A DNA stretch of 39,235 bases from Aeromicrobium sp. CnD17-E. GTDB taxonomy: Bacteria; Actinomycetota; Actinomycetes; Propionibacteriales; Nocardioidaceae. Made by a program: the position numbers and the translations under genes. Under the pieces are notes generated by a model, which saw only the letters and a program-made list of their open reading frames with translations, did no database searches and was not told where the DNA came from. The stretch spans positions 1 through 39,235 of the forward strand of contig NZ_JAMXRU010000020.1 of the NCBI RefSeq assembly GCF_024124745.1. The letters run 5' to 3'. Of this stretch, positions 1-39,235 are shown in pieces. Position 1 is the first letter of the stretch. Every line of letters begins with the position of its first letter.

Positions 1-181
1 ACTGCAGCGCTGCCGTGGCGGCGGCGCGCGTGACGGCAGGGTCGCGCGCGAGGCCGAGGTAGTCGTTGCCCGCGAGGTCGATCGTCGGGTCGTCGGCGCC
101 GCGCGGTCGCAGCGTGCGCACCAGCCCGGCCTCCTCGCGCGAGGCGTGCTCCTGCGCCCACCAGTCCGTCCAGACGCTCAT
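1..181 (-). CDS. bioF: 8-amino-7-oxononanoate synthase, N-terminal fragment (cut by window edge)
   Basis: BioF is a PLP enzyme that condenses pimeloyl-thioester with L-alanine in the first step of biotin ring assembly. Only about 60 N-terminal residues are present. They begin [10 protein letters not shown] and include the family's early [13 protein letters not shown] stretch, typical of alpha-oxoamine synthases; the PLP lysine lies outside the window. The ATG at 179-181 overlaps the bioA stop (ATGA, 178-181), so translation is coupled to bioA and the gene belongs to the bioB-bioA-bioF operon. The identification rests on the NDYLGL motif together with the operon context. Confidence 0.85.
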
Positions 182-1461
182 GCGGCGCGCACCGCCTCGC
201 CGACCCCGGCCACCAGCTGCGCCAGCGCTGCGTCGTCGCAGACGTAGGGCGGCATCGTGTACACGAGGTCGCGGAAGGGCCGCAGCCACACGCCCGCCGC
301 GAGGGCGGCGTCGGTGGCCGCCGCGACGTCGACGTCGTGGTCGAGCTGCACCACGCCGACCGCGCCGAGCGTGCGGACGTCGGCGACGCCCTCGACGTCG
401 CGCAGCGGCGCGAGGCCACGGGCCAGCGCCTCCCCAACACGTTGCACGTCGGCCTGCCAGCCGCGCTCGAGCAGGAGGTCGATGCTGGCCGACGCGACGG
501 CGCAAGCCAGCGGGTTGCCCATGAACGTCGGGCCGTGCATGAGCGCGCCGGACTCGCTGGCCGACACGCCCCGCGCCACCTCGTCGGTGCACAGCACCGC
601 GGCGAGCGAGACGTAGCCGCCGGTGAGCGCCTTGCCGACGCAGAGGACGTCGGGCGCGACCAGCTCGCTCACGAAGAGGTGCCCGGTGCGGCCGAACCCC
701 GTGGCGATCTCGTCGTGCACGAGCAGCAGACCGTGCTCGTCGGCCACCTCGCGCAGCACGCGCAGGCAGGCGACCGGGTAGGGGTGCATGCCGCCCGCAC
801 CCTGCAGGAGCGGCTCCACGACCACGCCCGCCAGCTCGTGCGCGTGCCGGGCGGCGAGGTCGCGCACACCGTCGGCCCATGCCGCCACCTCCGCGTCCGA
901 CGCGTCGTGGCGCGGCGGCCGGTCGGCGAACACCTGCTGCGGCAGCAGGTCGCGCCACATCGTGTGCATGCCGCCGACCGGGTCGGTCACGCTCATGCAG
1001 TCGAACGTGTCGCCGTGGTACCCGCCGCGCACCGTGAGCATGCGGGTGCGCTCGGGGTGCCCCGTGCCGCGCTGGTGCTGCAGCACCATCTTCAGCGCCA
1101 CCTCCACGGCCACCGAGCCGGAGTCGGCGAGGAACACGCGCTCCAACGGGGCAGGCGTCAGCTCGACGAGCCGCCGCGCCAGCTCGACGGCCGGGGCGTG
1201 CGTGAGCCCGCCGAACATCACGTGGCTGAACGAGGCGACCTGCTCGACGACCGCGCGGTCGAGGGCGGGGTGGCAGTACCCGTGCACCGCGGCCCACCAC
1301 GACGACATCCCGTCGACCACCCAGGTGCCGTCGACCTCCAGGCGGCACCCGTCGGCGCCCGTGACCACCCTCGTCGGCGCCGGCTCGGTCATCGACGCAT
1401 AGGGGTGCCAGACGTGCGCGCGGTCGAAGGCGCGCAGGTCGGAGGCGAGGGTCGCGGTCAC
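178..1461 (-). CDS. bioA: adenosylmethionine-8-amino-7-oxononanoate aminotransferase
   Basis: BioA transfers the amino group of S-adenosylmethionine to KAPA, giving DAPA in biotin synthesis. The 427-residue class III aminotransferase has the family opening [13 protein letters not shown] (about 12-24), a GGYHGDT segment (about 146-152), the PLP-binding [11 protein letters not shown] (250-260) and the Schiff-base lysine in VGKALTGG (K277). The start is the GTG at 1459-1461, 14 bp after the bioB stop; the open frame continues upstream, but only as an out-of-frame shadow of bioB. No strong Shine-Dalgarno is seen, so translational coupling to bioB is likely. It overlaps bioF by 4 bp. No bioD is visible; it may lie beyond bioF. 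Confidence 0.93.
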
Positions 1462-1475
1462 GGCAGGGTCGGCGG

Positions 1476-2648
1476 TCAGGCGTTCGCCGGCACGTCGGTG
1501 CCCGCGCCGCGCTGCCGGATCGCGAGACCGGCGGTGCCGTCGTGCGACGCGCACCCCCCGCACGCGCTGCCGCAGCCGGTCGACACCGTGCCGCACGGCG
1601 AGGATGCGGACGGCGAGGAGGAGGGCGTGGTGGCCGTCGGCTCGGCCGGCTGGTGCTCCGGCAGCTCGTCCGCGCCGAGGATGGTGAAGCCGTGGTCGCG
1701 GATCAGCTCGACGTCGGTCTTGGCGTCCTGGCCCTCCGACGTCAAGTAGTCGCCGAGGAAGATCGAGTTGGCCACGTGCAGCGCGAGGCCCTGCAGCGAG
1801 CGCAGGTGCATCTCGCGTCCGCCGGCGATGCGCACCTCGCGGTCGGGGCAGACGAAGCGCGCCATCGCCAGGATCTTCACGCACCGGGCCGGGGAGAGCT
1901 CCCACGTGTTCTCGAACGGCGTGCCGTCGAACGGCATGAGGAAGTTGACGGGGATCGAGTCCGAGCCGAGCTCCTTCAGCGCGAACAGCGCCTCCACGAG
2001 CTGCTCGTCGGTCTCGCCGAGCCCGGCGATGAGGCCCGAGCAGGGCGACAGGCCGGCGGTGCGGGCCTTGGCGATGGTGTCGACGCGGTCGTCGTACGTG
2101 TGGGTGGTGACGATCTCGTCGTGGTGCGACGCCGCGGTGTTGATGTTGTGGTTGTAGGCGTCGACGCCGGCCTGCTTGAGCCGCTCGGCCTGACCGTCCT
2201 TGAGCAGCCCCAGGCAGGCGCACACCTCGACGTCGGGGTAGCTGTCCTTGAGCGCCTCGGTCATCTCGGCGACCTTCTCGACGTCGCGGTTCGACGGGCC
2301 GCGTCCCGACGAGACCAGGCACACGCGCGACGCGCCGCCGCGCAGTCCGGCGCCCGCCTGGCGCAGCGTCTCGTCGGTGGAGAGCCACGAGTACTTCAGG
2401 ATGGGCGCCTCGGACCCGACGGCCTGCGAGCAGTAGCTGCAGTTCTCGGGGCACAGCCCGGACTTCAGGTTCACGAGGTAGTTGACCTTGACGGTGCTGC
2501 CGAAGTGCGCGCGGCGCAGGCGTCCGGCGGCCGCGACGACGTCGAGCAGGGCGGCGTCGTCGGCGTGCAGCACCGCGAGCGCGTCGGCCTCGGAGGCACT
2601 GCCCCCGTCCAGGATGCGGGTGGCGAGCTGGTCGAACGATGCGGTCAT
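1476..2648 (-). CDS. bioB: biotin synthase with cysteine-rich C-terminal tail
   Basis: BioB is a radical-SAM enzyme that inserts sulfur into dethiobiotin. The 390-residue protein has the SAM-cluster motif CPENCSYC (C66, C70, C73). The classic [2Fe-2S] ligands are all present: C110 (SRVC), C143 (VCACLG), C203 (SPCSG) and R273 (VRIAGGRE). After the barrel, a low-complexity linker (about 333-350) leads to C352, C359, C363 and C366, where CGSACGGC repeats the CX3CX2C spacing. The protein then closes with [14 protein letters not shown], like ordinary actinobacterial BioB. The ATG at 2646-2648 is preferred over the adjacent upstream GTG because GAGG sits 6 nt before it. The gene is first in the operon, directly behind two BioQ-type boxes. 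Confidence 0.95.
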
Positions 2649-2676
2649 CACGGTCCTCGACGTCGGCGGCGGTCAC

Positions 2677-2704
2677 TGAACACCGTTCAGGTGAACAGTG
2701 TTCA
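2677..2704 (-). promoter_or_regulatory. two tandem BioQ-type operators before bioB
   Basis: Two 13-bp dyads stand side by side, TGAACACCGTTCA (2677-2689) and TGAACAGTGTTCA (2692-2704), with a 2-bp gap and 15-bp centre spacing. Their half-sites also create a third, overlapping dyad (GTTCAGGTGAAC). The pattern TGAAC-N3-GTTCA closely resembles the TGAAC-N3-GTTAC site reported for the TetR-family biotin repressor BioQ of actinobacteria. The boxes lie 29-56 bp upstream of the bioB ATG, in the only intergenic gap of this region. A BioQ gene itself is not in the window. Confidence 0.8.
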
Positions 2705-2733
2705 GGTGACGATAGCCGATCAGGCCGGACGCG

Positions 2734-4002
2734 TCACGGGGTCGTCGGCGAGGAGCGCCGGGCGCCGTCGTACTGCTGCAGCCAGTCGAGCGTGAGGCGA
2801 CGGCTCGCAGCGGCAGCGGGCGTCAACGTCGAGGTCGAGTCGCCCGCGCTGTGCTCCATCCCGGGGTACTGCACGTACCGGTGCGGCACGCCGTGCCGCG
2901 CGAGGACGTCGACGAAGGCGCGAGCGCGGTCCGCGAGGACGAGGTGGTCGCGGGCTCCCTGGTAGACGAGCGTCGGCGGGGAGTCGGCGCCGACGTGGGT
3001 CGCGGAGTCGGTGGAGCGGTACCGCTCCGGGTACTCCGCGGGCGTCCCGCCGACGTACCACTGCTCGACCTTCCGGGCGATCGCCGTGCGGTCACCGATC
3101 CCGCTCAGGTCGACGGCCGGGTACCCGGCGATCACCGCGCGCACGACCGGCAGCGTCGAGCCCGACGGCGAGCAGCTGGACCTCAGGGTGTGGTCGGCGG
3201 ACGTGTAGGCGGCGTTGACGGCCAGGTTCCCTCCGGAGGAGAGGCCGAGCATCGCGATCCGGTCGGCGTCGAGGTGGTGTGCCTCGCCCGCGCGCGCGAC
3301 CCACGCGAGGGAGCAGGCCACGTCCTCCACCTGCGTCCCCCACGGGTGGTAGGTGGGGGAGGCCAGCCGGTAGTCGACGTCGAGCACCGCGTAGCCGTGG
3401 GCGGGCAGGTACCCGGTGTACGCGTTCGGGCCACGCGACCCGGTCGAGAACCCGCCGCCGTGGACGGAGACCACGACAGGCCATCCCGCTCGGGGTGCAC
3501 GTCCGGACGGGAGGTACAGGTCGGCGCGCAGCGTGGTGGTCCCGGCGGTGCCGACCGTCACGGTCCGGCTGGGGCCGCTGGTCAGGCCGGTGAAGGGCAG
3601 CGTCGGCAGCAGCGGGCTCGTGCCGGCGCCCGTGGACGCGATGGCGACGGCGAGCGCGACGCTCGTGGCGACGGCGGTCACCGTGCCGGCCGACCCGACC
3701 ACCGTGAGCACGAGCGGGAGGCGCCGACGAGGCCGAGGTCGCCGTCGCCAGAGGGTCGCGGCGCTCACCACGCCGACGGCACCGACGACGACGTTCCACA
3801 CCCCGAGCGAGTCCCGCAGCACGCCGAGGAGGATCACCAGGTACTGCGACACCTCCCACTGCAGCAGCGGCATCGTCCAGGACACGGGGACGACGGCGAG
3901 CAGCTGCGCGAGCACCGTGAACACGACGGTCACGACCGCGACCGTCCACAGCGCCACGCGCCCGACCGCGTGCAACCGGGCTCCCGTCGGCGCGGACGTC
4001 AT
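2734..4002 (-). CDS. membrane-anchored alpha/beta hydrolase (HSL/BD-FAE-type esterase)
   Basis: Predicted serine esterase of 422 residues with no known substrate. The N-terminal third is hydrophobic, with about three membrane segments (about 12-40, 47-85, 96-122) separated by an Arg-rich stretch (86-94), so the catalytic part is probably outside the membrane. The esterase domain shows the oxyanion motif HGGGF (181-185), nucleophile S255 in GLSSG, an acid in GARDH (D352) and the histidine of GMEHS (H384), a complete triad. The ATG at 4000-4002 overlaps the stop of the upstream CoA-transferase (ATGA), so the two are coupled. It ends 30 bp before the biotin-operon operators. Confidence 0.85.
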   Translation of the reverse strand: MTSAPTGARLHAVGRVALWTVAVVTVVFTVLAQLLAVVPVSWTMPLLQWEVSQYLVILLGVLRDSLGVWNVVVGAVGVVSAATLWRRRPRPRRRLPLVLTVVGSAGTVTAVATSVALAVAIASTGAGTSPLLPTLPFTGLTSGPSRTVTVGTAGTTTLRADLYLPSGRAPRAGWPVVVSVHGGGFSTGSRGPNAYTGYLPAHGYAVLDVDYRLASPTYHPWGTQVEDVACSLAWVARAGEAHHLDADRIAMLGLSSGGNLAVNAAYTSADHTLRSSCSPSGSTLPVVRAVIAGYPAVDLSGIGDRTAIARKVEQWYVGGTPAEYPERYRSTDSATHVGADSPPTLVYQGARDHLVLADRARAFVDVLARHGVPHRYVQYPGMEHSAGDSTSTLTPAAAASRRLTLDWLQQYDGARRSSPTTP

Positions 4003-5396
4003 CGTGGCTCCGCCCACGCCATCGGTGCCGAGCCGAGCGGCCACGGAGCACCGCGGCGCAGGTCCCACGCCGGGGCGACGTCGAGGAGGCTGGGCAGGGC
4101 CGCCACCCGGCCGAAGGGACCGTCGGTCTCCACCGTCGGCACCTCGTCGAGGTGCTCGCGCAGGTCGGGACCCGCGGAGACCTGGTGGGGGTTGTCGCCG
4201 AAGGACTGCACCCACGTGCAGACTTTCGCGAGGTCGACGTGGACGTGCCACGACCCGCCCTCGGTCGCCTGCCGGTGCAGGGCGGTCTCGATCCCCGCCG
4301 CGAGGAGGAACGCCGCGACGTAGTCGTTGAGCAGGTAGGTGGGTGGGAGCGCGGCCCGGTCGCCGCCGCCCTCCTCCAGGGCGAACCCCGTGGCCGCGCA
4401 GGCGAGCTGGTCGAAGCCGCCGCGGTCCGACCACGGTCCTCGGTCGCCCCACCCGTGCACGTCGCCCACGACGACGCCGGGGTGGTCGCGCGCGAGCTGG
4501 GCGGCGTCGAGCCCGAACCGCGCCAGGTGCCGGTAGCCGTGGACCACGACGTCGGCGCCGCGCAGCACGTCGTCGAGGCTGGCCCTTCCGGTCGGGGTCC
4601 GGAGGTCGCAGTAGGCGTTCCGCTTCCCGGCCCCGGTCTCGAGGATCATCGCGTTCGGGTCGGGCCGGTCGGGGCGTGACACGTGGAGCACGTCGGCACC
4701 CAGCTCGGCCAGGAGGCGGGTCGCGACGGGTCCCGCGATCACGTGGGTGACGTCGACGACCCGGACGCCCGTGAGCGGCGGCTGGGCCGACGCGAGCGGC
4801 GCCCGGGTGACGGGGTCGGCGTCGCCGATGCGTTCGACGCGCACCAGCGGCTCGCCCGCAAGAGACCGTCCGACGTCGGTGGCCGCCCACTCCTCCCGGG
4901 TCCGGACCATCGTGGCGGTCCCGCCGGCCGCGACGATCGCCTCCTCGAGCGCCAGGGCGTCCCAGGTGGCCGCCGCCGCCGCGATCCGGTCGGCCCCCGG
5001 CGCGCACCCGAGCACGCGGAGCGCGCGGTCGCGCAGGTGCGGGTAGGAGAGGAGGACGAAGACCTGCCGTCCGTCGCGGCAGGCGTAGAAGTCGCTGTCG
5101 GCGAGCAGGTGCGGGTCCTCCATGGTCGCGGCGGCGGGGACGTCGCCGACCCTCGTCGCGAAGACCGCCATGAGCTGCAGCAGGGCGTCGTCGGTGCGGA
5201 CCCGCACCTCCCGGGCAGGTGCACCTCGGGAGCTGCCGAACGCTGATGCGGCGGCTCCGTGCGCCGCCATGGCCGCGGCCATGCACTCGGCGAGGCGGTG
5301 CGGCGACGTCGTCGGAGGCTCGCTCCCGACCACGTGCGTGCGGCCGAGGTCGAGGGAGAACAGCGTCGCGAGGTCCTGCAGGGGTGAGGCGTCCAC
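3999..5396 (-). CDS. family III CoA-transferase (CaiB/BaiF-like), rearranged domain order
   Basis: Family III CoA-transferases move CoA between carboxylic acids through an aspartyl intermediate. This 465-residue protein carries the typical N-terminal signature, TGVRVVDVTHVIAGP followed by LAELGADVLHV, but only at residues 209-239. The catalytic-Asp region (LLNDYVAAFLLAAGIETAL) comes later still. The first 200 residues (FYACRDGRQVFVLL about 103-116; RTREEWAATDVGRSLAGEPL about 165-184) look like the C-terminal half of ordinary family members, so the order appears permuted. The GTG at 5394-5396 is the only plausible start; no clear ribosome site is visible. It is coupled to the hydrolase downstream and divergent from the IclR-type gene, which probably regulates it. 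Substrate unknown. Confidence 0.8.
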   Translation of the reverse strand: MDASPLQDLATLFSLDLGRTHVVGSEPPTTSPHRLAECMAAAMAAHGAAASAFGSSRGAPAREVRVRTDDALLQLMAVFATRVGDVPAAATMEDPHLLADSDFYACRDGRQVFVLLSYPHLRDRALRVLGCAPGADRIAAAAATWDALALEEAIVAAGGTATMVRTREEWAATDVGRSLAGEPLVRVERIGDADPVTRAPLASAQPPLTGVRVVDVTHVIAGPVATRLLAELGADVLHVSRPDRPDPNAMILETGAGKRNAYCDLRTPTGRASLDDVLRGADVVVHGYRHLARFGLDAAQLARDHPGVVVGDVHGWGDRGPWSDRGGFDQLACAATGFALEEGGGDRAALPPTYLLNDYVAAFLLAAGIETALHRQATEGGSWHVHVDLAKVCTWVQSFGDNPHQVSAGPDLREHLDEVPTVETDGPFGRVAALPSLLDVAPAWDLRRGAPWPLGSAPMAWAEPR

Positions 5397-5461
5397 GCAT
5401 CGAGTCTCGGACGCGCGGCTCCGGGGGCCCAGGATCGTCGGATATGCGGCATCCTCGTGCC

Positions 5462-6151
5462 ATGAGCGACCACCGCAGCGTGGGCCGGATCGTCGACCTG
5501 CTCGACGTCGTCGCGCGTGCCGACGTCCCGCCGACGGTGAGCGACCTCGCGCGCCGCCTCGACGTCCCCCGGTCGTCGGTCCACGACCTCGTGAGCGGCC
5601 TGGAGCAGCACGGCTGGCTGGTGCGTGCCGGGCGTGGTCTGCGCATCGGACCTGCTCCACTGGTCCTCGAGCTGCTCGCCGCACGCCACGTGTCGTGGAC
5701 GTCGCTCGACGCGGACGCCTACGCCGAGCGGTTCGACCTCGCCGCGGCCGTGGCCGTGCTCGTCGGTCGGCACGTCGTGTACACGGCACGGTCGGAGAAG
5801 GTGGTCGACGAGCGCTACGCCCACGTGGCCGACCTGCACCTGCCGCGCGACCCTCTGACGACCGCGGCCGGACGTCTGCTGCTGAGCAACGCGCCCGCTG
5901 CGGTGCTGGCCAGCGTGCTGGACGAGACCCGCACGACCGACCCTGGGCTCGTGGCGGACTACGAGGCGCAGCTCCCTCTCGTCCGGCGTCGGCGGACGGC
6001 CTGGAGCGACGGACTGTCGCAGGACGAGGTCGCCGCGGTCGCGGTCTTCCCGCACCGTGACCGCCGCGAGGCGCTCGTGCTCTTCGGGCGGAGGGGGACC
6101 GACGCGGCGCGCCTCACGGCTGCCGCGCGCACCCTCGCGCGGGAGTCGTAG
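5462..6151 (+). CDS. IclR-family transcriptional regulator
   Basis: The protein has 229 residues. Its N-terminal winged helix-turn-helix (about 8-65, VSDLARRLDVPRSSVHDLVSGLEQHGWL) is typical of IclR regulators and is followed by a shortened effector domain containing LPRDPLTTAAGRLLLS and a C-terminal VAVFPHRDRREALVLFG strand. IclR proteins usually sense small aromatic or carboxylic effectors. The gene is divergent from the CoA-transferase/hydrolase pair across a 65-bp gap, the usual place for a local regulator. The start is the ATG at 5462; the open frame extends upstream only as a shadow. At 229 residues it is slightly shorter than the usual 250-260. Confidence 0.85.
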   Translation: MSDHRSVGRIVDLLDVVARADVPPTVSDLARRLDVPRSSVHDLVSGLEQHGWLVRAGRGLRIGPAPLVLELLAARHVSWTSLDADAYAERFDLAAAVAVLVGRHVVYTARSEKVVDERYAHVADLHLPRDPLTTAAGRLLLSNAPAAVLASVLDETRTTDPGLVADYEAQLPLVRRRRTAWSDGLSQDEVAAVAVFPHRDRREALVLFGRRGTDAARLTAAARTLARES

Positions 6152-6154
6152 GCG

Positions 6155-6613
6155 TCAGCGGCCCATGATCGGGTCGAGCAGCCCGTCGAGCATGCCAGGG
6201 GAGGGGCTCGACGACGACGACGGCGACGGCGACGGGCTGGGTCGCTGGGTCGGGGTGGTCGGCCTCGGGCTGGGCGGCGTCGGTCGCGTGGGGCTGGCGG
6301 CGGGCGTGGTCGGTCGGGGGGTGGTCGACGTGGGGCCGCGGTCGTCGCTGCGGTCGCTCGGGTCGTCGTCGCGGCCGGGCTCGCCGGCGTCGCGGGAGGT
6401 GTCGTCGGCCTCGTCGTCGCTGTTGTTGTCGCGTCGGTCGCGGTCGTCGGGGTCGGTGCTGCGGCTGGGGGTCGGGCTGCTGGTGGCGGGTCGGGGCTCG
6501 GCCGCTGCCGACGGGTCGCCGCCGTCGCCGAGGGAGGTGAGCGCGACCGCACCCACGGCGAGCATGAGCAGGACGGCGCAGGCCGCGGCCGTGCTGAGGG
6601 TGCGGATGCGCAC
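6155..6613 (-). CDS. secreted or membrane-anchored low-complexity protein
   Basis: Hypothetical protein of 152 residues. An N-terminal signal or anchor (about 8-27, AACAVLLMLAVGAVAL) is followed by a long disordered region: first Asp/Arg/Ser-rich (about 55-95), then Pro/Ser/Thr-rich with repeated PSPSPS-like runs (about 95-140), ending MLDGLLDPIMGR. No catalytic motif and no convincing lipobox are seen. The GTG at 6611-6613 is chosen because GGGAGG lies 4 nt upstream. It is convergent with the IclR-type gene, with only 3 bp between the stops. It may be a cell-surface or wall-spanning linker protein; function unknown. Confidence 0.65.
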   Translation of the reverse strand: MRIRTLSTAAACAVLLMLAVGAVALTSLGDGGDPSAAAEPRPATSSPTPSRSTDPDDRDRRDNNSDDEADDTSRDAGEPGRDDDPSDRSDDRGPTSTTPRPTTPAASPTRPTPPSPRPTTPTQRPSPSPSPSSSSSPSPGMLDGLLDPIMGR

Positions 6614-6701
6614 GGGACCTCCCGGGGTGGACGACCTTCCACGGTAGACAACGAGGCAACCCCGCGCCGGTGACGTGCGCGGCCCTACGATGGGTCCGCA
6701 C

Positions 6702-6774
6702 GCCTCCGTAGCTCAGTCGGTAGAGCGCCTTACTTGTAATAAGGATGTCGCGGGTTCGATTCCTGTCGGAGGCT
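6702..6774 (+). tRNA. tRNA-Thr, anticodon UGU
   Basis: The acceptor stem GCCTCCG (6702-6708) pairs with CGGAGGC (6767-6773). The D-arm is GCTCAGTCGGTAGAGC, the anticodon stem-loop CCTTA-CTTGTAA-TAAGG (6728-6744) has anticodon TGT at 6735-6737, and the T-arm is CGGGTTCGATTCCTG. The discriminator is T6774 and the CCA end is not encoded. A TACGAT at 6686-6691 could be the -10 element. The last 15 nt of the T-arm and acceptor recur twice downstream in inverted orientation. Confidence 0.97.
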
Positions 6775-6934
6775 CCGAGCGCCAGCGAGGAGGCTCCGAC
6801 AGGAATCGGGAGGATCATCGCGGCGAAGCCGCTGGACGTGACGGCTCCTGTCCCCCGCTCCGAGCGCCAGCGAGGAGGCTCCGACAGGAATCGGGAGGAT
6901 CATCGCGGCGAAGCCGCCGGACGTGACGGCTCCT
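6772..6934 (+). repeat. two 78-bp direct repeats carrying inverted copies of the tRNA-Thr 3' end
   Basis: Units 6772-6849 and 6857-6934 are identical except at one base (T6833 versus C6918) and lie 85 bp apart. Each contains CTCCGACAGGAATCG (6794-6808; 6879-6893), the exact complement of CGATTCCTGTCGGAG in the tRNA (6757-6771). In a transcript, the tRNA 3' half and the first unit can form a 15-bp stem, extended after one G-G mismatch by CTCC (6773-6776) with GGAG (6789-6792) around a 12-nt loop. No protein is credible here. The element may be a terminator, a processing signal or a dispersed tRNA-derived repeat. Confidence 0.8.
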
Positions 6935-6953
6935 CGCGGGGCCGTGGCGCGCT

Positions 6954-7141
6954 CGTTTGCCTGGGGCCCCACGCAAACGTGCGTTCGGGGCGTCGGTTTG
7001 CGTGGGGGAGAGCGTGTTTGGGTGGGGCCCCACCCAGACGTGCATTGGGGCCGTCGGTTTGCGTGGGGCCCCACCGAAGCGTGCGTCTGGGGCGTCGGTT
7101 TGCGTGGGGGCGAGCCTGTTCGGGTGGGGCCCCACGCAAAC
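6954..7141. repeat. dispersed GGGGCCCC palindrome, locus 1 (four copies)
   Basis: Four imperfect 24-26-bp palindromes centred on TGGGGCCCCA lie at 6954-6979, 7016-7039, 7057-7080 and 7118-7141. Their arms follow GTTTGCGTGGGG. They are separated by half-sites of the form GGCGTCGGTTTGCGTGGGG (about 6989 and 7091). The cluster fills the gap between tRNA-Thr (+) and amtB (-), that is, a convergent junction. Related copies occur at 16243-16341 and 33022-33120. The rest of the 6775-7221 gap holds the tRNA-derived repeats and the amtB terminator. Confidence 0.85.
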
Positions 7142-7177
7142 AGGCCCAGGCGGCGGCGGGGGCGGGGCGGGACGCAG

Positions 7178-7207
7178 GTCGGCCCCGGACCGGGGTCCGG
7201 GGCCGAC
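7178..7207 (-). terminator. strong GC-rich hairpin after amtB
   Basis: A perfect 14-bp inverted repeat (GTCGGCCCCGGACC at 7178-7191 and its complement at 7194-7207) with a 2-nt centre lies 14 bp downstream of the amtB stop on the minus strand. There is no U-tract, which is usual for actinobacterial hairpin terminators. Confidence 0.65.
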
Positions 7208-7221
7208 GCGTCACGGGTGGG

Positions 7222-8466
7222 TCAGGCGAGGTCGTAGGCCCGCTCGCGGTGGAGGGCGGAGTCGAGGCCGCCCTCCTCGTGGTCGGGGTCGACGCGCAGC
7301 CCGATCGTCTTCTTCAGCACCAGCGCGATGACGAGGGTCAGCACGAAGGAGTACGCCAGCACCGCGCCGGCGGCGGTGGCCTGCACGCCGAGCAGGCGCA
7401 GCCCGCCGCCGTGGAGCAGACCGGCCTGGCCGCTGGGGGCGTCGGCGGTGGCGATCAGACCGACCATGAGCGTGCCGACCACGCCGCCGACGAGGTGCAC
7501 GCCGACGACGTCGAGGGAGTCGTCGTAGCCGAAGCGCTCCTTGAGGCCGAGGGCGAGCGGGCACACGATGCCGCCGGCGACGCCGACGAGGATCGCGCCC
7601 ATCGGGCTCACCGCGCCGCACGACGGGGTGATGGCGACGAGGCCCGCGATCGCGCCCGACGCCGCACCCATGGTCGTGGCGTGGCCGTCGCGGACGATCT
7701 CGACACCGAGCCAGGCGAGCATCGCGGCGCACGTGGCGACGAAGGTCGTCAGCATGACGACCGAGGCGTTGTGGCCGGCGGCGAGCGCGGAGCCGCCGTT
7801 GAAGGCGTACCAGCCGGCCCACAGCAGACCGGCGCCCAGCAGGGTCAGCGGCAGGTTGTGCGGACGCGGTGCGGTGCCCCACGTGCGCCGCTTGCCGAGG
7901 ACGATGGCGATGGCGAGCGCCGCCGCACCGGAGTTGATGTGCACGGCGGTGCCGCCGGCGTAGTCGACCGCCTTCAGCTTGTTCGCGATCCAGCCGCCCA
8001 CCGTCGAGCCGTCCGTCGCGTCGAAGGCGAAGACCCAGTGCGCGACGGGGAAGTAGACCAGCACCGCCCAGACGGCGGCGAAGACCATCCAGCTGCTGAA
8101 CTTCATGCGGTCCGCCGCGGCGCCGGAGATGATCGCGACCGTGATCGCCGCGAACAGCGCCTGGAAGACGGCGAAGAGCGCGAGCGGCAGCGCGGTGTCC
8201 TTCTCGGTGAGCACCCCGCCGAGCCCGGCGAACTCGGTGACGTTGCCGAGCAGCCCGGCGCCCCCGTACGAGTCGCCGAACACCATCGAGTAGCCGAACA
8301 GCACCCAGAGGATGCCGACGACGGCGACGGCGCCGAACGTCATCACCATCATGTTGAGGCTGCTCTTGACGCTGACCATGCCCCCGTAGAAGAGCGCCAG
8401 TCCCGGCACCATCATCGTCAGACCGATGATGCAGCTCAGGATGAAGGCGGTGGTGCCTGTGTCCAT
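7222..8466 (-). CDS. amtB: ammonium transporter, Amt family
   Basis: Amt channels conduct ammonium, and methylammonium, across the inner membrane. The protein is 414 residues, with about 11 membrane helices. The conserved pore histidines are present in GGTAVHINSG (H176) and VVGVHLVGG (H324). The cytoplasmic tail GLRVDPDHEEGGLDSALHRERAY is the canonical PII/GlnK-regulated end. The second ATG (8464-8466) is preferred because AGGAG lies 8 nt upstream; the ATG at 8472 is only 2 nt from it. The gene is divergent from the glutamine synthetase-like operon across 321 bp of regulatory DNA, so it may feed ammonium or methylammonium into that pathway. No glnK or glnD follows it. Confidence 0.93.
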   Translation of the reverse strand: MDTGTTAFILSCIIGLTMMVPGLALFYGGMVSVKSSLNMMVMTFGAVAVVGILWVLFGYSMVFGDSYGGAGLLGNVTEFAGLGGVLTEKDTALPLALFAVFQALFAAITVAIISGAAADRMKFSSWMVFAAVWAVLVYFPVAHWVFAFDATDGSTVGGWIANKLKAVDYAGGTAVHINSGAAALAIAIVLGKRRTWGTAPRPHNLPLTLLGAGLLWAGWYAFNGGSALAAGHNASVVMLTTFVATCAAMLAWLGVEIVRDGHATTMGAASGAIAGLVAITPSCGAVSPMGAILVGVAGGIVCPLALGLKERFGYDDSLDVVGVHLVGGVVGTLMVGLIATADAPSGQAGLLHGGGLRLLGVQATAAGAVLAYSFVLTLVIALVLKKTIGLRVDPDHEEGGLDSALHRERAYDLA

Positions 8467-8513
8467 GTCCATGTCTCCTGCTGTGGCCCGCACTCCCGCG
8501 GGCGTCTCAGCAC

Positions 8514-8530
8514 AGTGGACTCTGTCTACT
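8514..8530. promoter_or_regulatory. imperfect inverted repeat upstream of amtB
   Basis: AGTGGAC (8514-8520), TCT, GTCTACT (8524-8530) is a 7-3-7 repeat with one mismatch. The half-site GTCTACT is shared with the perfect dyad at 8701-8719, but the half-sites are in opposite order. It lies 48-64 bp before the amtB start, so one regulator could control both divergent genes. The rest of the 8467-8787 gap shows nothing else that I recognise. Confidence 0.45.
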
Positions 8531-8700
8531 TTGCGTTGACATGACGTCGACGTAACAACGTTGCGTCGCACAACCTGGACCGCCTTCCCGATGCCCGGAG
8601 CGACCCGCTGCGCCGCCCCGTCTCGCCGCGACGGCCCCGTCCCGGCCGCTGGCCGTCACGGACTTCTCACGCTCGGGAAACACGTCCGTCATCTGGGTTC

Positions 8701-8719
8701 TGTCTACTCGAAGTAGACA
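8701..8719. promoter_or_regulatory. perfect dyad overlapping the putative -35 of the glutamine synthetase-like operon
   Basis: TGTCTACTCGAAGTAGACA is an 8-3-8 perfect inverted repeat 69 bp before the ATG of the type III glutamine synthetase gene. Its right arm ends in TAGACA (8714-8719), a fair -35 hexamer; TAGGCT (8738-8743) 18 bp later could be the -10. A protein bound here would therefore compete with or contact RNA polymerase. The likeliest local regulator is the XRE-cupin protein encoded at the end of this operon. Confidence 0.6.
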
Positions 8720-8787
8720 AAGATTCACGCCAGTGGATAGGCTCGCGACGAGGGCCTCGCACCGGCGCGGCACCCCCGAGGAGCAGC

Positions 8788-10110
8788 ATGACCAGCACCG
8801 CATCCCCCCTGGCGACCCTGGCCAAGGAGAGCGAGACGACGTTCATCCTGGCCCTGTTCGTCGACCTCACCGGCAAGCCCTGCGCCAAGCTGGTGCCCGT
8901 CGAGGCCGTCGAGGAGCTCGCCCGCGAGGGCGTCGGCTTCGCCGGCTACGCCGCGGGAGCGATGGGCCAGGAGCCCAAGGACCCCGACATCATGGCGATC
9001 CCCGACCCGGCCTCGTTCACGCCGGTGCCGTTCGTCAAGGAGGGCCTCGCCCTCGTGCACTGCGACCCCCACGTGGAGGGCGAGCCGTGGCGCTTCGCCC
9101 CGCGCGTGATCCTGCGTCGCATGATCGAGCGCGCCGCCCAGCGCGACCTGTCGGTCTACCTCGGTGCCGAGATCGAGTACTTCCTCGTGGCGAAGGACGA
9201 GCGCGGGGCCCTCGTCACCGCCGACCCCTCCGACGCCGCCGCCCGCCCCTGCTACGACGCGCGTGGCGTGACCCGCATGTTCGACCACCTCGCGTCGGTC
9301 TCGACCGCGATGAACCAGCTCGGCTGGGGCAACTACGCCAACGACCACGAGGACGGCAACGGCCAGTTCGAGCAGAACTTCGACTACGCCGACGTGCTCA
9401 CGACGGCCGACCGCGTGATCACCGCGCGCTACCTGATCTCGATGCTCGCCGAGCAGCGCGGCATGACCGCGACGTTCATGCCGAAGCCGTTCGGCGACCG
9501 CACCGGCAGCGGGCTGCACATGCACCTGTCGCTCTGGAAGGACGACGAGCCGCTCTTCCCCGCGGCCGACGACCCGCGCGGCCTCGGCCTGTCGGAGCTG
9601 GCCTACCAGGCGATCGCCGGCGTCCTCGAGCACGCCAGCGCCCTGCAGGCGCTCGTCGCGCCGACCGTCAACTCCTACAAGCGCACCGGCGCGGTCGCGA
9701 CGACGTCGGGTGCGTCGTGGGCGCCGCGCGTGCCCACCTACGGCGGCAACGACCGCACCCACCTGGTGCGCGTGCCCGACGGCAACCGCATCGAGCTGCG
9801 CGGCGGCGACGGCTCCGCCAACCCGTACCTGGCGGCCGCCGGCGCGATCGGCGCGGTGCTCGACGGCGTCGAGCGTCGCCTCGACCCCGGTGCTCCCGGC
9901 GGCAGCGACGACGCCGACCGTGCGCCCCTCCCGCTCACCCTCCTGCACGCGGTCGAGGCCCTGGAGGCCGACGCGGCCGTGTCGGGCGTGCTCGACAGCG
10001 TCGGCCCCGACGTGGCCCGCTACTTCGCCGACCTCAAGCGCGAGGAGTTCTTCACCTGGCACAGCCAGGTGAGCGCCTGGGAGGTCGACCACTACCTGAC
10101 GGCCTTCTGA
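8788..10110 (+). CDS. glnT: type III glutamine synthetase / gamma-glutamylmethylamide synthetase-like
   Basis: ATP-dependent ligase joining glutamate to ammonia or a small amine. It has 440 residues. Glutamine synthetase motifs are seen: GAEIEYF (126-132, metal-binding Glu), NGQFEQNFDY (191-200), HMHLSLW (244-250), NSYKRTG (295-301) and the ATP/phosphate loop RGGDGSANPYL (338-348). The GlnT/GMAS subfamily is suggested by length and by its partners: a class II amidotransferase, a GXGXG protein and an FMN protein follow immediately, as with N-methylglutamate synthase genes (also called glxBCD). The ATG at 8788 has GAGGAG upstream. The true amine substrate cannot be read from the sequence; ordinary glutamine synthesis is the alternative. 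Confidence 0.88.
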   Translation: MTSTASPLATLAKESETTFILALFVDLTGKPCAKLVPVEAVEELAREGVGFAGYAAGAMGQEPKDPDIMAIPDPASFTPVPFVKEGLALVHCDPHVEGEPWRFAPRVILRRMIERAAQRDLSVYLGAEIEYFLVAKDERGALVTADPSDAAARPCYDARGVTRMFDHLASVSTAMNQLGWGNYANDHEDGNGQFEQNFDYADVLTTADRVITARYLISMLAEQRGMTATFMPKPFGDRTGSGLHMHLSLWKDDEPLFPAADDPRGLGLSELAYQAIAGVLEHASALQALVAPTVNSYKRTGAVATTSGASWAPRVPTYGGNDRTHLVRVPDGNRIELRGGDGSANPYLAAAGAIGAVLDGVERRLDPGAPGGSDDADRAPLPLTLLHAVEALEADAAVSGVLDSVGPDVARYFADLKREEFFTWHSQVSAWEVDHYLTAF

Positions 10111-10148
10111 GCCGCCCCACCCCTGACGCACCTCGAAGGAGACACCCC

Positions 10149-11045
10149 ATGTGCGGCATCGTCGGACTCCACCTCCGCAACCCCGACCTGTACCCCCGAC
10201 TCGGTGAGCTGCTCACCGGCATGCTCTGCGAGATGGAGGACCGCGGCGCGGACTCCGCAGGGGTCGCCGTCTACGGCGACCCGACGTGGGCCCCGCCCGG
10301 CACGGCCACCGTCTCGGTCCTGGCCGACGGCATCGACGTGACCGCCCTCGCCGAGGAGCTCACGGCAGCCGTGGGCAGCGACGTCGACGTCACGACCGCC
10401 GGCCCGACGCTGCTCGTGCACGCGGAGGTCGACGCCTCCGCGCTCGCCGCGGCGGTGCGCGCGACGGCGCCGGACGCGCTGGTCATCGGCTTCGGCGAGG
10501 ACCTCGCCGTGCTCAAGGGCGTCGGCCGTCCGCGCGACCTCGCCGCGGCCTTCGGCCTGCCGTCCGCGCAGGGCTGGCAGGGCGTCGGGCACACGCGCAT
10601 GGCCACCGAGTCGGCCGTGACGCCCGCGGGCAGCCACCCCTACGCCGTCGGGCCCGACCAGTGCATGGTGCACAACGGCTCGTTCCACAACTACCCGACG
10701 ATCCGCCGCGAGCTCGAGGCGCGCGGCGTCCGGTTCGACTCGGCGAACGACACCGAGGTGGGCGCCCGCTTCGTCGCCCAGTGCCTCGAGGACGGCCTCG
10801 ACGTGGAGACCGCGCTCAAGGAGCTGTGCCGCACGTTCGACGGCTTCTACACGCTGCTCGTCTCGAACCGCGACTCCTTCGCCGTCGTGCGCGACGCCAT
10901 CGCGTGCAAGCCGGCCGTGGTCGCCGAGACCGACGACTGGGTCGCGATGGCGTCGGAGTACCGCGCGCTCGTCGACCTGCCCGGCATCGAGTCGGCCCGC
11001 CTGTTCGAGCCGGAGCCGGAGCGGATCTACGCATGGACCCGCTGA
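10149..11045 (+). CDS. mgsA: class II glutamine amidotransferase, MgsA/GlxB-like subunit
   Basis: The 298-residue protein starts MCGIVGLH. Once Met1 is removed, Cys2 becomes the N-terminal nucleophile of Ntn-type glutaminases. Further family segments are GHTRMATES, VHNGSFHNYPTIRRELEARG, NDTEVGARF and a C-terminal DDWVAMASEYRAL. It corresponds to the amidotransferase domain of glutamate synthase as a free-standing subunit. In the N-methylglutamate pathway the equivalent subunit handles gamma-glutamylmethylamide and passes the amine on. The start has AAGGAG upstream. About 110 central residues (about 45-155) are insert-like compared with PurF-type domains. It lies between glnT (38 bp gap) and the GXGXG subunit. 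Confidence 0.85.
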   Translation: MCGIVGLHLRNPDLYPRLGELLTGMLCEMEDRGADSAGVAVYGDPTWAPPGTATVSVLADGIDVTALAEELTAAVGSDVDVTTAGPTLLVHAEVDASALAAAVRATAPDALVIGFGEDLAVLKGVGRPRDLAAAFGLPSAQGWQGVGHTRMATESAVTPAGSHPYAVGPDQCMVHNGSFHNYPTIRRELEARGVRFDSANDTEVGARFVAQCLEDGLDVETALKELCRTFDGFYTLLVSNRDSFAVVRDAIACKPAVVAETDDWVAMASEYRALVDLPGIESARLFEPEPERIYAWTR

Positions 11046-11086
11046 CCGCGACGCCCACCCCGACCTCCGACCCGAAGGACCCCATC

Positions 11087-11776
11087 ATGGCCGCCACGCT
11101 CGAGCTCGACCTCGCCGTCAGCACCCTCCGCGAGGTCAACGCACGCCTGCACGACCCCGACCTCGGTGCCGACGACGTCGTCGTCACGCACCCGGCCGGT
11201 CGGCACAGCGTCGCGGTCGGGCTGAACCGCCCGATGACCGTGACCGTCAAGGGCCACGTCGGCTACTACGCGGCCGGCATGAACCAGTCGGCCGACGTCG
11301 TCGTCGAGGGCAACGTGGGCGTCGGGGTGGCCGAGAACATGATGAGCGGCTCGGTGTGGGTGAAGGGCAGCGCGTCGCAGTCGGCGGGCGCCACCGCCCA
11401 CGGCGGGCTGCTGGTCGTCGAGGGCGACGCGGCCGCCCGCTGCGGCATCTCGATGAAGGGCGTCGACATCGTCGTCGGCGGCAGCATCGGCCACATGAGC
11501 GCCTTCATGGCGCAGGCCGGCCGGCTCGTCGTCCGCGGCGACGCCGGCGACGCGCTCGGCGACTCCATCTACGAGGCCCGGATCTACGTGCGCGGCACGG
11601 TCGCGTCGCTGGGCGCCGACTGCGTGGCCAAGGAGATGCGGCCCGAGCACCACGAGGAGCTCGCGACGCTGCTCAAGAGCGCCGGCTACGAGGACGACGA
11701 CACCCACGCCTACACGCGCTACGGCTCCGCGCGCAGCCTCTACCACTTCCACGTCGACAACACGTCGGCCTACTGA
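11087..11776 (+). CDS. mgsB: GXGXG-repeat subunit, glutamate synthase alpha C-terminal type (MgsB/GlxC-like)
   Basis: The 229-residue protein corresponds to the structural right-handed beta-helix at the C-terminus of large glutamate synthases. It shows serial turns: VKGHVGYYAAGMNQSADVVVEGNVGVGVAENMMSG, VKGSASQSAGATAHGGLLVVEGDAAARCG and VGGSIGHMSAFMAQAGRLVVRGDAGDALGDSIYE. It has no catalytic residues of its own and should assemble with the amidotransferase and FMN subunits. The ATG at 11087 has AAGGA upstream; an in-frame ATG at 11033 would add 18 residues and overlap the previous gene. The 17-bp gap to the next gene supports a co-translated complex. Confidence 0.85.
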   Translation: MAATLELDLAVSTLREVNARLHDPDLGADDVVVTHPAGRHSVAVGLNRPMTVTVKGHVGYYAAGMNQSADVVVEGNVGVGVAENMMSGSVWVKGSASQSAGATAHGGLLVVEGDAAARCGISMKGVDIVVGGSIGHMSAFMAQAGRLVVRGDAGDALGDSIYEARIYVRGTVASLGADCVAKEMRPEHHEELATLLKSAGYEDDDTHAYTRYGSARSLYHFHVDNTSAY

Positions 11777-11793
11777 CACCGAGGGCAGCCACC

Positions 11794-13125
11794 ATGACCC
11801 AGTACCGCACGCAGCCGCGCACGTCGGCGACCTTCGACCCGGCGACCATCGCGGAGATCCAGCGCGCCGCCGACACCGGCATCTACGACATCCGCGGCTG
11901 GGGCGCCAAGCGTGCCCTGCCGCACTTCGACGACCTGCTGTTCCTGGGTGCGAGCATGTCGCGCTACCCGCTCGAGGGCTACCGGGAGCGCTGCGGCACC
12001 GACGTCGTGCTCGGCGACCGGCACGCGAAGTACCCCCTGCACCTCGAGACGCCCGTGACGATCGCCGGCATGAGCTTCGGCGCGCTGTCGGGCCGGGCCA
12101 AGGCGGCGCTGGGTCGCGGCGCCAGCGAGGTGGGCACGTCGACGACGACCGGCGACGGCGGCATGACGCCGGAGGAGCGCAGCCAGAGCAAGCACCTCGT
12201 CTACCAGTACCTGCCGTCGCGCTACGGCATGAACCCCGACCACCTGCGCCAAGCCGACGCGATCGAGGTCGTGCTGGGCCAGGGGGCCAAGCCCGGAGGC
12301 GGCGGCATGCTGCTCGGGCAGAAGATCACCGAACGGGTCGCCCAGATGCGCACGCTGCCGCAGGGCGTCGACCAGCGCAGCGCGTCGCGCCACCCCGACT
12401 GGACGGGCCCGGACGACCTGACGATCAAGATCGGCGAGCTGCGCGAGATCACCGACTGGGAGAAGCCCGTCTACGTCAAGGTCGGCGCCACGCGCACCTA
12501 CTACGACGTGAAGCTGGCGGTGCACGCCGGCGCCGACGTCGTCGTGGTCGACGGCATGCAGGGCGGGACGGCCGCCACGCAGGAGGTGTTCATCGAGCAC
12601 GTCGGCATCCCCACGCTCGCGGCGATCCCGCAGGCCGTCCAGGCGCTGCAGGAGCTCGGCGTCCACCGCAAGGTGCAGCTGATCGTCTCCGGCGGGATCC
12701 GCACGGGCGCCGACGTGGCGAAGGCGATGGCCCTCGGGGCCGACGCGGTCGCGATCGGCACCGCCGCCCTGGTCGCGCTCGGCGACAACGACCCGCGCTG
12801 GCAGGCCGACTACGAGGCCCTCGGCACGAGTGCCGGGGCCTACGACGACTTCCAGGAGGGCAGGGACCCTGCCGGCATCACGACGCAGGACCCCGAGCTG
12901 CAGCAGCGGCTCGACCCGGTCGAGGGCGGTCGCCGGCTCGCGAACTACCTGCGCGTGCTGACGATGGAGGCGCAGACCATCGCACGCGCGTGCGGCAAGG
13001 CGCACCTGCAGCACCTCGAGCCCGAGGACCTCGTCGCCATCACCATCGAGGCCGCCGCGATGGCGAGGGTGCCGCTCGCGGGCACGTCGTGGGTCCCGGG
13101 CCAGACCGCAGGCGGGTCCTGGTGA
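11794..13125 (+). CDS. mgsC: FMN-binding glutamate synthase domain protein (MgsC/GlxD-like)
   Basis: Catalytic flavin subunit of 443 residues. It resembles the FMN domain of glutamate synthase: GMSFGALSGRAKAALGRGA, TTGDGGMTPEERSQ, GQGAKPGGGGMLLGQKI, KVGATRTYYDVKLAVHAGADVVVVDGMQGGT and the FMN-phosphate loop SGGIRTGADVAKAMALGADAVAIGTAAL. The cysteine cluster that binds [3Fe-4S] in true glutamate synthase is not seen after this loop; the protein instead continues GDNDPRWQADYEALGTSAGAYDDFQEGRDPAGITTQ, as in the stand-alone subfamily. Its stop overlaps the GTG of the FAD oxidoreductase. Expected reaction: reductive transfer of an amine from a glutamyl amide to 2-oxoglutarate, or N-methylglutamate formation. 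Confidence 0.85.
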   Translation: MTQYRTQPRTSATFDPATIAEIQRAADTGIYDIRGWGAKRALPHFDDLLFLGASMSRYPLEGYRERCGTDVVLGDRHAKYPLHLETPVTIAGMSFGALSGRAKAALGRGASEVGTSTTTGDGGMTPEERSQSKHLVYQYLPSRYGMNPDHLRQADAIEVVLGQGAKPGGGGMLLGQKITERVAQMRTLPQGVDQRSASRHPDWTGPDDLTIKIGELREITDWEKPVYVKVGATRTYYDVKLAVHAGADVVVVDGMQGGTAATQEVFIEHVGIPTLAAIPQAVQALQELGVHRKVQLIVSGGIRTGADVAKAMALGADAVAIGTAALVALGDNDPRWQADYEALGTSAGAYDDFQEGRDPAGITTQDPELQQRLDPVEGGRRLANYLRVLTMEAQTIARACGKAHLQHLEPEDLVAITIEAAAMARVPLAGTSWVPGQTAGGSW

Positions 13126-14303
13126 GCGCGTCGCGCGCCGTCGTCGTCGGCGGTGGGCTGATCGGGCTGTCGATCGCGCGGGCGCTCACGGAGCGGGGGC
13201 TCACCGACGTGCTCGTGCTGGAGCGCGGGCTCCTCGCGAGCGGCGGCACCGGGAAGTCGAGCGGCATCGTGCGGGCGCACTACGGGGTGCCGTCGATCGC
13301 CGCGATGGCCTGGCGCAGCCTGCCCGTCTTCGAGGCGCTCGGCGCCGAGGTCGGGTTCCGCCAGGTCGGCTACACCGTGGTGGTCGGCGAGGAGAACGCC
13401 GGACCGTTGAAGGACAACACGGCCATGCACCAGGGCCTCGGCATCGAGGTCGACCTCGTCGACCCCGACCAGGTCGAGGCGCTGTGGCCGATGATGAACG
13501 TCGACGACGTGGCGCTCGGCGCCTACGAGCCGCGCGGCGGGTTCGCCGACGCGACCCAGCTGGCGCTGCACTACGGGCAGCGGGCCCGTGCCCACGGCGC
13601 GCGGGTGCGCCAGAACGCCCCGGTGGCGCGGATCGTCACGTCGGGGAGTCGGGTGACGGGGGTCGAGCTGGCCGACGGCGAGGTGGTGGAGGCCGACCTG
13701 GTCGTCGTCGCCGCGGGATGGTGGTCCGCCCGGCTCCTCGCCGACCTCGGCGTGGACTTCCCGGTCGAGGCGTACCGCTCGGAGCTGCTCGTCGTCGACA
13801 CCGGCGAGCCGCTGCCCGACCTGCCCGTCGTCTCGGACCTCGTCAGCCTGCAGTACTGCCGCCTCGAGGGGTCCGGGCAGTTCCTCGTGGGCAACAGCGA
13901 CCACGCCGACTTCGGCCGCAAGCTCGTCGACCCCGACCACTACTCCAACCACGCGAGCGACGCGAGCCTCGAGGCCTACGCCGAGAAGCTGCTGCACCGG
14001 TTCCCCGGCTTTCCCGATCCCTCGGTCACGCACACGTACGCGGGCGTCTACGACGTCCCGCCCGACTGGAACCCGGTCATCGGCCCCGTCGGCGACGTCG
14101 ACGGCCTCGTGCTCGCGGCGGGCTTCGCCGGGCACGGCTTCAAGATCAGCCCCGCGGTCGGCGACCTCGTGGCCGACCTCGTGCTCGAGGGCGACAGCAC
14201 CGACCCCGACGTGCCCGCGTCGAACTTCCGGCTGTCGCGCTTCGCCGAGGGCGACCTCCTGACCAGCCTGCACCCGTACGTCGGGGCGGGGGAGATGCGG
14301 TGA
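13122..14303 (+). CDS. FAD-dependent oxidoreductase, DAO / sarcosine oxidase beta-like
   Basis: Predicted amine or N-methyl amino acid oxidoreductase of 393 residues. The N-terminal ADP-binding fold AVVVGGGLIGLSIARALTERG is followed by TGKSSGIVRAHYG, where many DAO proteins contact the flavin. The C-terminal FAGHGFKISPAVGDLVADLVL is the standard second FAD segment. In proteobacteria N-methylglutamate dehydrogenase is a four-subunit MgdABCD enzyme; here only this one subunit is present, so it would need to work alone or with partners elsewhere. The GTG at 13122 overlaps the previous stop (GTGA), and its own stop overlaps the next GTG. Sarcosine or another secondary amine is an alternative substrate. 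Confidence 0.82.
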   Translation: MSASRAVVVGGGLIGLSIARALTERGLTDVLVLERGLLASGGTGKSSGIVRAHYGVPSIAAMAWRSLPVFEALGAEVGFRQVGYTVVVGEENAGPLKDNTAMHQGLGIEVDLVDPDQVEALWPMMNVDDVALGAYEPRGGFADATQLALHYGQRARAHGARVRQNAPVARIVTSGSRVTGVELADGEVVEADLVVVAAGWWSARLLADLGVDFPVEAYRSELLVVDTGEPLPDLPVVSDLVSLQYCRLEGSGQFLVGNSDHADFGRKLVDPDHYSNHASDASLEAYAEKLLHRFPGFPDPSVTHTYAGVYDVPPDWNPVIGPVGDVDGLVLAAGFAGHGFKISPAVGDLVADLVLEGDSTDPDVPASNFRLSRFAEGDLLTSLHPYVGAGEMR

Positions 14304-15565
14304 CCGGCGTCGCCGCGTCGTCGGTGCGGTCCCGCCGACCTGCCAGCGTCGCGTCGCTCCTGGCCGACGTGCGCGACGTCGGTCGCGACCCGCGGCGCGG
14401 CGGCTACTCGCGGTTCGCGTACACGCCCGCCGAGCTCGAGCTGCGCACGTGGTTCGAGGCGGAGGCGGCGCGACGCTCGCTCGACGTCGTCACCGACCGC
14501 AACGGCATCCTCTGGGCGTGGCGGCCCGGGCCGGGCGGGTCGCTCGACGACGCCGTCGTGACCGGCAGCCACCTCGACTCGGTCCCCGGTGGTGGCGAGT
14601 TCGACGGACCGCTCGGCGTCGCGTCGGCCTTCGCGGCGCTGGACCTCCTCGACGCCCGCGACGTCGGCGGCGAGCGCCCGCTGGCGGTCGTCGCGTTCCC
14701 GGAGGAGGAGGGCGGCCGGTTCGGGCGGGCCTGCCTCGGCTCGCAGCTGATGACGGGCGAGCAGGACCCCGACCGGGTGCTCGGCCTGCTGGACGCCGAC
14801 GGCACGTCGCTCGCGGACGTCCTCACCGGTGCCGGCCTCGACCCCGTGCACCTCGGCCGCGACGAGGAGGCGCTGCGCCGCATCGGCGTGTTCGTCGAGC
14901 TGCACGTCGAGCAGGGGCGCGGTCTCGTCGACCTCGACCAGCCGGTCGCCGTCGCCTCCTCGATCCTCGGCCACGGTCGCTGGCGGCTCACCGTCACGGG
15001 AGAGGGGAACCACGCCGGCGCGACGCTCATGGCCGACCGGCGCGACCCGATGGTCGCCGCCGCCCAGGTGGTGGTCGCGGTCCGCGACCTGGCCCGCAGC
15101 CGGCCCGACGCGCGGGCGACGGTCGGCCGCCTGCAGCCCGTGCCGGGCGGCACGAACGTCATCGCGTCGCGCGTCGACCTCTGGCTCGACGTGCGCCACC
15201 CCGACGACGACGTCACGCGCGCGCTCGTCGCACAGGTCCTCGAGTCCGCGCACGCCGTGTGCGCGGCGGAGGGCTGCGCCGTGGAGCTGGTCGAGGAGTC
15301 CTACAGCGGGCAGGTCCGCTTCGACGCAGGTCTGCGCGACCGGCTGCGCGGCGTGCTGCCCGACGCGCCGGTGCTGGCGACGGGGGCGGGGCACGACGCC
15401 GGCGTCCTCGCGGCGCACGTCCCGTCGGCGATGCTCTTCACGCGCAACCCCACCGGGGTCTCCCACTCCCCGGAGGAGCACGTCGACGACGCGGACGCCG
15501 AGGCCGGTGCGGCCGCCCTCGCCGACGTGCTGCAGGACCTGCTGGTGCCGCGGGAGCACCGCTAG
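14300..15565 (+). CDS. M20-family Zn-dependent amidohydrolase (N-carbamoylase/allantoate amidohydrolase type)
   Basis: The 421-residue dinuclear metallohydrolase belongs to the family that splits N-carbamoyl amino acids, allantoate or ureidoglycine. Metal-site residues are visible: H91 in GSHLDSVPGGG, D102 in FDGPLGV, E136/E137 in FPEEEGGRFG, H202 in ELHVEQG and a late histidine in GVSHSPEEH. The dimerisation-domain segments GEGNHAGATLMADRRDP and PGGTNVIASRVDLWLDVRHPD are also typical. The GTG at 14300 overlaps the oxidoreductase stop. Its place between the oxidoreductase and the regulator suggests that it prepares a substrate, or releases ammonia, for the same pathway. The substrate cannot be read directly. 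Confidence 0.85.
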   Translation: MTGVAASSVRSRRPASVASLLADVRDVGRDPRRGGYSRFAYTPAELELRTWFEAEAARRSLDVVTDRNGILWAWRPGPGGSLDDAVVTGSHLDSVPGGGEFDGPLGVASAFAALDLLDARDVGGERPLAVVAFPEEEGGRFGRACLGSQLMTGEQDPDRVLGLLDADGTSLADVLTGAGLDPVHLGRDEEALRRIGVFVELHVEQGRGLVDLDQPVAVASSILGHGRWRLTVTGEGNHAGATLMADRRDPMVAAAQVVVAVRDLARSRPDARATVGRLQPVPGGTNVIASRVDLWLDVRHPDDDVTRALVAQVLESAHAVCAAEGCAVELVEESYSGQVRFDAGLRDRLRGVLPDAPVLATGAGHDAGVLAAHVPSAMLFTRNPTGVSHSPEEHVDDADAEAGAAALADVLQDLLVPREHR

Positions 15566-15575
15566 GATCGCCCGC

Positions 15576-16226
15576 ATGACCGACGACGCGCCGCTGCTGC
15601 GCAACGCCGCCGGCAGTGCCCGCGACCGCGACCCGGCGGAGCCGGTCGAGGCGATGGCGCTGGAGCAGGCCATCGCGGTCAACGTCCGGCACCACCGCAC
15701 CGCGGCCGGGCTGTCGGTCGCCGACATGGCGCAGCGTCTGGGGCTGTCGAAGGCGATGCTGTCGAAGATCGAGAATGCGCAGACGTCGTGCAGCCTCGCC
15801 ACGCTGCAACGTCTGGCGACCGGGCTCGACGTGCCGGTCACGTCGCTCGTGCGCGGGGCCGACGAGGAGCGTCAGGCCGTGTTCACGCCGGCGGGCCAGG
15901 GTCCGCGCATCGCCCGGCACGGCACGAAGGAGGGGCACGAGTACGAGCTGCTCGGTGCCCTCCGGGGCCAGCACAAGCGGCTGGAGTCGCTCATGGTGAC
16001 CCTGACGGAGGACAGCCAGACGTACCCGCTGTTCCAGCACCCGGGCACCGAGTTCCTGCACGTCCTTGAGGGCCGGATGGTCTACGGCCACGGCCGCGAG
16101 ACCTACGAGCTGGGTCCCGGCGACTCCCTGCAGCTCGACGGCGAGGGCGCCCACGGCCCGGTCGAGCTGAAGGAGCTGCCCATCCGCTTCCTCTCGGTGA
16201 TCGCCTTCCCCGACGCCAGCGTCTGA
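15576..16226 (+). CDS. XRE-cupin transcriptional regulator
   Basis: The 216-residue protein has an N-terminal helix-turn-helix (about 28-87, IAVNVRHHRTAAGLSVADMAQRLGLSKAMLSKIENAQTSC) and a C-terminal cupin domain (about 140-212, FQHPGTEFLHVLEGRMVYGHG ... YELGPGDSLQLDG). XRE-cupin proteins commonly sense small catabolites through the cupin and repress neighbouring catabolic genes. It is the last gene of the glnT operon, 10 bp after the amidohydrolase. Its probable targets are the GTCTACT dyads between amtB and glnT. The start is the ATG at 15576; the open frame continues upstream only in the shadow of the previous gene. Confidence 0.88.
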   Translation: MTDDAPLLRNAAGSARDRDPAEPVEAMALEQAIAVNVRHHRTAAGLSVADMAQRLGLSKAMLSKIENAQTSCSLATLQRLATGLDVPVTSLVRGADEERQAVFTPAGQGPRIARHGTKEGHEYELLGALRGQHKRLESLMVTLTEDSQTYPLFQHPGTEFLHVLEGRMVYGHGRETYELGPGDSLQLDGEGAHGPVELKELPIRFLSVIAFPDASV

Positions 16227-16242
16227 GCGCAGGGCGCCGGAC

Positions 16243-16341
16243 GGGCCCGTTTGCGTGGGGCCCCACGCAAACCGGCTCGCCCCCACGTGACCGTGCGCCG
16301 GATCTGCGCGTTCGGGTGGGGCCCCACGTAAACGCGCACGG
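16243..16341. repeat. dispersed GGGGCCCC palindrome, locus 2 (two copies)
   Basis: A perfect 24-bp palindrome (GTTTGCGTGGGG at 16249-16260 plus its exact complement at 16261-16272) and an imperfect one (16310-16333) flank a 37-bp spacer. The 99-bp block is about 93 percent identical to 33022-33120 (7 differences by eye) and related to the cluster at 6954-7141. It occupies the convergent gap between the XRE-cupin gene and the thiolase, where a bidirectional terminator would be expected. Nothing else is seen in 16227-16386. Confidence 0.9.
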
Positions 16342-16386
16342 GTGAGCAGGCCGGGGGCCGGGCTCGGGCGCGGCGCGGGCGGGAGG

Positions 16387-17589
16387 TCAGGGGGCGACCT
16401 CGAAGAGTCCAGCGGCGCCCATGCCGCCTCCGACGCACATCGTCACCACGGCCCAGCGGGCACCGAGTCGGCGGCCGGCGAGCAGCGCGTGGCCGACGGC
16501 GCGCGACCCAGTCATGCCGTAGGGGTGTCCGAGGGCGATGGCTCCGCCGTCGACGTTCATCCGCTCGGGGTCGATGCCGAGCACGTCGCGACAGTGCACC
16601 GCCTGGGAGGCGAACGCCTCGTTGAGCTCCCACACGCCGACGTCGCCGACCGTCAGGCCGTGCTGGTCCAGCAGTCGGGGGATCGCCGCGACCGGACCGA
16701 TGCCCATCTCGTCGGGCTCGCACCCGGTGACCGCAATGCCGACGTAGTAGCCGAGCGGCTCGATGCCCCGGGAGGCCGCGAGGTCGGCGTCCATCAGGAC
16801 GTTGGCCGACGCGCCGTCGCTGAGCTGGGACGCGTTGCCCGCCGTGACCGTCGGGTGCGCGGTCACGTCACCGGGCTCCAGCACGGTGCGGAGCCCGGCC
16901 AGCCCGTCCGCGGTCGTGCCGGCGCGCACGCCCTCGTCGGCCGAGACGGTCACCTCGACCCGCGAGGTCCCACCGGTGGCCCTGTCGGTGCGGAGGGTGT
17001 GCACCGTGATCGGGGCGATCTCCTCGGCGAGGTGGCCGGCCTCCTGGGCGGCGGCCGCGCGCCGCTGCGACTGCAGCCCCATCTCGTCCTGGCGCTCGCG
17101 GCTGACGCCGTAGCGCGAGGCGACGTTCTCGGCGGTGTGCAGCATCGGCAGGTACAGCCCCGGCACCTGCTCGCGCAGCCAGGGGTCACCGGCGCGGTGG
17201 GTGTTCAGGTGCTCGTTCTGGACGAGCGAGATCGACTCGACCCCGCCCCCGACCGCGACCTTCTGCCCGTCCACCAGGATCTGCTTGGCCGCGATCGCGA
17301 CCGCCATGAGGCCCGACGAGCACTGGCGGTCGACGGTCGAGCCGGGCACCGACACGGGCAGTCCGGCGCGGAGTGCGGCCTGCCGGGCGACGTTGAACCC
17401 CGAGGCGCCCTCGGGCATCGCGCAGCCCATCACCACGTCCTCCACCTCGGCCGGGTCGACGCCGGCGCGCTCCACCGCGTGGCGGACGGCGTGGCCCGCG
17501 AGCTCGACGGCGGGGGTGTCGTTGAAGGCGCCGCGGTACGCCTTGCCGATCGGGGTGCGGGCGGTGGCGACGATCGCTGCTCTGGGCAC
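16387..17589 (-). CDS. acetyl-CoA C-acyltransferase (thiolase)
   Basis: Degradative-type thiolase of 400 residues, cleaving 3-ketoacyl-CoA to acetyl-CoA plus a shortened acyl-CoA. The active-site Cys is in DRQCSSG (C90); the other catalytic residues are in NEAFA (323-327), GHPYGMTG (H355) and [11 protein letters not shown] (C385). The GTG at 17587-17589 is used because AGGAG lies 5 nt upstream; upstream codons run into the operator. It is divergent from the acyl-CoA ligase, and the 20-bp shared operator sits between them, so it should be co-regulated with the ligase operon and supply the last step of beta-oxidation. Confidence 0.93.
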
Positions 17590-17628
17590 GGGGGCTCCTG
17601 TCGGACGGACTCTCGGAAGATTTCCCGG

Positions 17629-17666
17629 CAACGTACTTGAACCTGAACCCGGGTTCAAGTACGTTG
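17629..17666. promoter_or_regulatory. operator A of the shared regulon (thiolase / acyl-CoA ligase)
   Basis: A long dyad with 15-bp perfect arms (CAACGTACTTGAACC at 17629-17643 and its complement at 17652-17666) around 8 bp. Its core, TGAACCTGAACCCGGGTTCA (17638-17657), recurs with small changes at 24430, 31930 and 32014. It lies 49-68 bp before the thiolase GTG and 70-89 bp before the ligase ATG, so it can serve both directions. The TetR gene at 29725 is the probable partner. Confidence 0.8.
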
Positions 17667-17672
17667 CTCGAC

Positions 17673-17700
17673 GTGAGCCAGGTCACGTGAGACCGGTCAC
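17673..17700. promoter_or_regulatory. two abutting GTGA-N6-TCAC dyads
   Basis: GTGAGCCAGGTCAC (17673-17686) and GTGAGACCGGTCAC (17687-17700) abut exactly. GTGA-N6-TCAC is the core of the CRP/GlxR-type recognition site, so a cAMP-responsive regulator may add carbon-source control to the ligase operon, whose ATG lies 27 bp downstream. The spacing match is direct; the identity of the regulator is inferred. Confidence 0.5.
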
Positions 17701-17726
17701 ATCGACGGCAAGGAGACGAGGACGCA

Positions 17727-19232
17727 ATGGTGAACGTGGCAGCGACGGTCTGGTCCAACGCCGAGCGCGACCCGCAGCGGATGGCGGTGCGCTCCGGTCG
17801 GGGCGACCTGACCTACGGCGAGCTCCGGGAGGCGAGTGCTCGCGTCGGCGGCGCCGTGACCGCCGCGGGTCTGCGCCCCGGCGACCGGGTGGTGCTCATC
17901 GCCCCGAGCGTCCTGGAGTTCCCCGTGGTCTACCTGGGCCTGCACGCCGTCGGCGTCAGCGTCATCACGATGAACACCATGGCCACCGCGGCCGAGATCG
18001 GCTACGTGCTCGACGACGCGGAGGCGTCGCTGGTGCTGGCCTGGCACGAGTGCGACACCGCGGCGTCCGCCGCCGCTGCCGAGCGAGGCCTCGCGTTCTG
18101 GCGCGTCGAGGACGGCGCGAGCTTCGACGCCGAGCCGTTGGCGGTCGCGCACGACCACGCGCCCGACGACACCGCGATCATCCTCTACACCTCCGGCACC
18201 ACCGGCCGTCCCAAGGGCGTGGAGCTCACCGCGGCCAACCTGATCGACACCACCGACTCCTTCCTGCCCGTGCTCAACCTGACGGCGGAGGACCGCTTCG
18301 GCACGGGCCTCCCGCTCTTCCACGTGTACGGCCAGGCGGTCGTCATGAACACGGTGCTGGTCACCGGCGCCTCGCTCTCGCTGCTCGCGCCCTTCGAGCC
18401 GACCGCGATGCTGGAGATGGTCCGCCGCGACCGCCTGACGGTCCTCGCCGGCGTCCCGACGATGTGGAACGCGATGCTGCACGCCGCGACCGACGCGTTC
18501 GGCCCGTCGGACTTCGAGCAGCTCCGACTGGCCACGTCCGGCGGCGCGTCGCTGCCGGTGGAGGTCATGCGTGCCTTCCGCGACCGGTTCGGCTGCACGA
18601 TCCTGGAGGGCTACGGCCTCACCGAGTCGACCGGCGCGGCCACGTTCAACGACATCAACCGGCCCCAGAAGGCGGGCACCGTCGGACCGGCCCTGCCCGG
18701 CACCGCGATCGAGGTCCGCGACCCGCTCGGCGCGGTCGTCGAGCCGGACGTCGTCGGCGAGGTCTTCCTCAAGGGCCCGACGATCATGAAGGGCTACCGC
18801 AACCGGCCCGACGCCACGGCCGCCGACCTGCAGGACGGCTGGCTGAAGACCGGCGACCTGGGCCGGCTCGACGCCGAGGGCTACCTCAGCATCGTCGACC
18901 GGGCGAAGGACCTGATCATCCGCGGTGGCTACAACGTGTACCCCCGCGAGGTCGAGGAGGTGCTGTACGAGCACCCCGACGTCGTCGAGGTGGCCGTGGT
19001 CGGCGTCCCCGACGCACACTTCGGCGAGGAGGTCGCCGCGGTCGTCGCCCTGCGCGAGGGCGCGGAGCTGACCGGCGAGGAGCTGCGCGCCTGGGCCAAG
19101 GTCCAGCTGTCGGCCTACAAGGTGCCCCGGCTCTACCAGTTCGTCACCACCCTGCCGAAGGGCGCGACGGGCAAGATCCTGAAGCGCGAGATCGACCGCG
19201 ACGCCATCCGCACCGCGGAGGTCGGCGCATGA
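17727..19232 (+). CDS. acyl-CoA synthetase (AMP-forming, FadD-like)
   Basis: It activates a carboxylic acid to its CoA thioester by way of an acyl-adenylate. The 501-residue protein has the P-loop YTSGTTGRPKG (154-164), GYGLTES (295-301), the WLKTGD segment, the hinge VDRAKDLIIRGGYNVYPREVE and the C-terminal catalytic lysine in PKGATGKILKRE. The start has AAGGAG and GAGGA elements upstream. It opens the plus-strand operon (ligase-SDR-HAD-ABC transporter) behind operator A. In the proposed pathway it would load the 4-hydroxy acid onto CoA, as LvaE does in levulinate catabolism. Chain length of the substrate is unknown. Confidence 0.92.
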   Translation: MVNVAATVWSNAERDPQRMAVRSGRGDLTYGELREASARVGGAVTAAGLRPGDRVVLIAPSVLEFPVVYLGLHAVGVSVITMNTMATAAEIGYVLDDAEASLVLAWHECDTAASAAAAERGLAFWRVEDGASFDAEPLAVAHDHAPDDTAIILYTSGTTGRPKGVELTAANLIDTTDSFLPVLNLTAEDRFGTGLPLFHVYGQAVVMNTVLVTGASLSLLAPFEPTAMLEMVRRDRLTVLAGVPTMWNAMLHAATDAFGPSDFEQLRLATSGGASLPVEVMRAFRDRFGCTILEGYGLTESTGAATFNDINRPQKAGTVGPALPGTAIEVRDPLGAVVEPDVVGEVFLKGPTIMKGYRNRPDATAADLQDGWLKTGDLGRLDAEGYLSIVDRAKDLIIRGGYNVYPREVEEVLYEHPDVVEVAVVGVPDAHFGEEVAAVVALREGAELTGEELRAWAKVQLSAYKVPRLYQFVTTLPKGATGKILKREIDRDAIRTAEVGA

Positions 19233-20038
19233 AGGTCGAGGGGAGCGTCGCGGTCGTCACCGGCGCGGCAGGAGGCATCGGCCTGGCCGTCGCGCAGAGG
19301 CTGCTGGAGCACGGGGCCCAGGTGGTCGTCACCGACCTCGACGCCGCGCGCACCGCGGCGGCCGTCGCCACGTTGGAGGCACACGGCGCGGACCGGGTGG
19401 CGGGCCTGGCGGGTGACTGCTCGCTCGAGGCCGACGTGCGGGCCGTGCTCGACCTCGCCGTCGAGCGCTTCGGCCCCGTCGACCTGTACGTCGCGAACGC
19501 CGGGGTCGGCCTCGGGCAGGGCCTGGAGTCCTCCGAGGACGACTGGAGCACCTCGCTCGACGTCAACGTCATGGCGCACGTGCGCGCGGCCCGGCTCCTG
19601 GTGCCGGGCTGGCTCGAGCGGGGTCGGGGCTACTTCCTGAGCACCGCGTCGGCCGCCGGGCTCCTGACGCAGATCGGCTCGCCGACGTACTCGGTCACCA
19701 AGCACGCTGCCGTGGCCTTCGCCGAGTGGCTGTCGGTCACCTACGGCACCCGAGGCGTCGCCGTCAGCTGCCTGTGCCCGATGGGGGTGAACACCGCCAT
19801 GCTCACCGGCGGCGCGGACTCCGACGACCCGACCGCGCGTCAAGGTGCGAGAGCGGTCACCGAGGCGGGCGGCGTGCTCGAGCCGCTCGACGTCGCCGAC
19901 GTCGTGCTCGACGCGATCGACGACGAGCGCTTCCTCGTGCTGCCTCACCCGGAGGTGCTGGAGTTCTACCGGCGCAAGGCCTCCGACTACGACCGCTGGC
20001 TCGCCGGCATGCGCCGCTACCAGGACACGCTCGCATGA
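19229..20038 (+). CDS. short-chain dehydrogenase/reductase
   Basis: NAD(P)-dependent oxidoreductase of 269 residues. It has TGAAGGIG (11-18) for cofactor binding, D36 after the second strand (suggesting NAD preference), a VANAG variant (88-92), catalytic S141, Y154 and K158 in YSVTK, and the C-terminal extension LPHPEVLEFYRRKASDYDRWL. Its start overlaps the ligase stop (ATGA). It probably acts on a hydroxyacyl-CoA or an alcohol made in the same pathway. A second SDR lies at 26507, so the two may serve different positions of the substrate. Confidence 0.88.
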   Translation: MKVEGSVAVVTGAAGGIGLAVAQRLLEHGAQVVVTDLDAARTAAAVATLEAHGADRVAGLAGDCSLEADVRAVLDLAVERFGPVDLYVANAGVGLGQGLESSEDDWSTSLDVNVMAHVRAARLLVPGWLERGRGYFLSTASAAGLLTQIGSPTYSVTKHAAVAFAEWLSVTYGTRGVAVSCLCPMGVNTAMLTGGADSDDPTARQGARAVTEAGGVLEPLDVADVVLDAIDDERFLVLPHPEVLEFYRRKASDYDRWLAGMRRYQDTLA

Positions 20039-20697
20039 GCGGCGCGGCGACGCCCCGCTGCCGGGCGGCCCTGTTCGACTTCGGCGGGGTGCTGACGACG
20101 AGCGTGCTCGACGCGTTCGGCGACCACAGCGAGCGGATCAGCGGTGACCGCGGCCTCCTGCTGCGGCTGCTCGGCGGCGGTGACGCGGAGGCCAAGCAGC
20201 TCCTCGTCGACCACGAGGAGGGACGGCTCGACCACGACGGCTTCGAGGCGGGGCTCGCCGAGCGGCTGCACGCCCACGGCGTCGAGGTCGCGGCGGAGGG
20301 ACTCGTCGCCGGGCTGCAGTCGGGCCTGCGACCCGACGCGGCCATGCTCGACGTCGTCGCCGACCTGCGGGCCGCAGGCGTGCCCGTCGGTCTCGTCTCG
20401 AACTCCCTGGGCCGTGACTGCTACGCCGGCTACGACCTGCCGGCTCTCTTCGACGCCGTGACCATCTCCGGCCAGGAGGGCGTCCGCAAGCCGTCGCGAC
20501 GGCTCTACGAGATCGGGTGCGAGCGCCTCGGCGTCGCACCGCGGGAGGTCGTCATGGTCGACGACCTCGCCCAGAACATCGTCGCTGCCGAGCGTCTCGG
20601 GATGGCTGGCGTCGTGCACCGCACCGCGGAGGAGACCGCCGAGCAGCTCTCGCAGCTGCTCGGGGTCGACGTGAGGAGGACCGCCGCACTGCGGTGA
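20035..20697 (+). CDS. HAD-superfamily protein, ACAD10 N-terminal-like
   Basis: The 220-residue HAD hydrolase-fold protein has motif I LFDFGGVL (nucleophile D15, with Gly at the usual second-Asp position), motif II VSNS (S122), lysine K152 in VRKPSRRLYE and motif III VDDLAQN (D176-D177). The DxGGVL variant and the overall pattern recall the N-terminal HAD domain of human ACAD10. The start overlaps the SDR stop (ATGA), and the ABC transporter genes follow 93 bp later. Since the APH-type kinase and the ACAD11-like dehydrogenase lie in the same regulon, a role in handling a phosphorylated acyl intermediate is likely but inferred. A generic phosphatase is the alternative. Confidence 0.8.
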   Translation: MSGAATPRCRAALFDFGGVLTTSVLDAFGDHSERISGDRGLLLRLLGGGDAEAKQLLVDHEEGRLDHDGFEAGLAERLHAHGVEVAAEGLVAGLQSGLRPDAAMLDVVADLRAAGVPVGLVSNSLGRDCYAGYDLPALFDAVTISGQEGVRKPSRRLYEIGCERLGVAPREVVMVDDLAQNIVAAERLGMAGVVHRTAEETAEQLSQLLGVDVRRTAALR

Positions 20698-20790
20698 TCG
20701 AGGGGGGAACAGCACCACCCCGGAGCGGCCACCCGGCCGGTCCACCCAGCACAGGTCCGCCCGCCCGGGCGACCACTCTCAGGAGGACAC

Positions 20791-21768
20791 ATGAACGTTC
20801 GACGCTTCGGCCTCGGCCTGGTGGCAACGGCGGCGCTGGTCGTCACCGCCGCCTGCGGCAGCGGGGACACCGGTGGCAGCGGTGGCGGCGGAGGAGACGA
20901 CGCCTACACGATCGGCATCGTCAAGTTCGCCTCGAGCGAGGAGACCTCGGAGGCGGCCATCGCGGCGTTCCGCGAGGAGGCCGAGGCCAAGGGCTGGAAG
21001 ACCACCGCGGTCGACCCCCAGGGTGCGGTCGAGAAGGCCAACGGCGCCATGCAGGACTTCGTGCAGAAGAAGGTCGACCTCATCGTCACCGCCGTCTTCG
21101 ACAGCAAGACGCTGACGGCCGGCGCGCAGGCCGCGAAGGCCGCGGGCATCCCCGTCGTCTCGATCTCCGGCGGCACCACGGACGGCATCACCGCGAACCT
21201 CGACTCCGGCGTCGCGGTCGGCGCGCCGGTCGCGAAGCAGCTCGTGGAGGACATGGGCGGCAAGGGCGAGCTGCTGGTCATGGGCTACAAGAGCGGTCTG
21301 CCGTGCATCGGTCGCGAGGAGGCGCTCGACGACGCGCTGAAGAGCACCGACATCAAGGTCACCCGCAACGAGGTGCCGATCCCCGGCCAGGTCGAGGGTG
21401 GGACGCAGTTCGCGCAGGCCTGGCTGGCCAAGCACCCGAAGGGCTCGACACCGCTCGCGATCTGGGGCTGCTTCGACGACCCGGCGCTCGGCGCGGTCTC
21501 CGCGGCGAAGTCGGCGGGGCGCGACGACGTGAAGATCTACGGCATCAACGGCACCCCGGCCGCCATCAAGGCGGTCGAGGCGGGCGACATGCGCGCCACC
21601 GTCTTCCTGCAGGTGCCCGAGGCCGGCAAGAAGTTCGCCGACATGGTGCCGGAGTTCATCGAGGGCGGCGTCGACGCGAAGCCGCAGGAGGTCGAGCTGC
21701 CGAACATCCTCGTCACGACCGACACGGTCACGCAGTTCCTGGCCGACAACCCCGACGCGACGAAGTAG
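20791..21768 (+). CDS. sugar-type ABC transporter substrate-binding lipoprotein
   Basis: Periplasmic-binding-protein family (ribose/xylose type) of 325 residues. A signal peptide with lipobox LVVTAAC (C22) is followed by a Gly/Ser linker (24-35) and a mature domain opening YTIGIVKFASSEETSEAAI; VDLIVTAVFDS, GIPVVSISGG and VKIYGINGTPAAIKAVEAGDMRATV are typical segments of this fold. The start has AGGAGG upstream. It works with the ATPase and permease that follow. The ligand is not evident; in this catabolic regulon it is more likely a polar hydroxy acid, lactone or polyol than a common sugar. Confidence 0.9.
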   Translation: MNVRRFGLGLVATAALVVTAACGSGDTGGSGGGGGDDAYTIGIVKFASSEETSEAAIAAFREEAEAKGWKTTAVDPQGAVEKANGAMQDFVQKKVDLIVTAVFDSKTLTAGAQAAKAAGIPVVSISGGTTDGITANLDSGVAVGAPVAKQLVEDMGGKGELLVMGYKSGLPCIGREEALDDALKSTDIKVTRNEVPIPGQVEGGTQFAQAWLAKHPKGSTPLAIWGCFDDPALGAVSAAKSAGRDDVKIYGINGTPAAIKAVEAGDMRATVFLQVPEAGKKFADMVPEFIEGGVDAKPQEVELPNILVTTDTVTQFLADNPDATK

Positions 21769-21841
21769 TCCGATGACCGACACGTCCTCGAGGGTCCGGC
21801 CTGCCGGCCCGACCCCGACCGAGCACCCCCAGGAGTCCCTC

Positions 21842-23419
21842 ATGGTCGAGACGACCCCGCTCGACGGTCCGACGGCGCCGACGGTGACCGATCCGCCCTG
21901 CCTGGAGATGTCCGGCATCTCCAAGCAGTTCGGCGGCCACCAGGCCCTCGAGGACGTGTCCATCACGCTGCACCCGGGTCGCGTCCTCGCCCTCTGCGGG
22001 GCCAACGGCGCAGGCAAGTCGACGCTCGTGCGCATCCTCGCGGGGGTGGAGAGCGCCGACGCCGGCACCATCCGCGTCCGCGGCCAGGAGGAGACCGTCG
22101 CCAGCCCGGGCGACGCGACCCGGCTCGGCCTCAGCTTCATCCACCAGGAGCTCAACCTGGTGCCCAAGTTCACCGCGCTGCAGAACATCGCGATGGGAGC
22201 CGACCACCCCCGCCGCACCGGGGTGCTCGACCTGCGCGGCCTGCGTCGCAAGGCCCTCGCCGTCATGGACCGCATCGGGTACTCCGTGCCGCTCGACGCC
22301 AAGGTCGAGCAGCTCTCGGTCTCCGACCGCTGGATGGTCTCGCTCGCCCGGTCGCTGATGCGCGACGCGAGCATCGTGGCCATGGACGAGCCGACGGCCT
22401 CGTTCACGCAGGAGGAGGCGGACCGGCTCTACGGCATCGTCGACGAGCTCACCGCCGACGGTGTCGGGATCCTGTACATCTCGCACCGGCTCGAGGAGGT
22501 GCTGCACGTCAGCGACGACGTGACGGTGCTGCGCAACGGCCGCCTGGTGGGCAGCTACGCGGCTCGCGACCTCGACGTCGCGAGCCTCACGCGGCACATC
22601 GTCGGCCGCGACGTCGAGGACCTGACCCACCGCGTCACCGACACCGACCCGACCGCCGCGCCCGTGCTGCTCCGGACGTCGGGCCTGACCCGGGAGCCCC
22701 GGGTGCGCGACGTCGACCTGACGATCCACGAGGGCGAGATCCTCGGTGTCGCCGGGCTCGTCGGCGCGGGGCGCACCGAGCTGGCGCGACTGCTCATCGG
22801 CGCCGACGCCGCGCACGCGGGCAGCATGACGCTCGACGGGCGGCCGTACCGTCCGGGCTCCCCGTCCGACGGCATCAAGGCCGGCGTCGCGCTCGTGCCC
22901 GAGGAGCGACGCTCGCAGGGGCTGGTGCTGCGCAGCTCGGTCGCCTCGAACATCACCATGGCCTCGATGCGCGACCCGCGACGCCGGCTGGGCACGTTCA
23001 GCCCCCGACGGGCCGCGGCCACCGCGCGCGACGCCGTCAGCCGCTTCGGGGTCAAGACGTCGTCGGTGCACGACGCGGTCGGGCACCTCAGCGGCGGCAA
23101 CCAGCAGAAGGTCGTGGTCAGCAAGTGCGTGCTGACCGGTCCCCGGCTCCTGATCCTCGACGAGCCCACCGTCGGCGTCGACGTCGGTGCCCGCGGCGAG
23201 ATCTACGACATCATCCGCGACCTCGCCGCGTCCGGGACGTCGATCCTCATGATCTCCAGCGACTTCGACGAGCTCGCCATCTGCGACCGCGTCGTCGTCA
23301 TGCGCGAAGGAGCGCTCACCCACTCGGTGCCTGCCTCGCGGGCCACGAAGGACCACCTCACCTCGCTGTGCTTCGGGACCACCGAGCACCTCGGCACGAC
23401 AGAACAGGACCCGTCATGA
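21842..23419 (+). CDS. sugar-type ABC transporter, tandem ATP-binding protein
   Basis: Two fused nucleotide-binding domains (525 residues), as in RbsA/XylG. Domain 1 has Walker A GANGAGKST (53-61) and Walker B VAMDEP; its signature is the degenerate LSVSDRWMVS. Domain 2 has the usual degenerate Walker A region GLVGAGRTELARLL, signature LSGGNQQKVVVSK and Walker B LLILDEPTVGVDVG. The ATG at 21842 is chosen because AGGAG lies 6 nt upstream and the length then fits the family; an in-frame ATG at 21773, 5 bp after the previous stop, would add 23 residues. It overlaps the permease start by 4 bp. Confidence 0.92.
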   Translation: MVETTPLDGPTAPTVTDPPCLEMSGISKQFGGHQALEDVSITLHPGRVLALCGANGAGKSTLVRILAGVESADAGTIRVRGQEETVASPGDATRLGLSFIHQELNLVPKFTALQNIAMGADHPRRTGVLDLRGLRRKALAVMDRIGYSVPLDAKVEQLSVSDRWMVSLARSLMRDASIVAMDEPTASFTQEEADRLYGIVDELTADGVGILYISHRLEEVLHVSDDVTVLRNGRLVGSYAARDLDVASLTRHIVGRDVEDLTHRVTDTDPTAAPVLLRTSGLTREPRVRDVDLTIHEGEILGVAGLVGAGRTELARLLIGADAAHAGSMTLDGRPYRPGSPSDGIKAGVALVPEERRSQGLVLRSSVASNITMASMRDPRRRLGTFSPRRAAATARDAVSRFGVKTSSVHDAVGHLSGGNQQKVVVSKCVLTGPRLLILDEPTVGVDVGARGEIYDIIRDLAASGTSILMISSDFDELAICDRVVVMREGALTHSVPASRATKDHLTSLCFGTTEHLGTTEQDPS

Positions 23420-24420
23420 CCGCTGCACTCGTCGACGTCCCCGTCCTCCAGGCCCCGCCGCGCCGTGCGCGGGTGTGGCGCTGGTTCGGCCGCTACGGCG
23501 CGCTCCTCGTGCTCGCGCTGCTCGTGGTCGGCACGAGCGCCCTGGAGCCGGAGACCTTCGCGACCTGGGACAACTTCATCAACATCCTCAACCAGAGCGC
23601 CCTGTCGGCGATCATCGCGATGGGCCTGACCTTCGCGCTCGTCACGGGGGAGTTCGACCTCAGCATCGGCAACGTGGCGAGCCTGTCGGGCGTGCTGGCG
23701 TGCACCGCGATGGTGAGCCACGACGTCTCGATCCCGGTGGCGTTCGGCCTGGCCGTGGTCATCGGCGCCGTGGTGGGCCTGGCGAACGGCCTGGTGGTCA
23801 CGCTGCTCAACGTGAACGCGCTCGTCGCGACGCTGGGCATCGGCACGGTCGCCGTCGGCGTCAACTACGCGGTCGCCGGTGGCCTGCCGGTCAGCCTGAC
23901 CGATCCCGCGCCGTTCATCCAGATCACGCTCGGGCGCTTCCTGGGCATCCCGTACCCGGTGTTCATCATGCTCGGGCTCGCCGCCGTCCTGTGGTTCGTG
24001 CTGAACCGCACCGTGCTCGGCCAGTCGATGCAGGCCGTGGGCGGCAACCCGGTGGCGGCCCAGCTGTCGGGCATCCGCGTCGACCGGGTCCGCGTCGTCG
24101 CGTTCGTCATCTGCGGCATCTGCGCCGCCCTGACGGGTCTCCTGCTCGCCTCGCGCACCGGCAGCGCGGCGGTCTCCGGCGGCGACACCTACCTGCTGGC
24201 CGCGTTCGCCGCGGCGTTCTTCGGCTCGGCGGTGCTCCGCGACGGGGAGTTCCACATCATCGGCACGCTCGTCGGCGTCATCACGGTCTCGGTCGGCTTC
24301 AACGCCATCGCGCTGATCGGTCTCGAGACCTACTGGCAGTACCTGTTCCAGGGTCTGCTGCTCATCCTCGGCGTCGGGGTCGGGTCGCTCGCCCGGCACC
24401 GGGCGGCGGCGGCGCACTGA
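23416..24420 (+). CDS. sugar-type ABC transporter permease
   Basis: Integral membrane permease of the RbsC/XylH family, with 334 residues and about 8-10 hydrophobic helices. Family segments include ALVTGEFDLSIGNVASLSGVL, NGLVVTLLNVNALVATLGIGTV and the coupling region VLGQSMQAVGGNPVAAQLSGIRVDRVR. A single permease gene implies a homodimer. The start overlaps the ATPase stop (ATGA). It is the last gene of the ligase operon; operator B lies 10 bp after its stop. Confidence 0.92.
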   Translation: MTAALVDVPVLQAPPRRARVWRWFGRYGALLVLALLVVGTSALEPETFATWDNFINILNQSALSAIIAMGLTFALVTGEFDLSIGNVASLSGVLACTAMVSHDVSIPVAFGLAVVIGAVVGLANGLVVTLLNVNALVATLGIGTVAVGVNYAVAGGLPVSLTDPAPFIQITLGRFLGIPYPVFIMLGLAAVLWFVLNRTVLGQSMQAVGGNPVAAQLSGIRVDRVRVVAFVICGICAALTGLLLASRTGSAAVSGGDTYLLAAFAAAFFGSAVLRDGEFHIIGTLVGVITVSVGFNAIALIGLETYWQYLFQGLLLILGVGVGSLARHRAAAAH

Positions 24421-24429
24421 CACACTTTC

Positions 24430-24449
24430 TGAACTTGAACTCGGATTCA
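24430..24449. promoter_or_regulatory. operator B of the shared regulon (enoyl-CoA hydratase operon)
   Basis: TGAACTTGAACTCGGATTCA matches operator A at 17 of 20 positions. It ends 16 bp before the ATG of the enoyl-CoA hydratase gene, in a gap of only 45 bp, so a bound repressor would block the start of that transcript. It shows that the downstream operon has its own promoter besides any read-through from the transporter genes. Confidence 0.75.
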
Positions 24450-24465
24450 TGTTAGGATGACGACC

Positions 24466-25275
24466 ATGACGGACCGGCCCGCAGCCCAGCGCGAGGAGCT
24501 CGTGCTCGCGGAGCGCCACGGCGGCGTCCTGCTGCTGACGCTGCACCGCCCCGAGCGGCTCAACGCGTGGACGAACGCCCTGGAGGACGCCTACTACGGC
24601 ACCCTGCTCGAGGCCGACGCCGACCCCGACGTCCGCGCGATCGTGGTCACGGGCGCCGGTCGTGGCTTCTGCGCCGGCGCCGACATGGACGACCTCGCCG
24701 GGGTGGGCGAGGCCACCGACGAGCAGATCGACCGTCCGCACCCGCGGCACCTGCCGCTCACGCTGCGGACCCCCCTGGTCGCCGCCGTGAACGGTGCCGC
24801 CGCCGGGCTCGGGATGGTCGAGGCGCTCTACGCCGACGTACGGTTCGCCTCGCCCCGAGCCGTCTTCCTCACCGCCTTCGCCCAGCGCGGGCTGGTGGCC
24901 GAGTACGGCATGGCCTGGCTGCTGCCGCGGCTCGTCGGGCACGGCCGGGCGAGCGACCTGCTGCTCTCCGGACGGCGGGTCGACGGCGAGGAGGCCGCCC
25001 GCATCGGCCTCGTCGAGCACCTCGTGCCCGCCGACGAGCTCGTCGAGCGCGCCGTCGCCTACGCCCAGGGCCTCGCGGCGTCCTGCTCCCCGTGGTCGAT
25101 GGCCACGATCAAGACCCAGCTGCTGCTCGACGCCGAGCGCGGCTTCGCCGAGTCGGTGCGGTCGGCCGACACCCTGATGCGCGAGTCCTTCCGGGGCTCC
25201 GACGTCGCCGAGGGTGTCGCCAGCTTCACCGAGCGGCGCCCCCCGGTGTTCGCACCGCTGACGAAGGAGATCTGA
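24466..25275 (+). CDS. enoyl-CoA hydratase/isomerase family protein
   Basis: Crotonase-fold protein of 269 residues. The first oxyanion-hole segment is GAGRGFCAGADMDDL (64-78) and the second is VNGAAAGLGM (108-117). The usual catalytic Glu of the second segment (ALGGGCE in hydratases) is replaced by Met here, while a Glu is available in GLVAEYG (E146). It may thus be an isomerase or a hydratase variant. The ATG at 24466 has AGGA 8 nt upstream and is preferred over 24457. It opens the operon with the ACAD11-like dehydrogenase, whose start overlaps its stop. Expected substrate: the enoyl-CoA made by that dehydrogenase. Confidence 0.87.
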   Translation: MTDRPAAQREELVLAERHGGVLLLTLHRPERLNAWTNALEDAYYGTLLEADADPDVRAIVVTGAGRGFCAGADMDDLAGVGEATDEQIDRPHPRHLPLTLRTPLVAAVNGAAAGLGMVEALYADVRFASPRAVFLTAFAQRGLVAEYGMAWLLPRLVGHGRASDLLLSGRRVDGEEAARIGLVEHLVPADELVERAVAYAQGLAASCSPWSMATIKTQLLLDAERGFAESVRSADTLMRESFRGSDVAEGVASFTERRPPVFAPLTKEI

Positions 25276-26510
25276 TGGAGTTCGCACCGAGCCAGAGGTC
25301 CGTGGAGTACCAGGAGAAGCTCCTGGAGTTCATGGACGACTACATCTACCCCGCCGAGTCCATCTACGCGGCGCAGATGGCGGAGTCGGGCAACCCGAAC
25401 TTCCACCCGCCGATCCTGGAGGAGCTCAAGACCGAGGCGCGCAAGCGCGGCCTCTGGAACCTCTTCCACCCGCACGAGCGCGAGGACTGGGGCTCGCCCG
25501 GTCTGAGCAACCTCGACTACGCGCCGCTCGCCGAGATCACCGGCCGCAGCCCCTACATCGCTCCCGAGGCCATCAACTGCAACGCCCCCGACACCGGCAA
25601 CATGGAGGTGCTCGAGCTCTTCGGCACCGAGGAGCACAAGGAGAGGTGGCTCAAGCCGCTGCTCGCCGGCGAGATCAACTCGGCCTTCTGCATGACCGAG
25701 CCCGAGGTCGCCAGCTCCGACGCCACGAACGTGCAGCTGCGGATGGACGCCGACGGCGACGAGTACGTGCTCAACGGACGCAAGTGGTTCGCCTCGAACG
25801 CGCTGCACGCGAACTGCAAGGTGCTCATCGTCATGGGCAAGACGAATGTCGACGCCGCGACCCACCGTCAGCAGTCGATGATGGTCGTCCCGCTCGACAC
25901 CCCCGGCATCACGATCGTCCGCGGTCTGCCGGTCTTCGGCTACATGGACCGCGAGGGCCACGCCGAGATCCTGTTCGAGGACGTGCGGGTGCCCAAGACG
26001 GCGCTGCTGGCGGGCGAGGGCGACGGCTTCATGATCAGCCAGGCCCGCCTCGGGCCCGGCCGCATCCACCACTGCATGCGCTCCATCGGCATGGCCGAGC
26101 GTGCGCTCGACCTCATGATCCAGCGGGCGCAGAGCCGCGTCACCTTCGGCGAGCCGGTCGCGAACCGCTCCAACATCCAGGACTGGATCGCCGAGGCGCG
26201 CATCGAGATCGAGATGATCCGTCTGCTGACGCTCAAGACCGCGTGGCTGATGGACACGGTCGGCAACCAGAAGGCGCGCGTGGAGATCGCAGCCATCAAG
26301 GTCGCGGCGCCGCAGGTGGCGCTGAAGATCATCGACCGGGCCATCCAGGTGCACGGTGGCGGCGGGATCACCGACGACTTCCCGCTCGCCAGCTTCTACG
26401 CCCACCAGCGCACGCTGCGCCTGGCCGACGGCCCCGACGAGGTGCACAAGCGCACGCTCGCGCAGGTCGAGCTGCGGCGCATCGACGCGGACTGGAACAA
26501 GAAGAAGTGA
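25275..26510 (+). CDS. acyl-CoA dehydrogenase, ACAD10/ACAD11-like
   Basis: The 411-residue flavoprotein closely follows the C-terminal domain of ACAD11: GLWNLFHP (59-66), NCNAPDTGNMEVLELFG (101-117), CMTEPEVASSDATN (139-152), RLGPGRIHHCMR (258-269), AERALDLM (274-281) and LADGPDEVHKRTLAQVEL (383-400). Where classical enzymes carry the catalytic Glu of YEG, it has ADG (Asp385), as in ACAD10/11. Members with kinase partners convert 4-phosphoacyl-CoA to enoyl-CoA, letting 4-hydroxy acids enter beta-oxidation. The APH kinase and HAD protein of the same system are nearby. The ATG overlaps the hydratase stop and has GAAGGAG upstream. Confidence 0.93.
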   Translation: MEFAPSQRSVEYQEKLLEFMDDYIYPAESIYAAQMAESGNPNFHPPILEELKTEARKRGLWNLFHPHEREDWGSPGLSNLDYAPLAEITGRSPYIAPEAINCNAPDTGNMEVLELFGTEEHKERWLKPLLAGEINSAFCMTEPEVASSDATNVQLRMDADGDEYVLNGRKWFASNALHANCKVLIVMGKTNVDAATHRQQSMMVVPLDTPGITIVRGLPVFGYMDREGHAEILFEDVRVPKTALLAGEGDGFMISQARLGPGRIHHCMRSIGMAERALDLMIQRAQSRVTFGEPVANRSNIQDWIAEARIEIEMIRLLTLKTAWLMDTVGNQKARVEIAAIKVAAPQVALKIIDRAIQVHGGGGITDDFPLASFYAHQRTLRLADGPDEVHKRTLAQVELRRIDADWNKKK

Positions 26511-27286
26511 CCGGCTCGCTCGACGGGCGCACCGCGATCGTCACCGGGGCGTCCCGCGGCATCGGCCTCGCCGCCGCCGCGGCCCTGCACGACGCGGGCG
26601 CGAACGTCGTGCTCACGGCGCGGACGGAGGAGGCGGCCGCCGAGGCCGCCGCCTCCGTCGGCCCGCGGGCGATGGGCGTCGGCGCGCACGTGACCGACGA
26701 GGACCTCGCGCGCGCCTGCGTCGACCGCACGGTGGAACGCTTCGGCAGCGTCGACGTGCTCGTGAACAACGCGGGCACGAACCCGGCCTACGGGCCCGTG
26801 CTGCGGCAGGACCACGGACGGTTCGCCAAGACGCTCGACGTCAACCTCTGGGGCCCGATCCTCTGGTCGCGGCTCGTGGTCGACGCCTGGATGGGCGAGC
26901 ACGGCGGGTCGATCGTCAACACCGCCTCCATCGGTGGGCTGTCGGTCGGCCCCGACCTGGGCGTCTACCACGTGTCGAAGGCGGCGCTGATCCACCTGAC
27001 CAAGCAGCTCGCGATCGAGCTGGGCCCCACCATCCGGGTCAACGCCGTCGCGCCGGGCGTGGTGCGCACGCGCCTCGCGGAGGCGCTCTGGAAGGAGCAC
27101 GAGGCCGCCGTCGACGAGCGCACCCCGCTCGGGCGCATCGGCGAGCCCGCCGACGTCGGCGCGTCCATCGCGTTCCTCGCGTCGCCCTCCGCGTCGTGGA
27201 TCACCGGCGAGACCCTGGTCATCGACGGCGGCCAGATGATCGGCGCGGGCGCGGCCCTCGACCGGCTCGCGGCCCAGGGCGGCTGA
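26507..27286 (+). CDS. short-chain dehydrogenase/reductase (FabG-like)
   Basis: Classical SDR of 259 residues: TGASRGIG (13-20), NNAG (87-90), catalytic S141, Y154 and K158 in YHVSK, then RVNAVAPGVVRTRLAE and the C-terminal SPSASWITGETLVIDGGQ. The basic residue after TGAS and the TAR end of strand 2 suggest NADP(H). The GTG at 26507 overlaps the dehydrogenase stop. In levulinate-type clusters the SDR (LvaD) interconverts 4-keto- and 4-hydroxyacyl-CoA; a 3-hydroxyacyl-CoA dehydrogenase role is the other option. The context between ACAD and kinase favours the former, but this is inference. Confidence 0.9.
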   Translation: MTGSLDGRTAIVTGASRGIGLAAAAALHDAGANVVLTARTEEAAAEAAASVGPRAMGVGAHVTDEDLARACVDRTVERFGSVDVLVNNAGTNPAYGPVLRQDHGRFAKTLDVNLWGPILWSRLVVDAWMGEHGGSIVNTASIGGLSVGPDLGVYHVSKAALIHLTKQLAIELGPTIRVNAVAPGVVRTRLAEALWKEHEAAVDERTPLGRIGEPADVGASIAFLASPSASWITGETLVIDGGQMIGAGAALDRLAAQGG

Positions 27287-27287
27287 C

Positions 27288-28361
27288 GTGACCACGACCG
27301 ACCCCCGCCAGGCCACGGACGCCCCGGCCCTGGACCTCGCGGTGCTGGCTGGGTTGCTCCGTGCCGACGGCCTCGAGGTGGACGGCGTGCTCGGTGCCGT
27401 CCGTGTCGGCCGCGGGCAGTCCAACCTGACCTACCTGGTGTCCGACGAGGGCGGGCACCGGTGGATCGTGCGCCGTCCGCCACGGGGCGAGCTGCTCGCG
27501 TCGGCGCACGACGTGCTGCGCGAGCACCGGATCCTCGCGGCGCTGGGCGACACGTCCGTCCCGGTCCCGCGGGTGCTCGGCCGCTACGTCGACCCGACGC
27601 TCGCCGAGACGCCGGTCGTCGTGATGGAGCACGTCGACGGCCTCGTGGTCGACCGCGAGGAGACCGCCCACGAGCTCGACACGTCGCTGCGCGCGGCCAT
27701 CGGACCGTCGCTCGCCCGGACGCTCGCTGCCGTGCACGAGGTCGACGTCGACGAGGTGGGCCTCGGTGACCTCGCCTCGCGGGCGCCCTACGCGCAGCGC
27801 CAGCTGAAGCGATGGTCGCGCCAGTGGGAGGCCTCGCGCACGCGGGACCTGCCGCGCCTGGACGCGATGACCGAGCTGCTGCGTCGGCGGGCCCCGGAAC
27901 CGTCGTCCCACGACGGCCGCACGGTCGCGCTCGTGCACGGCGACTTCCACCTGCGCAACGTCATCCTCGACCCGGACCTCGGCGACGTGCGTGCCGTGCT
28001 CGACTGGGAGCTCAGCACGCTCGGCGACCCGCTCGCCGACATCGGCAGCCTGCTCGCCTACTGGCCCGAGGAGGGCGACGGGCCGACGCTGATGTTCGCG
28101 GCGTCGGCACGGCCGGGCTTCGCCACCCGCGAGCAGCTGGCCACCACCTACCTGGAGGCGTCGGGCCGCGACCGCGCCGACCTCGACTACTGGCACGCGC
28201 TGGGGCTCTGGAAGATCGCCGTCATCGCCGAGGGCGTCCTGCGTCGGGCGCTCGACGACCCGCGCAACGCCGCCGACGGCGGGCCACCGGCCCCCGAGGC
28301 GATCGAGCAGCTCGTGGAGCGCGCCTGGGCGGTCGCCGAGACCGCCGGGCTCGACCGTTGA
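27288..28361 (+). CDS. APH-fold phosphotransferase, ACAD11 kinase-domain-like
   Basis: The 357-residue protein has the aminoglycoside phosphotransferase/choline kinase fold. It carries the nucleotide-loop segment GRGQSNLTYLV (41-51), VRRPPRGELLASAHDVLREHRIL (61-83), catalytic VHGDFHLRNVILDP (HGD 217-219, N224) and metal-binding LDWELSTLGDPLADIG (239-253). The same strings mark the N-terminal kinase domain of ACAD11 and LvaA-type kinases rather than antibiotic-resistance enzymes. Expected role: phosphorylate the 4-hydroxyl of a hydroxyacyl-CoA so that the neighbouring dehydrogenase can eliminate phosphate. The GTG start lies 1 bp after the SDR stop. Confidence 0.9.
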   Translation: MTTTDPRQATDAPALDLAVLAGLLRADGLEVDGVLGAVRVGRGQSNLTYLVSDEGGHRWIVRRPPRGELLASAHDVLREHRILAALGDTSVPVPRVLGRYVDPTLAETPVVVMEHVDGLVVDREETAHELDTSLRAAIGPSLARTLAAVHEVDVDEVGLGDLASRAPYAQRQLKRWSRQWEASRTRDLPRLDAMTELLRRRAPEPSSHDGRTVALVHGDFHLRNVILDPDLGDVRAVLDWELSTLGDPLADIGSLLAYWPEEGDGPTLMFAASARPGFATREQLATTYLEASGRDRADLDYWHALGLWKIAVIAEGVLRRALDDPRNAADGGPPAPEAIEQLVERAWAVAETAGLDR

Positions 28362-28395
28362 CCACCACCGACCCGCACGCACCGAAGGAGCAGAC

Positions 28396-29352
28396 ATGAC
28401 CGAGACGCCGTACGTGGGCGACTTCCTGAAGGACTCGCCCAGGAACTGGGGCAAGTGGGGGCCGGACGACGAGGTCGGCTCGCTGAACTACCTGACGAGA
28501 GCCGAGGTGCTGCGCGGCGTGGCCGAGGTCCGCTCCGGGGAGGTGTTCACCCTGCAGGTGCGCATGGGCGACCCGGCGGGCGACCCGGTGTGGCCCGGCC
28601 GTGAGGGCATCCAGCGCTCCAACGTGATGGACGAGGGCTTCTTCCAGCGCGGCGAGGGTGTGGAGACGCCCGGCGGCGCGCACTACTCCGACGACGTCGC
28701 GACGATGTACCTGCAGGCGTCGACGCAGTACGACTCCCTCGGCCACGTCTGGTACGACGGGCAGATCTGGAACGGCTACGACGCCACCACCACCGACGGC
28801 GCGATGCAGAAGGCGTCGGTGCTGCCGATCGCCGAGCGCGGCGTGGTCGGGCGCGGCGTGCTGCTCGACGTGGCCCGGCACCGCGGCAAGGCCGCGCTCG
28901 ACAAGGGCGAGACGTTCACCCACGAGGACCTGCTCGACGTCGCCCGCGCGCAGGGCTGCACGATCGAGAAGCACGACGTGCTGGTCGTCCGCACCGGCTT
29001 CATCGGCTCGTTCTACCGTCAGTCCGCCGAGGAGTTCTACGACGGCTTCCTCGAGCCCGGCCTGACCTACAGCCCGGAGCTCGTGCAGTGGTTCCAGGAC
29101 ATGGAGATCCCGAACCTCGTCACCGACACCATCGCCAACGAGGTCACGGTGGAGCCGTCGTCGGGCGTGACCCTGCCGCTGCACAGCGCGCTCATGCGCA
29201 ACCTCGGGGTGGCGTTCACCGAGATCGCGTGGCTCGAGGACCTCGCGGCAGCGTGCGCCGCCGACGAGCGCTGGACCTTCCTCTACACCGCCGCGCCGCT
29301 CAAGATCGTGAGCGGCACCGGCGCCCCCGTGAACCCGGTCGTCGTGCGATGA
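28396..29352 (+). CDS. cyclase-family protein (kynurenine formamidase-like fold), altered metal motif
   Basis: The 318-residue putative cyclase/metal-dependent amidase is related to kynurenine formamidase. The fold's HxGTHxDxxxH metal motif appears as ASTQYDSLGHVWYDG (about 115-129): Gln replaces the second His, while Asp and the last His remain. WNGYD and FTEIAWLEDLAAACAADERWTFLYTAAPLKI are typical of the actinobacterial subgroup. The start has AAGGAG upstream. It could open a lactone, ester or amide ring in the pathway, complementing the phosphotriesterase-like lactonase, but no substrate is evident. Its stop overlaps the next ATG. Confidence 0.82.
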   Translation: MTETPYVGDFLKDSPRNWGKWGPDDEVGSLNYLTRAEVLRGVAEVRSGEVFTLQVRMGDPAGDPVWPGREGIQRSNVMDEGFFQRGEGVETPGGAHYSDDVATMYLQASTQYDSLGHVWYDGQIWNGYDATTTDGAMQKASVLPIAERGVVGRGVLLDVARHRGKAALDKGETFTHEDLLDVARAQGCTIEKHDVLVVRTGFIGSFYRQSAEEFYDGFLEPGLTYSPELVQWFQDMEIPNLVTDTIANEVTVEPSSGVTLPLHSALMRNLGVAFTEIAWLEDLAAACAADERWTFLYTAAPLKIVSGTGAPVNPVVVR

Positions 29353-29657
29353 GCGCGCTCGACGTCGTGGCGACCCTCGAGGCCCAGGAGGGTCGCGGCG
29401 ACGAGCTCGTCGCCGTGCTGCGGGCCTCGCTCGCGACGGTCCGGGTCGAGGACGGGTGCCTGCGCTACGACCTGCACCGGGTCAGGCGCCGGCCCGACGA
29501 GGTGGTCATGGTGGAACGTTGGGCGTCGGTCGACGCGCTGAAGGCGCACGGCGCCGCCGAGCACTTCCAGCGGACCTCGGCCCAGCTCGCCGACCTGCTC
29601 GCCGCGCCGCCGGTGGTGCGGGTGCTCGAGGCGGTCGACGTCGCGGACGGCGCATGA
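29349..29657 (+). CDS. small ABM-domain protein (antibiotic biosynthesis monooxygenase-like)
   Basis: The 102-residue dimeric alpha/beta-barrel-type protein has the ABM pattern DVVATLEAQEGRGDELVAVLRASLATVRVEDGCLRYDLHR ... DEVVMVERWASVDALKAHGAAEHFQ. Such proteins act as quinol monooxygenases, heme-degrading enzymes or auxiliary folds with no redox activity. The start overlaps the cyclase-family stop (ATGA); it is the last gene before a hairpin terminator. Its role in this pathway is unknown. LvaB, the small partner of the levulinate kinase, is not recognisable in the window. Confidence 0.75.
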   Translation: MSALDVVATLEAQEGRGDELVAVLRASLATVRVEDGCLRYDLHRVRRRPDEVVMVERWASVDALKAHGAAEHFQRTSAQLADLLAAPPVVRVLEAVDVADGA

Positions 29658-29664
29658 GCGAGGA

Positions 29665-29689
29665 GGCGGCCCGGCTCGGCCGGGCCGCC
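29665..29689 (+). terminator. hairpin terminator between the hydratase operon and the TetR gene
   Basis: A perfect 11-bp stem, GGCGGCCCGGC (29665-29675) and its complement (29679-29689), with a 3-nt loop followed by TT, lies 8 bp after the stop of the ABM-domain gene. It should separate the catabolic operon from the TetR gene 36 bp further on. Confidence 0.75.
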
Positions 29690-29724
29690 TTGCACCTCGG
29701 ACCCTCGTTCGTTAGAACAGCACC

Positions 29725-30396
29725 ATGACCGACAGATCCGCGGCGGAGCGCCTCGACGAGGTGCCGGCCCTCGCGGACACCTCGGGCATGAAGGAGCCGC
29801 CCACCACGGCACGTGGTGTGCGCACCCGTGCCGCCCTGGTGGCCGCCGCCCGCACCGTCTTCGAGCGCGACGGGTTCCTGGCGTCGCGGCTCACCGACAT
29901 CACCGCCGAGGCGAAGTGCTCCATCGGCACCTTCTACACCTACTTCACCTCCAAGGAGGAGGTGTTCACGGCCGTGCTCGAGGCGGCCCAGGACGACATG
30001 CTGCACCCGGGGATGCCCCGCGTCGACGACGCCGACGACCCGGTCGCCGTGATCGAGGCCAGCAACCGCGCCTACTTCGAGACGTACAAGCGCAACGGTC
30101 GGCTGATGCGGCTCCAGGAGCAGGTGGCGACGATCGACGAGGACTTCCGTCGGCGCCGGCTCGAACGCGGCGAGGCGTTCGCCCGGCGCAACGCGAAGAG
30201 CATCGAGAAGCTCCAGCAGGACGGTCGCGTCGACGCCACCCTCGACCCGATGATGACCTCGCGCGCCCTCTCGGGCATGGTGAGCCGGCTGGCCTACTCG
30301 AGCTTCGCGCTGGGTGAGGACTGGCCCGTCGACGACCTCGTCGAGACGTCGACCCGGCTGTGGGCCAACGCCCTCGGACTCACGACTCCCCGCTGA
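29725..30396 (+). CDS. TetR-family regulator, probable controller of the regulon
   Basis: The 223-residue protein has a helix-turn-helix at about 30-76 (RTRAALVAAARTVFERDGFLASRLTDITAEAKCSIGTFYTYFTSKEEVF), the standard TetR N-domain, preceded by an unusually long 28-residue leader. An in-frame ATG at 29788 would remove 21 of these residues; neither start has a good ribosome site. The C-terminal ligand domain resembles regulators of acyl-CoA metabolism. It has no copy of the 20-bp operator directly upstream, only a weak GTTC-N4-GAAC at 29707-29718. It is embedded among the four operator-bearing units and is convergent with the reductase gene (1-bp gap). Confidence 0.88.
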   Translation: MTDRSAAERLDEVPALADTSGMKEPPTTARGVRTRAALVAAARTVFERDGFLASRLTDITAEAKCSIGTFYTYFTSKEEVFTAVLEAAQDDMLHPGMPRVDDADDPVAVIEASNRAYFETYKRNGRLMRLQEQVATIDEDFRRRRLERGEAFARRNAKSIEKLQQDGRVDATLDPMMTSRALSGMVSRLAYSSFALGEDWPVDDLVETSTRLWANALGLTTPR

Positions 30397-30397
30397 G

Positions 30398-31399
30398 TCA
30401 GAGCTCGAGCACCAGCTTGCCGGTGTTCCCGCCGTCGAACAGCATGAGCAGCGTGTCCCCGAAGGCGTCCACGCCGCCGCGCACCACGGTCTCGCGCGCC
30501 ACGAGCGAGCCGTCACGCAGCCGAGCCGAGAGGTCGGCGATCGCCTCGGGATAGCGGTCCTCGTAGTCGAAGACCACGAAGCCGGTCATCGAGGCCCGGT
30601 TGACGAGCAGCGACATGTAGTGCGCCGGGCCGGGGGCCGGCTCCGTGGCGTTGTACGTGGAGATCGCGCCGCAGAGCGCGATGCGCGCGCCGCGACGCAA
30701 CGTGCGCAGCGCGCTGTCGAGCACCTCGCCGCCGACGTTGTCGAAGTAGACGTCGACGCCACCCGGCGCGACGGCGCGCACGGCGCGGTGCACGGCTCCC
30801 TCGCGGTAGTCGATCGCGGCGTCGAACCCCAGCTCCTCGGTGAGCCAGCGCGTCTTCTCCGGGCCGCCGGCGACGCCGATCACACGGCAGCCGTGCGCCT
30901 TGGCGAGCTGGCCGACCACGCTGCCGACGGCTCCGGCTGCCCCGGAGACGAGCACGGTCTCCCCGGGCTGCGCTCGGGCGACGTCGAACAGGCCGAACCA
31001 GGCCGTGAGACCGGGCATGCTGAGTGCGCCGAGCCACGTGGGAGCCGGGGCGGCGTCGAGGTCGACGGGGGAGAGGTCGCTGCCGCGCACGACGGCGTGG
31101 TCGGCCACGCCGGTGAGACCGCTGACGGCGTCGCCGACCGCGTGCTCGCGCGAGCGGGACTCCAGGACCGTGCCGACGCCGAACGCGCGCATGACCTCGC
31201 CGACGCCGACGGGCGGCACGTAGGAGCGGACGTCGTTCAACCAGCCGCGCATGGCGGGGTCGAGGGACAGGTGCGTCACGCGGACCAGCACCTCGCCGTC
31301 GCCGAGCGCGGGGAGCTCGGAGTCGACCACGTCCCAGGTGTCGGCGTCGGGCAGTCCGACGGGGCGGGCGCGCAGGCGGACCTGCCGTGCGACGGTCAT
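30398..31399 (-). CDS. NADP-dependent alkene/ketone reductase (MDR family, prostaglandin reductase-like)
   Basis: Medium-chain reductase without zinc, 333 residues, of the leukotriene B4 dehydrogenase/CurA type. It opens RQVRLRARPVGLPDADTWDVVDSELP, then THLSLDPAMRGWLND, the cofactor fold VSGAAGAVGSVVGQLAKAHGCRVIG, and YFDNVGGEVLDSAL. Such enzymes reduce activated double bonds of enals and enones with NADPH. Its ATG overlaps the stop of the MaoC gene (ATGA), so the two form an operon driven from operator C. A step in saturating an unsaturated intermediate is possible; the substrate is not shown. Confidence 0.88.
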   Translation of the reverse strand: MTVARQVRLRARPVGLPDADTWDVVDSELPALGDGEVLVRVTHLSLDPAMRGWLNDVRSYVPPVGVGEVMRAFGVGTVLESRSREHAVGDAVSGLTGVADHAVVRGSDLSPVDLDAAPAPTWLGALSMPGLTAWFGLFDVARAQPGETVLVSGAAGAVGSVVGQLAKAHGCRVIGVAGGPEKTRWLTEELGFDAAIDYREGAVHRAVRAVAPGGVDVYFDNVGGEVLDSALRTLRRGARIALCGAISTYNATEPAPGPAHYMSLLVNRASMTGFVVFDYEDRYPEAIADLSARLRDGSLVARETVVRGGVDAFGDTLLMLFDGGNTGKLVLEL

Positions 31400-31890
31400 C
31401 GGCCGCTGCCCCCGGGGTACTCGGTGAAGCGACCGACCGAGTGCGCGACGCAGATCGGCTTGTCCGACCCCTCGCGCTCGAACGTCTGGCGCGTGACGAT
31501 GTGGGCCGACCCGCCGCCGACGTCGTCGACCGAGACGACCGTGGCGTGCATGCGGATGCGGGAGCCCACCGGGAGCGGCGCCGGGAAGCGCACCTTCTCG
31601 TAGCCGTAGTTGAGGCTGTGGGCGAACCCGTCGAAGGCCATCAGGTCCTCCATGAACCGGGGGCCGAGCGAGAGGCTGTACAGCCCGTGGGCGATGGTGC
31701 CGCCGAACGCGCTGTCGGCGGCGCGCGCCGGGTCGACGTGGATCCACTGGTGGTCGCCGGTCAGCTCCGCGAACGCGTCGACGCGCTCCTGCGTGATGTC
31801 GTGCCACGCGGTCGGGCCGAGGTCGGAACCGACGAGGTCCTGCAGCTCCTGGATCGACGTGGGACGGGGGACGGCGGGGGTCGTGGTCAT
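31396..31890 (-). CDS. MaoC-like (R)-specific enoyl-CoA hydratase, NodN-type
   Basis: Hot-dog-fold dehydratase of 164 residues. The hydratase-2 motif region is TGDHQWIHVDPARAADSAFGGTIAHG (about 56-81): Asp and His are kept while Gln replaces the usual Asn, as in NodN-like members. YEKVRFPAPLPVGSRIRMHATV follows. It hydrates trans-enoyl-CoA to (R)-3-hydroxyacyl-CoA. The ATG at 31888-31890 has GAGGAG upstream. It is the first gene of the minus-strand pair behind operator C, divergent from the phosphotriesterase-like gene. Together with the crotonase-type protein it gives the regulon two hydratase routes. Confidence 0.88.
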   Translation of the reverse strand: MTTTPAVPRPTSIQELQDLVGSDLGPTAWHDITQERVDAFAELTGDHQWIHVDPARAADSAFGGTIAHGLYSLSLGPRFMEDLMAFDGFAHSLNYGYEKVRFPAPLPVGSRIRMHATVVSVDDVGGGSAHIVTRQTFEREGSDKPICVAHSVGRFTEYPGGSGR

Positions 31891-31929
31891 GGTCGGGGTG
31901 CTCCTCGGGTCAGGTCCCCGCAGCGTAGA

Positions 31930-31949
31930 TGAACCTGAATCCGGATTCA
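31930..31949. promoter_or_regulatory. operator C of the shared regulon (MaoC-reductase operon)
   Basis: TGAACCTGAATCCGGATTCA differs from operator A at two positions and has the perfect inner dyad TGAATCCGGATTCA. It lies 40-59 bp upstream of the MaoC ATG, facing that promoter; operator D serves the other side of the same divergent gap. Confidence 0.8.
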
Positions 31950-32013
31950 AGTGAGCCCGTGGCATCGGCTGCTTGACGGTGACCTGTGACCTGGGACACG
32001 CTGTACCCCAGCT

Positions 32014-32033
32014 TGGACCTGAACCTGAGTTCA
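32014..32033. promoter_or_regulatory. operator D of the shared regulon (lactonase gene)
   Basis: TGGACCTGAACCTGAGTTCA differs from operator A at three positions. It lies 18-37 bp before the ATG of the phosphotriesterase-like gene. A degenerate GTGA-N6-ACAC (GTGACCTGGGACAC, from 31986) lies just upstream, echoing the GTGA-N6-TCAC pair next to operator A. Confidence 0.75.
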
Positions 32034-32050
32034 ACTCCGAAGGGACCCCG

Positions 32051-33010
32051 ATGACCACCGTCCAGACCGTGACCGGACCGATCGACGCCAGCGAGCTGGG
32101 CCGGACGCTCGTCCACGAGCACGTATTCGTGCTGAACACCGAGTACAACCAGAACTACCAGGACGACTGGGACGAGGAGGAGCGCATCCGCGACGCCGTG
32201 GAGAAGCTCACCGAGCTCAAGGGACTCGGCATCGACTCGATCATGGACCCGACCGTGCTCGGGCTCGGACGCTACATCCCCCGCATCCAGCGCATCGCCG
32301 CCCAGGTCGACCTGCAGATCGTCGTGGCCACCGGGCTCTACACCTACAACGACGTGCCCCACCAGTTCGAGCACCGCGGGCCGGGCCTCCTGGTCGACAT
32401 GCCCGAGCCGCTCACCGAGATGTTCGTGCAGGACATCCAGGAGGGCATCGCCGGCACCGGCGTGCGGGCGGGCATCCTCAAGTGCGCCATCGAGCTCGCC
32501 GGCCTCACGCCTGGCGTCGAGCGCGTCATGCGGGCCGTCGGGCAGGCTCACGTGCAGACGGGCGCCCCGATCACGGTGCACACCAACCCGGCCAACGAGT
32601 CGGGGCTCGTCGCCCAGCAGGTGCTGAAGGAGGAGGGCGTCGACCTGTCGAAGGTGATCATCGGCCACTCGGGCGACACCAACGACGTCGACTACCTCTG
32701 CCGGCTGGCCGAGGCCGGGTCGATGCTCGGCATGGACCGGTTCGGCCTCGACCTGTTCAACCCGATGCAGGAGCGCGTCGGGACGATCATCGAGCTCGTA
32801 CGGCGCGGGTACGTCGAGCACGTGACCCTCGCCCACGACGCGAACTGCTTCATCGACTACTTCAGCGCCGACGCGAAGGCCCACGCCGCGCCGAACTGGC
32901 ACTTCCGGCACATCAGCGAGGACGTCATCCCGGCGCTGCTCGAGGGTGGTCTGACGGAGGCCGACGTCGAGACGATCCTCGTCGACAACCCCCGCCGGCA
33001 CTTCGAGTAG
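32051..33010 (+). CDS. phosphotriesterase-like hydrolase, probable lactonase
   Basis: Amidohydrolase-superfamily TIM barrel of 319 residues with a full binuclear metal site: HEH (H22, H24), bridging lysine K144 in GILKCAIE, H177 in VHTNP, H206 in GHSGD and D263 in AHDANC. Phosphotriesterase-like lactonases open gamma- and delta-lactones to hydroxy acids; true phosphotriesterase activity is usually secondary. The ATG at 32051 is supported by GAAGGGA upstream. Operator D precedes it. In the regulon it would supply the 4-hydroxy acid for the ligase/kinase/dehydrogenase system. Divergent from the MaoC gene and followed by palindrome locus 3. Confidence 0.9.
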   Translation: MTTVQTVTGPIDASELGRTLVHEHVFVLNTEYNQNYQDDWDEEERIRDAVEKLTELKGLGIDSIMDPTVLGLGRYIPRIQRIAAQVDLQIVVATGLYTYNDVPHQFEHRGPGLLVDMPEPLTEMFVQDIQEGIAGTGVRAGILKCAIELAGLTPGVERVMRAVGQAHVQTGAPITVHTNPANESGLVAQQVLKEEGVDLSKVIIGHSGDTNDVDYLCRLAEAGSMLGMDRFGLDLFNPMQERVGTIIELVRRGYVEHVTLAHDANCFIDYFSADAKAHAAPNWHFRHISEDVIPALLEGGLTEADVETILVDNPRRHFE

Positions 33011-33021
33011 GTCGCCGGCCC

Positions 33022-33120
33022 GGGCCCGTTTGCGTGGGGCCCCACGCAGACCGGCTCGCCCCCACGTAACCGTGCGCCGGATCTGCGCGTTCGCGTGGGG
33101 CCCCACACAAGCGAGCACGG
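33022..33120. repeat. dispersed GGGGCCCC palindrome, locus 3 (two copies)
   Basis: A 99-bp block nearly identical to 16243-16341, with imperfect palindromes at 33028-33051 and 33089-33112 around the same 37-bp spacer. Some differences fall in one arm only, so they reduce pairing and suggest drift. It lies in the convergent gap between the lactonase and the NlpC/P60 gene. Confidence 0.9.
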
Positions 33121-33160
33121 GAGAGCGGGACGCGCACGGGCCGGCGAGCGTCGAGGACGC

Positions 33161-33175
33161 GCACCGGCCCGGTGC
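33161..33175 (-). terminator. short hairpin after the NlpC/P60 gene
   Basis: GCACCGGCCCGGTGC is a perfect 15-bp palindrome around one base, 16 bp beyond the stop of the minus-strand NlpC/P60 gene. It is short and lacks a T-tract, so its function as a terminator is only plausible. Confidence 0.35.
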
Positions 33176-33191
33176 GGTGCTGCGGGGCGGG

Positions 33192-33644
33192 TCAGCCCAT
33201 GCGGCGGACCTTGTAGGAGCTGGTCCAGATGCGCTCGCGCTTGACCGACTGGCCGGTGCGCGGCGAGTGCCAGATCGTGTTGTCGCCGGCGTAGATGCCG
33301 ACGTGGTAGGCGCCGTTGCCGCCGTAGAAGACGATCAGGTCGCCGACGCGCTTGCGGTACTTGGAGATCTTGATGCCCTGCTTCGCCTGCTGGCCCGCGG
33401 TGCGGCCGAGCGTGGTGACGTGGGCCTTGCGGAAGACGTAGCGGGTGTAGCCCGTGCAGTCGAAGCCCGAGCGCGACGTGCCGCCCCACTTGTAGGGCGT
33501 GCCCCGCAGGGACTTCGCGATCTTCATGACCTTCTTGTTCTCCTGCGGCGTGAGCGCTGAGGCGCTGCCGGCGGCGAGGGTGGTGCCGAAGGAGAGGGAC
33601 AGCAGGAGCATGGCGACGCCGAGGGCGCGCGTGACGTGACGCAT
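33192..33644 (-). CDS. secreted NlpC/P60 peptidoglycan endopeptidase
   Basis: The 150-residue precursor has a signal peptide (1-30, MLLLSLSFGTTLAAGSASA) and a single NlpC/P60 domain. The catalytic Cys is in GFDCTGYTRYVF (C63), the His in AYHVGIYAG (H114) and the third polar residue in IWHSPRTG (H126). It should cut D-glutamyl-mesodiaminopimelate (or LL-DAP) linkages in wall peptides. No wall-binding domain is present, so it is a minimal secreted enzyme. The ATG lies close behind a leader that resembles the c-di-AMP riboswitch, the known control of many actinobacterial wall hydrolases. Confidence 0.92.
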   Translation of the reverse strand: MRHVTRALGVAMLLLSLSFGTTLAAGSASALTPQENKKVMKIAKSLRGTPYKWGGTSRSGFDCTGYTRYVFRKAHVTTLGRTAGQQAKQGIKISKYRKRVGDLIVFYGGNGAYHVGIYAGDNTIWHSPRTGQSVKRERIWTSSYKVRRMG

Positions 33645-33647
33645 GTG

Positions 33648-33840
33648 GTTCCTTCACGACGCTTGCGGAACGTGACCTGTCGGGCTCGTGCTGGAAGGTG
33701 CACGCCACACGTGGTGGTAAGCCCCGAGCGCCTCGGAGGAGGCGCGGACTGCTCGGCGGTCCCGCTCCACCCTGGGTGTGTTCAGCGGATCGCACGGGAG
33801 AGGGTGGACTCAGCGCACCCGTGCGCGGGCCTCCCTTGTC
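33648..33840 (-). promoter_or_regulatory. probable c-di-AMP riboswitch (ydaO-yuaA type) leader
   Basis: Read on the minus strand, the leader ends with CCCGACAGGTCACG (33671-33684) then GCAAGCGTCGTGAAGGA, very close to the conserved 3' part of actinobacterial ydaO aptamers (CCCGACAGCTCACC ... GGCGTCG-GAAGGA). Upstream are GGGTGGAGCGGGACC (33759-33773) and a G-rich 5' part with CACGGGTGCGCTGAG. Such leaders control NlpC/P60 and Rpf genes by shutting down expression when c-di-AMP is high. Boundaries are approximate and no covariance search was possible. Nothing is recognised in 33841-34098 apart from the upstream region of the GGDEF gene. Confidence 0.6.
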
Positions 33841-34098
33841 TGAGGCCTCGGCGAGCATAGGTGCTCATCGGGTCGATCGGGGGCCGAACGGCGGTATCGG
33901 TGTCCTTGGAGGAACCTCCAGGAACGTCGTCCTGCCCTCTGCTCGCAGTCGAAACGAGCCGTGCAGCGAGCCCGCGTTCGGGTCCTCGGTGCGGCGAAGG
34001 TCACGGCGTCCGACGGGTCCGCAGGCGCGGTACCGGCACCTCGGACCCGGTTTCGTGAAAGGATCGACGCAGTTTCGTCGTACCGTCCAGGGGCCAGC

Positions 34099-35313
34099 AT
34101 GCTCGACGTCGTCTCGTTGCGCGTCTCCTTCGCCGTCGTGGCGGTCACGCTGCTCGCGCTCTTCTACTTCGTGGCCTACCGGTCGACGCGGTCCGCCTAC
34201 GCCGGATGGTGGTGCGTGGCCCTCGGCGCGTTCCTCGCCGGCTCCGGCCTCTACCTCCTCGACGGCACGTCGCAGCAGTGGTGGGGCAACCCGCTCGGCA
34301 ACGTCTGCATCGTCGGCGGGGCCGCCTCGGTCTGGGCCGGTGCGCGCGCCGTCAGCGGCCTGCGCGTCGGCTGGCTGCTCGTCGCAGCGTCGCTGGTCGT
34401 GCTGCTGGTCGCGTCGGCGCTCGACCACCCGGGCCGCAACGACTGGTCGGGCGGCCCGTTCTTCCTCGGCCTCATGACCACGTACCTGGCGCTCGCGGCG
34501 ACGGAGCTGCACCGCGCTTGGAGACGGCTGCCCGCCCCCGGCCCGCGCGCCCGCGTGTACCGACCGATCCTGCGCTCGCTCACGCTCATGTGCACCGGCG
34601 TCGCGGTCTTCTACCTGGCGCGCTTCGTCGCCTTCCTCGCAGTCGGCCAGGACGGACGGCTCTTCGACGTGTTCCTCGGCAGCCAGGTCACGACCCTCGT
34701 CACCACCGTCATGCTGGCGACCGTGTCCTTCAGCATGACGGCGCTCAGCTACGCCGACGACACGATCGACCTGCGGGCGCGCGCGACGCGTGACGGCCTG
34801 ACCGGCCTGCTCAACCGTGACGAGCTGATGCAGCAGCTGTCGCAGCGCTGGCGCGCGCACCGTCGCCGCGCCGTGCACGGCGTCGTCGTGATGGCCGACC
34901 TCGACCACTTCAAGCGGGTCAACGACGTGCACGGGCACGCAGCCGGCGACTTCGCGCTGCAGATGTTCGCGGCCGCGTGCCGGTCGGCGCTCGGGCCGGG
35001 CGACCTCGCCGGCCGCGTCGGGGGCGAGGAGTTCGTGCTCTACCTCGACCAGGCCGACCTCGACGAGGCTCGCGCGGCGGTCGAGCAGGTGGGCTCGATG
35101 CTGCAGCGCGGCACGCTGCCCGACGGGACCGTCCTGCCGACGGTCAGCTACGGGCTCACCGTCGCGCGCCGCGGCGACGACCCCGACGTGGCGATCGGCC
35201 GCGCCGACCGCGCGCTCTACGTGGCCAAGAGCGAGGGTCGCGACCGGGTGGCCGTGGCCGAGGACGACGAGAGGGCCCCCGCGGACCCGCGACCGCCGAC
35301 GATCGCGCCATGA
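34099..35313 (+). CDS. membrane-bound GGDEF diguanylate cyclase
   Basis: It makes cyclic di-GMP from two GTP. The 404-residue protein has about seven N-terminal hydrophobic helices (about 7-26, 37-55, 67-83, 90-107, 119-137, 160-182, 195-217) and a GGDEF domain from about 228. The domain opens DGLTGLLNRDEL, has the metal-binding segment VVMADLDHFKRVND (D267) and an intact signature GGEEF (308-312), so it should be active. The product-inhibition RxxD is GPGD (299-302), so the I-site arginine is missing. The ATG at 34099 has AGGGG 5 nt upstream; the longer reading frame from 33961 has no such site. Confidence 0.9.
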   Translation: MLDVVSLRVSFAVVAVTLLALFYFVAYRSTRSAYAGWWCVALGAFLAGSGLYLLDGTSQQWWGNPLGNVCIVGGAASVWAGARAVSGLRVGWLLVAASLVVLLVASALDHPGRNDWSGGPFFLGLMTTYLALAATELHRAWRRLPAPGPRARVYRPILRSLTLMCTGVAVFYLARFVAFLAVGQDGRLFDVFLGSQVTTLVTTVMLATVSFSMTALSYADDTIDLRARATRDGLTGLLNRDELMQQLSQRWRAHRRRAVHGVVVMADLDHFKRVNDVHGHAAGDFALQMFAAACRSALGPGDLAGRVGGEEFVLYLDQADLDEARAAVEQVGSMLQRGTLPDGTVLPTVSYGLTVARRGDDPDVAIGRADRALYVAKSEGRDRVAVAEDDERAPADPRPPTIAP

Positions 35314-35648
35314 GCGACTGGCGTGCCGACCGGGTGCAGCAGGTGCGCGACCTCGTGCGGGCCGCCGCGCCCGACGCGGTCGAGGAGGTCAAGTGGCGCA
35401 AGCCGTCGAACCCCGACGGGGTACCGACGTTCTCGTGCGACGGGCTGCTCTGCACCGTGGAGACCTACAAGGACAAGGTGAAGGTGACGTTCGCGCGCGG
35501 GGCGTCGCTGGAGGACCCGGCCCACGTGTTCAACGCCAGCCTCGACGCAGGAACGCGCCGGGCCGTCGACCTGCGCGAGGACGACACGCTCGACGCCGAC
35601 GCGTTCACCGCGCTGGTGCGCGCGGCCGTGGCCCACAACCGCGCCTGA
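35310..35648 (+). CDS. DUF1801 domain protein
   Basis: Small YdhG/DUF1801-type protein of 112 residues: RVQQVRDLVRAAAPDAVEEVKWRKPSNPDGVPTFSCDGLLCTVETYKDKVKVTFARGASLEDPAHVFNAS. The family folds like a frataxin-related or iron-binding module; no enzyme activity is established for this branch. The start overlaps the diguanylate cyclase stop (ATGA), so it is co-translated with it. Its function and any link to c-di-GMP are unknown. Confidence 0.85.
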   Translation: MSDWRADRVQQVRDLVRAAAPDAVEEVKWRKPSNPDGVPTFSCDGLLCTVETYKDKVKVTFARGASLEDPAHVFNASLDAGTRRAVDLREDDTLDADAFTALVRAAVAHNRA

Positions 35649-35754
35649 CCGGCTGGCGGCTGCCCTCGCGGCCGCGCGTCCCTAGACTGGCCGACGTGGA
35701 CCATCCTCCGAGTACCGGCCGCGACCTCCCCCCGTCCGTCGACGGGAGGTCGTG

Positions 35755-37110
35755 ATGGACACCGGCACCCTGATCAACCTGGCCCTCGTCATGGTCTTCG
35801 TCCTCGTGGGCGGCGTGTTCGCGGCCACCGAGCTGGCCCTGGTCTCGCTGCGCGAGAGCCAGCTCGGCCAGATGGAGCGCAGCGGCTCGCGCGGTCGCAA
35901 GGTCGCCGAGCTCGCCCGTGACCCCAACACCTTCCTGGCCGCCGTCCAGATCGGCGTGACCGTCGCGGGCTTCCTGTCCGCCGCCTACGGTGCCTCGACC
36001 CTCGCACCCGACGTCGCGCCGTCGCTGGAGGCACTGGGGCTGAGCCCGGGCGCCGCGTCGAGCCTCGCCCTGGTCGGCATGACGCTGCTCATCGCCTACC
36101 TGTCGCTCGTCTTCGGCGAGCTCGTGCCCAAGCGGTTCGCGCTGCAGAAGTCGGGCACCATCGCCCTGCTGGTGGCGCCGCCGCTGTCGCGCTTCGCGAC
36201 GCTCATGCGGCCGGTCATCTGGCTGCTGTCGCTGTCGACGAACGTCGTCGTGCGGCTGCTCGGCGGCAACCCGCACGCGACGAGCGAGGAGATGACCGAG
36301 GACGAGCTGCGCGACCTGGTGGGGGCGCACGAGAGCCTCGAGGAGGACGAGCGCCAGATCCTGCAGGACGTGTTCACGGCGACCGACCGGACGCTGCGCG
36401 AGGTGATGCGACCGCGGGGTGCCGTCGACTTCCTCGACGGTGGCATGAGCCTGGCCGAGGCGGCGGGCGCCGCCCTCGCCATGCCGCACTCGCGCTACCC
36501 GGTCACCCGTCGGCGCTCCAGCGACGACGTCATCGGCTTCGTGCACGTGCGCGACCTGCTGGCCGTGCCGACCGACTCCGACGCCGAGGTGGTGGCCGAC
36601 ATCGTGCGCGAGATCCCGGTCCTGCCGAGCACGAACCGGATCCTGCCCGCGATGGCGCAGCTGCGCAGCGAGGGCGTGCACATCGCGCTCGTGGTCGACG
36701 AGTACGGCGGGACCGACGGGATCGTCACCCTCGAGGACATCATCGAGGAGCTCGTGGGCGAGATCCGTGACGAGTACGACCTGGCCGAGAAGGCCGAGCT
36801 GCTCCACTCCCCGGAAGGCGACGACCTCGATGCCGGCATGCACCTCGACGACCTGGAGGAGCTCACCGGGCTGGAGCTGCTCCACGAGTCCGGCCACTAC
36901 TCGACGGTCGCGGGCCTGGTGCTCGAGCGGCTCGGGCACATCCCGCAGGTGGGGGAGACGGTCGACATCGGTCCGTACCGGCTGACGGTGACCGCCGTCG
37001 ACGGGCGCCGCATCGACCGTGTCACGCTGACGACCCGCCCGAGCGACGAGCCGTCCCCGGACGGTGCCGACGTCGAGACGGAGCAGTCGGACGACGACCA
37101 GCGCCGCTGA
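35755..37110 (+). CDS. CNNM/CorC-type membrane protein (hemolysin family)
   Basis: The 451-residue protein of the HlyC/CorC (UPF0053) family is linked to magnesium or cobalt export and resistance. An N-terminal CNNM transmembrane domain (about 1-190, three to four helices, with ALVSLRESQLGQMERSGSRGRKVAELA and LVFGELVPKRFALQ) is followed by two CBS modules (about 215-330, ending VVDEYGGTDGIVTLEDIIEELVGEIRDEYD) and a C-terminal CorC_HlyC domain (about 350-435). The ATG at 35755 is chosen because GGAGG lies 5 nt upstream; an adjacent GTG precedes it. It ends in a hairpin shared with the convergent LuxR-type gene. Confidence 0.92.
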   Translation: MDTGTLINLALVMVFVLVGGVFAATELALVSLRESQLGQMERSGSRGRKVAELARDPNTFLAAVQIGVTVAGFLSAAYGASTLAPDVAPSLEALGLSPGAASSLALVGMTLLIAYLSLVFGELVPKRFALQKSGTIALLVAPPLSRFATLMRPVIWLLSLSTNVVVRLLGGNPHATSEEMTEDELRDLVGAHESLEEDERQILQDVFTATDRTLREVMRPRGAVDFLDGGMSLAEAAGAALAMPHSRYPVTRRRSSDDVIGFVHVRDLLAVPTDSDAEVVADIVREIPVLPSTNRILPAMAQLRSEGVHIALVVDEYGGTDGIVTLEDIIEELVGEIRDEYDLAEKAELLHSPEGDDLDAGMHLDDLEELTGLELLHESGHYSTVAGLVLERLGHIPQVGETVDIGPYRLTVTAVDGRRIDRVTLTTRPSDEPSPDGADVETEQSDDDQRR

Positions 37111-37130
37111 CCCCTCCGGTCCGGGGTCAG
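37107..37130. terminator. bidirectional hairpin spanning both stop codons
   Basis: CTGACCCC (37107-37114) pairs with GGGGTCAG (37123-37130) around an 8-nt loop. The left arm contains the TGA of the CNNM gene (37108-37110) and the right arm the stop of the LuxR-type gene (37127-37129), so one hairpin can end both convergent transcripts. Confidence 0.6.
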
Positions 37131-39235
37131 AGGAGGTCGACGAGGCCGCGCAGCTCCGAGCGCCGGGTCACGCCCAGCTTCTTCATGGCGCGGTGCAGGT
37201 GCGACTCCACCGTGCGCACGCTCACGAACTGCTCGCGGGCGACCTCGGCGTTCGAGCGCCCTTGGAGCACCGCCATCACGACCTCGCGCTCCCGGGCGGT
37301 CAGCGACGGCCCGGTGGTCGTCCGCTCCGCCACGAGCACCGACTCGGGATGCAGGCGACGGAGCTCGGCCAGCTCCGCCGCGAGCGCACGAGCCTGAGCA
37401 CCGGGCGGCGCCAGGCGGGACGCGGCGAGGGTCAGACGGTACGCCCCGACGACGGCGCCGTGCTCGAGCATCTCGGTCCGCAGGCTCGCCAGCGTCTCGG
37501 CGTCGGACGCGTCCCGCGCGACGAGGGCGCGCCCGTAGAGGGCGAGCAGCGGGCTGTCCACCTCGGCCGAGCAGCTCTCGGCGAGCTGCTGCGATCGGGG
37601 TGTGGAGCAGATGTCCCGGGCGTGGACGGCCAGGATCGCCGCGGTGCTCAGCCATCCTCGACGGCGGGCCTCCAGCGCGTGGTCCAGGAGGGTCTCCGAG
37701 GCCGCCGCGGGTCGTCCTGAGGAGCGGAGGACGGCGGTGTGCCGCCACGCGGCCGTGTCGTACGGATCGGGGCCGAGCTCGGGGCCCTCGGGCGCCCAGG
37801 TGTGGAGCGCCGAGGCGAGCGCAGGGTCGTCGTCCCACAGCGAGAGGACGGCGGCCAGCTGCGGCGTGGACACGCTGTCCTGGGCAGCGCCCTCCCAGGG
37901 GAGTGCCAGCGCCGTCTCGACGTACCGGCGGGCGAGGCCGAGCTGCCCGCCGACGAGCAGGAGCACGCCGACGCTCGAGCCGAGGTAGGCCACCTGGTCC
38001 AGCCGACCGCTGGCGACCGCGTCGTCCACGCTCTGCGTCACGACGGCGCGGGTCGTCCGCAGGTCGCCGCGGAAGGCGGTCACCAGGCCCTGCAGGCCTC
38101 GCAGTCGTGGGACGAGCCGCACGACGTCGGCGGACTCGCCGGTCAGCGTCGACGCCAGGGCGAGGTCGTCGTCGGTCGCCGCGAACCGCCCCGCTGCGAG
38201 GGCGTCGTAGAGGCGGGCCTCGCAGGCCATCGCCCGGGCCAACGGGTGGGCGCGTGGGTCGTCGGCTGGTGGGTCGTGACGGTGGGCGACCCCGGCCACG
38301 ACCTCCAGGACCGCCGTGGCGGCCGCCAGCGCCAGCCGCACGTCGTCGGAGCCGTCGTCGAGCCGCGCCAGGTGCTCGAGGGTCGGCGCGAGCGCGGTCG
38401 CGTCGGACGTGACTCGTGTCGACCGCTCCGCGAGGCCGACGACCCGGGCGAGGACAGGGCCCTCCGCAGTGCCGGCGGAGGCGAGCTGGGTCGAGAGGTC
38501 GTAGGGGTCCGGCGCCGCTGCCTGGCGGACGAGCTGGGCGCGCCAGCCGAGCTCGCGCGGGACGCGTCGGACCGCGCAGTCGGGCGTCGGTCCGTCGAGC
38601 TCGACGGGCGGTACCCACATCGGCGGCGACGTGGAACGGGCCACGGCGTCGGAGGTCCGGCGGACGTGGTCGGCGAGCAGGGCCGCCACCAGGACGGCGC
38701 GGCCGTCGCCCCGTCGGACCGTCCGCACGTGCCCGAGGCTCTCCAGCCGGTCGACGGCGTCCAGCGCCGCCGGCGGCACGGTGCCGAGGGTCGAGCGCCC
38801 GGCGGTCGCGAGCGTGGTGAGCCAGTGGCAGTCGGCGGCCGGCAGCTCGCGCAGGTAGGCCTGCCAGAGTCCGTCGAGCGAGCGCGGGACGAGCGTGCCG
38901 CGCAGGTCCCACGCTCCGTCGACCTGCGTGATCGAGCCGTCGAACACGCCGTCGTCCACGAGGTGCCCGGCGATGCCGACGACGCCGCCGGACAGGGCGA
39001 ACACCTCGCTCAGCAGCCTGGCGCTGACCGCCCCGCCGAGCCGTTCGCGCAGCGTCGACAGCAGCGCGGAGGGTGCGAGGCTCGGGGCGTCGACCACGAC
39101 GGGCGCCCCGCTGAGGACCCGCGGGGCCTCCCTGCCCGCGAGGTCGGTGCGGTACGCGGCCGCCACGACGAGACCGCGTCGCTCCAGGTGGCGCAGGACC
39201 GCGACGGACTGGGCGTCGAGGTGGTCGGCGTCGTC
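37127..39235 (-). CDS. LuxR-family ATPase regulator (LAL/MalT-like), N-terminus outside window
   Basis: C-terminal 702 residues of a large regulator; the frame stays open to the window edge. The first residues seen, DDADHLDAQSVAVLRHLERRGLVVAAAYRTD, are the Walker B region of an AAA-type ATPase, so the P-loop lies outside and the GTG at 39166 is not the real start. A long helical repeat-like middle (about 230-600) follows. The end is a LuxR helix-turn-helix (LTAREREVVMAVLQGRSNAEVAREQFVSVRTVESHLHRAMKKLGV). LAL regulators activate catabolic or secondary-metabolism genes after binding ATP and a ligand. Its target is not in view. Confidence 0.9.
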   Translation of the reverse strand, partial: DDADHLDAQSVAVLRHLERRGLVVAAAYRTDLAGREAPRVLSGAPVVVDAPSLAPSALLSTLRERLGGAVSARLLSEVFALSGGVVGIAGHLVDDGVFDGSITQVDGAWDLRGTLVPRSLDGLWQAYLRELPAADCHWLTTLATAGRSTLGTVPPAALDAVDRLESLGHVRTVRRGDGRAVLVAALLADHVRRTSDAVARSTSPPMWVPPVELDGPTPDCAVRRVPRELGWRAQLVRQAAAPDPYDLSTQLASAGTAEGPVLARVVGLAERSTRVTSDATALAPTLEHLARLDDGSDDVRLALAAATAVLEVVAGVAHRHDPPADDPRAHPLARAMACEARLYDALAAGRFAATDDDLALASTLTGESADVVRLVPRLRGLQGLVTAFRGDLRTTRAVVTQSVDDAVASGRLDQVAYLGSSVGVLLLVGGQLGLARRYVETALALPWEGAAQDSVSTPQLAAVLSLWDDDPALASALHTWAPEGPELGPDPYDTAAWRHTAVLRSSGRPAAASETLLDHALEARRRGWLSTAAILAVHARDICSTPRSQQLAESCSAEVDSPLLALYGRALVARDASDAETLASLRTEMLEHGAVVGAYRLTLAASRLAPPGAQARALAAELAELRRLHPESVLVAERTTTGPSLTAREREVVMAVLQGRSNAEVAREQFVSVRTVESHLHRAMKKLGVTRRSELRGLVDLL

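Follow-up and report, generated by a model that had tools for sequence, protein, structure and literature searches.

Kinase, phosphatase-like and dehydrogenase genes sharing one control site with a likely lactone-opening enzyme suggest a complete route for lactones or 4-hydroxy acids in Aeromicrobium

The ACAD10 and ACAD11 proteins and the bacterial Lva enzymes act on 4-hydroxyacyl-CoAs in two stages, phosphorylation being followed by elimination of the phosphate. For the HAD domain of human ACAD10 no settled role is known to us, and the Lva pathway is not known to include a HAD protein, lactonase or ABC transporter. The regulator of that pathway is of a different type from the TetR-family protein described below, and its 4-oxoacyl-CoA reductase is LvaD.

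The window analysed here (the whole stretch of DNA, 39,235 nucleotides) comes from Aeromicrobium sp. CnD17-E, a soil-type actinobacterium with a genome of 3.57 Mb. A sequence-only reading had described a split ACAD10/ACAD11 system within a catabolic regulon between positions 17,727 and 33,010. All the genes that it named are present, in place or very nearly so, and the HAD protein, APH kinase and acyl-CoA dehydrogenase (ACAD) are indeed encoded by three separate genes (starting at 20035, 27288 and 25275, respectively). A thiolase gene lies just outside that span (16387–17589, minus strand) and five further genes lie within it, encoding a PF04199 cyclase, an ABM protein, a TetR regulator, a PTGR/CurA-type reductase and a MaoC-like hydratase. 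The features are as follows.

16387–17589, minus: thiolase (Pfam Thiolase_N/C), divergent from the ligase across an operator
17644–17657: operator TGAACCCGGGTTCA, between thiolase and ligase
17727–19232, plus: acyl-CoA ligase, AMP-binding (PF00501, 286.9 bits)
19229–20038, plus: SDR oxidoreductase 1 (PF00106, 143 bits)
20035–20697, plus: HAD phosphatase-like protein, similar to the sEH N-terminal domain and TIGR02247, DFGGVL motif
20791–21768, plus: ribose-type (CUT2) solute-binding protein (Peripla_BP_4; nearest PDB chains are ribose-type binding proteins, 92.6 bits)
21773–23419, plus: CUT2 ABC ATPase, two ABC domains
23416–24420, plus: CUT2 permease (PF02653)
24436–24449: operator TGAACTCGGATTCA, upstream of the enoyl-CoA hydratase/ACAD/kinase run
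24457–25275, plus: enoyl-CoA hydratase/isomerase (PF00378, 162.7 bits; NF004857, 319.5 bits, under the cut-off of 341)
25275–26510, plus: ACAD11/LvaC-type acyl-CoA dehydrogenase (ACAD11 8v3u, 444 bits)
26507–27286, plus: SDR oxidoreductase 2, candidate 4-oxoacyl-CoA reductase or 3-hydroxyacyl-CoA dehydrogenase (PF13561, 219.7 bits)
27288–28361, plus: probable ACAD11/LvaA-type kinase, APH fold (PF01636, 164.6 bits)
28396–29352, plus: PF04199 cyclase-family protein (59 bits; nearest solved structure 5ibz, 166 bits)
29349–29657, plus: ABM-domain protein (PF03992, 66 bits)
29725–30396, plus: TetR-family regulator (PF00440), presumed reader of the operator
30398–31399, minus: PTGR/CurA-type NADPH alkenal/enone reductase (PF16884/PF00107; 4b7c, 370 bits)
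31396–31890, minus: MaoC-like hydratase (PF01575, 82.1 bits), overlapping the reductase start
31936–31949: operator TGAATCCGGATTCA, between MaoC hydratase and lactonase candidate
32020–32033: second operator upstream of the lactonase candidate, TGAACCTGAGTTCA, one mismatch
32051–33010, plus: phosphotriesterase-like lactonase candidate (PHP 4if2, 396 bits; SsoPox 4kez, 242 bits)

The dehydrogenase had been assigned to the ACAD11 type, with closer likeness to ordinary ACADs named as the result that would overturn the assignment. When this comparison was made, the protein proved far nearer to ACAD11 (8v3u; 444 bits, 54% identity) than to the best other ACAD (153 bits) or to the six other ACADs of the genome (24–29% identity), scores and identities that rule out an ordinary ACAD. 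It retains the ADGPDEVH loop of ACAD11 in place of the xEGT sequence with its catalytic glutamate, and this loop probably marks the phosphate-eliminating chemistry. The same check was applied to the kinase, which scores 142–171 bits against ACAD11-type kinases and 33 bits against macrolide kinases, well clear of the antibiotic kinases; an aminoglycoside or macrolide resistance kinase is ruled out on these scores. Its HGDFHLRN sequence (the HGD catalytic loop) and DWELSTLGDPLAD (the DWE metal motif) align with 3dxp and with ACAD11. By comparison with ACAD11-type sequences, we regard it as a putative ACAD11/LvaA-type kinase. The genome also has a second kinase of its own. A match to DUF6285, a family that may be LvaB-like, was looked for in the genome and not found, and the family was set aside as a marker for LvaB.

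Allowing up to one mismatch, the palindrome TGAAYYCGRRTTCA occurs at four sites in the whole 3.57-Mb genome, all of them at the cluster, which places the lactonase candidate and the kinase in one regulon, as had been proposed; the transcription units are linked by a common operator. The TetR protein presumably reads this operator, and the specificity of the operator to the cluster allows members of the regulon to be named by it. The 14-gene order running from ligase to lactonase candidate is conserved in loci L009, L011, L012 and L013, whilst locus L084 keeps the ligase-to-kinase portion without a close relative of SDR 2, followed by TetR and the phosphotriesterase-like gene, with the reductase farther on and the cyclase absent. 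A chance neighbourhood is ruled out by this conserved order together with the operator common to the transcription units. Relatives of the thiolase (98% and 84%) occupy the same position in L149 and L150, and a thiolase is also found in Streptomyces clusters; MaoC relatives are in the same position in L009, L011–L013, L149, L150 and L084, and adjoin the kinase in L147. Across 80 kinase loci, relatives of the ACAD are found in 69, SDR 2 in 66, TetR in 53, SDR 1 in 52, the reductase in 19 and the lactonase candidate in 10.

Beside these direct observations of gene identity, operator, conservation and linkage stands our interpretation, which we consider reasonably probable: that the cluster is a TetR-controlled regulon of Aeromicrobium-like actinobacteria for the catabolism of gamma-lactones and the 4-hydroxy (possibly 4-oxo) acids derived from them by ACAD11/Lva chemistry, with a HAD phosphatase in addition. 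A PLL-type lactonase would open the lactone and the AMP-ligase would convert the product to a 4-hydroxyacyl-CoA; were the substrate a 4-oxo acid, reduction of the 4-oxoacyl-CoA by an SDR would come first. The 4-hydroxyl would then be phosphorylated by the ACAD11/LvaA-type kinase and the phosphate eliminated by the ACAD11/LvaC-type enzyme, after which one of the hydratases, crotonase-like or MaoC-like, would complete beta-oxidation together with the remaining SDR and the thiolase. The HAD protein may rescue mis-phosphorylated or stalled intermediates by hydrolysing phospho-hydroxyacyl compounds. Certain features sit less easily with this interpretation: SDRs and hydratases are each encoded twice in the cluster, which also has a reductase, a cyclase and an ABM protein, so that several steps carry no assignment, and the operator is absent from the HAD-to-kinase stretch of genome G109 (L151).

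The predicted fold of the HAD protein matches the phosphatase of soluble epoxide hydrolase (sEH), which stands first in the fold lists. TIGR02247 is the best family for six of six HADs tested, at 84.2–100.9 bits (86.5 for the protein described here), all under the curated cut-off of 125.4. Most likely it is a lipid-phosphate phosphatase of sEH type that hydrolyses phospho-hydroxyacyl compounds. The protein might instead be something other than a phosphatase of the pathway, either a dehalogenase- or epoxide-hydrolase-type enzyme or a non-catalytic partner. Such a role would suit the replacement of the motif I +2 aspartate by glycine, invariant in 21 of 21 aligned HADs, and the presence of haloacid dehalogenases and cis-epoxysuccinate hydrolases in the fold list; these rank lower, however, than the sEH phosphatase and than YihX (an alpha-D-glucose 1-phosphate phosphatase in the PDB), which is high in the lists and which shares the +2 glycine. 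With the catalytic residues invariant and those of motifs II–IV unchanged across the aligned relatives, we think this alternative rather unlikely.

A link between HAD and kinase had also been suggested, and it recurs in other families: the two lie within 8 kb of each other in 16 of 67 HAD-bearing genomes, from eight families, and at least 26 of 80 kinase loci have a HAD no more than about 10 kb away, the count being a minimum because contig ends cut some loci. The partner is real but not obligatory. Counting against the preferred reading, no HAD was found within about 10 kb of the other 54 kinases, and cluster L155 has HAD and ACAD with no kinase beside them; on proteobacterial plasmids, two loci that carry both kinase and ACAD show no HAD within 5 kb. 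On a quick kinase tree of 36 rows (32 of 38 wanted loci yielded a row; the genome's own second kinase was left out, and L009, L014, L084, L098, L120 and L153 are missing as identical copies under another locus, as lacking a kinase or as filtered out), the kinases linked to a HAD are spread over at least three clades, with only 12 of 33 inner branches starred, and show no clear clustering (a value as low arose in 67 of 500 shuffles). We put forward tentatively, as an idea that may well prove wrong, that the HAD protein is a dedicated third enzyme editing or rescuing phospho-hydroxyacyl-CoA, and that kinase, phosphatase and eliminase make up an ancient functional trio, neighbours in Actinomycetota in those three or more kinase clades and fused in ACAD10, fed here by a lactonase so that gamma-lactones are mineralised via phospho-acyl-CoA.

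The lactonase candidate, the sole PF02126 protein found in the genome (312.3 bits), is nearest, over almost its full length, to mycobacterial PHP (4if2, 396 bits) and SsoPox (4kez, 242 bits), both of which are lactonases; its HxH, Lys, His, His and Asp metal ligands align with both. The proposed phosphotriesterase-like lactonase is retained as a PLL-type candidate judged by sequence, with the counterweight that not all PF02126 proteins are lactonases. Its relative in genome G120 is 93% identical, and stretch L150 ends inside that gene. The core of kinase, ACAD, SDR and ligase might alternatively be an Lva-like pathway for 4-oxo acids of the levulinate type; in that case the lactonase candidate and reductase would share the regulator and act on some other lactone or enone, and the kinase would not be lactone-fed. 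The core without the lactonase gene is by far the commoner arrangement (10 loci of 80 have that gene, as against 69 with the ACAD and 66 with SDR 2), and an SDR adjoining kinase and ACAD is what a 4-oxoacyl-CoA reductase such as LvaD would look like. The operator common to lactonase candidate and core nevertheless makes separate roles improbable, as does the proximity of the two in other families (a phosphotriesterase-kinase-ligase-like order in L153, and phosphotriesterase-like genes beside the kinase in L147 and L152).

In mammals, 4-hydroxy acids derived from alkenals enter the kinase/ACAD route, and the regulon could likewise detoxify and catabolise 4-hydroxy-2-alkenals or oxylipins, the PTGR-type reductase saturating the alkenal to yield a 4-hydroxy acid or lactone that would pass to kinase and ACAD. 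The reductase is of PTGR/CurA type, is found in 19 of the 80 kinase loci and lies behind the MaoC gene, its transcription running away from the operator pair; set against this, none of the annotated cluster genes was seen to encode an aldehyde dehydrogenase, and we judge this origin of the substrate unlikely.

The regulon had also been credited with its own sugar-type transporter. By sequence this is of CUT2 type, as stated; as a core part of the route it is ruled out, as is the cyclase, these being found in 5 and 4 of 80 kinase loci, respectively, and both are lineage-specific additions. For the ribose-like binding protein a polyhydroxylated cargo is more plausible than an alkyl lactone, which runs counter to our preferred gamma-lactone reading, but a pathway for sugar lactones or polyhydroxylated acids, to which the sugar-type binding protein and ATPase would point, is very unlikely given the rarity of the transporter and the fatty-acid type of the core enzymes.

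The cluster is also a candidate for a complete route by which gamma-lactones would be converted to acetyl-CoA. The free-standing bacterial HAD gene can be deleted, and its product purified, alone, making the role of the ACAD10 HAD domain directly testable.

Amongst known systems, the lactonase candidate keeps the metal-ligand positions of the PLLs (M. tuberculosis PHP and SsoPox), its gene here sitting in a regulon of 4-hydroxyacyl-CoA type. The HAD protein differs from the sEH N-terminal lipid phosphatase, TIGR02247 and YihX group in being free-standing, with glycine at motif I +2 and about 23% identity. With the Pseudomonas putida Lva pathway (LvaA, LvaC, LvaD, LvaE) the cluster has in common its genes for a kinase, an ACAD, an SDR and a ligase. 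Kinase and ACAD belong to the same sequence families as those of mammalian ACAD11 (8v3u, 8v3v, 2wbi) and ACAD10, to which the regulon adds ligase, hydratases, SDRs, thiolase and lactonase candidate. The HAD accompanies kinase and ACAD as it does in ACAD10, and may be the free-standing counterpart of that fused domain: what ACAD10 carries in one chain is here divided between three separate genes.

Gene annotation located in the window, contig C122 of a 3.57 Mb genome in 219 contigs, all of the genes that the sequence-only reading had named, and added to the same span a PF04199 cyclase, an ABM protein, a TetR regulator, a PTGR/CurA-type reductase and a MaoC-like hydratase. The closest named relatives are mostly Aeromicrobium, with kinase identities of 72-75% at four loci (L009 and L011-L013, L011 bearing the title actinobacterium LLX17); an Amycolatopsis kinase (L010) has 74% identity to that of the window. 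The four loci preserve the order of the 14 genes running from the ligase to the lactonase. In A. phragmitis (L014, genome G001) the ligase, sdr1 (the first of two SDR genes), HAD, sdr2, kinase, TetR, reductase and lactonase genes are grouped, and an 84% identical ACAD is found ~21 kb further along the same contig. In locus L084 the genes from ligase through kinase are retained, no sdr2 being close by, and TetR and lactonase genes follow, with the reductase more distant. The gene order at Streptomyces loci, for example L021, is thiolase-HAD-ligase-TetR-sdr1-hydratase-ACAD-sdr2-kinase.

A kinase scan of genome contigs identified 138 relatives; the best 80 loci were kept, and every one of them has an actinobacterial title. 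Within ~10 kb of these 80 kinases, at set bit thresholds, relatives of the following were counted: ACAD at at least 69 loci, sdr2 at least 66, TetR at least 53, sdr1 at least 52, ligase at least 32, hydratase at least 27, HAD at least 26, reductase at least 19, thiolase at least 16, lactonase at least 10, transporter parts at least 5 and cyclase at least 4, these being lower bounds because contig ends cut some loci.

The lactonase candidate (32051-33010) is the sole PF02126 match in the genome and its best PDB matches are PHP of M. tuberculosis (396 bits) and then SsoPox (242 bits), both phosphotriesterase-like lactonases. It is present in single copy at the cluster in all five Aeromicrobium-type genomes searched (82-98% identity) and lies near the kinase beyond Aeromicrobium at L020, L036, L042 and L084. 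Two further loci have the orders lactonase-kinase-ligase-like (33%; L153) and HAD-lactonase-ligase-TetR-kinase-ACAD (L152). At L009, L011, L012 and L150, two alpha/beta hydrolases (17800-19430 in L150) separate the operator region from the lactonase gene; the best models for the L150 pair are 3-oxoadipate enol-lactonases or PcaD fusions, all below cut-offs (scores of 154.7 and 106.6, the PcaD cut-off being 255.85). No such PcaD-like pair was found in the window or in its relative L149.

Comparison of the relatives' intergenic regions yielded a palindrome, TGAAYYCGRRTTCA, that matches the window at four positions with up to two mismatches (0.33 expected; four were reached in none of 100 shuffles).

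Palindrome sites in the window
17644, between thiolase and ligase
24436, before hydratase
31936 and 32020, between the MaoC gene and lactonase

Since the motif was derived from them, the cluster loci provide no independent test of it; that test is its near absence from the rest of the genomes. Across the whole genome, the window's four sites are the only ones with up to one mismatch (one for a reversed control pattern). Seven relatives have 28 such sites, of which 17 are in or at the cluster, making 21 of 32 when the window's genome is included; the reversed control gives 13 sites in these eight genomes. All 14 exact sites of the eight genomes are in or at the cluster; one of the 14 lies ~0.6 kb upstream of L013 as fetched, at the expected start of the ligase. 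Genome G109 has four one-mismatch sites: none falls within its fetched HAD-to-kinase stretch, and one is ~4.6 kb away from the genome's other kinase relative. Promoter regions at Streptomyces, Rhodococcus and Nocardia loci contain a related form, TGACGYCGRRTTCA, and the joint pattern is matched by 42 of the 80 loci, in some cases inside called genes. We infer that the TetR protein reads the operator.

Another palindrome, TTTGCGTGGGGCCCCACGCAAA, recurs in near-identical form at 16250-16271 and 33029-33050, with variants at 6956 and 7017, all intergenic, and also in L149; it could be a dispersed repeat, a terminator or a recognition site.

Gene families and ACAD11/Lva chemistry suggest a route whose substrate, a lactone, would be opened by the lactonase to a 4-hydroxy acid and converted by the ligase to the acyl-CoA. 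The kinase would then produce 4-phosphoacyl-CoA, from which the ACAD would eliminate phosphate to give enoyl-CoA; hydratase and one SDR would lead via 3-hydroxyacyl-CoA to 3-oxoacyl-CoA, with thiolysis last, and the remaining SDR might reduce 4-oxoacyl-CoA. The ribose-type transporter is not explained by this pathway, which counts against it. The sEH phosphatase acts on hydroxy-lipid phosphates and the HAD (20035-20697) recurs with the kinase, so a putative role for the HAD would be hydrolysis of phospho-hydroxyacyl compounds on which the ACAD cannot act.

Also against this reading, no HAD was found within ~10 kb of the kinase at 54 of the 80 loci, nor within 5 kb at two proteobacterial kinase/ACAD loci, and 42 of 44 plasmid HAD relatives (E 1e-8) come from actinobacterial genera, whereas the 252 kinase records (E 1e-15) span many phyla; the HAD is therefore an optional partner. 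A further point against it comes from genome G062, where a cluster that combines HAD and ACAD genes with both SDRs (L155, 3779-11850) has no kinase beside it, the genome's only kinase relative (E up to 1e-40) being ~1.1 Mb distant. At seven loci of other families (L122, L123, L127, L129, L133, L136, L137) the HAD adjoins an ACAD11-type ACAD and a protein that, judged by eye, resembles a wax-ester synthase/diacylglycerol acyltransferase (Pfam WS_DGAT, 251.8 bits for that of L129, the one tested). This is a second, distinct neighbourhood for the HAD/ACAD pair.

Elsewhere in the window, 7222-14303 encodes an ammonium transporter (minus strand), a glutamine-synthetase-like protein, a glutamine amidotransferase and, in separate genes ahead of a DAO oxidoreductase, GXGXG and glutamate-synthase domains; our guess is that these genes form a set of the N-methylglutamate or gamma-glutamylamide type. 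A Class-III aminotransferase adjoining a radical-SAM/BATS protein (1-2648, minus strand) probably represents the biotin genes bioA and bioB.

Other contigs of the genome carry one more kinase relative (47%) and one more close ACAD relative (61%). With genes named by eye, the second ACAD11-type kinase (contig C7, L098/L166) adjoins an SDR and TetR, and the second ACAD11-type ACAD (contig C57, L090/L167) an SDR and a MaoC-like protein; these loci would belong to a separate, probably related route. The window kinase (27288-28361) matches 9o56 with 171 bits, 3dxp with 156 bits and two ACAD11 entries with 146 and 142 bits; the best macrolide kinase reaches 33 bits. The motif ADGPDEVH is present in the window ACAD (25275-26510) and in the genome's second ACAD11-type protein (62%). 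Of six further ACADs of the genome that were aligned (24-29% identical), four have xEGT at this position and two have other letters. The window ACAD scores 444 bits against ACAD11 (8v3u), matching the ACAD11 domain at 54% of 392 aligned positions, and 426 bits against 4hr3, compared with 153 bits against the best other ACAD.
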